From: Tridacna crocea
Taxonomy: Eukaryota > Mollusca > Bivalvia > Cardiida > Cardiidae
Length of the DNA stretch: 64,000 nt
Direction of reading: 5' to 3'
Assembly: GCA_943736015.1 (NCBI GenBank)
Contig: OX031063.1
Location: 33,820,172 to 33,884,171 of the forward strand
In this document: positions 1-64,000 of the stretch, piece by piece
Layout: each line of letters starts with the position of its first letter
Position numbering within the stretch: position 1 is the first letter of the stretch
Translations under genes and position numbers: made by a program
Notes under the pieces: model-generated
The model's input: the letters and a program-made list of their open reading frames with translations, nothing else
What the model was told of the DNA's origin: nothing
Databases searched by the model: none

Positions 1-185
1 CTTACCGCTGGCAATTATTGCGACTTTGGTTATGTTTGAAAGCAGCCAGTGGCTTGGAAAGAATTTGCGCGAAGTACTGAAAAAAAAAAAGACCCCAAGA
101 AAGCATGGTGCACTGGCCCCCGCGACATAAATGAAATAATGTTGAAAACGGCTTAAACACCATACAAGCCATCAATCAATCAGTC
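1..185 (+). mobile_element. SINE, 3' part (cut by window start)
   Basis: The sequence matches the copies at 24800 and 44662: a 'CAGTGGCTTGGAAAG' body, then 'CGACATAAATGAAATAATG...' and a tail of ATCAATCAATCA. The tRNA-like head lies outside the window. Confidence 0.6.
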
Positions 186-214
186 TATCATAATATGAGT
201 ATTACAAACATCTG

Positions 215-560
215 ATGCTTAATGAATCTGCAAAAAGTAACGGCCTGTGCAGACCGACATGAGCCTTTTGCTGTCGGTTAATCCTTTAGCAAACAATCCC
301 TGGTTTTTCGCAGTACAGTCTTGAAGGAGAAGCCCTCTGAAAACATGAGTTTAGTTTATTTTGTAGTCTACAGATGCTTTGGACAAGATGAATTTGGACA
401 AATGTAAAAATTTTTAGTTTGGTGTAGAGTTAATTATCTACATGTCAAAAGACCGTTCTACATAATTGCGCAGTCGGTTGTCCTACACGATGGCTTTTAT
501 GGTTCCATGGGTCTGTGATGACTTGTTTGGTATCATATATCACAGAGATGCATTAAGATC
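215..560 (-). mobile_element. Family D foldback carrying a nested family A MITE
   Basis: The outer repeat runs from about 215 (CTGCAAAAAGT...) to about 560 (CAGAGATGCATTAAG), in reverse to the D copy at 21023. It is split by an A copy at 278-433, flanked by TTAA on both sides. D was therefore there first. Confidence 0.5.
278..433 (-). mobile_element. Family A MITE, internally deleted, inside a family D copy
   Basis: It is bounded by TTAA at 278-281 and 430-433. It retains both terminal parts but has lost the central hairpin, so it is 156 bp instead of 229. Confidence 0.55.
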
Positions 561-769
561 CGTTATGACAGAACATAGCTGGATTACTATATTTCCATGG
601 GCCTGCTTTCATTTTCAAAAACTTGAAGGCAGGAGTTTGATTGGCTGATTTTGACCCTCTTCACACCATCGTCGGAAACCACACCGAGTAAACGGAAGCT
701 GATTTTATTCCTTTGCCACATCGTTCCGTCATCATTGTAACCAATCTTAGAAAGAGCTCATCTGAAATT

Positions 770-838
770 AATGTAGGAAAAGAGGAAACTGCTTGAAACC
801 AACATTTTCCTCTTTTCATACAATTTTCTGCATTTAAC
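770..838. repeat. Degenerate family A hairpin
   Basis: 'GTAGGAAAAGAGGAAACTGC' is answered by '...ACATTTTCCTCTTTTCATAC': an old, mutated copy of the A core. Confidence 0.4.
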
Positions 839-980
839 AAAAAAAAAATGCTATTATTTAAGTAATGAAATTTGTCAAAAACTGTCCATGATTATTCTCT
901 GCGTAAAATTTGTCTTCTAATAAAGCGGTAATATAGGAAAACTTTGCGGTTACTATAACAGTTTTCCTGTTCAGCAATCA

Positions 981-1228
981 GGCCAGCAAATCGCGAACAG
1001 GGACATTCGAGCATTTGCGTAAAATGTCGTCTCGGATCAGCCTGCAAAGTCCGCGTAGGCTAATCCAATACTATGACTTTCCTTTTTAATGTTATTTTCT
1101 ATTTTTTTGCAAGTCTACTGTAGCGCAAAATCTAATGTAGTCGTAAAGTGTCGTCTTGGAATAGTGCGCTGATCCGAGACGACACTTTACGCAAATGCCC
1201 GAATGCCCCTGTTCGCGCCTTGCTGGCC
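981..1228. mobile_element. Family E foldback MITE, copy 1
   Basis: Ends GGCCAGCAAATCGCGAACAG and CTGTTCGCGCCTTGCTGGCC are inverted repeats. Inner arms CGTAAAATGTCGTCTCGGAT and CCGAGACGACACTTTACG extend the pairing. It is related to the element at 5245. Confidence 0.65.
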
Positions 1229-1339
1229 ATATTGTTAAGTATCAAAGCCACTTACGTCGACTTTCAATTCTAAGGGATTAACCACGTACCAAGCGAAAAG
1301 TACTTAGGCTTGGTCGCTTTGTAAAGCATTTGAAGAGGA

Positions 1340-1480
1340 CAAGTACAATTGTGGCTCTTCTGACAACTATTGTCTTTGAAAGTGTTGAAATATTGTGGGA
1401 AAAGGAGAAAATGCTGGTTACCAGCATTTTCTCCTTTTCCCACCATGTTTCAAAAGTCTTTTATTTTTCCTATAATGTTC
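1340..1480 (+). repeat. Family A partial copy with intact hairpin
   Basis: The core GGAGAAAATGCTGG / CCAGCATTTTCTCC lies near 1403-1435. Flanks have diverged beyond recognition on the right. Confidence 0.55.
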
Positions 1481-1589
1481 AATACAAGACATGATTGTTT
1501 GGTAAAGGATCAACATGCTACTTGGGATAGTATGAATGAAGATTGTGATCTGACTGAACTTCTACACTCAATATAGGATGGGTAAAATT

Positions 1590-2700
1590 GCCAGACTCTT
1601 ACAATCAATACTGTTACAAATCCATGCTTTTGCGGAAAGCCTCGAAATATAAAACTGCTTCCAAGCAGCCTGACTAGGCACCCAAATGTCGCCTGTATTC
1701 AGTATTATGTTCTATTTATAGTCTCAAATCTCGTTGTCTGCGCATGTCATATTCCTCGAAGATTATAAAATGCCATCTAGCGGGAGATAATGTTTAAATC
1801 TGCACAATCCAAGTGTTTCCTTATGCAGTCTAATATTGTATCCAAAGTGTCCTGTATTACACAAAGTATTTGGGTATCAAATTGGCGATTGTAAGTGCTT
1901 CCTGCAAAAGGAAGAGGGAAAGATTAACATATACTAATAATATTTATGAGGCAAATTGAAATCAACATATACCTACGGTACTTTCGTCGTGTGGGACGAA
2001 AATATTTCCAACGATGCCAAACAGAGAGCAGAGTGAAGATGCATTTTTTTTTTTAAATCAAAAGATGATAGCCTCTTCTTGAAAAATGTAAATTTCAATT
2101 ATAGTAATCTACACCAGCTTTCGGCGGTACAACCGCCTTCTTCAGGTATGATCCAGCGATACAAAGGCTGCAGTTAAATACTTCAGGCCTTGTATCACAG
2201 GATCACACACCGCCGAAATCACATGTAAAAGTCAAAGTTGAGAAAAAAAATGCATTGATCCCTAGACTGCGAAACGCTACAAAAAACAGTTTTGCAGAGA
2301 TTGTATATCAAGACCAGACAGTAGAACATTAACGACCAAGACTGTATGCTTCCAAAGGATAGGTTCATGTGAACGTGCACGTGTGCATGAATGATCTGAA
2401 AAGTCTCCCAATACAAATATAGTGGACAGTTTTAGACAAAAGGGTTTTAGTCCATGCTACTTTGGGAAGGCATGTTATGCTAACTTACAACGTCATGCTA
2501 AGCCTAGCCCTGTAGCTCAGCCGCTGTAATGCAGAGAAATGACATAAAATACATAAAAAAAACTACGTCACAAAAAAAGAGTACTGTTTTTGCTTCATCA
2601 GGAGAAGACTCTTACCAGCACACGTGTGATAATATACATGTAATGCAGAAGATCAGTACAATTGTTTCTGAGGGGGGACTCGAAAGATGGGAGAGTCCGG
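1590..2700. other. No gene seen; one 'GCTTTCGGCGGTACAACCGCC' repeat motif
   Basis: Around 2115-2150 a GGCGGTACAACCGCC palindrome followed by TTCTTCAGG, with a CGCCGAAA answer near 2210, looks like part of an interspersed element I cannot name. The remainder is AT-rich without coding signal. Confidence 0.3.
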
Positions 2701-2724
2701 TTTTATGTAATGAGTGTTCTATAA

Positions 2725-2842
2725 CCTAAGTTACACAACCTCTGATTGGCTAAACCGAAGTTTTGTTACTTACAAATTTAGAAAACCTTGGAGAAAAAGA
2801 CAGAGAATATTCTCAAAAATTGTTGGTGAATACGGGCTCTGG
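2725..2842 (-). repeat. Family C foldback, 5'-truncated
   Basis: It contains CTCTGATTGGCTAAACC and ends TTGGTGAATACGGGCTC, matching the right arm of the complete copy at 33544. Confidence 0.5.
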
Positions 2843-2924
2843 ACCAATCCGGTTTTGACTGGGTTTTCAGCGTGCTTTGGTATGTCAACCCTTAACTTGC
2901 TTCGTAAGTTAAATGAAACTTCAG

Positions 2925-3095
2925 ATCGATTGGAAAATCCCAAATATTGTAATTTTAAGGGTATGTTTTGTGGGAAAAATAGCTCCCTATCGGATAGCGT
3001 GGACCCAAATCGGACTGCACATTCTGTGCAGTCTGATCTTGATCTACACTGTCCGCAAATGGTCTTTGCGTTGCGTTTACCAGCCTAAGGGTAAA
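2925..3095 (-). repeat. Family B MITE, reverse, partial
   Basis: CGGACTGCACATTCTGTGCA and CAGTCTGATCTTGATCTACA flank the palindrome. It ends with AGCCTAAGGGTAAA, the degraded B terminus. Confidence 0.55.
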
Positions 3096-3330
3096 TGTAG
3101 CCAATTATACAATCAAACGTCAGAAACATTGTAGATAATTGCCTGGATCCGGTAAATGATTCAGATGAACTACGAAACTATGCTTTGATATGACGAGATT
3201 TTGTTGTCAGAAGTAGACAGTATCAGAGACGAACATCGCAACAGAAAGAGTTGACGGGTAGACATAATTCAAATATTCATGTCACTCTTTTTGGTGCCAG
3301 AAATAAGAGAAAACAAAATACATAGAAGCC

Positions 3331-3570
3331 ATGCTTCAGCAAAAAGGGGCTTAGTGCATTTCACTGATTCACGATACCAAGCAAGTCATCACAGTATTGT
3401 AAATCCCTAAAATTCTTAATGTATTACAATCTACTGAGTTATGAGGTGCTCCGGTCGTTTGACATACAGAAAATTGGCCAGCAGCGAAACGTTTAGGCTC
3501 AGGTCAGCCTGCGCAGATTGCGCAGGCTGACATGAGTCGATACTTTTCGCGAATGTATTAACCCCCCCCC
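3331..3570 (+). repeat. Family D foldback copy
   Basis: It starts at the 'CATGCTTCAGCAAAAAGGGGC' block and contains the CAGCCTGCGCAG palindrome at about 3506-3530, then CGATACTTTTCGC. A C-run at 3561-3570 truncates it. Confidence 0.55.
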
Positions 3571-4690
3571 CATTCAAATAGATAATATTCATATTGATTT
3601 GGCTAGCATTCGTGAAATTTCGACCATTTTGAAAAAAAAATTATGGAAAAAGTAAAACGTCTTTAATCTTTAATTATAAACCAATATTCTTGTGAGATCT
3701 GGTGTTCTATGAGGAAAGTCAGTTGGGCCAAGATCATCAGGGAGACTGCTCTAATCTAGGTATGTGCGCCTCGACACTAAAACAACTCTTAAAACAGTAC
3801 AGAACCCCTTTGAAATCAGCTTCTGGATGTAAAACATTGCCCTGTCTGATATATACTTGGACTAAAAAGACACGCAGGGTACCTAAACGAAGCAAATAAA
3901 AATATGAGTCTCCATATGCAGTCAGTCGCTACTTTTTTTCACTGAGGAGGGGCTACTGTCAATAAGGAGCCATTTTTTCATTTCCTCTTGGCCACACTGA
4001 AATGAAATTTCGTCAAAATATTCAAAAGTGATCAGTAGTAAACATAAAAATCATAATTTAGAACTCCCAATCTAGTTATACACTTCTAAACTACCTTGAA
4101 CGCTTAACCCTGCGTTTCTTTTTCGTGCTAATATACAAAGGAAGCATGATGAAGATAGAATTGTCAAAGTAGCTTCGGCCTACTGTACATATCAAATTAT
4201 GCAACCCCATTATGATAAAGTTTTTACCACAAACGTACAAAGCTTGAAAGTGAATTCGGGATGTAAGAATAGCTTATTATGTATATTGTTAACCTTGTTG
4301 TGGTCTGAATATCATTGTTGTGTTATTGTTGCAAAGTAAATAACGTGGATAAATCTGCAAGTGTATAAGACTATTGATCTTGATCTACTGTCATCAAGTG
4401 TTGGAAAATTATTTTATGAAAATATTAAAAATATTCTCATATGCAAGCACATTCTTGAAATTATTCATATAAGTTTATTTTATATGTGCTCTCAGTGATG
4501 AACTTAGATTGGATTCTTGCGTTTTGAAGCGGACAAACGGACTACATAAGACAACAAAATAGTTTAATTCATTAATTCCGAAACCCCTGAAATTAGAATT
4601 TTCTAGAGAAGATTTTGATTCCAGTCCAGTTGTTCTACTGTTTTTGCACTGCTTAATTGTAAAGTCTTTCATAATTTGGCTGCAGGCTAG
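3571..4690. other. No gene recognised
   Basis: About 1.1 kb of AT-rich sequence with no recognised repeat or credible reading frame. Confidence 0.4.
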
Positions 4691-4880
4691 GGGCCCGGGA
4701 GAAGAATAAGAACACCTTTGAAAACATTGTTGAAAATGGAGAAAATGCTGATAACCAGCATTTCTCCGTTTTTATTTTTTTTTTACCCGTTCAAAAAAAA
4801 AAACAACGTTATCATTTTGAAAGCATGTACTTTGTTGTCTGCAAAAAAATTATTGTCTACAATTTGGGTGAGTTTGAGGT
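4691..4880 (-). repeat. Family A, diverged copy
   Basis: The core GGAGAAAATGCTGATAACCA is followed by GCATTTCTCC and later TTGTTGTCTGC, the A long-arm motif in reverse. Confidence 0.45.
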
Positions 4881-4976
4881 AATGGTCTTCATTCCGTGTT
4901 TCACAAATCTCTTCATTCCTTTATTCTTTCAAGTTTTCGTTCCTTTCTTTTTACTTCTCCCTCACTCCCTCCCCCG

Positions 4977-5001
4977 CCCCCTTTCTCTCTCACTTTCTCT
5001 C

Positions 5002-5043
<42 letters not shown>
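4977..5043 (+). repeat. (CT)n microsatellite
   Basis: An interrupted CT tract becomes uninterrupted from about 5007 to 5042. Confidence 0.9.
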
Positions 5044-5047
<4 letters not shown>

Positions 5048-5244
5048 CATTTAATCGTTCGTTCGTTTTTCAATCATGTTGTGAGTCAAGTAGATTTTTT
5101 TTCATATAAATTCCTCCTCGGACCAGCTTTTTTTCCACTTAGGATGAAGCAAAAATCTTTATCTGGGTCCGGTTTTATGAAGTCATTATAGAGTAATTAA
5201 CAATAAATTTATTCAATTGTTTATTGTTGACACATCATAATGGC

Positions 5245-5498
5245 TTGCAACACGCGAAAAGGGGCATTCGGACATTTGCGTAAAGTGTCGTCTCGGATCA
5301 GCGTGTGCAGTCCGCAGAGGCTAATCCGAAACGACACTTTCCGATTTTAAGTGATTTTCTGTTTTACGCAAGTCTACTGTAGCACAAAATCTTATGTAGT
5401 CGTAAAGTGTGGTCTCGGATTAGCCTGCGCGGACTGCGCAGGCTAATCCGGGACGACATTTTACGCAAATGTCTGAATACACCTTTTCGCGTGTTGCA
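5245..5498. mobile_element. Family E foldback MITE, copy 2
   Basis: Termini TGCAACACGCGAAAAGG and CCTTTTCGCGTGTTGCA are perfect inverted repeats. Inside are GTCGTCTCGGATCAGC and a GCCTGCGCGGACTGCGCAGGC palindrome on the right. It shares its middle ('CAAGTCTACTGTAG') with the copy at 981. Confidence 0.7.
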
Positions 5499-5519
5499 CT
5501 CCATTGTAAGGTTATGAGA

Positions 5520-6960
5520 AGTTACATTTTTGTACACACGGATTAAATTAACTCACCTCATGAGGCAAAACTTGAAAAATTTTAAGTTAAGACTGGATTC
5601 GTTAGTACCCCCGAAAACATTGTGCCAAATAGTAAGACGATAAAGTTTTATTACAGGGAGTTTTACCTTTTACTATCACGTGATCTGCTTCGTCTAGAGT
5701 AGGTGATTGGTTAAAAATAATTTTTTTCATTAGGGAACTAAATAAGCTCACTGACTTTTCAGGCTAGAAATATGCATTTGTCCAGTATTTGTCTCAGCAA
5801 AACGAACACTGAACATTCATATTAGGTTACACGTTTTGTATGGGCTGATCTTAATCTACATTGGCCGCAACGTTAATTATAACAGGCCTTTTAAAAGTTA
5901 GGAATGGGATACATTCGGCATACCTCGGGTGATGGCAGCCATCAAATCCCTCGGCTGTATCTGGTGGATTGATATGCTCCTGATCGGTACATTTCATCGC
6001 CGGAAATACGCCAGTTCACCGTTCTGAAAATTGTAAGGTTCCCCTTCAAAAAGACAATTTGAGTTTCAATTTTTTATCGAAATCTTTCTAACTATATTTC
6101 AGTTGACAATCAGTTCGAACATTCAATTTTTATCGTGATTAATCAATTATGATTTAAATTTTCACCGACATATAGATAGATGTGAATAACTACATAGAGG
6201 TAGTTTATGTCGTTGCTAAAGTACCTGCACCGCCATGTATAAGATCATGTGATTTGCATTTCAAATGGAAACGACCTTTGTATGAACAAGGTAAAGGTAC
6301 GTACGGAATCGACCGAGTTGTAACGAGTGGAAGGGGACAGTGTTGCATCCCTCACGATATAACTCGGCTGAATCCGTAACCAGACTAGGGATCACCGGAG
6401 GTTTGCCGAATGTGTCATATCGACAGATGTACACATGTGCAGGTCGTCGTAAGATACGGAATATTTAAATCCTGCTTATAGAATGGAAGAAAAATGCAGA
6501 ATCACTGTTTCCTGAAAACAAACCACCGAGTTACGGAGAAACTTTGCAGATACAGTAGTTCAGCTATTTAAAGTATGCTTAAGAATCCGGATGCATCTTT
6601 TTTTTTTTACAATGATCATACATCTTTTTACTACTCTTAAAATATAGGTCGCAAGTAAACAACCACTTTAATAGTGTGTTTGCACGAGTTATATGTAGTT
6701 ACCAACTAAAAAACGTTGTGCCGACTGTCCAATGAGATATTATAGCAGTGTTATTTGTTCTCTCTTTGGTTTTTTTTTTTTATATTTGTAGCGATATCTG
6801 TATGTTTGTGTCTTAATGTGTGTTCGTCGGTTTATGTAGCTGTCTTACTGTATGTCTCGATATGTATCCTTTTCTCCATAGATCTGTGTTTAACCATTCC
6901 CAAAAATGTCGCACCTCTCCAAATTGAAAGCGTTACCTTACAACATAATTATTAAAGTGA
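5520..6960. other. No gene recognised
   Basis: The only repeat trace is a B fragment (GGGCTGATCTTAATCTACATT near 5840). Open frames here are short and lack domain signals. Confidence 0.35.
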
Positions 6961-7115
6961 CTTAAAAAGATATCATTGAATTAAAAAATGTGGAAAACAT
7001 TCTGAGAAAAGGAGAAAAATGCTGGTTACAAGCATTTTCTGCTTTTCCCAAAATGTTTTCGAAAGTTTTCTCTTCTGGTGGTAAAACCTCGGATTTTGAG
7101 GTTAAGGGTTCATTA
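6960..7115 (+). repeat. Family A, diverged copy
   Basis: The hairpin core near 7010-7045 has one extra A in the left arm; the right end reads 'GATTTTGAGGTTAAGGGTTC'. Confidence 0.5.
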
Positions 7116-7779
7116 ACAAAAGTTTTCCTTGTCATTTCTTTGAATTCCTCTTAAATGTGCATTTTTGTTCTATACAAAGTTTACCATATGTGCTTTTCTT
7201 TGGCCTATGCATGGTGCATGTTGTTGTTTTTTTGTCTCACAATGTTTTTGACTCACGGTGCGTTAACCGTCACCCCTTTTTTCTACCGCTCGAAAAGTAA
7301 ACTCTTAGACTTTACAATGCTAAGACAAATCAGTCTTGAGACCGAAACGTTCTAGAGGTAAGGCATGTTTTTATATGCAATTATCATTTCGTTTTTTCTT
7401 CTACTTTTTCCCCCTCATCTATTGACTGGAGTTTAATTGTTTACTGTTTCTATTCCATTCTAGAGGGTGTGAATTAGTTGATCCAAGGTGTTTATATTGT
7501 TTTCCAGTGCTGCGCGTTGTGTTGTATCGGATTGTAATAGAGATTCACCGCCACAATTTGAGTGATACATTTCTTAGAAAGGTGCAGGTCAAGATCAGAC
7601 GGTATTGACCTTGCTACCTAATAGGTTTCTTAGCGTTTGCTTCTTAACGTTTTTTTTTCTTTAGACAAATGTTTTCCTTTATATGCAGTGGAATTTATTC
7701 TAATCTTGAAAAAAAAAAAAACATTATCTGGCTGCTGAACGCGACACTGTGTGCTTTTGCGACAGCTGATTTATAGTCA

Positions 7780-8005
7780 TATTACTCAGAAAGTTCAGTC
7801 TGATCTTATGTCCACACTTTCCGTTTGGCCGAGATCTTCCTTGGCGGAAAGAAAGCGCGATTTTTCCGACTTTAATTTGGTTATGTTGTTGAAATGTTTC
7901 CTTACCATTGACGCCACAAAAGCTTTGTGGAGAGCATAGATCAGGATCAGACTGCAGAGAACATGCACTCTAATCTCTGATCTACATTCCTCACTGCTCA
8001 ATTCT
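7780..8005. repeat. Two family B fragments
   Basis: 'CAGTCTGATCTTATGTCCACA' near 7795 and 'AGATCAGGATCAGACTGCAG...CTCTGATCTACA' near 7937-7985 are pieces of the B palindrome region. Confidence 0.4.
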
Positions 8006-8094
8006 TCACTATAACCATTTTTTTTCTCATTTTGCATTAGATCTGTGTTTTTAAGTTTTGAGAAGGGTAAATGTAGTTATTAATTTGATAGCTA

Positions 8095-8326
8095 AGAACT
8101 AGAACTTGGTGGTATCCTTGGTCGTGAAGTAGAGCGTCGGCCTCGTGACCAAAAGGTCCTGAGTTCGATACCCGGGAGCGGGTGTCAACTTTGGGATTTT
8201 TCATTGGCCCACACATTCGGCGCGAGTACTGGTGTAGTTCCCAGGAAGCAGAATCGAGAGAGATTAGTATAAGTTGTAAGAACTTGTTTCTCAATCGATG
8301 TAAAATAAATATGTTTAAACTAAACT
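8095..8326 (+). mobile_element. tRNA-derived SINE
   Basis: The head contains a B-box-like GAGTTCGATACC (8159-8172 region) after an A-box-like block (GGTCGTGAAGTAGAGCG). The tail ends TGTAAAATAAATATG. It lies about 500 bp upstream of PLAT exon 1. Confidence 0.65.
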
Positions 8327-8840
8327 AGAGGTTACTTACTTATATGGGTAATAGTTTGGAATGTTCTGCATAAGAAAGGAAAAGATTAAATTGCAATTCA
8401 GCATAAAAAGCTGTAATGTAAAGTTTACTTCTACGAAAATGAATCCAAAGGAATTGTTTATAATTTTTTGTTCATCTTGTCACCTAGAGATGGTTTACAC
8501 TTCAGAGACATGATTAGACTGCGCCTTTTTTGCAACATAATCTTGATCTATACCTAGTTCGTATGGGTAGTTTAATTTTCTGTAAGCTAATCACAGGGTA
8601 AACAGGCTTATTTGTGTATATTTTTGTCTGTGTTTGTAGTTAAATTTCTAGAAGAAAAGTAACTTGATTATAAAGTAGAGGAATCTAACCTAATAAGACC
8701 ATTTCAATAAACGTACAGAACGAATACAAAGGAGTACTATTTAAGTACCAGATCCGGACAAAATTGAAAAGATAATTGTTTTAACAAATTTCAAAACGGA
8801 AAAATAAGTGTTCAAAAATACAAGGATACTATCAACGAAA
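8327..8840 (+). other. 5' region of PLAT exon 1
   Basis: Mostly unique AT-rich DNA. A B-like scrap lies near 8512-8560. No clear TATA box is seen; any promoter or 5' UTR for exon 1 should lie here or further upstream. Confidence 0.3.
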
Positions 8841-9323
8841 ATGGCCGACAGTGTTTCAGACCTCGCCGATTACACGATAAGAGTTCGAACGGGAGACCGG
8901 AAGCGAGCAGGTACAGATGCAAACATTAGAATCATACTTCACGATGGAAACGGAAATAAAACAGATAAAATGCGGCTGCATCATGTCTTTAAAAACGACT
9001 TTGAATGTGGTCAAATTGACATTTTTTCTATGCCAAAACAGAGAAACTTGGAGAGCATTGAAAAAATCGAACTTTGGCGGGACAATTTCGGCTTTGGAAG
9101 CCGATGGTACTGTGACTATATTATAGTGTTTAAGAAAGGCGGGGACCGGGAGTACAGCTTCCCAATCTACAGATGGGTTAAAGCAGACGTGCACCACATT
9201 TTTCGTCTGCATGATACCATGTTGCCCCAGCAAGATCCAATGGCCGAACAACGCTACAACGAGCTGGTAAAGAAGAAGAAGAAATATGTGGTGTGGCAAA
9301 AGATTGAAGGCGGTCCCGCTCAG
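8841..9323 (+). CDS. PLAT/LH2 domain first coding exon 1 (lipoxygenase-like)
   Basis: The exon encodes 161 residues and ends at a GT donor (GTAAAA at 9324) in phase 0. A read-through transcript would stop after five more codons. The start is the ATG at 8841; an in-frame GTG at 8808 is not a credible start. The domain spans about residues 10-160: VRTGDRK at 15-21, GTDAN at 24-28, NDFE at 52-55, LWRDNFGFGS at 78-87, WY.DYI at 89-94, FP..RW at 107-112, DTMLPQ at 125-130, and QKIEGGPAQ at 153-161. This pattern, including the EQR.xEL spacer (136-142), is that of the N-terminal PLAT domain of coral-type 8R-lipoxygenases. In that family the domain binds calcium and docks the enzyme on membrane; the GTDAN Asp is the expected calcium ligand by analogy. 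By eye it is about 60% identical to the exon at 31809. No catalytic exon is visible downstream. The family call is strong; gene structure is unknown. Confidence 0.85.
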
Positions 9324-9329
9324 GTAAAA
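9324..9329 (+). other. Splice donor of PLAT exon 1
   Basis: CAG|GTAAAA follows the Gln codon of GGPAQ exactly, in phase 0. The same position and phase are used in all four PLAT exons. Confidence 0.75.
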
Positions 9330-9469
9330 CTTTTATGCTAATTTATTCATAAACCTTTATTTCATGTTAACGATACCATTTGAGAAAGCATGCGGACTCG
9401 CGTTGTCCTCAATGAAACAAACTCGCAGCACTCGCAGCACAGGGTCTTAAAAAGACCTTGATTAAACGA

Positions 9470-9565
9470 ATCTTTGATCCAACAACACACGTGAAAATAT
9501 TGTTGCGAAAGGAGAAATTGTCCTTACGAGCAATTTCTCCTTTCGTCACAAGGTTTTAAAACGTC
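9470..9565. repeat. Family A variant hairpin (GAAATTG type)
   Basis: GCGAAAGGAGAAATTG pairs with CAATTTCTCCTTTCG. The stem is kept although its sequence differs from the main GAAAATGCTGG type. Confidence 0.5.
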
Positions 9566-10115
9566 AAGAGACATACATCAAGTGCTCTTTGCCACAATAT
9601 GTTAAACAGTTGTTTGAAGCAAAAATATTAAGTCGTTTGTTGGTGATATGGAATACGGAAGCCAAATTGAGTAGACCTGAGTCCTTACGCCATTAAGTCT
9701 TAGTTTTCGAAGTACCTCTAACTATGCGTCTAGTGCCATAAGGGAGAAATATTTGAGAGCAAGCCCTAGGGGTCACCCTTTCTTTAATGGGTCAGTTATC
9801 CGACTGACCTAAAAAATTAAAAACATTTGGATACAAAAATACCTCCAATGATATTCAAGATAGCGCTTTTACTGTCCCCTCAAGGAAAGAAGTCATTTTT
9901 CACGACTGCAGCGGACAACATTTCTTACTCATTACAGTAAAAATGGAGAAATTCATGGCAATACTATCTGAAGCTTTGGCTAACATAGAGCAGTGCTATC
10001 TTGTTTTGGTACTTTCCACGAGACTTCAGTTCTTATAATACCAGTAGTTATAATAACATTTGTATGTTTATCATCATTATTAAAACGCGTTATGCTTTAG
10101 TTATTTAGAAATGAG
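9566..10115. other. No gene or repeat recognised
   Basis: About 550 bp of the first intron or intergenic sequence with no visible feature. Confidence 0.4.
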
Positions 10116-10117
10116 CC

Positions 10118-10380
10118 ACTCTCTCGCAAAAGGGGTTTAAAGCATTTCACTGATACATTATACCGAACAAGTTATCATACAATTATGGATACGTAAAATC
10201 AATTTTGCTTATCAACCGAGTGAATCATACGGTAAACAGGTCCTTTAACATACAAAAAATTGATAAATAGCAAAATGTTTCAAACCATGTCACCCATTAC
10301 AGACTTCACCGGCTTACATGGTCGATACTTTTTACAAATGCACTAAACCCCCTTTTCACAGAGTATGGCTCAAATAGTTT
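10118..10380 (+). repeat. Family D foldback copy, eroded
   Basis: It begins GAGCCACTCTCTCGCAAAAGG and ends CACAGAGTATGGCTCAAAT, the inverted-repeat ends of D. The central palindrome is mutated. Confidence 0.55.
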
Positions 10381-10473
10381 CTGGTGGCTCAAATAACAGC
10401 CTGTGTGAGTCGGAGAAGGTGGAATAACCTCCAAATGGCTTTAACATGTGTCTTTCTTGGTGACAAATTATCA

Positions 10474-10651
10474 GGGTCCGTATTCACCAACCATTCCCAA
10501 GAACATCCTTGGTCCTATTCTGCATATTTTTCAAACTTTCAAAGTAACCATTCGGTTTAGCCAATCAGAAGTTATGTTAGTTTCAAGTTTGGACAAACTT
10601 AGAGAATAAGACTGAGAATGTTCTTAAGAAAGGCTGATGAATAGGGACCCC
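10474..10651. mobile_element. Family C foldback MITE
   Basis: GGGTCCGTATTCACCAACCA starts the left arm and TGATGAATAGGGACC closes the right arm. The middle carries GGTTTAGCCAATCAGAAGTT. Confidence 0.7.
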
Positions 10652-10994
10652 GGGGAGTTGAGTTGGTGCACTGGCCGGTAGCAGTGATGGAACAATATAT
10701 AGCATGACATGATGGCCTATCTAACTAAATTAACCATCTGTATAATATACAAGCACAAGTTTCTTATACAAGTTTCTCATACAAGTTTCGTATGTGGATG
10801 CACAAGGCAGACTTGAAAAAAAAAACATTTTGGGAAAAGAAGCAATCGCTTTAATGATCATTTTAGTGTCATTGAAAACGTGTTAATCTGTTAAAACGAA
10901 CTCCTGTTCATGTAACTCGTACTGGACATTGCTAAGCTTGTGACGGGTAAAGTCCAATGTAGCCTGTCTATGAATGAGTTTATAAAAAGGAAAC

Positions 10995-11080
10995 ATATCG
11001 TCGGGTTACTTCAGAAACCTCGTAAATACAGCTTGTTTCAAACTGTAGTTACGAGGATTTTGAAGTAAACCGACGATATA
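10995..11080. repeat. Isolated hairpin (36-bp arms)
   Basis: ATATCGTCGGGTTACTTC...CTCGTAAAT pairs with AGTTACGAG...GAAGTAAACCGACGATAT around a short loop. It matches no other repeat family here. Confidence 0.6.
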
Positions 11081-11469
11081 CGGTATGAATAAGGAAAAGA
11101 AACTATTCAATCGGTATTTACGTTGTTGCTTTACTTCAAGAGGACAGCTTCCGGTTTTACAATAAACATTTCCGGTTGTCATCTCCGTACCTATTTCACC
11201 GTACACTTATGTAAAGACATGAGTAACACAGCTTTCATTGTGTTGTGAATGAAATACCGTTGAAAGCGTGAAAAAGATATTGAAACAAACATATCAAAAT
11301 CCTCTGTCTGCATTCTACAACCGTTCTATAATACGTTCCCAGTCTTGTGTAAGATTTCGAAAGTACCGCAGTTACTGATTAGCTAAACCATTTGATAAAG
11401 CAAATCTGAAATTGCGTTAGTGGAAATTTAGAAAACCCATGAGAGTTAGCAAATAAGTTCATGCCGTGG

Positions 11470-11690
11470 TCTGGGAAAAGGGGGCTTAATGCATCTTTAA
11501 ACAGTATCGATTCATAACAGCCTGCACAGTCCGCGTATGCTGATATGGATTAAAACTTTCTTTCAATTGTAAGTTTTCTGCATGTCGAAGGACATACTAT
11601 CTCACGAGCTTGTCAATTGTTGGACTAAATTGACTTTATAGATCCATAGTTAGTTGATACTTGCTTGGTATGATGCACCACTGAGATGCA
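11470..11690 (-). repeat. Family D copy interrupted at its end by family A
   Basis: It has CAGCCTGCACAGTCCGCGTATGC and CACTGAGATGCA in reverse order relative to D. It runs directly into the TTAA of the A copy at 11691. Confidence 0.5.
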
Positions 11691-11897
11691 TTAACCCTTT
11701 ACCAAACGACAAAATTTTAGACTGGTCCAAATTGAAAGCATTTGCAGACGACAGAATAAAGGCAATTCAAAAATTTGAATTCGTGTCTAACAGGGTAGAA
11801 AACATTGTGAGAAAAGGAGAAAATGCTGGTTACCAGCATTTTCTCCTTTTCCCACAATGTTTTCAAAAGACTTCTGTCTCAGGGTCGTAAAAAACAC
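11691..11897 (+). mobile_element. Family A MITE, right end lost
   Basis: Starts TTAACCCTTTACCAAACGAC. The long arm contains TTTTAGACTGGTCCAAATTG and GCATTTGCAGACGAC. A perfect core hairpin lies near 11814-11855. 'Plus' for this family means this long arm comes first. Confidence 0.8.
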
Positions 11898-12054
11898 CCG
11901 TAATAGAAACCAGCTATTTCCACAGTAACAATATCTTACAAAGTTTGCAATGAGTAAAAATGAGCATAATTTTACTACTTTCACCGAGCCATTTTTTCCT
12001 TTTTGTCCTTCTTCAAATAATCATTTATAAATAAATCTAAAACCACTATATTCT

Positions 12055-12110
12055 CATTACAAAGGGAGATGATAAATAATTACCTCCCTTTTCTGGAAAC
12101 TAACAAAAGT
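12055..12110. repeat. AAAGGGAGAT hairpin
   Basis: ACAAAGGGAGATGATAA pairs with ATTACCTCCCTTTTC. I associate this short foldback with mollusc genomes (recollection, not checked). Confidence 0.45.
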
Positions 12111-12511
12111 ATCAACAAATAAATACAAGACAGACATCAAAGGAATTTCTGGTCAGTCAAAAATGTGCAAAAGTATTATATCTGTATAGACCTGTATTTA
12201 TCAACAATAAAAAAAAATATGCCATGCTGCACTAGAAGTACTACGGGTCAACTACCTTGCTGCCCCTTTTGCCAGTACATGTCCCAATCCCCGTTCCCCT
12301 CCATACTGGCTTTAGCAATTTTTTGTTACATTACAATATGGTTTAATTTGTTTTGTTTTTCACGTCAACCATTAATAATCATAGTTATGCGAATTAACAT
12401 CGATCATTTGCTAATCGTGTGAAAACGCCTATAATTATCTACTCGCGATATCGTATATCAGAGAAAACTCTTCTAAATTCATTTAGACTCATAACTATAA
12501 AATATCGAGTT

Positions 12512-12660
12512 CTCCAACTATTGTGAGAAGAAAAAAAAGACATTGTGACAAAAGAAGAAGCTGCTGCTAACAATGTTTCACAAACTATTATTTTACCGTT
12601 TGAGCCAAACTTCCAGGTTGGACAGATCTAAATATTTGTCATCTTGTAAAGGGTTTAACT
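12512..12660 (-). repeat. Degenerate family A copy
   Basis: 'GACAGATCTAAATATTTGTC' and 'CTTGTAAAGGGTTTAA' recall the A right end in reverse; the core is decayed. Confidence 0.4.
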
Positions 12661-12729
12661 ATTTATCAAGGAGAGGAAAAAAGTAGACATTTAACCCACA
12701 TCCTGCTAAAAAATCTAAAATTAAGCTTT

Positions 12730-13090
12730 CAGGTTCATACTAGTAATCCATATTTTGCTATTTAAAAGTATGTTGGGGAAAAAGATGTCTCCCTAACGGA
12801 CAGTGTAGATTCAAGATCAGACTGCACGTTCTATGCAGTCTGGATAGGTATTCACCAACCATTCTGAAGAACATTTTCAGTATTTTTTCTCCAGAATTTT
12901 CTAAATTTGACAGTAACACAGGCTCTGATTGACATTTCGTTTTGCCAATCAGAGCTTTTGTTACTTACAATTGTCAAAAATCTTGGAGAATAAAGCAAAG
13001 AATGTTCTCAAGAATGATTGGTGAATACAGACCCTGCTGATCTTGTTCTACACGGTCCGCAAAAGTTCGAGTATAATAATCTATAATATG
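12730..13090 (-). mobile_element. Family B MITE split by a family C insertion
   Basis: B left part 12730-12842 ends GCAGTCTG. B resumes at about 13037 with CTGATCTTGTTCTACAC. The C copy sits between, with a CTG-like short duplication at the junctions. Confidence 0.6.
12843..13036. mobile_element. Family C foldback MITE nested in family B
   Basis: GTATTCACCAACCATTCTG opens it and GATTGGTGAATACAGACCC closes it; long arms meet near TTTTGCCAATCAGAGC. Confidence 0.65.
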
Positions 13091-13499
13091 ATAATAATAT
13101 GCAGCTTGAGGGTTAAAACATTTCTGTAAAAAAGGAAACGAGGGAAACATTTAAGATTTGATGTACTATTGCAACAAACACCTTCTCCGCTTCCCTTCAA
13201 TATTTGCAAAAGTGGTTTCATAACTCAAGACAAAAAGGTCTTCCGTAGGCAAGGAAAAAACAGTATTTAAGACATTTTGTTTTTGATTACTTGATAATGG
13301 ACATGTATCAGTTGTATAAGCTTATCCTTTACCCTCATCTGGCCGTACAGGAGCCTAGATGACTTTGCGAATAGTGTATGATTGAAAAGATTAGATATAG
13401 ATGCGAATTGCATCAGTCTGATCTTGGGCTATACCTATTTTTTGTTTGTCCAGTCAAGCAAACACTTGCGGGGGGAGAAAATTACTGGTTTTCACGACC

Positions 13500-13625
13500 T
13501 TGAGAAAGAAGCCATCTGTTAATGTTTGGAAAAGGAGAAAATGCTGGCATTTACTTTGTCGTCTGCAAATGCTTTGAATTTGGACTAGTCTAAATTTGGA
13601 CTAGTCTAAAATTCATTTAATACGG
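13500..13625 (-). repeat. Family A, internal deletion
   Basis: The left arm GGAAAAGGAGAAAATGCTGG jumps straight to TTTGTCGTCTGCAAATGC, removing half of the hairpin. Confidence 0.5.
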
Positions 13626-13906
13626 ACAAGTCTTTTTTTAATCTTCATTTAGTTGAGGGTTTAGAGGGATAACACTTGCGTAAGCCTAAACGAAATTAAT
13701 CTTTTTTTAAGAAAAAAAAATGACAAATCGGAGAATGATATTCGTGATTTTATCCAATTAAATCAGTTGATGGGTTTTCCCTTTCTTCCTGATAGTGAGT
13801 TATCATTAAGTTTTAAACCGAGCAAATATCCTGTGTGTTATGTATGATAGGTACCTTTATCATGATGCGGGGGTGGGAGGAAGAGTTCCTCAACATCCGG
13901 AATGAA

Positions 13907-14128
13907 TTAACCTATTACAACACAAGTCTGACTTTTAACGACCCTGAATGAAAAAAGCTTGGAAATATTAAAAGGAACGAAGAAAATGCTGGTTACCTTT
14001 CCCCACAATGTTTCTTATTCTTTCAAAGACAATTCCCATCATTTTAGTCATAAGGAATTTATCGTCTGCAACATAAAATGCTTGGGATTTGGACGAATCT
14101 ACAATTTTGTCGTCTGGTAAAGAGGTAA
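13907..14128 (-). mobile_element. Family A MITE, diverged
   Basis: TTAACCTATTACAACACAAG to GTCTGGTAAAGAGGTAA. Core right arm partly deleted. Confidence 0.55.
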
Positions 14129-14309
14129 TTGCCTGTATGTTTCATAAGAATGGCAATTGTTTTTTTTTTTTTCGCACACATTGTTTGTTTATGAGCAATG
14201 ATCTCATCCTGGTAAATCAATAGATCCTCGCACTAGAACTGTAGGTATACGTCACAGTGAGTGACGAAATAGTTATAAAAAGAATGTGACACAGTAACTT
14301 ACATAAGGA

Positions 14310-14522
14310 TTAAACTTTAGGCTGCCAAGCGCGATTGGCTGATCTTTTGGCGGTCAGTGCCGATCAAGATCAGACTGCACAGAACGTGCAGTCTGATCTT
14401 GACCGACACTGACCGATAAGGAGATACTGTTCTCCCAGAAAATAGTTCAAAATAGCGAACGTTTGAGGTTTTTATTATCGGATGTAATGTTTCATTTAAC
14501 GTTTTAGCGGGATAAGGGTTAG
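14310..14522 (+). mobile_element. Family B MITE, near full length
   Basis: Contains TAGGCTGCCAAGCGCGATTG, the perfect AAGATCAGACTGCACAG / GTGCAGTCTGATCTT palindrome, and ends GCGGGATAAGGGTTAG. Confidence 0.75.
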
Positions 14523-14699
14523 TTTTTTTATCGAGGTATTCGTGGGAGGATGGGAGATTTCCCTTTATTTCCGCATAGTTAATTGTGGTATTCGATTCAC
14601 CATCGGAAGTATGAAATAATTGTAAAAAATACTGTTTTCCACACGGTCATTTTTCAAGCCTTATAGATGATGCAGCTTTTGAAACAAACTACCTCTCCT

Positions 14700-14890
14700 A
14701 CATATGTTTAGCTAATGTTGATAGATCGATCGATCGACTGATTGAGTGATTGATTGAACGAACGATTATAAAGGTGTTTCACCCTGTCTTCAATATCATT
14801 TTGGTTATATCGCTGATGCCAGTGCACCTATTTATGCTTTCCGGAAGTTTCTTCTACCATTACTAAGCACAGTATTCTTTCATTACCACG
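14700..14890 (-). mobile_element. SINE tail (reverse) with GATC-rich simple repeat
   Basis: GATCGATCGATCGACTGATT followed by AGGTGTTTCACC...TATATCGC is the reverse complement of the SINE 3' end seen at 1-185. Confidence 0.45.
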
Positions 14891-15092
14891 GGGTGCTTTT
14901 AGTCTGGTCACGTGTACTAGCGTGTTGCCCTGGAAAGGAAAAAAGGGCTAATAGACGAGAGGGACGGGGGTGGATGTTAGTTAGATTAGTGAGATACTGG
15001 TCGGGTAAAGAGGTGGTACAGCATCCGAAACAGTTATACGTCAAACTACTGAGCCGATCCCAGGAGGCTCAGTGAGTAACGCTCCAGGCTTC

Positions 15093-15301
15093 CCTTTATC
15101 CTGCTAAATAGCTGAAATGAAACTTCCACGCCGATAGCAAATTCCCGAATACTGCCATTTCAGACTCAATGCTTTTGGAAACGAAAACCTTTAACGGACT
15201 GTGTAGATCCAAGATCAGACTGCAACGTTTTTTGCAGTCTGATCTTGATCTGCATTTTCCGCTACAGCTCAATGAGTCGCGGTTAGCGGTCTAAGGGTTA
15301 A
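15093..15301 (-). mobile_element. Family B MITE, reverse
   Basis: CCTTTATCCTGCTAAATAG to TCTAAGGGTTAA, with AAGATCAGACTGCAACG / TTGCAGTCTGATCTTG in the centre. Confidence 0.65.
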
Positions 15302-15309
15302 ACCTTTAC

Positions 15310-16040
15310 CACACAATGATGAATATCAACCCTGGCTGAACATCGTCTATAAATCAAAGTAGTGAAAGTACTAATAGAAGGTGATGGTATTAACTCCTTG
15401 CAAATAAATTTTTAACATTCGGCCATTTCATCATCATTTCGTTTATCGGACAGCTGAGAACATTTTTTCTTAGAATGATAGATACTTGGAATACATGACT
15501 TCTATCCATAAAATCGTATATCTAGGCGTTTTGCGTACGGTGTAAGGTGTTAAGTAAGTAAATGGTTGTGATTGTTTGGGGTGTAATAAACAGAACGGAA
15601 CAGAACAACTGTGGTAATGATAGAAGTTTAGGGTATTTTTTGAGTGGTACGAGTTGTCTGAGAAGTTTCTCGGACTTATTCAATTGCGATATATACACTT
15701 AATACACTAGTTCATGTCTAAGTTTCGAAACGAGACTACTGAATTAGAATTATTGTGGCGTTTAACTCAGAAGTCCATTGTATGTGTAACTGACTTGTGT
15801 TGCTTCTCAATCTACTTGTTGTTATCACATATACAAAGGGCAGACATGTCTGTTCATTAATCTACGAGGACCTATTTTTCTTGGAACCGAGAACTGATTC
15901 TTCTTCAAGGGAGCTGAGTGTGACAGTTGACAGGAAGGTGAGGCCTGAAAGGTCATCGCTTTCTAGAAAAAGAAAATTATTCGGGAATGAGAAGGACGGG
16001 AGCGAAGTAAATCAGATGCTGGTTGTTTACAGCATCCGAA
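15310..16040. other. No gene recognised
   Basis: AT-rich sequence. The 134-codon frame starting in this stretch (15797-16201) runs into a foldback repeat and has no domain signal. Confidence 0.35.
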
Positions 16041-16050
16041 ATACATGTAC

Positions 16051-16304
16051 ATGTGACCCGCAAAAAGGGACCATCTGGGAACTGCGAAAAGTGTCAACCC
16101 TGGTCGGCCTGTGCAATTCGCGGAGTCTGACCAGAATCGACACTTTTTCGCTTTTATGGTATTTTCTGTATGAAAATGGGTCATTCTACCTTGTAATATA
16201 ATCATTTTTTAACTTATTAACTTAAATTGGTCTATCGTTGATCTGTTTTCTTCTAACTGATGTATGGAATTCCCAGATTGTCCCTTTTCGCGTGACAGGT
16301 CACA
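16051..16304. mobile_element. Family E-like foldback
   Basis: TGTGACCCGCAAAAAGGGACC and TGTCCCTTTTCGCGTGACAGG are matching ends; GTGTCAACCCTGGTCGGCCT lies inside. Confidence 0.55.
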
Positions 16305-16799
16305 TAATCACATATGTCAATTTATCGAGCCGATCTGTTTAGGCTCAGTGGGCAACGGGCCTGGCCGGACTTATATCTTTTCCCAGTGACACAATTTTCC
16401 ATTGACAGTAAACCGCTTGCACAAGTTTTCGATTCAGCGGATATCAAAAAAAGCCAGAACAGTAATTAGTTGTACAAATAGGTATATAATTTTGGCTGGT
16501 ACGTCAGCTTTTTATCGAAAATTGCCAAGGCGTGGGGAATTGCCGTAAATAGCGTAAATAATAAGTTGTTAATAGCGATACTAATTTCTACTTATTGACG
16601 CGGAGTAAATGAAAATGTCAAATACTCAGTCATTATAAAATCTCGGATTGTGAAAAAATCGAGGCAAGGAAAACCGTACGTGAAATCAGATATAGTTTTC
16701 TGAGAATTAGTTCAAATTATTGTCGTTTTATGATACTTAATATTTACCAAGGACAAACATGTATCTGTTTCAGGCTATATCTCACATTAATCTTTTTAC

Positions 16800-16910
16800 C
16801 AAACAATCTAAGTTATACACACCATGAGGTAGGAGGTTTGAAAACAATGTGGGGAAAAGTCGAAAATGCTGTTTACCGCCATGCAGTCCTGAAAAGTTCG
16901 GTTTATTTAC
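16800..16910. repeat. Family A fragment
   Basis: 'GAAAACAATGTGGGGAAAAG' then 'GAAAATGCTGTTTACC': left half of the core only. Confidence 0.4.
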
Positions 16911-17017
16911 ATGTATTTCACGTTGAAAGAATGAACATAATGTGTACGGTGTGTCCTAAAGTATAATTTACCACAAATGGTCACGAAAAAATTATATGTT
17001 TCCAGCAGTGAAAAATA

Positions 17018-17262
17018 TATGAGCCATGCTCTGTGAGGGTACTTAACGAATCTGCGAAAAGTATCGACTCACGTCAGCCTGCGCAGTCCGCGGAGGTTGA
17101 CACGGGTCGACACATTTTGCTATCAGACAATTTGCTACATGTCAAAGGACCGTTCTACCCATAGATTCAGCCTGTTGTCAGCCAAAACGAATCTTATAGG
17201 TCCATAACAGTCATCATGAAGATGCGTGAAGTCCCCTTTTAACAGAGTATGGCAAACATAGT
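17018..17262 (-). repeat. Family D foldback copy
   Basis: GAGCCATGCTCTGTGAGG to CCCTTTTAACAGAGTATGGC, with GCCTGCGCAGTCCGCGG. Confidence 0.6.
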
Positions 17263-17570
17263 ATGTATTTTTAATTTGTAGTGATAGAGCACTTAGGTTT
17301 ACCGAACCTGTAAGTCAACGAATATTACTCTCAAGTACTTCAAGATTGATGGCATTTTTAGTAACTCAATGCACTTCAATTTCAAGTGAATGCAAGGTTG
17401 TATGGGTGATAAAGGACCAGTTCGATTCATGGTGATATAATCACGGAAATTCGGAGAAATATAACTTTTAATTAAAAAGGAAACCAACTTCTTGTATTGC
17501 AATAACGAAATGCAGTCCCTCGTTGTAACCTTGCGCACTTTGCCTCGATTTTTTCCCCCTTTTTATCTCC

Positions 17571-18055
17571 TTGGCTGCTAAGCGCGATTCACTGACCTTT
17601 TGCGGACAGTGTAGATCAAGATCAGACTGCACAGAACGTGCAGTCTGATCTTGGATCTACACTGTCCGATAAAGAGATATTATACCCGATAGCATAACTT
17701 TGAAATACCAATAATATTTTTGATATTTAACTATCGAATTGAAAATTTCGATTTGTTTATACAGCAGGATAATTGTTGATTGTATTGGGGTTTAACGCCA
17801 CTTTAACAGCTAAGGTCATATCATGGCGGTCGGTGACACACATGTGTTTCCTGGCTTTCTCACACCAGTACTAACACAACTTTCTTTCCAAAGCCACCGA
17901 CTACTTTTCTCACATGCTTCAGCATAGGTGAGAGGCGAATATAGGCCGTAAAGAAAGTTCGGCTCAACCGGGTATCGAACTCAAAACCACCAGGTCATGA
18001 GTCCGACACGCTCACCACTGAGCCACCCGGGTGGGCACAGCAGGATAAGGGTTAA
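17571..18055 (+). mobile_element. Family B MITE split by a SINE
   Basis: B runs from TTGGCTGCTAAGCGCGATTC through a perfect palindrome (about 17618-17655) to ACAGCAGGATAA at 17772. It resumes after the SINE with ACAGCAGGATAAGGGTTAAA (18037 on). Confidence 0.75.
17773..18036 (-). mobile_element. tRNA-derived SINE with 12-bp target duplication
   Basis: The 264-bp insert is flanked by ACAGCAGGATAA at 17761-17772 and 18037-18048. Reading the minus strand, the head is GGTGGCTCAGTGGTGAGCG (A box) and GAGTTCGATACCCGG (B box). The body includes 'GGTGTGAGAAAGCCAGG'. Confidence 0.85.
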
Positions 18056-18105
18056 AGTTCAAGCATGCATTGAATGCAGCAGAGGTCAGACTCCACGGTC
18101 CGCCT

Positions 18106-18290
18106 TAACCCTTCAGCAAACGACTATGTTTTGCACAATAAAAAGCATTTGCTGACGATTTTAAATGTATATGGTTAGAAACATTGTGGGGTAAGGAAAA
18201 ATGCTGGTTATCAACATTTTCACCTTTATTTATCACCATCGGTTATCATTGTTTTCAAAAGTCATCTTCCTCAGGGCCCAAAAACTAGGG
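18106..18290 (+). repeat. Family A, diverged
   Basis: TTAACCCTTCAGCAAACGAC start; 'CATTGTGGGGTAAGG' and a decayed right arm. Confidence 0.5.
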
Positions 18291-18389
18291 ATCGTGCAGT
18301 GAACAGTGCATTTATTAGCTGCAAAAGGCTTTTAGTTTACTGCCATTTTTTAAATATCATTCTGTCTAAAGATATCCGAAAAGGCAAGC

Positions 18390-18490
18390 ACTTGAGTGAA
18401 AACCAACTGCAGACTGCACGTATGTGCAGTCTTATCTTGGTCTATGCTATTCAACAATTAGATCCATTGTCACAAACGGAAGGATAAGGA
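18390..18490. repeat. Family B fragment
   Basis: CAGACTGCACGTATGTGCAG then TCTTATCTTGGTCTATGC. Confidence 0.45.
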
Positions 18491-19089
18491 CCAAAATTAA
18501 CCATTAGAGCGAAAGCTTGGGTAAATACCAACATACAATAAGCCCCTTTTTGTCAGAACATGGCCCATATGTTAAACGGTGTAAGGATAAAAACTCCATT
18601 TCCGTGTTACTATGAATGATTCTACTTTACAACCCAGGCTTGCACTGGGTTTAAACCAGATAGTCCGAATTCCATTCTGATCCGATTATCTCGTCACCCT
18701 TCATACTCTAAACTGGCTTTATTGAGAACGGTGGACGACCATACCACACTGCATCGAAATCGCAATCGGCCCTTAAATCGAAATTGACGGATTGCTTGTA
18801 GGATATTTATACAGAAGTATAGCCGTTTGTCATCGCAACATTTTTGTCTCTGTTCGTAGCCGAAATGTCTGTCGTATTCATTTGGTGCGCCAAGGGTTTA
18901 ATAAATTTGATAGTCCCCTTTACTATATTGACACGTTATATACAAGTGATTATCTTTGCTCATGTGTCGAAAATATTTATGATATCAAATAAAAATTTCG
19001 CTCGTATCCCAGGACCATCAATGATTTCCATGTAGATTTTCTAGGATCCGTCATGGCCCAGAAGTAAATTTCATTTTGAGCCAAATGAG

Positions 19090-19320
19090 AGGTTTTGCGT
19101 GGCTAAGTGATAAAGTGTAGGACTCGTAACTTTGAGGCCTTGGGCTCGAGCCTTACTGGAAGCCTGAGTTTTTTTGTGGTAGTGTCCTTTGGCAAGACAC
19201 TCCAGAGCCCCAGATTTGTACTGGTGAAAGCCAGGGAATTCATCAATACGTGAACTGCTGCCGTTATATCGCTGAAATATTAATGTAGAGTGTGACGTAG
19301 GACACCATTAATGATTCAGA
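19090..19320 (+). mobile_element. tRNA-derived SINE
   Basis: GCGTGGCTAAGTGATAAAG (A-box-like) and GGGCTCGAGCC (B-box-like), then a body with GGCAAGACACTCC and a TATATCGCTGAAATATTAATG tail related to the 1-185 SINE. Confidence 0.6.
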
Positions 19321-19431
19321 ACCAAATATACAACCTTTGCAGTTTCTCTGTATAATGAAATTCCATTTCATTGAAACATTAGGAAAAAAAAAATATCTTC
19401 CTAAAGAGGCTTGCATGCAAAAAGAGACGAT

Positions 19432-19503
19432 GGGTCCAGCTTGATCTTTGATCTATGTTGTCCGCAAATTGCGCACAACATAGATCAAAGATCAAACTGG
19501 ACC
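19432..19503. repeat. Near-perfect 72-bp hairpin, family B derived
   Basis: GGTCCAGCTTGATCTTTGAT is answered by ATCAAAGATCAAACTGGACC; the apex is TTGTCCGCAAATTGCGCACAA. It looks like a B half-element duplicated head to head. Confidence 0.6.
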
Positions 19504-19810
19504 GCAATAGACCTTATTATTCGCTAATGGTGCCGGTATTTTCCTATTACAGGCTTCACTAATCAAGCGATTTGTATAAATCCAAAATCGGACTGAAGGT
19601 TCTTTACAGTCTGATGTCTTTCTATGCCGTCTGTAAAACCTCCAGCTTTCGCCAATAGCGCTTAGAAGGTACATTGGTAGTTTGTGTTTGGGATGATAGG
19701 AGAGACTGTGAACATCTTTTTTTTCCTTTTCCTGAATGCAGTAGGTTTCCAAAAGCCTTCCAGCTTTTCACTTTCATGTATTCACAAACACGGGATAGTT
19801 TGGGAAATAT

Positions 19811-20021
19811 TTAACCCTTAACATGCTTTAGTTTTGAAATGAAATTTTCAACGAAATTCTATTACATGTAATTCAAAGATTTTTCTTGGGAGATGGGGAC
19901 GGATATCTCTTTGTGCGACCGTGTAGATCAAAGATCAGACTTTACATTCTGTGCAGTCTGATCTTGATCTACACTGTCCGCAAACGTTCATTGAGCCGCG
20001 GTTAGCAGCCTAATGGCTAAA
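19811..20021 (-). mobile_element. Family B MITE, reverse, near full length
   Basis: TTAACCCTTAACATGC to TTAGCAGCCTAATGGCTAA, with TACATTCTGTGCAGTCTGAT at the centre. Confidence 0.65.
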
Positions 20022-20159
20022 TCGTTGATGATATTGTTTTAGACTTGTCCTAGGAGAATATATACACACGACAAACTGTTTATTTGACGAAATCTTTACA
20101 AAGTTTATAGCCATATTTCTGTGAAAATTAAAACATATAGATCACCTACAGCTCCCTGA

Positions 20160-20250
20160 GGAGGTAGAAAACATTGTGGGAAAAGGAGAAAATGCTGGTT
20201 ACCAGCATTTTTTCTATTTCCCAATATGGTCCCAAAATATTACTTCCCTA
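20160..20250 (+). repeat. Family A core only
   Basis: GGTAGAAAACATTGTGGG then a full left arm; the right arm is mutated. Confidence 0.55.
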
Positions 20251-20453
20251 CGGTTAGTAAATTACAGGATTGCTTTGTTTTTAGATAAAAAAAAAAAAGA
20301 ATATTAGTAATGTTTAAGGATATATCAGAAGACAATCAGTTTAACTACAGTAATGTAAACAAACATGAGGAGAAATGTGTATACATGGGGTAATAAATAA
20401 ACAATGACGAATTGTCTTTTCTGTCAAATATGTTATAAGGAATACAAAATACC

Positions 20454-20682
20454 TTAACCCTTTACCACACAATCCCGACTTTTAACACCCATATGAAAGG
20501 AGCCTTTCGAAATTATTTTGGGAAAAGAAGAAAATGCTGGTAACCAGCATATTCTCCTTTTCCCGAAATATTTTCTTCCCTTCCTAAAACAAATTCCAAT
20601 TCTTTAGTCACATTTATTTTGTCATCTGCAAATGCTTTGAATCTGAACCAGTCTAAAATTTTGTCGTTTAGTAAAGAGTTAA
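20454..20682 (-). mobile_element. Family A MITE, complete (229 bp)
   Basis: TTAA at both ends (20454-20457, 20679-20682); termini CCCTTTACCACACAATCCC and GTCGTTTAGTAAAGAG. Hairpin intact except two arm mismatches. Confidence 0.85.
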
Positions 20683-21022
20683 GTTACAGGATAAAACTGT
20701 GAAATTCTGTAATTATCTTTTTTTATGATTTTCTTTTAAAATAGACATATCCTAACGCTTTTTTATTAATATGATATTTTGTGTGAATGCAAAAATGTTT
20801 CAAATAATGAACAGTTTCAAACTAAATAAATAGATACAAAAATGGTTTCGGTAACAATTAGTTGCAAGTACATGTAATAGCTATTCCTGGTATCTGTCAT
20901 TTGATAATGACAACATGATACTGTTTTCATACCAAAAGAAGGAAGAACAATTGCGAAGAATAAAAATTAGGAATGTCGTTAGAAAATCATGTGAATTACT
21001 GTATTAATTAGCTGACATGTAC

Positions 21023-21287
21023 TTGAGCCATGCTCCGGCAAAACGGGGCTTAATGCATCTCCGTAATCCATGGTACAAAGGAGGTCAATGAAAACTGGTG
21101 GATCGATAATAGCCATTTCTTTGAAAAAAAGGACTTAATCATGGGATAGACTGGTCCTTGTACATACAGAAAATTGACCCATAGCGAAAAGTTTTGACCC
21201 AGGTCAGCCTGCGCGGACTGCGCAGGTTGACCTGGGTCGATACTTTTCGCAAATGCATTAAGCCCCTTAATCACAGAGCCTAACTCA
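21023..21287 (+). mobile_element. Family D foldback MITE, best copy
   Basis: Ends GAGCCATGCTCCGGCAAAACG and CACAGAGCC. Centre GACCCAGGTCAGCCTGCGCG / GCGCAGGTTGACCTGGGTC. GCGAAAAGTTTTGACC and GGTCGATACTTTTCGC flank it. Confidence 0.7.
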
Positions 21288-21429
21288 CTTTCTTAAATGG
21301 CGCTTTCCCTCTCTCTTTTCCAAGAAACCACCTCGCCGTATTGTAACAGAAAAACTCTAAAACTGAACTCTGTCTCTTTCAGCTCTTTTGGAATTAACTC
21401 TTAATCACAAAATGGGATAAAAAATACTC

Positions 21430-21661
21430 TACATAATTCTTTATCTCAAATTTAAATTTCAGACTGGTCTAAATTCAAAATATTTGCGGTTGATTAATCA
21501 GATTTAATTGTTGGATTTGTCTTTGGCAGGGTAAAAAAACATTGTTGTAACAGGAGAAAATTCTCTTTAACAGCATTTTCTCCCTTTACTATTATGTTTT
21601 CAACATCCGGTTTTTTTTTCCACGTTCGATAAAAACTCCGGATTATGTGGTAAGGGGTTAA
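21430..21661 (+). mobile_element. Family A MITE, diverged
   Basis: CAGACTGGTCTAAATTC long arm, weak hairpin, end TGTGGTAAGGGGTTAA. Confidence 0.6.
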
Positions 21662-21900
21662 ATTATACGGTCTTGAAATGACGAGAGTAAGAAACACATT
21701 ATTGCAAATGGATAAATCGGTCGTTTTGAACAATACTCCTATTGGTCATCATGTTTCTATATGTCATGTGTGATAAAATGAATCAAAGTATTTCGTCATG
21801 ATGGTTTAGGATGATCAAAGTTAGTAGAGTGAAATTAGAGTTGACACCAAACGGTCAAGATTTGCATTTTGGAGCTATCGTGTATTATTTGTGTTCTACA

Positions 21901-22131
21901 TTAACCCATTACCACACAATCCCTGCTTTTGACGACGTTGAGAAAGAAGCCTTTAGAAAACATTGTGGGAAAAGGAGAAAATGCTGGTAACCAGCATTTT
22001 CTCCTTTTCCCACAATGATTTCTACTGTTCACAAAACAAATTTCAAAATTTCAGTCACTTTTATTTTGTCGCCTGCAAAAATGCTTTTGATTTGGACAAG
22101 CCTAAAATATTGACGTTTGGTAATGAGTTAG
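21901..22131 (-). mobile_element. Family A MITE, near complete
   Basis: TTAACCCATTACCACACAATC to GTTTGGTAATGAGTTA; perfect core hairpin. Confidence 0.8.
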
Positions 22132-22179
22132 ATCGGTGTATTTAAATCAATGTACGTGGAATAACAATATCACCTGCTC

Positions 22180-22510
22180 ATGTGGACGGTGACTTTGAAG
22201 ATCAGACAGCACGACGAATGGACTGTCTGATCTTTGAACTACGCAATCCTTTTCTCGGTCGTGTATTCTGACCGAAATCTTTTGACATAAGAATGGACAA
22301 ATCTTTTCAAAATACTGAATTTACATTTTTGTATTAAGAGGTCAACTTAGTTTACCCTAGAAGAGTCTGTGAGAACAACTGACTAATGTCTTCTTAACCT
22401 TTCAAGCGCCTTTCAGTATTTTGGTTTCTTTTCGGACAGTGTTGATTTAGGTAAGACTGCATAGAATGTGCATAGTCTGTTCCTCGATCTAAACTGCCAT
22501 TCTTGACAGG
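22180..22510. repeat. Two family B fragments
   Basis: GATCAGACAGCACGACG...GACTGTCTGATCTTTG at about 22200-22240, and TTAACCTTTCAAGCGCC...GTGCATAGTCTGTTCC at about 22395-22500. Confidence 0.45.
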
Positions 22511-22634
22511 GGTAACCTTGAATTTGATTTGAGGCTTGAATTAAAAAGGAAAAAGTCCGTTATGTCTATTCAGCGTACTAAAAAGTTACGGTATTGGCCA
22601 ACAGACCATATAATAAAGTTTGATGATATTATTT

Positions 22635-22850
22635 GTTGAACCCTTCACCACACATTGACACCTTTTTCATCCCGGAAAAGAAGCCTTTTGAAAATATTGT
22701 GGGAACAGAAGAAAATGCTAGTAAACAGCATTTTCTCCTTTTCTCACAATTTATGTTACTCTATCAAAGAAAAATTTACACCCTTTGAGCCTCATTGAAA
22801 TTTGGACAAGGCTAAAAATTTGTCATCTGGTAAAGAGTAAAAATATTTAT
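22635..22850 (-). mobile_element. Family A MITE, diverged
   Basis: GAACCCTTCACCACACATTG to CATCTGGTAAAGAGTAAA, with one-sided hairpin changes. Confidence 0.55.
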
Positions 22851-23064
22851 ACGACATTTCAATAGACCGGAGTTGTAAAATTCGATTATAAGAACACGAA
22901 ATGTTGGTATGTGCGATTATATTGATAAACAGGATTTTAACTAAGTGACAGGTGACAATATTTGTGTTATTTTTTTTAAAATCTCAGGCTTCACGTATTA
23001 GTGACAAAATATGGCTGGAAAAAAGAATAGTAATATGCTCTTGAACACAAGATGAAAAAAATAA

Positions 23065-23222
23065 TGTATACCTCTTTACCACTCTAGCATTTCGTCTTTT
23101 TCCAAACTGTTTTCTACCCTTCACAACACAAAATTTCATATTTTCAGTCACTTTTATTTTGTCGCCTTCAAATGCTTTAGATTTGGACAAACCTAAAATT
23201 TTGTCGTTTGAAAATGAGTTAA
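23065..23222 (-). repeat. Family A, left part lost
   Basis: TTTTGTCGCCTTCAAATGC and AATTTTGTCGTTTGAAAATG mark the long arm; no hairpin. Confidence 0.5.
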
Positions 23223-23224
23223 AC

Positions 23225-23345
23225 CCTTTCGTTGCTGCAGACGAAACTAAGGGCTTTTACGAACGATGTGGATCAAGATGCGACAGAACAGAAAGTGAAG
23301 ACTGATCTTGAATCTAAATTGTTTGCATTTATAGTCAAACCTATG
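23225..23345. repeat. Family B, degraded
   Basis: AACCCTTTCGTTGCTGCAG and GATCAAGATGCGACAG...GACTGATCTTG. Confidence 0.4.
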
Positions 23346-23459
23346 GGATAGAGCATTTTCTGTGGTGTTTTTTTTGTGGATTGTAGTTTTCTGTCTTCTA
23401 AACAATTTTAGTCTTAAATACAAGTTTGTGTTTTCTGAGCTGAAAGAGTTAAAATAGAT

Positions 23460-23660
23460 ACCCAGAGTTCTAGATTAGAGTGGGTGATGGTATTCTAAAT
23501 CCATTATTTCACTTCCAAACCCTATGTTGTGGATACTCATTAGAATCGTCTCGACGAGACGATTCTAATGAGTACCTACAACATAGGGTTTAGTGGAAAA
23601 TAATTAACATTTTCACCTTTATAAGCAAATTCACTCCCCCCTATCTGGAGCTCTGTGATA
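23460..23660. mobile_element. Singleton foldback element with near-perfect 37-bp inner arms
   Basis: Inner arms AACCCTATGTTGT...ATTAGAATCGTCTCG and its complement meet at about 23556. Outer parts CCAGAGTTCTAGATTAGAGT and its mutated complement near 23640 extend pairing to about 200 bp. Confidence 0.65.
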
Positions 23661-23686
23661 TAGGAAGGAAATTTGAGCTCTGAGTA

Positions 23687-23902
23687 TTAACCCTTTTCAT
23701 ACTGAATAAGGTAAATGATATCTTAAGTCCGATACAAGAAACCCGATTGCTGCTGTTTTCAGCCTTGTTTTTTTTTTGCGGGAAAATATCCTCTTATCGG
23801 ACAATGTAGATCTAAGATCAGACTGCACGTTCTGTCGAGTCTGATCTTGATCTACACTGTCCGCTAAATGCGTTTCAGTCTCGCTTTGCAGTCTAAGGGT
23901 GA
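23687..23902 (-). mobile_element. Family B MITE, reverse
   Basis: TTAACCCTTTTCATACTG to GCAGTCTAAGGGTGAAA; palindrome around CACGTTCTGTCGAGTC. Confidence 0.65.
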
Positions 23903-24086
23903 AAAGTGGGTTTTGTTGCATGATATAATTACATATATGTAAATTGCGACTTGAGCTATTATGTCGTGCGAAAAAAAAACCAAGGACAAACGGGTAAACA
24001 AGTAGCTGTAACGATTTCTAAGATTTTTCGAAAACAGTTGCAGACGACAAAAAGAAAGTTGTGTCTCAAAAATCGCTATTAGTATT

Positions 24087-24222
24087 TTTTCAAAAAGTAG
24101 GAAGTATTGTGGGAAAATGATGAAATCCTGGTTACCCCCGTTTTCTCCTTTTCCAAAAATATTTTCATACTGCTTCTTATTCAGGGTCGTTAAAACTGAA
24201 GATTTTGTGGTTATTGGTTAAA
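24087..24222 (+). repeat. Family A, right part
   Basis: GAAGTATTGTGGGAAAATG core remnant; end TGTGGTTATTGGTTAA. Confidence 0.45.
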
Positions 24223-24240
24223 CTGCTATATTGATTAATT

Positions 24241-24467
24241 ACTCAGTAATTCTTTACCAAACGACAAAATTTCAGAATGGTCCAAATTGAAAACATTTGC
24301 AGACGACAAAATAAATGGGACTAAAGAATTGTAATGTGGGAGGGGAGAAATTTGGAAGGGAAGAAAAAATTGGGGAAAAAGGAGAAAATGCTGGTTACCT
24401 TTTCCCACAATGTTTTCAAAAGTCTTTTACAAGGATGTTATAAGGATGTGTGGCAAAAAGGGTTAAA
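24241..24467 (+). mobile_element. Family A MITE with damaged hairpin
   Basis: CTTTACCAAACGACAAAATTT to GTGGCAAAAAGGGTTAA; the right arm skips CCAGCATTTTCTCC. Confidence 0.6.
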
Positions 24468-24514
24468 CTAATATTTCTCTTCAACTTTAACGACCTAGAT
24501 AAATCAATTCCGAA

Positions 24515-24620
24515 AGTGTCTTGCGACGCCAAAGTAGATCAAAGATCAAACTACCAGTTCTATGCAGTCTGAACTTGATCTGTAGTGTTCGAGTCGTGAT
24601 TAGAAGCCTACAGCTAACGT
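24515..24620. repeat. Family B fragment
   Basis: AAAGTAGATCAAAGATCAAAC and TGCAGTCTGAACTTGATC. Confidence 0.45.
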
Positions 24621-24799
24621 TGAGGCAATTCATTTTAATGGTTATGTACGTACAAGACTTAGAACGACTTTTCATGCTGGGCTATAAAATTTTATATTTG
24701 AATGTTTAATTGCCAGTGCTAAGTATATCTTGAGAAGTTAACCCTTTCCAATACAGGCGATTCTTTACGTTCATAAACAATATTACAAATTTAAACTCG

Positions 24800-24970
24800 G
24801 ACTAGGGGAGGGTGACGGTGGTTATATGGGAAAGCAGGAAGTGGCTTGGAAAGACTAATGTGGGAGGTGCTTGTGAAAAAAACTCTGGGTGGACTGGCCG
24901 CCGAGATATAACTGAAATAATGTTGAAAACGACGTTATGCACTATCTATTCAATCAATCATTTCAACAAA
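24800..24970 (+). mobile_element. SINE, 3' part
   Basis: 'AGTGGCTTGGAAAGACTAATG', 'CCGAGATATAACTGAAATAA' and an ATTCAATCAATCA tail match 1-185 and 44662. Confidence 0.6.
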
Positions 24971-25310
24971 CATTTTTTTTAAATGCTCTGTTGCTCGCCT
25001 AAGGAAAAGATTTCGAACTTGGCCGATTCATTTGCACAAGGAAGGAGCACCCAACTCAGTAATAATGGACTATAAGTTTACGAGTTGAAAGATTACAAAA
25101 CAACGTTACCATTGGTCGTAAAAATGCCATTGCCATTGTTCACGCCCGAGGAACAAACAAGAAGCAGATAGAGAACAAAACATTTTGATTTTTTATGTTC
25201 AATGTCACAAGTACCGTAACAACGAATACAAAGATGTTATTTAAGATATACGTCATAAATGCAGAAATCCAATAAAAATACAGAATGACCCACGTTCCGT
25301 AAAACAGGAT

Positions 25311-25555
25311 TTACAAGCACCTGCAAAACGTTTCCACCCAGGTCAGCCTGCGCAGTCCGCGCAGGCTGACCTGGGTGGAAACGTTTTGCTATCGTTGAAT
25401 TTTCTGCATTTCAAATGATCATTCCACCATATTATGACTCCGTCGTTTGTTAGACAAAATGGAATTTTGGGATCCATTATTATGTGACAACCTTCTAGGT
25501 AAAATTCATCACGGAGAGGCATTAAACCCTATTTTGCTAGAGTGCCACTCATTTA
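25311..25555 (-). mobile_element. Family D foldback MITE
   Basis: A perfect 68-bp central hairpin: AAAACGTTTCCACCCAGGTC...GACCTGGGTGGAAACGTTTT around GCGCAGTCCGCGC (about 25325-25391). Confidence 0.7.
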
Positions 25556-25830
25556 TTCTTAATTAACTCTAAAGCTATAAAATGACTGATACTCGACCGG
25601 TCTGTACATGTTACTTATAACCAAGTTTGTCCCTTCGCAGTGTGGAACCCGAGACTAAAATAGTGCGCAATAAAGGCACTAAATTTTTGTCGCTGGGACA
25701 TGGATTCCAATTCCCAACTTGACCAATATTTCCTAACTTCTTGGAAAGTTTATAGATATTTAAAAAAAATTCTCTATCACAAAATTTTTGCTTTTTTCTG
25801 ATTAGCTATATCACCTGATGAAGCCAATCA

Positions 25831-25965
25831 AAAAGTCTGTTTCTTTTAATTTTAGAAAGAATCTTGTATGATAAGACTTCGAATAATATGCAGAATAAAA
25901 AAAGTCTGTTTCTTTTAATTTTAGAAAGAATCTTGTATGATAAGACTTCGAATAATATGCAGAAT
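25831..25965. repeat. 69-bp direct tandem duplication
   Basis: AAAGTCTGTTTCTTTTAATT...ATATGCAGAAT occurs twice with no differences seen (units from 25832 and 25901). Confidence 0.85.
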
Positions 25966-26283
25966 GTGTGATGAACACACTCTGTTTATCAGGGAAAAAA
26001 GACAATTGTTGGATACCGAAGCGTCGCCAAAACTTGGTTCAAAACGGCTTGAAATTAAATTCAATTTTTTTTGCGGTGTAAAAAGTAACAAGAAACACGT
26101 TTATTGTAACCAAAATTCGTGTCAAGTCATGTCTAATTAAATTTCAAAGTATCGTCGTAACCCCGTGAGAAAAAAAGTCTGAGTCAAGGTTACTTTTTTG
26201 TATGAAAGGGAAGACAGGCAATTTACAAACTTACAATGTACTATTTACAGACGCAGAGCTTTCGTCTATCTACAGGTCACAAT

Positions 26284-26515
26284 TAACCCTGAGTCTGCCA
26301 AGCGCGACTCAAGTATACCTTTAGCAGATAGTGGAGGTCAAAATCAGACTGCACAAAATGTGCAGTCTGATCTTTGTTCTACACTATCCGATGAGAAAAT
26401 TATTACTCCCCCCCCAAAAAAGACTTCGAAATAAACCATTATCTATTTATAATTGTTGGGTTTATTATCCGCTTAAAAAGTTGAATTTAACTTACCTAGC
26501 AGATAACGGATCTAA
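26284..26515 (+). mobile_element. Family B MITE
   Basis: TTAACCCTGAGTCTGCCAAGC start; CAGACTGCACAAAATGTGCA palindrome; end CTAGCAGATAACGG. Confidence 0.6.
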
Positions 26516-26599
26516 AACAGTTGTGGTTAAATATAAACAGCTCGTAAAGAGAAGCTTCCTTGTTTAATACTGTATATACTCGGATGCAGGCATGACTTC

Positions 26600-26795
26600 T
26601 GGCCTTTTACGAAACGACCAAATTTTACACTTGTCTAAATTGAAAGCATTTGCAGACGACATGCAACAAAATGGTGGTTAAAAAAAAAGAGAGAGAAACT
26701 GCTAGTTACCAGCAATTTCTCTTTTTCCTGAAATACTTTAAAAAATACATTCTCTTTCGGGAGCGTTGAAATTTGAGATTTTGTGGTAAAAAGTT
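26600..26795 (+). mobile_element. Family A variant (GAAACTGC stem)
   Basis: AGAGAAACTGCTAGTTACCA pairs with GCAATTTCTCTTTT. Long arm TTTTACACTTGTCTAAATTG. Confidence 0.55.
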
Positions 26796-26878
26796 AAACC
26801 GTAATTTGTGTTCGTTATCCATTGATCGACGGTGCTGCCAAATTCGTCTACAGAAAGTCTGTTTTAAATAGTGATAGG

Positions 26879-27091
26879 TTAACCCTTTGCCTGCTTATCG
26901 CGACTCACAGACGTTTTGCGGACAGCGTAGATCAGGATCAGACTGCACAGAACGTGCAGTCTGATCTTGGATCTACGCTGTCCGATCTGGAGATTTTATT
27001 CCCTACAACATACCTTTGAAATAAGAATTTTTATGGTTTTTACTATCGAATTGAAAATTTCATATTAGTTATTTAGCAGGATAAGGGTTAA
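26879..27091 (+). mobile_element. Family B MITE, complete (213 bp)
   Basis: TTAA at 26879-26882 and 27088-27091. TIR-like CCCTTTGCCTGCTTA / TTAGCAGGATAAGGG. Palindrome GATCAGACTGCACAG / GTGCAGTCTGATC at about 26935-26970. Confidence 0.8.
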
Positions 27092-27338
27092 AAAGACGTG
27101 ATACAAGTATAAGTGTTGAATTGTCCAGGTCTTTCTTTGTGTTAACATATTGACGTTATTTGCAACTGAATAGCACAGAGCTATGGTTCTTCTTACAACA
27201 GAATATGAATACTAGTACTTTTTTGAAACCGCGATCGCAATAGTAGTATGTACTGTGCGTTAGGTAAAGACAAAATTATACGGAACTTTTGTGCGATCTG
27301 ATCTTTGTTACACTTTATCGCGATCATATTATTGTTTA

Positions 27339-27565
27339 ATCCTTTACCAAACGACAAAATTTTTGACCAGTCCAAACTGAAGCACTTGCAGACGACAAAA
27401 TAAAAGGGACTCAAAAATTGAAAGTTGTTTCTAGCAAGGGTAGAAAAGATTGTGGGAAAAGGAGAAAATGCTGGTTAACTGCATTTTTTTCCATTTTTCT
27501 CACAATGTTTTCAAAAGGCTTTTTATTCAGGGTCGTGAAAACCGGGTATTGTTTGAGAAAGGGTT
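27339..27565 (+). mobile_element. Family A MITE
   Basis: TCCTTTACCAAACGACAAAA to TGTTTGAGAAAGGGTTC; right hairpin arm mutated (TGCATTTTTTTCC). Confidence 0.6.
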
Positions 27566-27649
27566 CAGCGATCTAAGGGTATAAACTTCGGTCACAGTAA
27601 ATGGTGAAAACACTACAGAATAAAAGAACATTGTATAAAGAACGCTCAT

Positions 27650-27875
27650 TAAATTTTTACCAGACGACAAAATTTTATACTGGTCCAAATTGAAAGCACT
27701 TGCAGACGACAAAAGTAATGTAACTCAAAATTGAGATTTGTTTAAAGTAGGGTAGCAAACATTGTGGGGAAAGGAGAAAATGCTGGTTACCAGCATTTTC
27801 TCCCCTTCCCACAATGTTTTCAAAAGGCTTCTATCTCAGGGTCGTACAAACCAGGAATTATTTGGTATCATACCC
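27650..27875 (+). mobile_element. Family A MITE
   Basis: Begins TAAATTTTTACCAGACGAC. The hairpin carries a paired change: GGGGAAAGGAG on the left, CTCCCCTTCCC on the right. Confidence 0.65.
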
Positions 27876-28369
27876 CATTTTTTCCGATTTATGCTCCCTC
27901 ACAACAAGGACCTTAGATAATGAGAAAGCAGCCGCTGTTTTGATACTATCATCATTCACAACTTCGTCGACAAAAATTTGACCTCTGACACAGAATTTGC
28001 CATGCGTATCAAAACCTTTCGAAATGCTAAGTCTAACGTTTCACACAAAAGACTGAGAAAATTATAGCCTTTCAATAGTTTAGCAAAGGGATTACTCTTA
28101 CCGTTTTTGAAACATCTTGTCTTGTCTTTTCGAACCATGAAGATAAAGATCAGATTACATTATCATATAAGTTCAGTTTCTCCTACGATTTTCACTTTTC
28201 CATATCTTAAAACCGTCTTGTTAAAACTGGTTAATCACTATGATTTGTAATGATTTTTTTTTTATAATTCTTTCAACCCGAATGACTTTTTGAATTTGTC
28301 AAATAGTCTAGCCGATATTGGTAAACCCTTTTTGCGCTATACAAAAACTTTTCGGCGCTTTCATGAACA

Positions 28370-28435
28370 TTGTAGAATAAGATTAGGCTGCACGTCTGCA
28401 CAGACTGATTTTGATTCACATTATCCGTTGTTGTT
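28370..28435. repeat. Family B fragment
   Basis: AAGATTAGGCTGCACGTCTG with CAGACTGATTTTGATTC. Confidence 0.4.
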
Positions 28436-28502
28436 TTTTTTTAAGGTCTGGGTATACATATATTATACTTGTTTGAGGTATATTCAATTCATCAATTTTG
28501 TT

Positions 28503-28725
28503 TAACCCTTTACCCGAAAAATCCGTGTTCAATGACCCTGAAAAAGAAGGCTGTTGAAAACATTATGGGAAAAGGAGAAAATGCTGGTAACCAGCATTTT
28601 CTCCTTTTCCCACAATGTTTTCTGCTCTTCTACAGGCGACTTCTATCATTTATACCACATTTATTTTGTCATCTTTTTAACAGTTTCATTTTGGGCAACT
28701 TCATATCCCGTCTCTTGGTAAAGGG
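28503..28725 (-). mobile_element. Family A MITE
   Basis: TTAACCCTTTACCCGAAAAATC to TCTTGGTAAAGGG; intact hairpin. Confidence 0.65.
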
Positions 28726-29002
28726 AGGGGGTACAGGGAAAAGACAACTGAATATTAAATTACATGTCCATGGCTTTTCAGTGTATTCATCGTTTATACA
28801 AGGTGTGCGATGACTTGGTTTATTTATTTTATTGTAAATAGATGTGTACGGATCTGTTTTCGTAAACATTTCTAGTTTTAAGCTGGAGATGGATTAAGTT
28901 TTGTAGTGTTGTATACAGCTACTTTCGACGCTGACAGTGTGAATTTGATTTGCAATATAGGTAACTTTACAAGATTCGAATAAAACAAAATACATGTAGA
29001 CT

Positions 29003-29290
29003 AAAGTCTTGTCAAAATTGAAAGCATTTGCAGACAACAAATTAAATCCGGCTTAATAACGATATTCATTTCTGAAAAGATTGAAAACGTTCTGCGGGAA
29101 AAAAAGAGAAAATGCTGGTTTCGTGGATTGTTTGTTTCTTTCATTTTCTCATGTGTTTTCAAAGGCTTGGTCCTACCCGGAGCCGTCTGTCTTATACGAA
29201 ACAATCCAAATATTGACAACATTGACAACAAAAAGGATACCATTGAAAACATTGTCGGAAAAGAAGAAATGGCTGGTAATGCTGGTTAAA
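29003..29290 (+). repeat. Family A, two broken halves
   Basis: Left half 29003-29120 (GCATTTGCAGACAACAAATT, GGGAAAAAAAGAGAAAATGCTGG, spaced by mutated sequence). A second left-arm piece lies near 29240-29290. Confidence 0.45.
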
Positions 29291-29349
29291 AATACAAAGA
29301 ATACATGTATGTAATGCAATTTAAGACAGAAAAAAAAAATCTGATCGTT

Positions 29350-29420
29350 TCGGACAGTATATCTACAAGGTCAGTCTGCATGTGCTATGCAATCTGACCT
29401 CGATCTAGGCTGCCAACAAA
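29350..29420. repeat. Family B fragment
   Basis: CGGACAGTATATCTACAAGG with TGCAATCTGACCTCGATC. Confidence 0.4.
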
Positions 29421-29461
29421 CCGACATGAGGTCTCGCTACGCTCCGTAACAAGACATGGAT

Positions 29462-29695
29462 CCATGCTCTGGTAAAAGGAGCTGTAGATGTATAAGTTAA
29501 CCGTAGTACCAAGCATGTCATCACATAATTACGGACCAATTTTGTCTGACAACCAACTCAAACATGAAGTAGATTGGTCCTTTGATATGCAGAGATGTGA
29601 CGAATAGCAAAACGCAGGCTGACATGGAGCGATACATTTTTTTTTTTACATTTTGCAGTTGCATTTAGCCCCCTTTTCACAAAGCATGGCGAAAA
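29462..29695 (+). repeat. Family D copy, central deletion
   Basis: CCATGCTCTGGTAAAAGG to CCCCCTTTTCACAAAGCATGG; only GCAGGCTGACATGGAGCG of the centre remains. Confidence 0.55.
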
Positions 29696-29832
29696 TAAGT
29701 TTCAAAACAGTTAAATGTGAAATACCCCGTGTTTTATTCCTCTCTCTATATTTCTTTATGTAACTCGTCAGTGGGATTGCCTTCCTTGAAAGGGATAGCT
29801 GAAATTTTATGCAAATCTGGTGGCTGAGTTAT

Positions 29833-30055
29833 TTAACTCTTTACCGCACAAGAAAATTTTAGACTGGTCCAAATATTGAAAGCATTTGCAGACAATTAAA
29901 TTTAGGTGACTGAAAATTTGAAATTTGGTCTGGGAAGGGTAGAAAACACTGTGAGAAAAGGAGAAAATGCTGGTTACCAGCATTTTCTCCTTTTCCCACA
30001 GTGTTTTCAAAAGGCTTCTATAGTCATAAGTAGGGATTGTGTGGTAATGGGTTAA
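29833..30055 (+). mobile_element. Family A MITE, near complete
   Basis: TTAACTCTTTACCGCACAAG to GTGTGGTAATGGGTTAA; perfect hairpin with CACTGTG / CACAGTG paired change. Shares its right TTAA with the next B element. Confidence 0.8.
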
Positions 30056-30265
30056 CCCTTAGGCTGCTAAGCGCGACTCAAAGACCTTCTTGCGGACAGT
30101 GTAGGTCAAGATCAGACTGCACAAAATGTGCAGTCTGATCTTGGATCTACGCTGTCCGATTAGGAGATATTTTCCCACCTACAAATGAATTTGAAATTGT
30201 GATGTTTTGGTGTTGACGACGGTCTTAAATTTTTTATGCTAATTATTTCGGCAGATCAGGTGTTA
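30052..30265 (+). mobile_element. Family B MITE, complete (214 bp)
   Basis: TTAACCCTTAGGCTGCTAAGC to GGCAGATCAGGTGTTAA; palindrome CAGACTGCACAAAATGTGCA. Confidence 0.75.
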
Positions 30266-30414
30266 AAACTATTTTAGTAGCAACAGTGAATCAGATTAAG
30301 GAAGTTAAACTAATCCTATCTAACCACAGAGATGTTTTCTGGTCCATCAGCGTCATACGTCATTTGAAAACAATGTTATACACTGAAAAATATCGTATGT
30401 ACAGTTTTTCTAAC

Positions 30415-30834
30415 ACTGTAGGCTGCTTAGCACGACTTTGTGGGCTTTCGCGGACATTGTAGATCAAGATCAGACTGCACAGAACATGCAGTCTGATCTT
30501 GGATCCTACACTGTCTGATACAGTAAAATATCTCCGACCGGGGCATTTTTGTTTTAATTCTTTACTACACAATCCCGACTTTTAACGACCCAGAGAAAAA
30601 AAACTTTGTGGGAAAAAGGGAAAATGCTTGTAACCAGCATTTTCACTTTTTCCCACAATGTTTTATACCCTTACAAAATCAAATTTCAATTTTTCAGTCA
30701 CATTTATTTTGTCGTCTGCATATGCTTTCAATAGTTGGACCAATCTATAAATTTATCGTTTGGTAAAGTGATAAATTTTGAAATACATATTTCAAGTATT
30801 TGCTGGAAATTTTTTATCTATACAGCAGGTTAAA
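30415..30834 (+). mobile_element. Family B MITE split by family A
   Basis: B left part 30415-30555 has the palindrome GACTGCACAGAACATGCAGTC. B right part 30775-30834 ends TATACAGCAGGTTAAAG. An A copy lies in between. Confidence 0.6.
30555..30776 (-). mobile_element. Family A MITE nested in family B
   Basis: TTAATTCTTTACTACACAATC to GTTTGGTAAAGTGATAA; hairpin GGGAAAATGCTTG with CCAGCATTTTCAC. Confidence 0.6.
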
Positions 30835-30917
30835 GTGCCAAGCCTCTCAATGCTTTCCAGGGTGAGTCATCGGTCAAATGATGCTCTGGTATAAAGGGTT
30901 GTTCTTATGGCCGTTTC

Positions 30918-31148
30918 TTGAACCCTTTACTAAAAGACAAAAATATTAGAATGGTCCGGATTGAAAGCACTTACAGATGAGAAAATAAACGTAACTCAAA
31001 AATGGAAATTTGTTTCCAGCAGGGTAGAAAACATTATGCGAAAAGGAGAAAATGCTGGTTACCAGCATTTTCTCCTTTTCCCACAAAGTTTTCAAAAGCC
31101 GTCTATGTAAAGATCGTATAAGCCAGGGTTTGTTTGGTAAAAGGTTAA
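30918..31148 (+). mobile_element. Family A MITE
   Basis: GAACCCTTTACTAAAAGAC to GTTTGGTAAAAGGTTAA; perfect core. It abuts the next A copy at TTAA 31145. Confidence 0.75.
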
Positions 31149-31235
31149 CCCATTACCACGCAATCCCTACTTTTGAGAAAGAAGCCTTTAGAAAACATTG
31201 TGGGAAAACGAAACATGCTGGCTAAATAACTGTCA
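31145..31235 (-). repeat. Family A, truncated left piece
   Basis: TTAACCCATTACCACGCAATC through GAAAACATTGTGGG, then breaks after ATGCTGG. Confidence 0.6.
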
Positions 31236-31449
31236 CTGTCTTCTTCGCTCGATGTTCCCTGACGAAATGAAATTATTTCTTGCTTTTTCGAAAATAAAAA
31301 AAATGCCATATCCATTGTCAGTTCCAGAAAACGCAACCAAATATTTTGATTTTCAATTATTTTTGCAAGAATATTGAACTAGTCAGTGAGAGAAGTCAGA
31401 CTACGTTTAAAGCCAGGCCTTGATCAGCAGTGCCCGCAAATTAATTTAG

Positions 31450-31676
31450 TTAACCCTTTACCAAACGACAAAATTTTAGACTGGTCCAAATTAAAAGCAC
31501 CTGTAGACGACAAAATAAATGTGAATGAAAAAATGAATTTTGATTTTGGGATGATAGAAAACATTGTGGGAAAAGGAGAAATGCTGGTTACCAGCGTTTT
31601 CTCCTTTTTCCACAATGTTTTCAAAAGGACTCTATCTCAGGGTCGTAAAGACCAGGGATTGTTTGATAAAGGGTTA
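31450..31676 (+). mobile_element. Family A MITE just upstream of PLAT exon 2
   Basis: TTAACCCTTTACCAAACGAC to GTTTGATAAAGGGTTA; hairpin with one base missing in the left arm. Its end is 133 bp from the PLAT ATG. Confidence 0.8.
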
Positions 31677-31808
31677 GAGCACAATATTCAAGAGTTTCAC
31701 CGGTATTCAACTTCCATTTATAGTGATTTAGATCTACCTATTTTTCAATCGCTATAGAAACAAAGTATACAGTGCTTAATTTCTGGGTATAAATTTACAT
31801 AAAAAGTC

Positions 31809-32276
31809 ATGGATCCTGTAGACTACGTTTTCACGGTTCGAACTGGAGACCGCAAGAATGCTGGTACCGACGCGAACATCAAAGTGATATTGCATGGAGA
31901 TAAAGGGCGTAAGACGGACAAAATGCGACTGCATAATGTGTTTAGAAACGATTTTGAAAAGGGACAGACTGACACTTTTGTCGTAAAGAAGCAATTTAAA
32001 TTATTCAATATTACAAAACTTGAACTATGGCGTGACAACTTTGGTTTCGGAAGTGGGTGGTATGTTGATTATATCATAGTGAAACGTAAGGATCAAGACA
32101 AAGAGTATCCGTTTCCTATATTCCGGTGGATTCCGGGAAAGACGCACCTGATGTTCCGGGTGTACGATACGATGTTACCTCAAACTGACCCAGAACAGGA
32201 ACAACGATGGAAAGAACTGAACAATAAAAGAGAAACTTACATAATTACTCAGAAAATTGAAGGAGGTCCAGCTCAG
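31809..32276 (+). CDS. PLAT/LH2 domain first coding exon 2 (lipoxygenase-like)
   Basis: The exon encodes 156 residues from ATG 31809 to the phase-0 donor GTATCG at 32277; the intron supplies a stop (TAG) in the third codon. Motifs: VRTGDRK at 10-16, GTDAN at 19-23, NDFE at 47-50, LWRDNFGFGS at 73-82, WYVDYI at 84-89, FP.FRW at 102-107, DTMLPQ at 120-125, EQRWKEL at 131-137 and QKIEGGPAQ at 148-156. It is the closest relative of exon 1, sharing DTMLPQ and the FGFGS loop. An A-family MITE ends about 130 bp upstream (31676), so the proximal promoter is short or MITE-derived. A TATAAA string at 31788 lies only about 20 bp before the ATG. The N-terminus is only four residues longer than the domain core, as expected for an intracellular lipoxygenase with no signal peptide. 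The next PLAT exon starts just 5.8 kb further on, and I see no catalytic-domain coding sequence in between. Confidence 0.85.
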
Positions 32277-32282
32277 GTATCG
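32277..32282 (+). other. Splice donor of PLAT exon 2
   Basis: CAG|GTATCG in phase 0 after GGPAQ. This is a weaker donor than that of exon 4, but its position is conserved. Confidence 0.65.
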
Positions 32283-32519
32283 TAGTTCAATTTATACTTA
32301 TCGAAATATAGTTACATACGTTGACGTTTCTTTCAGGAAAGTTCTGCTTAAATTGTACGGGTTATGTCCTCCTTTGTAACTTTTGATTGGTTATTTGCAC
32401 ATCAGGATTTCATGTAGGCGACCCTAAGCATTGACGCTCACTTAAATAAATTACATGAAACTTTCAAGCCAAAAATATGAACTGAAATGTTGCAATTTCA
32501 AAGTTATATTTTGGGCTGA

Positions 32520-32830
32520 AATATAACGATAAATCGGACACTGTAGACCAAGACTGCAAAATTGTCTGCAAAAGGTATTTGAGTGGCGCTATTTCCAACT
32601 TTTTTTTTTTGAGGGGGTGGGGGAGAGAGGAGGGGTTGTCTCCTTGTCGCACAGTGCAAATTCCGAATTCTGTGCATTCTGATCTTGATCTGCACTGCGT
32701 ACAAATGGTCATTAAGTTGTGTGGCATTTTTTTTTTGGGGGGGGTAGAAGTGTATCCTTATCGGAACAGTGTAGATCAAAGATCAGCTGCATAGAATGTG
32801 CCGTCAGATCTTTGATCTACACTGTTCGAA
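32520..32830. repeat. Three family B fragments with G-runs
   Basis: GGACACTGTAGACCAAGAC near 32536. CCGAATTCTGTGCATTCTGA near 32670. TGTAGATCAAAGATCAGCTGC with GATCTTTGATCTACACTG at 32770-32825. Confidence 0.5.
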
Positions 32831-33081
32831 GAAAAAGGACATTTTGCAGAACTCAGCATTCTGTGGGTTATGGTGCAAAAATTGCGAAACATTTTATACC
32901 TGTGTATTTCATTGACGAGCAAGCGTTTTATGAAAGGTAGAATCCTGTAGAAAGATCATCATCAAAGAAAGTACGAAGAGATAAGATTATCCCCCAAAGA
33001 GAACACTTTTATCTCCAATATTATAGGGTTGTTTTTTCATATGAATAATCGTCTTATTTCCTCTGAACGCTGAACAGTTTT

Positions 33082-33175
33082 TAGCTCGGCTGTTTCCGAG
33101 GAAAACGTGGAGTTATTGTCGTAGCCCTGGCGTCATCATGGTCCTCGTCTGCGTCACCTGTGGCGTGATGCAAAA
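33082..33175. repeat. CTCGGCTGTTTCCGAGG repeat
   Basis: AGCTCGGCTGTTTCCGAGG followed by TTATTGTCGTAGCC and CGTCATCATGGTCCTCGTC. I recall similar sequence scattered in bivalve genomes; single copy here. Confidence 0.4.
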
Positions 33176-33296
33176 AGACAATTAGATATTCTATAATAAC
33201 CTCTGTTACTCTTGGAGATAGTAACCTCAAAATCGAACAGTTGGAAACCCATACAACAGCAAAAAATATGGTTGTAAAGTATAGACATTGTCCGAT

Positions 33297-33530
33297 AACC
33301 CTTTCCCAAACAATCCCTGGTTTTTACGATCCTTAGAAAGAACCCTTTTGAAACATTGTGGGAAAAGGAGAAAATGCTGGTAACCAGCATTTTCTCCTTT
33401 TCCCACAATGTTTTCTATCCAACTGGAAAGACATTTTAATATTTGAGTTATGTTGTTGTTTTTTTGTCGTCTGCAAGTGCTTTCAATTTGGACCAGACTA
33501 AAATGTTGTCGTTTGGTAAAGGGATAAACC
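33297..33530 (-). mobile_element. Family A MITE, near complete
   Basis: ATAACCCTTTCCCAAACAATC to GTTTGGTAAAGGGATAA; intact hairpin. Confidence 0.75.
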
Positions 33531-33543
33531 GACCGCCAAATCA

Positions 33544-33741
33544 GGGTCCGTATTCACCAACCATTCTTAAGAACGTTCTTGGTCTTATTCTCCAGAATTT
33601 TCTACATTTGTAAGTAACACAACTTCTGATTGGCTAAACCATTCGGTTTAGCCAATCAGAAGTTGTGTTACTTATAAATTTGGAAAACCTTGGAGAATAA
33701 GACTAAGAATTTTCTCAAGAATGGTTGGTGAATACGGGCCC
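33544..33741. mobile_element. Family C foldback MITE, complete (198 bp)
   Basis: Arms of about 95 bp: GGGTCCGTATTCACCAACCA to TGGTTGGTGAATACGGGCCC, meeting at TGGCTAAACC / GGTTTAGCCA (about 33632-33653). Confidence 0.85.
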
Positions 33742-33842
33742 AGGTCTGTCGGCGCGGTATCATTGCGGACAAACATGAAAATGTTGGATTCGATCTCTTA
33801 CGGTCGATCATAGCAAGTCGTGTATATTTTTTTTATCCACAG

Positions 33843-34013
33843 AATCCATTTTTAAAAAGCGGACAAATTCATGAGTTGGAATGGTCCTTTGGCATGCAGA
33901 AAATCTACATATAGGGAAAAGGTTTCCACCCTTATCAGCCTGCGAGGACCGTGCAGGCTGTTATAAATCGATAAATTTTTTGCAAATGCTCTAAGCCACC
34001 TTTTCACAGAACA
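33843..34013 (+). repeat. Family D copy, right half
   Basis: TTGGAATGGTCCTTTGGCATG, CAGCCTGCGAGGACCGTGCAG and CACCTTTTCACAGA. Confidence 0.5.
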
Positions 34014-34124
34014 AAAATCAAGTCCTTGAAGTTTTGCCAACTGTGTTATTAAAAACGAATCCATGGTTATGAGAAGGAATTAACCCACAACACGGTGCTC
34101 CTCGTATACCTATATACCCTTTTA

Positions 34125-34335
34125 CCAATCAGTTACGAGTTGGAGCGACCTCTAAGGATAAGATTCTCTTGAAAACATTGTTGGACAAAGAGAAAATGCT
34201 GGTAAAAAGCATTTTCTTCTTTTCCAACAATGTTTTCTACCACATCAAAGAAATGTACATCGTTCACAAAGTTTCGATTTGTCCTCTGAGGCTTGTTCCA
34301 ATTTTGTCTAAGACTTACTGTTTGAGAAAGGAATA
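34125..34335 (-). repeat. Family A, diverged
   Basis: GAAAACATTGTTGGACAAAG core with CTTTTCCAACAATGTTTTC: the changed base is matched in both arms. Confidence 0.5.
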
Positions 34336-34339
34336 CCTG

Positions 34340-34954
34340 ATCAATGAGAAATAAAGTAGAAAACATCTCGAGAATCACTTCCGTGCATTCCTGAAATCTG
34401 TTACGGAGTACTAGGTCATAATTTGACCGTAATGGTTTTAATGTTCTGGAAAATTCCTATCTACTATTATCTCATTATACCCTTATCTTTTCAGGCTTGT
34501 TTTCTTTTCGGTACTTTTTAACGCATTACTTCTTTTAGATTTTTTTTTTTTTTTTTGTCCTCTAGCGGAAAACAGTTAGAAAGTATTGTGGCAAAAGAAG
34601 TTGCTCGAAGTATAATTATAATGTCTCTGTATGCCATTTTATCCTATCGTTAATTCTTAGATGCTGTATTCAAGAATTTTGTTAACTATTCATTTTTCGC
34701 GAGAGCACCGAATACTTGCATCAGAATGATAATTTATACAGAAATCAGTCTGCAAAAGGCATTCGTAGCTTTTATTCTGGCCTTTTTTAATTCAAATTTC
34801 GCAAAGACTGATATTGGCACGTGGTTACTATTCATTCAAATTTGTATAAGTACTCTTAATCTAGATTTAGAAAGTAAAACAACTCCTTTTACGTGTATCA
34901 GGCCAGCAAGTCGATATTACGTTACTTTGAAATTTTGGAGGAGTAGACCCAAAA
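34340..34954. other. No gene or repeat recognised
   Basis: Contains a 16-T run near 34540. The 105-codon frame at 34726-35043 ends in a family C scrap (34955-34987) and shows no lipoxygenase or other domain motif. Confidence 0.3.
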
Positions 34955-35141
34955 TGTTGATAAGAATGGTGGTTAATTATGGGCCCAGTTTGCAGGAGGC
35001 ATGCAGATGGCATACGTGCGTGCTGGTTTTTTTTTTTAAATAGCCATTCCTTACTAAAATTCCTTGCAGAGTGGCCTGACTGACTGAGGCATTTCTAATC
35101 AATCTATAGGAGCGTTGTACTTTAGAACCAGTTTATATTAT

Positions 35142-35348
35142 TTAACCCATTACCACACAATCCCTACTTTTGACGCCCCTGAGGAAGAAGCCTTTTGAAA
35201 ACACTGTGGGAAAAGGAGAAAATGCTGGTAACCAGCATTTTCTCCTTTTTCCACAGTGTTTTCTACCCTTCCCAGTCACCTTTATTTTGTCGTCTGCAAA
35301 TGCTTTCAATTTGAACCAGCAAAATTTTGACGTGTGGTAAAGAGTTAA
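35142..35348 (-). mobile_element. Family A MITE
   Basis: TTAACCCATTACCACACAATC to GTGTGGTAAAGAGTTAA. A 20-odd-bp deletion follows the hairpin (after TTTCTACCCTTCC). Confidence 0.75.
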
Positions 35349-35525
35349 CTCGCTACTCCATTTGTCAAGATTTCAGATTCCTTCAAACTGAAAACAATGC
35401 AATCGGATAGTGGACAAAGCATGAAAATATTCCTTAAAAGGGTGAGAAATTGTGGGAGAAAACACCGGTTACCAGCATCTTTTTTTTACTTTTTGTCCAC
35501 AACGTTTTAAAAGCCTGTTGTTTAA
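35345..35525 (+). repeat. Family A, diverged, abutting the previous copy
   Basis: It shares TTAA 35345 and reads CAGATTCCTTCAAACTG, GAAATTGTGGG and GGTTACCAGC. Confidence 0.45.
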
Positions 35526-35574
35526 ACACATATTAACTTCGTTTTGTCAAATTTCTCAAAGAAAACCGTCGAAA

Positions 35575-35700
35575 ATGTTGGCAGTGGTTGCGACATTGAT
35601 AGCTTACACTTTTGCTTATCTAAACCTATTTCCGTTTCCGGTGCTCCCTGGGGAGTGTCCCAAAATAGCGAATGATGTGGAAAAGAATGGCATCAAATAG
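35575..35700 (+). CDS. Candidate 41-aa small ORF with hydrophobic N-terminus
   Basis: The ATG at 35575 (A at -3) opens 41 codons. The first 25 or so residues are strongly hydrophobic (MLAVVATLIAYTFAYLNLF), followed by PFPVLPGECP and a charged tail ending NGIK. It lies between two A-family fragments in the gap between PLAT exons 2 and 3. I recognise no family and see no splice signals that would extend it. It may be fortuitous. Confidence 0.12.
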   Translation: MLAVVATLIAYTFAYLNLFPFPVLPGECPKIANDVEKNGIK

Positions 35701-35867
35701 CGAGAGATGGTTGTAGCAACGGTTTAGGAATGCAAAGAATGCATTTGAAAGTACATTAACGGTAGTGATTCACTTTACTTCTGTAAATAAAGACAGTCGT
35801 ACATTGAATGCCGAGCAATCAATAACAGTCTTCTGTATAAAATGACATCACATATTGCACTCAACAA

Positions 35868-36045
35868 TTAACTCAGTATTGAAAAATAAGTCAAATTGGA
35901 CAGCATTTGTTGACAGAAGCCAAAATTTTGCTCTTTTGTGCGGGTCGGTCTTTCAAAGGGCAGAAAACAATTGTAACCAGCTGGTTACCAGCATTTTCTC
36001 CTTTTTCTACAGCTTTTGAACTTGGGTTCGTATAGAAACGAATTA
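35868..36045 (+). repeat. Family A, diverged
   Basis: TTAACTCAGTATTG start; only CTGGTTACCAGCATTTTCTCC of the hairpin is intact. Confidence 0.45.
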
Positions 36046-36770
36046 AGTATAAAATACATATTTACATCAAACCTTCCATGAAAATGTGGTTAGATAACAA
36101 GTTTGGTTCATCAAGAACATTGTTTATAATGAAAGAAAACCGTCCAACTGCAGATAAACAGGATGCTGAAAAAATGATACCGCAAAAACACGGTACATCT
36201 CTGCGTGCAGATATGAGATCCGTATCGTTAGAAATATTGACAGAAACGTGCGTGTCAATGGCACAGTTTTTCCTTTATTGAAAATCATGAAAAGAAATAT
36301 GATGAGCATCTTTGTCTGCCCCTCCCCGCGACTTACTGGTTCTTCATTTGATTACTTTGAATATAAAAGGATTGAGACATGTAGATGTGCTACAAAGTCT
36401 TCATTTGCCCCGTCCGACATAAAACTGATGCTAAACTAAACCTAGATGTAATCAAACAATCTTTTATTCAACTAACCTTTACAATGCTTTGAACATTTGT
36501 AGGTTTTCTTGGTTCGCATGGTTCAGATTGAGATCGAACAGAGCAGAATGTATAGTCTGATGTTGGTTCTGAATATGTCAGTCATTATCCGAGATATTCT
36601 TGCATAAATGACATTGGAATTTGGTCGATCGCTTTTTTCGTCTACCAAATGAAAATGCGTTCATCAATATTGGAAACGGTAAGAGTTTCCTAGAATGTTT
36701 ATTTAAACGTTTCCAAGTAGCAAAAAATAGACATAAGATGAACGGTTGTAATAAGCAGACACCTGCCAAT
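36046..36770. other. No gene recognised
   Basis: One B scrap (AGAATGTATAGTCTGATG near 36545). Frames on both strands are short, overlapping and motif-free. Confidence 0.3.
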
Positions 36771-36773
36771 ATA

Positions 36774-36987
36774 ATAACCCCTACGCTGCTAAGCAGGGAC
36801 CCAGAGACCTTTTTGCGGACAGTGTAGATCCAAGATCAGACTGCACAGACCGTGCAGTCTGATCTTGGGTCTACACTGTCCGATAAAGAGACACTTTTTC
36901 CCCTAAAGTAACACCGAAATAGTAATATTTGGGTATTCACAATCGAAATAAAAGTTTCATTTACCATGTTTATCAGGTTAAGGGTAA
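36774..36987 (+). mobile_element. Family B MITE, near complete (214 bp)
   Basis: AACCCCTACGCTGCTAAGC to TTATCAGGTTAAGGG; palindrome GACTGCACAGACCGTGCAGTC, with inner changes preserving symmetry. Confidence 0.75.
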
Positions 36988-37204
36988 GGAGAAGAGAGGG
37001 ATAATCAGTTAATTGTGAGCTAGAAACGAGCAAAGGTATCTTCACTGCCATTTTGAATGCATCTGCGGTTGGTATCATAACGTGAATCATGGATATCTGA
37101 GACCATTTTCTCCATTATTAAAATACACTCCAGGGTACTTCGAAAACATCTTTGTAAAATATGGACAATTAACTTAGATAATGAATCAGGAGTAAATGAG
37201 TTCA

Positions 37205-37268
37205 AAACATGATGCAAAAACGAGAAACTTCTCGTTACGAGCAATTTCTCCTTTTTTCATAATGTTTA
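37205..37268. repeat. Family A variant hairpin
   Basis: CGAGAAACTTCTCGTTACGA followed by GCAATTTCTCC: the GAAATTG-type core, left arm mutated. Confidence 0.4.
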
Positions 37269-37269
37269 G

Positions 37270-38080
37270 TCTATTTTAAGTCTATAACACGTAGAACCTA
37301 GCCCAAAGGAGGTCACGTGTTAATTGGCATTTAATAGTTATTGATGCCAAGACGTCTGTTCTCACAGTTCGAAGTAGAGACATATTGATAGAGAATCGAC
37401 TGGAACACTGTAACAGGATTTTACGTAACACGTTTGCAAGTGGCAAAACAACAAATATATATTGTTTTCCAGCTGTGTCATCAATCGATAATTTGACATT
37501 TTCTTGGGATTTATAAATTGTCATTGGAATTTCCCGAAACCGTTCGTTCGTTTCGTTTACAATTACACGTAACTCTTTGCTAATGCTGATAGTAGATCTT
37601 TGGATAATGAATCAAATTGTTTTCGATGAATACAACAGTTACTACATCTAAATATTTAAATTGCCTGTATCTATACTTTTTTGTTCAATAGATGTACGGA
37701 AATACAAGAAAATAATGACTTTTTTCAGTGGACAGTGCATAAGCACAATACATACCAGCATGCACATTGGAAAAGCATAAGAAATATTATTGTCAAAGTA
37801 CTGATTGCGTTAAAACAGAATTAAATGAATAAGATTTGACTTTTAGTTTGAATGTCAATGAAATTTAGTTCCGTGTTGAGATCTGACATTGTGCTAGATT
37901 AGAAATGTGCTAGATTAGAAACTTGATAAGATAAGACTTGGTAATCACTACATATTGAATCAAGTCGTTTGTTGTCAAGGCGTTACTGATTGTGAAAGAA
38001 AAACTGGTCGACGGCCAACATTGAAGTCGTTTCATTGTGTATTTTTTCCCTTTTAACGGTGAATCTTCGTTTATGACGAC
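37270..38080 (+). other. 5' region of PLAT exon 3
   Basis: About 800 bp without recognised repeats: the longest clean stretch upstream of any of the four PLAT exons. Confidence 0.3.
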
Positions 38081-38093
38081 ATGGGGGACGTAG
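38073..38093 (+). other. Short upstream ORF overlapping PLAT exon 3 start
   Basis: ATGACGACATGGGGGACGTAG encodes six residues, with its ATG 8 nt before the main start and out of frame. It could lower initiation at the PLAT start if the transcript begins upstream; a transcript end is needed to know. Confidence 0.3.
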
Positions 38094-38548
38094 ATTACGT
38101 CATTTCCGTTAAAACTGGTGACCGGCTTTTTAGCGGTACGGATGCAAATGTTTATGTTCGACTTTGCTGTAATAATGGCGATAAAAGTGATCAGAAACTT
38201 CTGGACCGTATTTTCGTTAATGATTTGGAAACAGGAGAAGTTGACGAGTTTTATTTAAAAGATCAAGTGTACTTGTCATCCATTGATTATATTGAAATAT
38301 GGCGTGATGATGCAGGTATCCTTGACAACTGGTATGTAGATTTTATCAAAGTGAAAAATACGACGTCAGATGCCGAATTCCAATTTCCGGTTTTCCGATG
38401 GCTAAAGGCTCACTTTACATATAGAATCGTGCATTTGGATACAAGTTTACCCCAAAATGAAACTTTTTCGGACCAGAGGAAAATGGAGCTCTCCGATAAA
38501 AGAGTCAAATACGAAGTGGGTCCAAAAATAGAGGGAGGACCAGCGCAG
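38081..38548 (+). CDS. PLAT/LH2 domain first coding exon 3 (lipoxygenase-like, divergent)
   Basis: The exon encodes 156 residues from ATG 38081 to the phase-0 donor GTACAT at 38549. Unlike the other three, the frame stays open about 31 codons into the intron (stop near 38642). Motifs: VKTGDR at 10-15, GTDAN at 19-23, NDLE at 47-50 (Phe to Leu), IWRDDAGILDNWYVDF at 73-88, FPVFRW at 102-107, LDTSLPQ at 119-125, DQRKMELSDKR at 131-141 and PKIEGGPAQ at 148-156. The RTGDRK block has lost its final Lys, and the loop after WRD is unlike exons 1 and 2, so membrane-loop behaviour may differ. It groups with exon 4 through LDTSLPQ and DQRK.EL.DKR. An upstream ATG at 38073 opens a six-codon out-of-frame reading frame overlapping the start. 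About 560 bp upstream is free of recognised repeats. Confidence 0.82.
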
Positions 38549-38554
38549 GTACAT
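38549..38554 (+). other. Splice donor of PLAT exon 3
   Basis: CAG|GTACAT in phase 0 after GGPAQ. The position matches the other three exons, although the frame remains open past it. Confidence 0.65.
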
Positions 38555-38644
38555 ATACTTCTCATAATTAATGTTGTTCGTTCGTACGTTCGGTTTATCG
38601 ATTTTTTTACACTTTGTAAAACGACCACGTGTTTTTACAACTAA

Positions 38645-38870
38645 TAAGAACTCTTTACTTAGGGACAAAATTTTAGACTTGTCGAAACTAAAAGCTCCTG
38701 CAGAAGATAGATAAAATGCATGCCAAATGGGCAAATTGTCTTTGAAAGGATAGAAAATGTTTCGGGAAAAGGCGAAAAAATTGATTACCACCATTTTCTC
38801 ATTTTCCCACAATGTTTTCAAAACCATAATTCTTAGGGTCGTAAAATTTCGGAATCGTACTAAACGGTTA
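38645..38870 (+). mobile_element. Family A MITE just downstream of PLAT exon 3
   Basis: AACTCTTTACTTAGGGACAAA to CGTACTAAACGGTTAA; hairpin mutated on the left arm. Confidence 0.55.
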
Positions 38871-38933
38871 AGAGATGGAGGCTTTTATAAAGAAAAAGGA
38901 GGAAAATGCTGGCAACCCATTGTATGTCAACAG

Positions 38934-39700
38934 TAATCAAAGCGTTGAGAACGCTGTAGTGGTATTTTTCGAGGAAACCATTGTGTGGAATTAATGATTT
39001 GAAAGAAAAAAAAAACAGAGATAGTGTTCAAAAATTGGCTTGCAAGTCAACCTACTTACAACATGAATACCTTTCACTTCTGGTTGAACGGAACATACTC
39101 ATGTCAAAGTTAGGATTATTTGTTTATTGGTGGCCCCCTTTTGATCATTAGGAGGAGTAACGTCCCTTGACAGTAGGATGCATGATGGATAGAAACTGAA
39201 ACCATTCGAATATATCGAATAAAACTAAGTTTGTACCTGAAATCTATAATTTTGAAATACCTTTGGCCGTTAAAATTTAATTTCCAATCAATTATTTCGA
39301 TCTAATAAATACTCATGCTTAATCAAATGTAGTAGCGTGCAGCCACCGGATAAACAGGCCATGGGACAAAGCGGTTTTGGAACGAAAAAGCCCTGCGCCA
39401 AGCGATCGATAGATAAGTTACATATCATTGCGCCAATAGAAGGCAATGAGCAAGTGAAGCTTTTCTCAATATTAGAACTTATATTTCCACGATCGGCAGC
39501 CTCATCCATTGTATTTTAACATGCTTTTTCCAATTACATATCTGAAAGCTACCGTAAAGCTCATTTGCCTGAGCAAAATTGGATATAAGTGGTTTATTTC
39601 CTTCGGTTTTGCATAAAATACGATACATGGTCTTCAAAATTCAATATTGAACTCATAGTGGTGTGATCATTGACAAATATCACAAAAATCGGTCCTGTCA
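38934..39700 (+). mobile_element. Unclassified ~750-bp TIR element, copy 1, with decayed coding-like interior
   Basis: It aligns along its whole length with the reverse complement of 43556-44375. Ends are inverted: GTGGTATTTTTCGAGG (38959) against TTGACAAATATCAC (about 39692). A frame on this strand encodes QAMGQSGFGTKK (from about 39355) and IIAPIEGNEQVKLFSI (from about 39427), matched in copy 2. I do not recognise the protein. Stops elsewhere show it is not intact. Confidence 0.55.
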
Positions 39701-39944
39701 AGTTGCTTTACTTATTCTTCGACCACTTGAACCTCCAGATAATTTCCCTATTCATAATAATCATGAATGAAATCCGCAATGAAATCAAATTCAAGTCTTG
39801 AATTTATCCTACGCTTACAAAGATAGAAATCAAATAGTTAATTCCAACCTTACTAGACTACTACCTTCTAGTTTGAGCACATATAAACATAGTTATTGTG
39901 CCATTTGAATGATTTTCTTTTAAATGAGCCTTTTTTAAATCTCA

Positions 39945-40200
39945 CTTGTTTGCAGACGCATCAAATCTCTGTAAAAGGCAGGGCTCCAGCCTAATGATTT
40001 TAACCTTGATACAAACAGCTTTGACTTCGTAGGATGTAAACAGCTGCCGTTTTATCCTACGTCAGTTCCAAATGCTCAGTATCCCAATATAATTTCATAC
40101 TTGTACTTCCTTTTACTTCCTTTTACCGTAATGTGCCTGAAATATTTTTGGTGCGATTAAAATATCAATCAATCAATCTGTCAATAAATTAATCATAGAT
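39945..40200 (+). mobile_element. SINE-like repeat
   Basis: Body with GGCAGGGCTCCAGCCTAATG, then GAAATATTTTTGGTGCG and a tail AATATCAATCAATCAATC. Confidence 0.45.
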
Positions 40201-40510
40201 CCTATAGGTATGTTGAACTGGTATCATTGCCATTAGTATCGGTAAACCTGACGGAAATAGAACATAGACGTGCGTAACACCTACAATGAATTATTGTGCT
40301 AAACTGTAGTAAATCCTGTAGACAAGATCGGCACGTGTTGCAGACAGAATGCATTATCGACATAACTCATATTCTACATCACTTCAACCCAGCCACTTGC
40401 AATGACAGGTTAATGCACCTACCGTCAATTTTGAAATGCATCACCTAGAGTACTCTGGAGAATCTTCTCAATGGTGAAAAACATTCCCTTTTTCCTTCAC
40501 CCTATACACG

Positions 40511-40952
40511 AAGTGAGCCCTTATCCTGCTATATAACAGAAATGAAACTTTAACCCATTACCACACAATCCCTACTTTTGACGCCCCTGAGAAAGAAGCC
40601 TTTTGAAAACACTGTAGGAAAAGGAGAAAATGCTGGTAACCAGCATTTTCTCCTTTTCCCACAGTGTTTTCTACACTTTCCAGAACAAATTTCAATTTTT
40701 CAGTCACCTTTATTTTGTCGTCTGCACATGCTCTCAATTTGAACAAGTCTAAAATTTTGTCGTGTGGTAAAGAGTTAAATTCGATATTGAAAAACCCAAA
40801 TATTGTTATTTCAGCGTTATGGTTTGGAAAATAATATCTCCGTCTCGGACAGTGTAGATCTAAGATCAGACTGCACAGAATGTGTAGTCTGATCTTGTTC
40901 TACACTGTCCACAAAGGGACAGTCATTCGCGCCTAACAGCCTTGGGGGTAAA
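40511..40952 (-). mobile_element. Family B MITE split by a complete family A MITE
   Basis: B left end CCCTTATCCTGCTATATAAC (40519) leads to GAAAC, then the A copy, then ATTCGATATTGAAAAACCC. The B consensus runs GAAA(..)TTCAATTCGATA, so removing A plus one TTAA restores B. The palindrome GACTGCACAGAATGTGTAGTC and TGTCCACAAAGG follow. Confidence 0.7.
40550..40778 (-). mobile_element. Family A MITE, complete (229 bp), nested in B
   Basis: TTAACCCATTACCACACAATC to GTGTGGTAAAGAGTTAA, with TTAA duplicated. Very similar to the reverse-oriented copy at 62783. Confidence 0.85.
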
Positions 40953-41039
40953 ATAATGGCCCTGTGAAATTACTGTACATAGGCCTGTAGTCCTGTCCGC
41001 TGAAATATTACAGATCAGATTTTAACTGTTTCTATACTA

Positions 41040-41140
41040 TAGATGATATCAGAAGTTTTTGTGGAGAGTGTAGATCAAGATCACATTGAACAGAACGTGC
41101 TGTCTGATCTTTGATCTACACTGTTCACTGCTATATTATC
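41040..41140. repeat. Family B central palindrome
   Basis: GTGTAGATCAAGATCACATTG with GTCTGATCTTTGATCTACAC. Confidence 0.5.
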
Positions 41141-41573
41141 GACTATACTGTCGCTTGATCTTGCAGAAAAAAAATTATTTTAAGGCTTTGAGAAAATGCG
41201 ATTGATTTCTTCAGAAGTGAAAGAGTTAGCTTGGTTGGTGGGGGTGCACAAGATTGTTAGAAGAAAGGAAAACACCAAATAAAACATGCATATCAAAATG
41301 TTAGATATGATAATTAGACCTCTACATAGAGATATGAATCACTGCCGAAATCCGCAAACTTAATCTACTGTGACGATGATCTCTGTCTCTGTCTCTCTGT
41401 CTCACTCTCAAAACCGAACAGAGTCGCCAAATTATTTCAAAGGCATTAATAAAGGACAACTGGCGCGACTTTCTTTTGCTGTAGACAGTTTTGCAAAAAA
41501 CGTTCTGGGGAAAAAGATCAGTTGCTTGTTGTGCTTAATAGACTTTTTCCCGTTATAAAGAGAAAAAAATGAT

Positions 41574-41878
41574 TGAGCCAGGCTCTTGCAAAGGATGTTT
41601 AATGCATCACTGTGATGCATCGATAGTGCCATGCAAGTCATCACACTAAATATTATGGATTCATGAAGTCCATTTTCTCTAAATAAAAAAAGTCGACTGG
41701 AACACGAGATACTAGTACACAGGCGCCCTACAATCACTAAGTCTTGCAGAAAAATACCTAATAGTATAAATGTTTCGACCCAGATCAGCCTTCGCGCGGA
41801 CTGTGCAAGCTGATGTGAATCGATACTTTTTGCAGATACATTAAGCCCGCCCCCTTTTGCCAGAGCATGGCTCATATA
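41574..41878 (+). repeat. Family D copy with insertion
   Basis: GAGCCAGGCTCTTGCAAAGG to TGCCAGAGCATGGCTC; the middle has an extra tract around 41690-41740. Confidence 0.6.
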
Positions 41879-41879
41879 C

Positions 41880-41972
41880 AAATTCCTTTTCTTCGATTAT
41901 ACAAATTCCTTTTCTTCAATTATTTTAAATTCCTTTTCTTCGATTATTTCAAATTCCTTTTCTTCGATTATT
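41880..41972 (+). repeat. 23-25-bp minisatellite, four units
   Basis: Units of AAATTCCTTTTCTTCGATTA followed by TTT or CAA variants, directly after the D copy. Confidence 0.8.
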
Positions 41973-42075
41973 TCTTCTTTTTACCTGTATTTAGAAAGCG
42001 TGAGTCTGAAAACTGTGTTATTGGGTGAAATGTTTCCATAACAGACATGCTTGACTTCCATATCGTATCGCATTA

Positions 42076-42320
42076 TTTGAGTCACGCTCTGTGACAAAGA
42101 GGCTTATTGCATCTCCGTGATACATGATACCAAGCAAGTCATCATTTAATTATGGATACATAAAAGCCACTTTTTTTAGATATACGACATAATCATGAGG
42201 TAGACTGGTCCTTTGGGCACGCAGAAAATTGACCATAAGCGGAAAGTTTCGGCCCGGGTCAGCCTGCGCAGGCTGACCTGGGTCGATACTTTTCGCATAG
42301 GCACTAAGCACCCCTTTTAC
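42076..42320 (+). mobile_element. Family D foldback MITE
   Basis: GAGTCACGCTCTGTGACAAAG to CCCTTTTACAGAC; centre CCGGGTCAGCCTGCGCAGGC. Confidence 0.6.
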
Positions 42321-42548
42321 AGACACGTTTGTAAATGACGAGCAAGTACGTACTACTGCTATCACAATATAAATAAATAAAGTTTGATTGGAACCCAAAC
42401 ATTAACGCCAAGAAACCTAGACTGTTACAGAATCTAATTGACTTTGTAAACATTTCACAGACATAACATCTTGCATCCAGCGTTATCTGCAACTATCATG
42501 CATTTTGCAGGTAAATCCAATCAAATATCAGTATGCACGTGATGCATT

Positions 42549-42758
42549 TAACCTGTATTACCCTTTACCGATCCCAGCTTGGAAGCATTTACAGACAAAA
42601 GTGTGGTTTCAAACTATGAAATTTGAGTATGGAGGGGTAAAAAATACTGTGGGAAACGACCGTATGTAGCATGAATACCAAAATTATTTTTCATCTTTTT
42701 TCTCACAATTTTTCAATGTGAAGTTTTGTTAAACTCGGAACTGTGAGGTAAAGAGTTA
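42549..42758 (+). repeat. Family A, hairpin lost
   Basis: TTAACCTGTATTACCC and GGAAGCATTTACAGACAAAAG to CTGTGAGGTAAAGAGTTAA, with the core replaced. Confidence 0.5.
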
Positions 42759-42784
42759 ATAAATGATTAATACATGTATATCGT

Positions 42785-42970
42785 CTGACCTCTGGGAAAA
42801 AGGTTGCTGAAAACATTGTGGAAAAAGGAGAAAATGCTGGTAACCAGCATTTTCTCCAATTTCTACAATGTTTTCTAAACACGGACAAATACGACCAGAA
42901 GCCACATTTGAAGCTGTTGTCTGCAAATGCCTTCTTCATGAACAAGTCTTGAACGTTGTGGTCTAGAAAA
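42785..42970 (-). repeat. Family A, ends lost
   Basis: GAAAACATTGTGGAAAAAGG, intact inner stem, TTGTCTGCAAATGCC. Confidence 0.55.
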
Positions 42971-43009
42971 GACAATTTAATCAATTTCCACGCAAGCTCG
43001 TATTTTCAT

Positions 43010-43200
43010 GCATGTCATGATATCGTGAACGTTACACAAAGAGGAAACATTTGACATCACATAATTTTGGATCCATGAATTCAATGTTGTCTAACAGTTG
43101 AGTGAATCCTGGGGTAGAATCATCTTTGAGCATGCGGAAAATTCACAAAAAGTAAAAAGTTTTGACCCGGTTCGATACTTTTTGCAGATGCTTTGTACGT
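43010..43200 (+). repeat. Family D, eroded
   Basis: ACATCACATAATTTTGGATCC, AAAGTTTTGACCCGGTTCGA and TACTTTTTGCAGATGC; the central palindrome is gone. Confidence 0.5.
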
Positions 43201-43250
43201 GTTTGTATGATGCTACAGGCCTTTTTCATTATAACGTCAGTTATATCACG

Positions 43251-43346
43251 ATGGCCAGAGTACCTATTCGTGCTCTCCTAAAGTTTGTATTAACAGTTGT
43301 TTTTTTGCAAAATATTATTTCCGCACAACCATCGTCGAAACAATAA
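43251..43346 (+). CDS. Orphan signal-peptide-like ORF (31 aa), probably a broken first exon
   Basis: The ATG at 43251 sits in a good context (CACGATGG). It opens a peptide with an ideal secretory signal layout: a basic n-region (MARVPIRALLK), a hydrophobic core (FVLTVVFLQNII) and an ISA|Q cleavage-like site. It then meets TAA after six more residues. A tRNA-type SINE in reverse orientation begins within about 15 bp of the stop, so the original exon may have been interrupted there. I recognise no mature product. It may equally be a chance ORF in intron sequence. Confidence 0.2.
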   Translation: MARVPIRALLKFVLTVVFLQNIISAQPSSKQ

Positions 43347-43359
43347 TCAGAGGTGGATG

Positions 43360-43482
43360 AGGAATTAAGCCTGTCGCCCTACCATCAATCCTCGGAAAGA
43401 AATGGGCGAGCTGGGGATTGGAACCAGCGAGCCGCTTGTCTCAAGTCATGTACGCTACCGACTGCTCTGCCGGGCTCAATTG
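43360..43482 (-). mobile_element. tRNA-like SINE head, reverse
   Basis: On the minus strand: GCAGAGCAGTCGGTAGCG (A-box-like) and CTCGCTGGTTCCAATCCCC (B-box-like). Confidence 0.55.
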
Positions 43483-43555
43483 TGTCGATGCATCAAACCC
43501 TCTTTTCCAAAGCTTGGTTCATATCTGTGTATATGTATTGATGGGTACGTTAAAT

Positions 43556-44375
43556 ACCAGGATCGTATTCACCAACCGTTTTGGGGGTATTTGTCAAAGA
43601 CAATACCACCACTATGAGTTCAATATTGAATTTTGAAGACCATATTTTCTTATTTTGTGCAAAATCGAAGGAAATAAATCTAATTGGACTCAATTTTTCA
43701 GGTAAATGAGTTTTTTCGGTAACACTTAGATATGCAGTTTGAAATTGCATATTAAAAAACACTGGGTGAAGCCACTGCCCGTGGAAATATTAAATTTGTT
43801 TAATAGAAAATAGCTTCAATCGCTCATAGCCTTCTATTGGCGCAATTATACAAAATTTGTCTACCGATCTTTTGGTCCTTGTTTTCTTTTTTTTGTTCCA
43901 AAACCAGTTCGTCCCATGGCTTGTTCATCCCATGATTGCGGGAGACTATACTTGATTGGGCATGAACATTTATAGTTCGAAATATTTGATTGTAATCTTG
44001 GGAATTGAATGTTAACGGCTAAAGATATTTCAGAATCATAGTTTTCAGTTACAAAATCATTTTTTGGGGGGTGGATGTGGGATATATTCACATGGTTTTC
44101 TCTCTATCCACCATGCATCCTTAACCCAAGAGACATTACTGCTGGCTCCTCCCGATGATCATAGTGAGACCACCAATACACAAATAGTTCTAACTTTTTC
44201 AGGAATAATCTCCCTTCAATAAAAAAAAAAAAAAGGAATTCACTTGCTTAGTAGATTGAGTTTCAAGCCAATATTTAAATAATATTTCTGTTTTTTTTTT
44301 TTTCAAATAATATATTCCTTACAGTGGCGTCCTTGACAAATACCACTTCAGCGTTCTCAACGCTTTGATTTGAGA
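43556..44375 (-). mobile_element. Unclassified ~750-bp TIR element, copy 2 (opposite orientation)
   Basis: On the minus strand it begins with CAAAGCGTTGAGAACGCTG, has GGTATTTGTCAAGGAC and ends GTCTTTGACAAATACC, a 16-bp inverted terminus with one mismatch. It encodes EQAMGRTGFGTKK, then in a shifted frame IIAPIEGYERLKLFSI, then WSSKFNIELIVV. The frame shift between these blocks, and stops, mark it as decayed. Confidence 0.55.
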
Positions 44376-44449
44376 AATGTTCTTTGTCTTATTTTCAAGA
44401 GGTTTTTTTTTTTTATTTGAAAGTAATACAACTTCTGGTTTGCTAAACC

Positions 44450-44530
44450 AATGCGGCCTGCGCAGGCTGACCTGGGTTGATACTTTTCGCAGATGCAATA
44501 AGCCCCCTATTTACAGAGCATGGCTCAAAT
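44450..44530 (+). repeat. Family D right-end fragment
   Basis: GCCTGCGCAGGCTGACCTGG, GATACTTTTCGCAGATGC and ACAGAGCATGGCTCAAAT. Confidence 0.6.
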
Positions 44531-44661
44531 ATTGCTGTACATGAACGAGACTCTAAGATATGATAATGATAGTTATAATTATAGTATAAACTAATTTTCG
44601 TGTTTTATACAAACTTGCATGATAACTGCGTGTTGATAGGCATGTTCCAACGAACAATTTA

Positions 44662-44975
44662 ATCAGAATATGGCGATCTTCCAGTCAGTAGTGAGCAGGA
44701 CTTGATAACAGGAGGTCGCTTGTTCGACCCCGGCTCGACCAATTTCTTCTCGAGGATTGATAATAGTCATTGCGACAGGATTCTTTCTTCTATCGCCGCT
44801 GATCATTGTTTCGCCTATGGTTAGGTGGGAAAGAAGCCACTGGCTTAGAAAGAATATTGTGAGGAGATATTGTAAAAGAAACTTGAAGAAAGCATGGATA
44901 GGCTCACTGACCGTCGCGATATAAGTGAAATAATGCTGAAAACACCGTTAAACACCATACATTTATTCAATTAAT
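44662..44975 (+). mobile_element. tRNA-derived SINE, nearly full length
   Basis: B-box-like CTTGTTCGACCCC near 44725; body with CCACTGGCTTAGAAAG; tail CGCGATATAAGTGAAATAA to TTCAATTAATC. Confidence 0.6.
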
Positions 44976-45119
44976 CAGACCAAATGATGAAAATTTCCCA
45001 GAAATCTTAGTTTCTTAGCAATAAAGGGCGTGTTAGCTTTTCTTCATAGCCAGTACAGATTCTAGTTAATCATTTTGACATTATTCTCACAATAGATCCA
45101 GGTCAGATTCTTGGGATGA

Positions 45120-45270
45120 TTATTTTTTTAGGGTGAAAAGGTTTGTGGGAAAAAGAGAAAATGCTGGTATCCGGGCCTTAGGTTCGAACCTCTATGGAGG
45201 AGCTTTAGCTTGGATTCAGCACTGAAAAAGAAACGAAAGTTCAGATCCCTTGCCTCGTTCTGATAAAGCC
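45120..45270. repeat. Family A left-core fragment joined to a tRNA-like head
   Basis: TTTGTGGGAAAAAGAGAAAA then TGCTGGTATCC runs into TTAGGTTCGAACCTC (B-box-like). Confidence 0.4.
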
Positions 45271-45737
45271 CATGATACATGCCAAAAGATCTGTCAAAAG
45301 ATCTGTCGTTACATTATTAACTTTAAAGCGGTGTAAAACACCTTAGATAGAATGTTAATTGTGAGTGAGAGCAAATCGCAACTCATGAGCATAGCAATAA
45401 GAAAGATAACTATGTATATAGTATAGGTGCATGTGGAATAAGAGTTACTTCCCCTGATCCTGATAGGTCATCCATTTTACACTTGAGGTCTCCAAAACGA
45501 GACGATTGTAAAAATTGTAAACGTAGATCAGACCCCGCAAAATGAGCCCACTTATTCAGGTTTGCATATTTTTTGCTAGCCAGAAATGATATTTATCCGC
45601 AGAAGCAGATACTGTTGTTAAAAAAAGAAAGCCTGATGGCACATGTAGACTCATCAGATTTTGATACGATTTCACAGAGTTAACCCTGTAACAAAAAAAA
45701 AATCCATGCATTTTCGGCGACTATGGAGAAGGGATAT

Positions 45738-45965
45738 TTAACCCTTTACGAAACAATCCCTGGTTTTTAAGACCTAGAGAAAGAAGCCTTCTGAAAACAT
45801 TGTGGGAAAAGGAGAAAATGCTGGTAACCAGCATTTTCTCCTTTTCCCACAATGTTCTCTACTCTTCTAAAGTCAAGTTTTGATTTTTGAGTCACGTTTA
45901 TTTTGATATCTGCAAATTCTTTCAATTTGGACATGTCTGAAATTTTGTCGTTTGGTAAAGAGTTG
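45738..45965 (-). mobile_element. Family A MITE, near complete
   Basis: TTAACCCTTTACGAAACAATC to GTTTGGTAAAGAGTTGA; perfect core. Confidence 0.8.
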
Positions 45966-46336
45966 AAAAAAAAATCATCGTAAAAGTAATGAAACTTTTG
46001 GTTTCTCAGCATTTTCTCCATGTTCACATTTCTTTTTCAATTGCCATCTCCCCTTAGGATCGACAAACTCGAGGTCGTTGAGTCATGGGCCATGACGTTT
46101 ACCTCAGAGGCTGATGAATGAAAACTGATGGATTTTGTGGTTACATTTCTGTGGGTGTGAAAAATAAATGTTCACTTTTGCATGGCAAAAATAGTATTTC
46201 TTTTTTTAATCCTCTCCATATTTGGTAAAAGGATGGCAAATCATGGGTAGGTCAGTGAGCATTCTTGCCATAACATGTCTATTTAAACCAAAACCCGTTA
46301 CAGACCTCTACTTTCCCTTTTTTTTCAATTTTTCTC

Positions 46337-46565
46337 TTAACCCTTTACCAAACAATCACTGGTTTTACGACCCTGATATGGAAGCCTCTTGAAAACATTG
46401 TGGGAAAAGAAGAAAATGCTGGTAACCAGGATTTTCTCCTTTTCCCACAATGTTTTCTATACTGCTGGAAACAAATTTCATTTTTTTAGCGACGTTTATT
46501 TTTTTCGTCTGCAATTGCTTCCAGTTTGGACTAGTCTAAGATTTTGTCGTTTGGTAAAGAATTAA
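46337..46565 (-). mobile_element. Family A MITE, complete (229 bp)
   Basis: TTAACCCTTTACCAAACAATC to GTTTGGTAAAGAATTAA; one mismatch at the apex (CCAGGATTTTC). Confidence 0.85.
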
Positions 46566-46589
46566 TCAAACTATCTTGCTTTCAAGATT

Positions 46590-46757
46590 AAAGCTTTAAA
46601 AACATTCTAGGAAAAGACGCAAATGCTGTTAACGAGCATTTTCTCCTTTCCTAATGAATAAATTTTACCTCATCAAACAAAATCCAGTTCTTGATTGATT
46701 TTACGCTATCAATGTGGGGTGGGGTCCTCTAATATTTTTGTCGACTGGCAAAGTTTA
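46590..46757 (-). repeat. Family A, diverged
   Basis: AAAAACATTCTAGGAAAAG, GCAAATGCTGTTAACGAGC and TTGTCGACTGGCAAAG. Confidence 0.45.
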
Positions 46758-46877
46758 ATACACTTTGAACACCTAGTTAGCACATAAGTTCAGACTCAGA
46801 TCAGACATCACAGAATGTGCAAACTAATCATGACATCTAACCGCCAGAGTTAATGTAACAAAATAAAACAGCCGCGT

Positions 46878-47095
46878 TTAACCCTTTACCAAACAATCCC
46901 TGGTTTTTACGACCCTGAGATAAAAGCATTTTGAAAACATTGTGGAAAAAGGAGAAAATGCTGGTAACCAGCATTTTCTTCTTTTTTCCGCAACGTTTTC
47001 TACCCTGCTGAAGACTTATTTCATTTTTTGAGTTACATTTATTTTGTGGTGTGCAAGTGCTTTCAGTTTGGACCAGTCTAAAATTTTGTCGTTAA
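46878..47095 (-). mobile_element. Family A MITE, right terminus lost
   Basis: TTAACCCTTTACCAAACAATC through AATTTTGTCGTTAAAATGC. Confidence 0.75.
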
Positions 47096-47099
47096 AATG

Positions 47100-48090
47100 C
47101 ACGGGTGCTTTCAACGCATTCAGTACCGTAGGCGAACCAAATGAGGCCCTTTGTTGGCGGCAAGATCCAGATCAGACTGAAAAGATCATTTACTGTTGTT
47201 TTGGCCCAATACCATCAGCTATCAAGTTGTTTCTTCTAGCCTCTAATGTGAACATTTCTCTGAGTTCCAGCGTCTTGAGGTTTCCCTTGAAAAAATTGAG
47301 TTTTCGTATTTGGGGCAGAAAGAGTAAACAGATCTATATATGTCTGTGAGGTGTCCAGGGCTTTTGGCAGCACGATCGAGATAGGGCTATAATTATATTC
47401 ATTCCTTCAATACGTTGGCAACCACGTAAACATTGTGGTAAATGATGGAGAAACTGCTCTGATAATCCTTCAACTTTCAGGTTGTACAAATTACCTTAGT
47501 TAGGACCAGGGTTAAATTTTTCACTACTGAAAAAGTAAATAGCACTTTCTTTCAATCGCTAAAAAAATAGTTCCTATACTAGATTAAGCTCCAGAAGGTT
47601 TATTCATATTCTATAATAAAAGGTTGGATACTGTAGATCAGAGATCAGACTGCTTATTCTGTGATCTTGAACTACATAGTCTACAAAAACGTCATGTGTC
47701 GTCAATGGTATAGAAAGAGTTAAAGGACATAGAGGGCATATATCAGATTCTGTGGGCGTTTTTAAGCCCGTAAACCATAGAATTTACCTCCGAAAAAAAC
47801 GTGAGAATTGCTGCCCACACCCCCTCTCAAAAATTTGCATACTTACGAAAGACGTGACGGATGAGCTATAAATAGAACCACACCATGTTTGCTCACCAAT
47901 AATTCCCATCGAAAAGACACAAAGATAGACTGGCTTTGCATGGATAGACAAAGTGATAACTTATTAACTGTGAATTAATGTCATTTTCAACAATTTGTCA
48001 TGGCTATCAAAACTGCTAAACGTTCTTGTGCATGCTTCATTGGAGGGATGTTACATAGCTTATCGACAGAGACAGGACACTTTATTGTCC
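47100..48090. other. No gene recognised
   Basis: Two B scraps (near 47165 and 47630-47690); otherwise featureless. Confidence 0.35.
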
Positions 48091-48166
48091 ATGGTGCGTT
48101 GTCTGCGCATGGTCCATGGTGTTATCTAATGGTGCATTGTCTGGGCATGGTCCATGGTGTTATCTG
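48091..48166 (+). repeat. 38-bp tandem duplication
   Basis: ATGGTGCGTTGTCTGCGCAT / ATGGTGCATTGTCTGGGCAT, each followed by GGTCCATGGTGTTATCT. Confidence 0.75.
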
Positions 48167-48292
48167 TAACACTGGTACCGATCTCTAGGATCTAAAGGAT
48201 CTATATCTACCTGTTCTATCCGGTCTTACTCTTTATTATACCGTCCTAAAACTCCAATTTCGGTTTGAAGTGGCTCTTTTAAGCAAAGAGAT

Positions 48293-48503
48293 GAACGCTT
48301 TACCAAACGACAAAAATTTTGGATTTGTCCAAATTGAAATGATTTGCAGACAAGAAAATTATGTTACTGAAAACATGAAACTTGTTTTTGTCCAAGGAGA
48401 AGAAAACATGGTGGGATAACAGTATTTTCTCCTTTTCCAACAGTGTTTCCAAAAATCTTCCATAAGTTAGTTAAAAGTTGAGATTGTGCGGCTGAGGGTC
48501 AAA
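48293..48503 (+). repeat. Family A, hairpin halved
   Basis: CTTTACCAAACGACAAAAATT, GTCCAAATTGAAATG, then only the right arm ATTTTCTCCTTTTCC. Confidence 0.55.
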
Positions 48504-48523
48504 CAGTGAGTTTCAATGTCAAG

Positions 48524-48755
48524 GTTAACTCCTGATCAGATAACAAAACTCTAGACTCCTCCAAGTTAAAAGCATGTGCTAAAAACAAATTACATGTTGC
48601 TCAATACTGATATAGTTTATCTTTGAAATATTACAAGACATTATGAGGAAAAGAAAGAAATGTTAGTTACCAGTATCTTCCTCTTTTCCTACAGTGTGTT
48701 TAAGCATTTTCTTTCTCAAGGTCGTCAAAATTCGAGATCGTGTACGTAAGGGTTA
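48524..48755 (+). mobile_element. Family A MITE, diverged
   Basis: TTAACTCCTGATCAGATAAC to GTGTACGTAAGGGTTAA; stem GGAAAAGAAAGAAATG / CTTCCTCTTTTCC. Confidence 0.5.
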
Positions 48756-48841
48756 ACCTGTGATAAGATGTCTGCAATATGAGAAATGATATACAATGGA
48801 GATTTAAATTGCTTTTTTCTCTGTTTATCGTTTGGCTGTTT

Positions 48842-49071
48842 TTAACCCCTTTCCAAAACAATGCAGGTTATCACAACCTTGAGAAGGAAGACTTCTGAAA
48901 ACATTGTGGGAAAAGGAGAAAATGCTGGTAACCAGCATTTTCTCCGTTTTCCTACAATGTTTTCTTCCCATCCCAAAACAAATTTCGATTTTTGAGTCAT
49001 ATTCATCTTGTCCTCAGCAAATGCTTCCAATTTGGACCACGCTTATATTAAGTTGTTTTGTAAAGGGTTAA
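48842..49071 (-). mobile_element. Family A MITE, near complete
   Basis: TTAACCCCTTTCCAAAACAA to GTTTTGTAAAGGGTTAA; TTAA both ends. Confidence 0.75.
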
Positions 49072-50014
49072 AGGCCCACAAACTGCCAGGTGTAAGAAAT
49101 TCGAGAGTCGCTGTGCTGATCAATGTATTGTAAAACTAGAACAAAAGTTGTCAACGTTTATTCTGTTTTTACAAAACACTTTCTGCTAGACCAGAAACCC
49201 ACCCTCGTTGACCCAGTCTCGGTTCATGCATGGGGATTAACGTGATGCTTAACCTGGGTTCCGAGGATGCCAGAAACGTTGACAGGCCATACTTTAGTGT
49301 GGGTTATTTTTAGGTTGACGATCCCGAAAGAAGGCTTTTCAAATCATTCTACATAGAAGAAAAACTGGACTGAACCAGCATCCTTTCCCTTTGACACAAT
49401 GTTTCCTCAATTAAAAAAAATCCCACCAACGACATGGCCGTCTTGTCTTCAAGTAACTTCAAACTTTACTTTTGTAACGTTAGACAGTGTTTCTTAAAGA
49501 ATAACAGACGTCATCTGATAGCATGCATTACACTTATTGTCTAGACTAAGCGAAGAATGGCATGTAATCTCGCTTTTTTTTTTTGTAAAATTACGGGTTT
49601 TAATGCCCTTGCAGTCGACATAGTAAATTTTAAGTGAATTGGGATTTAAATATTATTCCGTCCTTTCTTCTGTTTGATTGACATTTATCTGTGCATATAT
49701 TTTTGTCAGCAATGCAACGACACGTCTGTAGTGTTTATTGTAACATACCAATTTTTCTTTTTTATATCTGTTTATAATATTTATGAATCAACCTACATGT
49801 ATGACCGAATGTGACGATGATTATTTTATAAACATGTATATATTATTTTTTTTCGTAATGAGGTGAAATATGTGAAATTCGCAATAAATCTATGTTTATG
49901 TTTAAGTCTTCTTTTTAGTAGATCTAATTGCTGTTGTTTTTTTTCCAACATTTTTCCACAAGTTAAAATCAAACAATTGTTTCAACACATAAAATATGGG
50001 CCTATAGTAACTTC
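49072..50014. other. No gene recognised
   Basis: One eroded A copy near 49308-49440 (GAACCAGCATCCTTTCCC). The remainder is AT-rich. Confidence 0.35.
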
Positions 50015-50240
50015 TTAACCCTAAGTTCTAAAGACCCTTGCAGAAAAGGCTTTGAAAATATTAGTATTGTCGGGAAAAAAAGAGAAAATGTTCATTACCA
50101 GCATTTTCGTTTTTTCCCACATTATATTCTACTAATTTCCAGCATTTCTAAGACGAATTCCAACCTTTTGATCACATTTAATTCGTAGTAAGCAAATCTT
50201 TGCTTTCAATAAGGAACAGTCTAAATGATGGTGGTTTTGA
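50015..50240 (-). repeat. Family A, diverged
   Basis: TTAACCCTAAGTTC start, GAGAAAATGTTCATTACCAG, GCATTTTCG; right end GGAACAGTCTAAATG. Confidence 0.5.
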
Positions 50241-50369
50241 AAAACTTATTAGCCTTCGGTTGTTTTAAATATACCTTGTACGGTAATGGATTAACCCCAA
50301 GTTTACACACTTTAAAATGATAAGATATCAGGATTAGAACATTTTTATTTGTTCGGATCGTCTGACAAA

Positions 50370-50435
50370 TATCGATTCAAGGTGAGGCTATATATTCTGT
50401 GCAGTCTGATCTTGACCTACGCTGTCTGCGAAAGA
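50370..50435. repeat. Family B fragment
   Basis: TATTCTGTGCAGTCTGATCTT then GACCTACGCTGTCTGC. Confidence 0.45.
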
Positions 50436-50534
50436 AAAAAAAATGTAACGCTCTAGCATTCAAACGTCACTGAAGAATGTTTTATTTACAGTCATAGTTA
50501 ATGACCCTTTAGGCAATGTTTCTCCCTCGTTGGA

Positions 50535-50570
50535 TATAAAAGAAGGATTGGGTACAGTCTGTAGTGACTT
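50535..50570 (+). promoter_or_regulatory. Candidate TATA-type core promoter upstream of PLAT exon 4
   Basis: TATAAAAG at 50535-50542 lies in repeat-free sequence (about 50440-50880), with a plausible start site about 25-30 bp downstream. It could drive a 5' untranslated exon joined to PLAT exon 4 (4.2 kb away), but there is no direct link. A single TATA string in AT-rich DNA is weak evidence. Confidence 0.18.
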
Positions 50571-50890
50571 CGTGTTTTACTTCGGTATTTGGCTGAACGA
50601 AGTGTTTTAGTGTACCAAAATACATTCTTTTGTAAATATTAAAAGTGATAGAGTATTGATTTAGATCTAGGTCAGTGATCGTTTACTTGAAGCAAAGACG
50701 TGAGCTGTGTGTGTGTTTTTTTAAATGTACAGATTTTAGTATTTTTTTGTTTTAATTTCTTTTATTTTTTCGAACGTGGTGGATAGTAAGAGAAAAATTG
50801 AGTGGGTTTCTTGTTGGATGTGTTTTCTTTTTAAGCTTTGGAACTTTGTTTTACTTTCCTGTCTGTAGTATTTTTAGGGGCGTTAGACCT

Positions 50891-51107
50891 TTAACTCATT
50901 ACCAAACGACAATATTTTAGACTTATCCAAATCGAAAGCGTTTGCAGATGACGGAAAAAAGTGACTGAAAATTTGAAAATTGTTTTGTGAAGGGTAGAAA
51001 ACATTGTTGGAAAAGGAGGAAATGCTGATTACCATCATTTTCTCCTTTTCCCACAATGTTTTCAAAAGGCTTCTTTCAAACGTAGGGATTGTGTGGTAAT
51101 GGGTTAA
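50891..51107 (+). mobile_element. Family A MITE, near complete
   Basis: TTAACTCATTACCAAACGAC to GTGTGGTAATGGGTTAA. Stem differs at matched positions near the apex (ATGCTGATTACCATCAT). Confidence 0.8.
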
Positions 51108-51833
51108 ATTTAATGCTTTATATATGCTGGAGTAAAAGTTATGATCTTTTTTTATTCTCACGTCACTAACGTTACTCCGTCGTTAATAGTTTATTATTCC
51201 AATGTGGTACGGCCATTGATAGGTTTTTATTTTAAAAAAAATGAATGCAAAAGACTGAAAAAAAAAAACACGGTTGTATAAATGTTATGGACTATTTCTA
51301 GTTGTTGTTTTTTTTCTTAGTAAATCAATTGAAATGAAATGTTAAAAAAGCATCGTTTTTGTGCATTTCATTTAGACCTGTCTGGCAATTCATGAAATCA
51401 TTGAAACTGGTTAACATACTTAAATATTTGTTGGATACATACATCAGGAAATGTTGAAAATTCTCGCCACAAACGTTTTCCCCCATTTCTCACTGATTAG
51501 TGTTTTTTCTTGTTTTCCAGCAACGGGTTACTTGGGTGTTGCAAGTCTTATTCACTGTTTTCACTACGTATCTGTGAATTAAATATGCCCTCTTGATGAG
51601 TACCTCTGAAGGGTGAAGGATTCATTGAACATGATAAATTCGTGATATATTGTTAGATTAAACTCTCTGAAGTTGGAGACAGGGAAGATAGATAACAAAA
51701 TAAACAGGGGTTAAATAAACCATCGTGATTGTAAAATTATGCAACTCATTATTAGATATAAATTCACGACGTATTATGAAGACTTCTGGGTTAAGATCTG
51801 TAAAATGAGAAAAAACCAGAAATTATTGTACAG
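51108..51833. other. No gene recognised
   Basis: AT-rich sequence before the 212-bp duplication. Confidence 0.35.
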
Positions 51834-52254
51834 GTGTATTCATGAGGGTAAATTAATATAGGTGAAATACTGTTGAAATAGATGGAAACCCGTCAGCATG
51901 AGACACCATGTTTAAAACTAGGTGGGAAGGTGGAGCGTGTGACAGATACAGAAATTGAAAGAGGCATTTTGTTCAAAATGAAAATAATTGTGTATTGCTG
52001 TTTCAATATTTTTCTCTCAGACACCTGATGCAATAGGCTTATATGGTGTATTCATGATGGTAAATTAATATAGGTGAAATACTGTTGAAATAGATGGAAA
52101 CCTGTCAGCATGAGACACCATGTTTAAAACTAGGTGGGAAGGTGGAGCGTGCGACAGATACAGAAATTGAAAGAGGCATTTTGTTCAACATGAAAATAAT
52201 TATGTATTGCTGTTTCAATATTTTTCTCTCAGACACCTGATGCAATAGGCTTAT
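51834..52254 (+). repeat. 212-bp direct tandem duplication
   Basis: Two units (from 51834 and 52046), each from GTGTATTCATGA to GCAATAGGCTTAT, with only a handful of base differences. Confidence 0.9.
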
Positions 52255-52539
52255 CAAGTAGTGAAGTTCCATGCTCAGAAACTACGAGGGTTGGCTATTT
52301 TTTAGAAATTAACTGTTGGCAATATTTAGATTTTTTTTTCTGTCGCAAGCAAGGGGTTTTCAGGTTAAGGGACATGACAAACTTGTCACTGGCCTCTGTT
52401 TACTTTTGGATGTTCAACATTTATGAAAAGAAGATTAGATTTGATAATGTCAATTTAAATCCTTAGCGTTGACAAAAATTTAAACTTGCAAGTATAATTT
52501 GAAAGCAAATACATACAGATTAAGTTAATGTAGCGTTCA

Positions 52540-52800
52540 TAATCTAGGATTTGTGTGCGAAGGGGTAGAAAATACTGAAAAGGAGAAAATTTCCTGCTTT
52601 TCCCACAATGCATCCAAACCCTATTATTCAGGTTCATATAAAGACAGTCTTGTTTGCTGAAGGGTTAAACCCATTGCACATGAAATAAAACTTAACTCCT
52701 TGGTGGAAGACAGCTTTTAAAAAATATTGTGAAAAAAAGGAGCAATTTTAGTTTAGTTCTTCAGTCCTACAATTTTCCACAGAATCTTCCTTTATTGAAA
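52540..52800. repeat. Two eroded family A copies
   Basis: GGTAGAAAATACTGAAAAGG with GCTTTTCCCACAATG, ending GCTGAAGGGTTAA (about 52667). A reverse piece with TTAACTCCTTGGTGG follows. Confidence 0.45.
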
Positions 52801-53310
52801 TCGAAAATTGTCTTTAGTTAAAAGCATTTCTTGTTAGTCTCACTTGACATATTTGCTGATATGTCTGAAAATATTCTGATATAGATATTTTTTGGAGAAA
52901 TTTATTTAAATACTTACAATTACTTTTAAAAACTAAATGGCAGCAGGTACTAGATACTCTGCTTTCACTGCAATGTTTTCTGCCCTACCACAGAAAAATC
53001 CCTTTATGTTGGTCAATTTTGAAGATCCAACAGTGTTGTAATGTATGGACAAGTGATATTTTGTGGTTTGGTATTTCAGAAAGTGACTTTGAAAATTGAC
53101 GATAATTATGGTTATTTGATGTGCTAAATCCTTTCCTTTGACACAATTTTTGGTTACTTCCCACAAATAACTGCTACATTGCTCCATAAATACATTTTTT
53201 TTCTTGGGGTACATGTAAGACAACATTTTTGGGAGCAGAAAACATTTCATTCATTGACATTAACATAGTGACAATTTAGGATCAAAGAAAAATGCAAAAA
53301 ATAAGTAGCT
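52801..53310. other. No gene recognised
   Basis: The 105-codon minus-strand frame here (52933-53250) lacks any motif and starts and ends in AT-rich sequence. Confidence 0.3.
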
Positions 53311-53312
53311 AT

Positions 53313-53541
53313 TTAATCCATTATCACACTATCCCTACTTTTGACGACCTTGAGAAAGAAGCCTTTAAAAAATATTATGGGAAAAGGAGAAAATGCTGGT
53401 AACAAGCATTTTCTCCTTTTCCCACAATGTTTTCTACCCTTCACAAAACAAATTTCAAATTTTCAGTCACTTTTAATTTGTCATCTGCAACTGCTTTCGA
53501 TTTGGGCAAGCCTAAAATTTTCTCGTTTCGTAATGAATTAA
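53313..53541 (-). mobile_element. Family A MITE, complete (229 bp)
   Basis: TTAATCCATTATCACACTATC to GTTTCGTAATGAATTAA; TTAA both ends. Confidence 0.85.
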
Positions 53542-53798
53542 ATACATTTTATGAAGCAGTAGTTCTCGTCTGTACTTGGCTGGAAACAATTGCTCTGTGC
53601 TGTCAAATATACCATGTTCCAGCATGAAAAATGCTTTTAGAGAGAGAAAATATCAATGGAGTAGAAAACCACAAACATTTAAAAATGTTGACATAAGAGT
53701 GGTTTATCTTAACCTTTTACCACACAATCCAGAGTTTTAAGCATAACATTTTAAATAAAAATATTGACAGAGAAGTGGTACATGTACGTGCGTATACC

Positions 53799-54014
53799 TT
53801 AACTTTTTACCACAACCATGAGGTAAAGGCCTTTTGAAAATATGGCGGAAAAAGAAGAAAGTGCTTATAACCAGCATTTTCTTCTCTTTCCACAATCTTG
53901 TTACCTTTTCCAAAGTTGAATTTCTTATTTTGATTGTGATTCACAATTATTTGTTGTCTGCTAAAGTTTCCACGTTGAGCAAGTCAAATATTTTCTGGTC
54001 CAGTAATGGGTTAA
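53799..54014 (-). mobile_element. Family A MITE, diverged
   Basis: TTAACTTTTTACCACAACC to GTCCAGTAATGGGTTAA. A short A left end also lies at about 53710-53745. Confidence 0.6.
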
Positions 54015-54319
54015 ACAATATGTTTGACTCACAGTCACTTCAAATGGAAAAAGTCACAAATGCTTGCATTTCTTCGTGGTGAAGGGACACAGGCATTTGT
54101 TTTGTGACAAACTTTTGTATTCATGTATATAACACTGTATAGATCGGAGGTTTGTCAGGAAACAGGTACCTGTGGGAAGGAAATAACTGCCACAAACATA
54201 ACTTTGTAACTTTGTTGAGGCGGTTATTTAAGGTATTTTAGAGTTTTGAGATGAATGGAAGGAAGGGTTTTTAATTTCAGTAAAGTATATGCGACGAAAC
54301 CATTACACAGGTGAGGCTA

Positions 54320-54549
54320 TTAACTCTTTGCCAGACGACAGTGTTGTTCCTTTCCAAATGAAATGCATTTGTGGATTACAAAGAAAATGGAATTCAAATT
54401 GAGAGATGATTTTTCAAAGAATAGAAAACAACATAGGGAAGGGAGAAAATGTTGGCGCACGGCATTTCAAGTTCTCCTTTTCCCTAAATGCTTTCGTAAG
54501 CCCCCAACTTCAGTGCTTATTTATACTGGGCATTGTGTGGTAAAGGGTT
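54320..54549 (+). mobile_element. Family A MITE, diverged, upstream of PLAT exon 4
   Basis: TTAACTCTTTGCCAGACGAC to GTGTGGTAAAGGGTTA; hairpin broken by ATTTCAAGTTC. Confidence 0.6.
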
Positions 54550-54776
54550 AGATCGTAGCATTTAAAAGGCAACTATGGAAAGTTTAGGTTGAATGGTAAC
54601 TGCAAAGAACCTGCAGTCCGATGTGGAATTTCCAGTTGATAATGTTTTCTCTTAGTGATTTGAAAATGTTTGTTTCTTCTGTTTAGCTATCTAAGGATAA
54701 CCTGAGACAGTACTCGTTGACAAAATCTTGTATAAGGTAATTCAGACATTCCACTACACAAATATTTTTTTAAAAA

Positions 54777-55271
54777 ATGGGTGCATGTCTTGGCGTACAA
54801 AATTCACAATTTTTGATTTACGTGCGAACTGGAGACAAAAAGAATGCAGGAACAGATGCAAATGTGAAAATAAAGTTACACGATTCAAATGGAAATCATA
54901 CAGATGACCTAGTGTTAGATAATTTCTTTAGAAATGACTTTGAAAGTGGAAATTTAGATGTATTTCCAATAAAAGACTTAAAACAGAAACAATTTGCCGG
55001 TAAGATCAGTCGGATAGAATTTTGGCGGGACAATGCTGGCCTAGGAGCAGATTGGTTTGTTGACCAAATTACGGTGGAAAATAGGAAAACCAATGATTTA
55101 TACATATTTCCAGTATTTCGTTGGATAAAACCGGACTACCATTACTTGATAGAGCATCTGGACACCTCTCTACCACAGTTTGATCCCCACGGTGATCAGC
55201 GGAAGCAAGAGTTAGAAGATAAAAGAGTCACATATGAAATTGTACAAAAAGTTCCTGGTGCTCCTGCACAG
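54777..55271 (+). CDS. PLAT/LH2 domain first coding exon 4, possible acylated N-terminus
   Basis: The exon encodes 165 residues from ATG 54777 to a near-consensus phase-0 donor (GTATGT at 55272). Motifs: YVRTGDKK at 15-22, GTDAN at 25-29, NDFE at 53-56, FWRDNAGLGADWFVDQ at 82-97, FPVFRW at 111-116, LDTSLPQ at 128-134, DQRKQELEDKR at 140-150 and VPGAPAQ at 159-165. It begins MGACLG, absent from the other three: Gly2 and Cys4 fit an N-myristoylation plus palmitoylation signal, which would tether the enzyme to membrane independently of calcium. That is inference from the motif only. An insertion (KQKQFAG, about 69-75) lengthens one loop. It has the best splice donor of the set. A MITE ends at 54549, leaving about 230 bp of non-repeat 5' sequence. 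The rest of the gene is not seen in the remaining 8.7 kb. Confidence 0.85.
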
Positions 55272-55277
55272 GTATGT
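55272..55277 (+). other. Splice donor of PLAT exon 4
   Basis: CAG|GTATGT in phase 0 after GAPAQ. It is the closest of the four to the metazoan donor consensus. Confidence 0.75.
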
Positions 55278-55398
55278 GTGTAACATCTGAGTACATCGTT
55301 TGGTAAAAGGAGATAATTAATTGTCACAAATAATTTCACCTTTGTTTTCAGGAGTGGACTAAGCAGTGAGTTTTGGTGAAATATACGGCCAAGATCTT

Positions 55399-55595
55399 GG
55401 TGCTTATTCAACAACTATTCTTAACCTTATCCCAAATCTAACTCTAAAATTATAAAGTTACACAACTTCTGATTGGCCAAACCCATTTAATATAGCAGAG
55501 TAGATGTTGTGTTAATTGAAAATTTAATTGAAAAAAAGTATGAGCATACGACCGAGTGAGAATGTCACAATGGTTGGTGACTATGGATTCTGGAG
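55399..55595. repeat. Family C, diverged
   Basis: GCTTATTCAACAACTATTC, CACAACTTCTGATTGGCC, AATGGTTGGTGACTATGG. Confidence 0.55.
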
Positions 55596-55599
55596 CAGG

Positions 55600-56480
55600 A
55601 TAGCAGGTTTATGATAGTGTTTGCCAAAACAAGAATATTAATATAAAGGATCTTTCCTGGGCTTTCCATCATCATGGTTGTTTGACCTATGCATATGGCT
55701 AAAAGAATGACAACCCTTGAGTCTTTGGAGAAATGATTTCAAAGAAACATGGGGTAGTGTGTCAGGGAAAATACTACAAGTTCCAGAACATCATGGTCAT
55801 ACTTAGATGGTACATTTTGAAACCCAATTGTACTGAAGGATTGACTGATTGAATATCTTTTAATGCTTTTTCTCTGTAACAAGTGGATGGAATTCAATCT
55901 AATTTCATGGGAAGCATCCTTTTAAATAGGGAGGACATGTTTTGGTGACTTTTCTATGGGTTAGGCGCTTTGTACTGTTGTACGTATATATCAACAATAA
56001 GATGGCTCGTTTTAAAATGCTTCTGTTATATTTAGGCTCACTGGTCAGTTACTGCCACTTCAGCAATTTAGGCCCTAAAGGGCATCAACTTTTGCTTTTC
56101 AAGTTATATGCTTATTATAATGTAGCTAACAGCTGGCTTGTGATTGTCTTTCCTGGTTTTAGCCAATAGAAGCCCAACACTGCTTTGCTGAAAGAGATTC
56201 AGAGTACCATGACTGGTGTATGTGTCCAACATGTTGGACTGAACCAGGCTTTTGTAAATAAATAACAAATACCTTAACCACAAGGTTACAAAGGACTGTT
56301 GAAATCCAAAGTACAACTGTCCGCTTACATTGCTACTATGTTCCAGAAATTTCATAATGGAAACAGTATAACCCAGAATTTTTCAGCCAGGACAGTGTCT
56401 GTATACAGTTCAGTCATACTATGAAAACATTTGTACCAAAAATATAATAGATCTTTGCATTAGTAAAATCTCTTTATGTT
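55600..56480. other. No gene recognised downstream of PLAT exon 4
   Basis: Frames at 55942-56169 (+) and 56104-56355 (-) overlap each other and lack lipoxygenase motifs. No HxxxxH-type exon is seen. Confidence 0.35.
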
Positions 56481-56489
56481 ATACTCTAT

Positions 56490-57190
56490 TAGACACTAAT
56501 ATTAGAATTGTCTTAATTGAAAGCAATTGCAGACTCAAATTATTTGAAATGTGACTCTAACATGTGAATAGAGAAAAAAAGGAATGCTGATTACCAGCCT
56601 TTTTTCCCTTTTTTCCATAATTCTTCCACAAAGCATTTTGGATTTTGTAAACATAATATTTATTATGATCCTTTCGTACAGAGTGACAGGAAGTGTAGCT
56701 TATTAATAAGAAGGGACTATTATTAGGATAATACCTATGTGAACTTACTTGAACTTTTGGTCAATTGACATTTACCCTTATCACCTCTTGAAATGAATTC
56801 TGTAGATATCATGACTTTGAAAGAATGGTTTTGAAATAGGCCCATGTATAACCATTGAGTACATAAATACATTATACAAAAAAATATTGTAATGGAAGAA
56901 ATTACTCTTTCAACATTAAATTACAAGTGTATAGAAGCAAATTTGATAAAGGGCATATTGCTTTGATGTAAAACAAAATTTTACACTGATAAAAATTAAA
57001 AGTACATGTATTTGCAAATGAAAAAATCAAATGCTGAAAGTGCTCAAGTTATGTGTCTTGTCTTTAAAAGAGTAGAAAATAGTGTTTGACGAGATGCTGG
57101 TAACCCGTATTTTTCTCCTTTGCTCACGGTGATTTCAGAAGTTTAATGCTTCAGGGTCCTTGAAATATGTTAAAGAATATTTGGGAAAAG
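56490..57190 (+). repeat. Two diverged family A copies
   Basis: Copy at about 56490-56665 (GCAATTGCAGACTC, GGAATGCTGATTACCAGCC). Copy at about 56940-57190 (CAAAATTTTACACTGATAAA, GAGATGCTGGTAACC). Confidence 0.45.
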
Positions 57191-57250
57191 GTTTTAGTAG
57201 CATTCTAAGATAATACTATTTCATGAAACGTAATATATATTGTGATTGGC

Positions 57251-57675
57251 TTAAAGGTGGCCCTTCAGATTTTGGGACGAAAATTTTACAAAAATACAAA
57301 AAAAATCGTCCTTATACTCTCAAAGCATTTTAGTTTTCTTTCATAAAACCCCAGTAGTCGAAAACCATCCGACAACACGAGAAATAAGAGATTTACTACG
57401 GCCCAGGTTGACACCAACAGGGGACATGTTCTATTTTTAGATGATCAATTCGCTCATTTATATACAGGAATATACAGACAAAGTTTCAAACATAGCGTCT
57501 GAAGAAGACATTATGAAAAAATAATTATTACATGTTTATTTTGTAATGGAATTTAAGCGTTATGAGTCACATGCCAGTCACTTGACATTCCCATAATGCT
57601 TTATTGATCTTTGGCGCGAAATCTAAAAATACCTTAAGAGGCTACGTAGCCTTTTAAGGGAACACCATCAAAAAT
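57251..57675. mobile_element. Family F repeat, full copy
   Basis: Starts TTAAAGGTGGCCCTTCAG, contains GAGATTTACTACGGCCCAGG and ends CCTTTTAAGGGAACACC; it is shared with 61980-62156. Confidence 0.6.
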
Positions 57676-57879
57676 TTTTTTTTTTTTTGTAATTTTATGA
57701 ATCTTAATTCTTGATGATTTGTATTATTTTCTCATATGAATTTCAGTGATATATATATTTTTTAATTTGGCGAGATGTAAAAATTCTAAATACCCACTTT
57801 AACCAAATGCTGGAGTCAGTCAGAAATTTAGTTGCTTTTGAAATTAAGAAAACTCTTGATGATGAAGCCTTTACAGTCT

Positions 57880-58050
57880 CAAGTTTTATTGACCCTGAAG
57901 GAAAAGACTTTAAAAGATGATGGTAAAAGGACAAAATGCTGGTAACCAGCATTTTCTTCTTTTCCATGCTTTCTTTCCTTTCTGAAACAAATTCAATTTT
58001 ACCAACAATTCAATTTGTCATCTGCAAGACCTTTTACTTCAAAGGTGTCA
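57880..58050 (-). repeat. Family A, ends lost
   Basis: GACCCTGAAGGAAAAGAC, inner stem AAAATGCTGG / CCAGCATTTT, TTTGTCATCTGCAAG. Confidence 0.5.
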
Positions 58051-58429
58051 AACGTATCAGCATTTAACGTTTAAAATAAGAATTTGATGTAGAATAGTTG
58101 TAATCTCTCAGAAATTACTGAGATGTAGATTATTCTAGTCCATACTTGGATAGCATGATGGCCTGCCAACACAGGGAGTAAAATATTAATAATCAAATAT
58201 AGAACTTTTGATACAATTTGTAGCAAATATGATCAAATCAGTTATACGAGACCATGATGAGCAATTGGACAAGACACTCATTTATCAAAGTAGGATGTGA
58301 ATTAGTCGCCCATTCAGTGGTAATTATCAGAAATTTTTGCCAAGGGTGCCATGCTAAATCAGCGTCAACAGTACTGAGTGGTCAATATTCATGAATAATT
58401 AATTGTTTATTGTGAACCTATAAGGCACT

Positions 58430-58550
58430 TAGCACGAAAATGGATTCCCTCATTTGCCTTTGCATAATTATGTTATAGATCTAACGTCAGACTGCATAAA
58501 ATGTGCAATCTGATCTCAGATCTACTTGTTTGATATTGTTGTTGGATATT
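58430..58550. repeat. Family B, eroded
   Basis: CAGACTGCATAAAATGTGCA then ATCTGATCTCAGATCTAC. Confidence 0.5.
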
Positions 58551-58599
58551 GTTTCAAAAGATACCTTGAGGGCTTATCATACTATGTGCTCTTATAGCA

Positions 58600-58811
58600 A
58601 ACTCTTTACCACAAAACAAAGTAATAAGACTCATCCAAACTGAAAATGACATGTGTTTGGACTGAAATTTGTTGATGAAAGTCTCTGGAAAAAATAGTTT
58701 TAGGAAAAAGAAAATACAGGTTACCATCATTTTCTTCTTTTTTCCACAATTTTCAAAAAAACTACCTCTTGAAGGTTCTAAAAAGACAGGATTGTTTTGT
58801 AAAGGATTAAC
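58600..58811 (+). mobile_element. Family A MITE, diverged
   Basis: CTCTTTACCACAAAACAAAG to GTTTTGTAAAGGATTAA. Confidence 0.55.
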
Positions 58812-58847
58812 TAAAGAACTTTCTTCCTATAGATTAGACTTTTGTTA

Positions 58848-59063
58848 TTAACTCATCACTAAATGACAAAATTTTAGGTTTATCCAAATCAAAAGTAATT
58901 GCAGATGACAAAATAAAAGTGACTTAAAACTTGAATTTGATTTGTGAAGGGTAGAAAACATTGTGGGAAAAGGAGAAAATGCTGGTTAGCAGCATTATTT
59001 TCATGTTTTCTAAAGGCTTCTTTCTCAGGGTTGTCAAAAGCGGGATTGTTTTGTAATGGGTTA
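58848..59063 (+). mobile_element. Family A MITE, right hairpin arm lost
   Basis: TTAACTCATCACTAAATGAC to GTTTTGTAATGGGTTA. Confidence 0.65.
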
Positions 59064-59160
59064 CTACTGGTGACATGTTATGGATAAGACCCTGTATCAC
59101 ACTCGCTGATTGTCCATGATTCACTAGGGTGTATTTAATTCAAGTGAATTATTTCTAAGT

Positions 59161-59389
59161 TTAACTCTTTACCAAACGACAAAATTTTAGACTTGTCCAA
59201 ATTGAAAGCATTTGCAGACAACAAAATAAAAGTGACTAAAAATTTGAAATTTGCTTTGTGAAGGGTAGAAAACATTGTGGGAAAAGGAGAAAATGCTGGT
59301 TACCAGCATTTTCTCCTTTTCCCACAGTGTTTTCAAAAAGCTTCTTTCTCAGCGTCGTTTAAAGTCGGGATTGTGTGGTAAAGAGTTAA
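59161..59389 (+). mobile_element. Family A MITE, complete (229 bp), closest to consensus
   Basis: TTAACTCTTTACCAAACGAC to GTGTGGTAAAGAGTTAA. The hairpin spans about 59272-59332 with a single mismatch pair. Confidence 0.9.
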
Positions 59390-59559
59390 ATGAAAGAAAT
59401 CTTTACCAGGTAATCCTTTGTTTTAATTACTTGGAGAGAGAAGACCTTTAGGGAAGGAGAACATGCTGGCAACCAGCCCTTTCCTTTTCAATGCCCCATC
59501 AAAACCCCATCCAATGCCCCATCAAAACCCCATCATTTGAATCACATTTAACTATTGTT

Positions 59560-59761
59560 CTAGCCGTGTCCAAACTGAAAGCATTTGCAGACATTGATTT
59601 AAATGTGACTGAAATAATGGAATTCGGTCTTGATAGGGAAGAAAGCATTGTGGGAAAAGGAGAAAATGCTGGTTACCAGCATTTTCTCCTTTTCCAACAA
59701 TGTTTTCCAAAGGCCTCTTTCCAAAAGGGTGATAAAAGTTGTCATTGTGTGGTAAATAGTT
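59560..59761 (+). repeat. Family A, left end lost
   Basis: GAAAGCATTTGCAGACATTG to GTGTGGTAAATAGTT, intact hairpin. An eroded piece precedes it at 59430-59500. Confidence 0.65.
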
Positions 59762-59842
59762 TTCATCTGCAAGTGTGTTCAGTTTGGGCAAGTTCAAATT
59801 TTTGTTGTCTGGTAAAAGTGCAATAGATTGTGCATTACTGGT

Positions 59843-60073
59843 ATAACCCATTACCACTCAATCCCTCATTTTGATGACCCTTAGAAAGAAGCCTTCAGAA
59901 AACATTGTGGAAAAAGGAGAAAATGCTGGTAATCAGCATTTTCTTTTTTTTCCCACAATGTTTTCTACTCTTCACAAACTAAATTTTTAATTTTCAGCCA
60001 CTTTTATTTTGTCGTCTGCAAATGCTTTCGATTTGGACAAGCCTAAAATAATGTTGTTTGGTAATGAGATAAG
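59843..60073 (-). mobile_element. Family A MITE, near complete
   Basis: ATAACCCATTACCACTCAATC to GTTTGGTAATGAGATAA. Confidence 0.75.
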
Positions 60074-60369
60074 GCCCTTGACATTCATGTCAGTTTATGT
60101 GTGAATATCATGCAGGACGTCTTATATCTGAAGATGCAGATCCTGTCAAATGACAAATATATAAGCTTATTGATGGGAAATACTTTATTATGATCCTTCT
60201 GAAAGCAGAATAAAACCAGCAACATAACTTCCAGTGTAGAACTTGCTGCAAGACCAAAATGATTACAGTATCGAACCTGCCCTTGGCCAGAATGTGGAAG
60301 CAAAACCAACATTCTGTAGATCAAAAAGCGGGGCCTACATTTGCCCTCCATTCTAAGCAACATTTTTAA

Positions 60370-60715
60370 TCTCATGGGCGGATCCAGAGGGGGGGGGACC
60401 GGGGGTCCGGACCCCCCCTGGCATTTTGGCAAAAATGTGGTTATCCGATTCGTGAAATGGTACTGGTTTGATATTGCACAGCATTTATGTAAAATACAGT
60501 CATAAATTTAAAAAAAAGATTCTAAATGTGGAGACCTCATCATGGTTAGAACTGGAAACATTGACTTTTCTTGTAAACGGCTTATATCCACTGAAAACTG
60601 AAATCCGGAAATCAAAGTATCATAAAGTATCATATAATAAGACGAGTGCAAGACGAGTGCGTTTTCATTGTGACACCCCCCCCCCCCCCCCAGAAAGTTA
60701 TCTGGATCCGCGCAT
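60370..60715. mobile_element. G-rich terminal inverted repeat element
   Basis: GGGCGGATCCAGAGGGGGGG at the left and CTGGATCCGCGC at the right (60697-60712), with C-runs inside each end (60414-60420 and 60664-60680). Confidence 0.5.
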
Positions 60716-60944
60716 GAATCCTTTACCACACAATGACAACTTTTAATGCCATTGATGAATAAGCTTTTTGAAAACTTTGTGGGAAAAGGAGAAAATGCTG
60801 GTAACCAGCATTTTCTCCTTTTCCCACAAAGTTTTCTACCAGTATCAAAGCAACATTGCACCATTTGAGCCACTTAGAAATCGTCATTTGCAAATGCTTT
60901 CAATTTGGATATGTCTAAAATTTTGCTTTGTGGTAAGGGGTTAA
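60716..60944 (-). mobile_element. Family A MITE, near complete
   Basis: GAATCCTTTACCACACAATG to TTTGTGGTAAGGGGTTAA; perfect core with a matched CTTTGTG / CACAAAG change. Confidence 0.8.
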
Positions 60945-60949
60945 TCTTA

Positions 60950-61112
60950 TCCTTAAGAATTTTCTTAAGTTGAACTTAAACTTTTACCATAAAAGCCAGG
61001 TCTACCTAGCTAAACCAAATTTTCCAAATGGATTAGCCAATCAGAAATTGTGCTACCTGTTACAATGTAGAATAAGAAAGCAATTTCTGTATGACTAGTG
61101 AATACAGACGTA
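60950..61112. repeat. Family C, diverged
   Basis: CCTTAAGAATTTTCTTAAG, GATTAGCCAATCAGAAATTG, AGTGAATACAGACG. Confidence 0.5.
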
Positions 61113-61294
61113 GATGGCATAGTTTGGGCAGCAACGCAGACTTCAAAATCAAGTATACTGTCTTGTAAAAGCCACTTTGAGGTTTAACAGTTTCTCACAT
61201 GTTCTTTTTCATCTGTACTATGGACAAAAAGTGCTGTTTCTCAGACAGCAATTTTTCATCGATGAACTTTGAATTTTTCCATCAATTTATTTTA

Positions 61295-61485
61295 ATTAGG
61301 AGGCTTTTAAAAACATTGGGGAAAGCAGTGAAAATGCCGGTAACCAGCATTTTCTCCTTTTCCCAGAAGGTTTTCTACACAGTCAACAATGAATTCAATC
61401 ATATGATACACTTTTGGAGTGCTGTCTGCAAATGCTTTGGATATGAGCAACTCCACAATTATGAGTGTCATTTTGTAAGCAGTTA
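61295..61485 (-). repeat. Family A, left end lost
   Basis: AAAAACATTGGGGAAAGCAG, GCCGGTAACCAGCATTTTCTC, GTCTGCAAATGC. Confidence 0.6.
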
Positions 61486-61979
61486 AATGATTTTGAGGAT
61501 GAGGATTTTGAAAAAATAGAAATTTTAATATTTCTTAGAAGTCTTTTTACTCAAAAATATAAAACCATCAAGGGGGGGGGGGGGGGGTGATGGTGTGTGA
61601 TTTGGTAAAGGGTTTACTAAATAAATGACAAAGCAAAAAGGTGAAAATACCTGTTCAGTGAGTGGTGATAATAAAATTTTAATTCAAGTCTAACTTTTTT
61701 ACCTCATTCTCATGCAGATCATTACATGATATCAAATAAAAATGATCACATGATATGAAAATGTTGACAGAAATAAACAACAAAAATTAAATATGCATTT
61801 AGGGACAAATAAAAGAAGAGAAGTCTTAGAGTTTTTTTTTTTTTTTCAAATGAAGAAATTTTGCTCCTAATGAGTAATTTCTTTGTTTTCCCATATTTGT
61901 ATCAATAACAAGTGGATCTTGTATCCAATGGGAAGCTAAGGTTTTGCGTAAATTTAATCAGGGATAAGGAAAATGAGCA
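61486..61979. other. No gene; poly-G tract
   Basis: A run of about 16 G at 61573-61588. A TTTTTTTTTTTT tract near 61835. Eroded A-like stem near 61855-61895. Confidence 0.4.
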
Positions 61980-62156
61980 TTAAAGGTGGCCCTTCACATC
62001 TTGAGACAAACACTTTACAACAACACAAAAAGCTCATCCTGATACTCCCAAAGCCAGTTAATTTTCATTAAAAAAAAACCCAGTGGTCAAACACTATCCG
62101 ACAACAAGAGAAATTAGAGATTTACTACGGCCCAGGTAGACACCGATGGGAAACAC
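61980..62156. mobile_element. Family F repeat, truncated by family A
   Basis: TTAAAGGTGGCCCTTCAC to ACTACGGCCCAGGTAGACACC; A-type sequence begins right after. Confidence 0.6.
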
Positions 62157-62330
62157 ACATGGTTGGAAAAGGCAGAAATGCCTGTAAACAACATTTTCCC
62201 AGCTTTACCTACAATGTTTAAATTCAACCCTGATATAGACAAATTTATTTTGGACCCATTGAATGTATCATCTGCAAATGTTTTCAATATTGTACAGTCT
62301 TTTAATGACATGGTAAAGAGTTGAGGAAAA
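62157..62330 (-). repeat. Family A, diverged
   Basis: GGTTGGAAAAGGCAGAAATG core; end GACATGGTAAAGAGTTGA. Confidence 0.5.
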
Positions 62331-62346
62331 TTTATCCTTAACGAAG

Positions 62347-62575
62347 TTAACCCTTTACTACATAGATACTCATTTCTACGCATTGCTTGTAGGAGCCTTT
62401 GGAAAACATTGCGGCAAAAGGTGAAATTGCTTGTGACGAGCAATTTCACCTTCTGACACAATTTTTTCTACATTATCAAAAGGTGTCATATACACATAAG
62501 AAAAGGCTTCATCCTTGCTGTTATTTAGGGTCAATTAGAGAAATTAGAGAAATGCCTTATGGAGTAAAGGGTTAA
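62347..62575 (-). mobile_element. Family A variant, complete (229 bp)
   Basis: TTAACCCTTTACTACATAG to GGAGTAAAGGGTTAA. The core is AGGTGAAATTGCT / AGCAATTTCACCT, with both arms changed together. The internal part differs from the main type, yet the length is the same. Confidence 0.75.
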
Positions 62576-62579
62576 ATGA

Positions 62580-62786
62580 TTTAATCCTGTACAACACAAT
62601 CTTTATTTTGAAAACGCAGTACTGTACTGCAGAAGAGGGCTTTTAAAAACATTTTGGGAAAAGGAGGAAATGCTGGTTACCTGTATTTTCTCCTTGTCAC
62701 AAAATGTTTGCTACCGTTTCAATGGCAGGTTTCGTTTAACCCACAGTTCTTGATTTTTTAGTTGCAAACTTAATGCTTTCAATTAA
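62580..62786 (-). mobile_element. Family A MITE, diverged
   Basis: TTAATCCTGTACAACACAATC through GGAGGAAATGCTGGTTACC; it ends at the TTAA that starts the next copy. Confidence 0.55.
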
Positions 62787-63011
62787 CTCTTTACCACACA
62801 AGAAAATTTTAGACTGGTCCAAATTGAAAGCATTTGCAGACGACAAAATAAAGGTGATTGAAAAATTGAAATTTGTTCTGGGAAGAGTAGAAAACACTAT
62901 AGGAAAAGGAGAAAATGCTGGTTACCAGCATTTTCTCCTTTTCCTACAGTGTTTTCAAAAGGCTTCTTTCCCAGGGGCTTCAAAAGTAGGGATTGTGTGG
63001 TAATGGGTTAA
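62783..63011 (+). mobile_element. Family A MITE, complete (229 bp)
   Basis: TTAACTCTTTACCACACAAG to GTGTGGTAATGGGTTAA; matched CTATAGG / CCTACAG near the stem base. Confidence 0.9.
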
Positions 63012-63284
63012 AGAAATTAGACCAGGCTAACAATTTTGTCACATGGTAAAGAGTCAAATTCTATTGGTAAAGTGTTATATTCTATATTTAGTTACAAATG
63101 ATGTAATAATGGGAACTTAGATTATGGCCAAATACATTGTTTTAGGATGTTCATTACTAAAGTTATGTCTTGATGGGAAAATTTTGTACGCATTTTTTTA
63201 CTCATCCATCATAATTTTACATCCTGAAGCCTCTATTACATGTATATCAATTTAACTTTTTCTCAAAGCCCCCTGACAAGAACC

Positions 63285-63480
63285 AGTTTCCAGTAGTAAG
63301 AGGTTACTGATTCAAGTCCCAGGTTTGGGTAATTTTTTTCCATTTTGATAGTAATTGCACCAGAATTCATCTCTCGCCACTGATTACTGTTTGGACAACA
63401 GTCGCCTGTGCAAGTGACCAGGAATTTCCGACATGTATTAATGGTTGCTGAACACCAAAAATGGTGCTAAACAAGGAGAT
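63285..63480 (+). mobile_element. tRNA-like SINE
   Basis: AGTAGTAAGAGGTTACTGATT and GATTCAAGTCCCAGG (B-box-like); body TCTCGCCACTGATTAC; end GGTGCTAAACAAGG. Confidence 0.5.
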
Positions 63481-63794
63481 TCTAGCTCTACCATTTGTTT
63501 TTATACTTCATTAATGATATAAATGAAAACTTTGAACAAAACAATTATTCAAGCTAAACGGTGAAAATTTATTCATACTGTTTTTTGCACATGGAGCAGT
63601 CCTATTCGCTCATTCACCCTCAGTCTTACAATCACTCCTAAATAAGTAACAAAACTATTGTCAATCTTGTGGGTTGAAAATCAATAGGAACAAAACAAAA
63701 ATAAAGAATAAAGATTTTTGAATTAGGATGACACTCAAAGTATGATTCAGGTGTTTACGTAACTTCATTTTTACCTCGCAATTTTTCATCTAGA

Positions 63795-63958
63795 TTAACC
63801 TTAGGAAGAAGGTCTTTGAAAACTTTGTTGTTAAACAGCATTTTCTCCTTTTCCCACAATATTTTCCAACCTATCGATGATAAATCCAATCATATGAGCC
63901 TCATTTTACTTGTAGTCTGCAATTAATGCTTTCAATTTAGACAAGTCTGAATTCTTCT
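63795..63958 (-). repeat. Family A, left arm lost
   Basis: ATTAACCTTAGGAAGAAGG, then only AACAGCATTTTCTCCTTTTC of the hairpin, then TAGTCTGCAATTAATGC. Confidence 0.55.
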
Positions 63959-64000
63959 GGGTCCATATTCACCAACCATTCTTAAGAACGTTCTTTGTCT
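63959..64000. mobile_element. Family C foldback, cut by window end
   Basis: GGGTCCATATTCACCAACCA followed by TTCTTAAGAACGTTC matches the left arm of 33544. Confidence 0.7.

Follow-up and report, generated by a model that had tools for sequence, protein, structure and literature searches.

Tandem PLAT exons in Tridacna crocea: candidate variable first exons of a lipoxygenase gene

The 64-kb stretch of Tridacna crocea DNA analyzed in this study (hereafter the window) contains four intact exons on the + strand, each encoding a PLAT domain together with an inter-domain linker of the type found in lipoxygenases (LOX). These exons cannot be spliced serially to each other, they have been under purifying selection in the past, and no catalytic exon is detectable in the window. 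We consider it somewhat probable that the four are variable first exons of one animal LOX gene whose common catalytic body lies to the right of the window. The more specific proposal, namely that four or more PLAT first exons, ancient and diverged, serve one catalytic body and that promoter choice swaps the calcium- and membrane-targeting module, appears to us evenly balanced between right and wrong. Among the matches listed from the open-licence PMC literature, no report was found of a LOX gene with alternative or multiple PLAT first exons.

The four PLAT exons and their kinship with lipoxygenases

The initial annotation of this DNA had described four ATG-started PLAT exons on the + strand, each ending in (G/A)PAQ at a phase-0 GT, and this description was borne out by matches to Pfam PF01477 and by CAG/GT donors in all four (the slash marks the exon end). 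The exons and the intervals that follow them are:

P1, 8841-9323, + strand: PLAT exon, very probably a first coding exon, 161 aa; N-terminus MADSVSDLADY, end GGPAQ, donor CAG/GTAAAA, phase 0
Interval after P1, 9324-31808, + strand: 22.5 kb, no LOX catalytic exon detected (Pfam, tblastn, codon scan)
P2, 31809-32276, + strand: PLAT exon, very probably a first coding exon, 156 aa; N-terminus MDPVDY, end GGPAQ, donor CAG/GTATCG, phase 0
Interval after P2, 32277-38080, + strand: 5.8 kb, no LOX catalytic exon detected (Pfam, tblastn, codon scan)
P3, 38081-38548, + strand: PLAT exon, very probably a first coding exon, 156 aa; N-terminus MGDVDY, end GGPAQ, donor CAG/GTACAT, phase 0
Interval after P3, 38549-54776, + strand: 16.2 kb, no LOX catalytic exon detected (Pfam, tblastn, codon scan)
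P4, 54777-55271, + strand: PLAT exon, by its sequence a first coding exon, 165 aa; N-terminus MGACLGVQ (Gly2, Cys4), end GAPAQ, donor CAG/GTATGT, phase 0
P4 to the window edge, 55272-64000, + strand: 8.7 kb, no catalytic exon detected (Pfam, tblastn, codon scan)

A chance origin of the four exons is excluded by their PF01477 E-values (2.2e-20 for P1, 3.8e-21 for P2, 2.8e-18 for P3 and 4.4e-20 for P4; the match bounds differ by no more than 15 bases from the exon coordinates used). Compared to the PLAT domain of coral 8R-LOX, P1 is 36% identical (E 1.2e-20), P2 38% (E 5.7e-25), P3 30% (E 2e-17) and P4 33% (E 3.4e-21), and the best PDB match of P2 was the coral structure 2fnq (E 4.1e-20). GTDAN and ND(F/L)E are present in all four exons, which thus carry calcium loops of the animal-LOX type with putative binding capacity, the GTD and ND.E loops being presumably the calcium ligands of the PLAT domain. 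In a codon-usage scan the four exons were the only regions of the window above a Markov null, with leave-one-out scores of 16.5-20.6 versus a null maximum of 11.5 (20 sequences). No further PLAT copies were found in the window at E<=0.1, five extra rows reaching only E 0.24 to 0.76. Viral contigs yielded no match to P2, and 12 PLAT loci at 30-40% identity were observed in prokaryote genomes.

An in-frame stop lies 6 to 36 bases 5' of the ATG in each exon (at 8805 for P1), and the four donors rank between the 93rd and 99.9th percentile of + strand GT sites when scored with a splice matrix. Nine AG sites lie in the stretches that separate the upstream in-frame stops from the PLAT cores; none of the nine is in phase 0, three of them belong to P2-P4, and P4 has no AG whatever there. 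Because no phase-0 acceptor precedes P2, P3 or P4, splicing from one PLAT donor into the following PLAT exon is impossible, and a serial multi-PLAT protein is ruled out. P4, having no AG between stop and core, must bring its own start codon, so on sequence grounds its status as a first exon can be taken as firm; the same status is strongly suggested for P1-P3, where nine AG sites in phase 1 or 2 would permit a further coding exon upstream.

In the alignment, P1-P4 end at one homologous position, just 5' of the coral/5-LOX segment that leads into the catalytic-domain sequence DLPRD(V/I)QF. A profile built from the four matched 25 distinct PDB sequences, and the match extended to positions 150-157 of 161 in all 16 LOX sequences (about six enzymes, many of them mutants) but ended at 79-121 in all nine non-LOX sequences (three kinds of protein). 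Since the match runs farther in LOX than in non-LOX sequences, the LOX-type inter-domain linker has been kept in P1-P4, which marks them as LOX front ends; against coral LOX the matched region ends about 10 residues short of the exon ends, before GGPAQ. Invariant positions make up 16/38 of the linker versus 34/114 of the core, a difference that is not significant (Fisher p 0.17). The predicted fold of P2 (mean pLDDT 69.8, linker poorly modelled) discriminates poorly: the first 41 Foldseek matches by E-value were LOX chains, with rmsd near 8 and TM near 0.6, and pancreatic-lipase PLAT domains followed from rank 42 onward with rmsd 2.6-3.4 and similar TM, so that the model separates LOX from lipase PLAT by E-value only.

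Protein identity across the pairs of exons is 45-63%, with P1 and P2 at 63%. In all six pairs pN was 0.26-0.39 versus a pS of 0.73-0.88, corrected dS was infinite in five pairs and 2.64 in the remaining one, and none of the four exons contains a stop or frameshift. Synonymous sites are saturated while the protein is conserved, which indicates that P1-P4 were under purifying selection for a long time.

Search for a catalytic body in the window

The absence of a LOX catalytic exon, claimed in the initial annotation, extends to the whole window: none was found within the 64 kb, including about 55 kb 3' of P1, by Pfam on the + strand or by controlled tblastn on both strands. In the three + strand frames, Pfam (run without a positive control) found no catalytic domain PF00305 and, besides the four PLAT domains, only a sub-threshold RVT_1 (E 0.013). 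The coral 8R-LOX and 5-LOX catalytic domains, searched by tblastn against both strands, returned only noise (best E 1.1 and 1.2). As a positive control, pieces of catalytic domain were implanted on the + strand and sought at E<0.1 in two directions: recovery was 13/16 and 11/16 for 35-aa pieces (three and five missed), 11/11 and 11/11 for 50 aa, and 8/8 and 8/8 for 70 aa. Catalytic exons concealed in the intervals are thereby ruled out for pieces of at least about 50 aa; second exons that are very short, very divergent or not of LOX type would slip past these searches. Seven LOX motif patterns (one inert as written) had no match on either strand, the minus strand being covered by the LOX tblastn, the motif patterns and the codon scan. 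No complete LOX gene, with PF00305 and its iron ligands, was found in the window.

A comparison of ORFs across the intervals (ORFs of at least 20 aa, 19,367 repeat bases masked; PLAT exon pairs were left out, hence there was no positive control) revealed no convincing common coding stretch. Twelve pairs reached E<=0.01, of which one was the P3/P4 exon ends read in antisense, two represented a single place on both strands, and the others were isolated and short; none was convincing as a common second exon. One short repeat family is dense in the window, with about 50 palindromic cores. No tRNA or Rfam family was found in the window.

Proposed promoter choice and competing explanations

If P1-P4 are variable first exons, each would start from a promoter and an ATG of its own and would encode a full C2-like PLAT domain for binding calcium and membranes, followed by the LOX inter-domain linker. 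Each phase-0 donor would be spliced to the first exon of the common catalytic body beyond position 64000, with the intervening PLAT exons skipped, and the promoter chosen would thus determine which membrane and calcium module, differing in membrane loops and N-terminus, is placed on one iron active site. The MGACLG N-terminus of P4 may possibly be lipid-modified. We infer the separate promoters, the common downstream body, the splicing and the functional effect. The cost of the model is a set of very long introns like those of UGT1, since 5.8 to 22.5 kb separates one PLAT exon from the next and any catalytic exon would lie over 8.7 kb away. The initial annotation had argued for promoter choice from the shared splice phase and junction residues; however, tandem duplicates inherit both by descent, so these features do not discriminate sharing and are equally expected from duplication without it. 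Promoter choice itself stands as the best of the models left.

Four separate, complete LOX genes with long introns, also proposed in the initial annotation, would be the usual result of tandem gene duplication. If the assembly is right, this proposal fails for P1-P3 because their own catalytic exons would be expected between the PLAT exons, where a search recovering 11/11 implanted 50-aa pieces in each direction found none. Barring an assembly error, or bodies diverged far beyond the coral-human LOX distance, the proposal is refuted for these three exons; P4 lies outside this exclusion, and for the four exons together we give the proposal practically no credence. Small PLAT-only genes are a more serious competitor, albeit an unlikely one: P1-P3, and perhaps P4, would be first exons of separate genes whose catalytic part has been lost, and splicing to short private 3' exons or read-through into the intron would yield soluble PLAT proteins competing for membrane sites. 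No catalytic exon follows any PLAT exon in the window, read-through past the donor meets a stop after only a few codons in P1, P2 and P4 and after about 31 codons in P3, and AATAAA occurs in every interval, in numbers near chance expectation, all of which are consistent with such genes. However, the LOX-type linker is kept in all four exons and is about as invariant as the core, the CAG/GT donor is likewise kept in all four, and the intervals share no convincing coding stretch. The notion of PLAT-only relics, which the initial annotation had also entertained, is therefore weakened by four intact ORFs, a conserved protein alongside saturated synonymous sites and the universal retention of the linker.

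It is also conceivable, if rather improbable, that only P4, or no exon at all, belongs to a LOX gene on the right and that P1-P3 are partial tandem copies of exon 1, now unused, that have yet to decay. First exons are readily copied on their own when a tandem duplication is incomplete; however, pS is saturated at 0.73-0.88, and still protein identity is 45-63% and no exon has a stop or frameshift. Copies unused for so long would have decayed, so on this reading disuse must have set in recently and more than once. Several catalytic bodies could instead lie to the right, with each PLAT exon linked to a private body or to more than one, as interleaved genes. The number of bodies is not readable from the window, and LOX paralogues are often found in tandem in animal genomes, but this arrangement, which we judge highly improbable, requires ordered promoters far upstream of interleaved bodies and is less simple than one common body. 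Slighter still is the chance of an assembly artefact in which repeat-rich sequence fused exon 1 of different LOX genes and their bodies were lost. The dense short repeat family noted above can confuse assembly, but the window is free of any N, and three or four losses would be needed, each leaving exon 1 alone and on the same strand.

Significance and comparison with known systems

If true, the variable-first-exon model would describe an oxylipin enzyme with a variable-first-exon array, regulated by swapping its membrane-targeting module at the promoter level. Four PLAT domains naturally combined with a single catalytic domain would also allow PLAT control of calcium response, membrane choice and allostery to be addressed; PLAT control of lipoxygenases is among the questions raised in the LOX review PMC7436259.

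In their domain structure, P1-P4 resemble the coral 8R-/11R-lipoxygenases (PDB 2fnq, 3dy5, 3vf1) and animal 5-lipoxygenase, which share the PLAT domain with GTD and the inter-domain linker; the ND.E loops and FP..RW are also held in common with the coral enzymes. Coral LOX and 5-LOX were the best PDB sequence matches, and LOX chains came first by Foldseek E-value. In contrast to these enzymes, the window contains the front end only, four times and with no iron-binding body, and identity to the coral PLAT domain is 30-38%.

Insect chemoreceptor genes (Gr28, Gr39a) place alternative 5' exons on common 3' exons and offer an invertebrate precedent for alternative first coding exons sharing a 3' end. 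They differ from the arrangement proposed here in that they encode receptors rather than enzymes, and their 5' exons encode most of the protein.

The closest likeness in gene arrangement is to vertebrate UGT1, GCNT2, UGT2A and protocadherin alpha/gamma, in which multiple variable first exons share one set of constant exons. There, as in P1-P4, tandem, same-strand, paralogous first coding exons each encode a whole N-terminal domain. As in UGT1-type clusters, no constant exons were found between P1-P4 (within the search sensitivity), and a single donor phase is used here. The module is a LOX PLAT domain rather than a UGT acceptor domain or a cadherin ectodomain, and, unlike in UGT1-type clusters, the constant exons are absent from this window and the array is known from genomic sequence alone. 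According to PMC1885805, UGT1, GCNT2 and PCDH are established cases of variable-first-exon clusters, and the UGT1, GCNT2 and UGT2A arrangements are termed vertebrate-specific; if the model holds, a LOX gene would join them.

Four PLAT exons and their lipoxygenase linker

The window (64,000 bases, N count 0) contains four PLAT exons, numbered from left to right:

P1, 8841-9323, + strand, PLAT exon (PF01477, E 2.2e-20, Pfam)
P2, 31809-32276, + strand, PLAT exon (PF01477, E 3.8e-21, Pfam)
P3, 38081-38548, + strand, PLAT exon (PF01477, E 2.8e-18, Pfam)
P4, 54777-55271, + strand, PLAT exon (PF01477, E 4.4e-20, Pfam)

Each reading frame begins with an ATG, with an in-frame stop beginning 6 to 36 bases upstream, and stays open as far as (G/A)PAQ, where it meets a CAG|GT donor in phase 0. 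Pfam and inspection of the reading frames and donors thus confirm and tighten the initial annotation, which described four + strand PLAT exons ending (G/A)PAQ at a phase-0 GT. P1 and P2 are 63% identical (45-47% for the remaining five pairs), and tblastn of the window with P1-P4 and the coral PLAT domain as queries identified no fifth copy, the additional rows having E 0.24 to 0.76.

A profile built from P1-P4 matched 25 distinct PDB sequences at E<=0.1, comprising 16 lipoxygenase (LOX) and 9 non-LOX sequences; many are mutants or near copies, and the set amounts to roughly six LOX enzymes and three other types of protein. The match extended to positions 150-157 of 161 in all 16 LOX sequences but ended at 79-121 in all nine others (polycystin-1, Rab6-interacting protein 1, and alpha-toxin/phospholipase C), indicating that P1-P4 all retain the linker that leads, in LOX, from PLAT into the catalytic body. 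The final ~10 residues of the exons, including GGPAQ, had no match in coral LOX in the profile comparison; in the alignment, the exons end immediately before the coral/5-LOX stretch running on into DLPRD(V/I)QF. By these comparisons, P1-P4 are LOX front ends. The predicted fold of P2 (moderate confidence, mean pLDDT 69.8, linker modelled poorly) supports PLAT, and LOX only weakly, because LOX chains constitute the first 41 Foldseek matches by E-value (rmsd near 8), while the lipase PLAT domains that follow from rank 42 give a closer superposition with a similar TM-score.

Nine AG sites lie between the upstream in-frame stops and the PLAT cores (six in P1, two in P2, one in P3, none in P4), and none is in phase 0. 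A serial multi-PLAT protein is therefore excluded, as a donor in phase 0 finds no matching acceptor at the next PLAT exon. P4 has to provide the start codon itself. In P1-P3 the simplest start is the ATG within each exon, although translation could instead begin in an unseen upstream coding exon in another phase.

Divergence and selection

The calcium loops GTDAN and ND(F/L)E, whose ligand roles are described in the LOX literature, are present in all four exons. Two loops, presumably membrane loops, differ in the alignment: the Trp of the coral loop (LDKWFHNDFE) is replaced by Val in P1 and P2, Ile in P3, and Phe in P4, and the second loop reads NFGFGS in P1 and P2, DAGILD in P3, and NAGLGA in P4. 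This pattern would fit retained calcium binding with varied membrane choice. In addition, P4 alone begins with MGACLG (54777-54800, +); a start with Gly2 and Cys4 is a motif of dual lipid modification, and MGACLG could be a candidate N-myristoylation and palmitoylation signal.

The initial annotation had also allowed for PLAT-only relics. Synonymous differences are near saturation in all six pairs (pS 0.73-0.88) while pN is 0.26-0.39, which argues against long-dead relics and for long-standing selection on P1-P4; recent loss of use is compatible with these values.

Catalytic exon search and repeats

Pfam, run on the three + strand frames, found no PF00305 (LOX catalytic domain) match in the window, only PLAT at the four places above and one sub-threshold reverse transcriptase match. 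With the coral 8R-LOX and 5-LOX catalytic domains as queries, the best tblastn value on both strands was E 1.1. This search was checked by a positive control, in which fragments of either enzyme, inserted into the + strand of a copied window, were sought with the other as query; recovery at E<0.1 in the two directions was 13/16 and 11/16 for 35 aa, 11/11 and 11/11 for 50 aa, and 8/8 and 8/8 for 70 aa. The earlier statement that no catalytic exon is in sight is thus upheld across the window. In a codon-usage scan, which is insensitive to short exons, P1-P4 alone exceeded the Markov null (leave-one-out scores 16.5-20.6 versus a maximum of 11.5 in 20 sequences), the next-ranked segment (10.5) lying inside a repeat. 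After masking of repeats (19,367 bases), no convincing coding stretch was common to the intervals that follow the PLAT exons.

A short repeat family occurs in both orientations at ~50 places (e.g., 1412, 21982, 31582, 40631, 60796), one copy preceding the P2 ATG by ~230 bp. Its ~80 bp near-perfect palindromes (up to 36/40 positions paired; weakest pair 12-15/40) surround the core TGCTGGTTACCAGCA and sit inside ~240 bp repeats; 50 cores have <=3 mismatches, approximately one per 1.3 kb. The family, with no tRNA and no Rfam match, resembles a MITE or hairpin SINE. Self-comparison picked out 38935-39693 (759 bp) and 43575-44370 (796 bp), with maximum coverage 1, which may be copies of a single larger element. 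The RVT_1 match at 63554-63706 (+; E 0.013, under the curated Pfam cut-off) is probably a transposon fragment.

Possible arrangements of the locus

Four long-intron genes, each self-contained, had been one alternative; with no catalytic exon found in the window, self-contained LOX genes can be ruled out for P1-P3 provided that the assembly is correct. P4 lies 8.7 kb from the window end. Shared splice phase and junction residues had been taken to allow joining to one shared body; the agreement is true of P1-P4, but it does not discriminate, since tandem duplication alone predicts the same. PLAT-only genes and recently orphaned first exons remain as rivals. On balance we lean slightly towards the simple reading that is left, a promoter-choice array, in which four promoters would serve one putative catalytic body to the right of the window.

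Exchanging PLAT domains in such an array would plausibly alter the place and time of action of one active site, because PLAT removal or mutation often affects the stability, substrate specificity, or rates of LOX, and 11R-LOX is wholly dependent on calcium binding at PLAT and on membrane association (PMC7436259). The arrangement proposed for P1-P4 is the same as that of the vertebrate UGT1, GCNT2, and protocadherin clusters, which operate as variable-first-exon arrays (PMC1885805).
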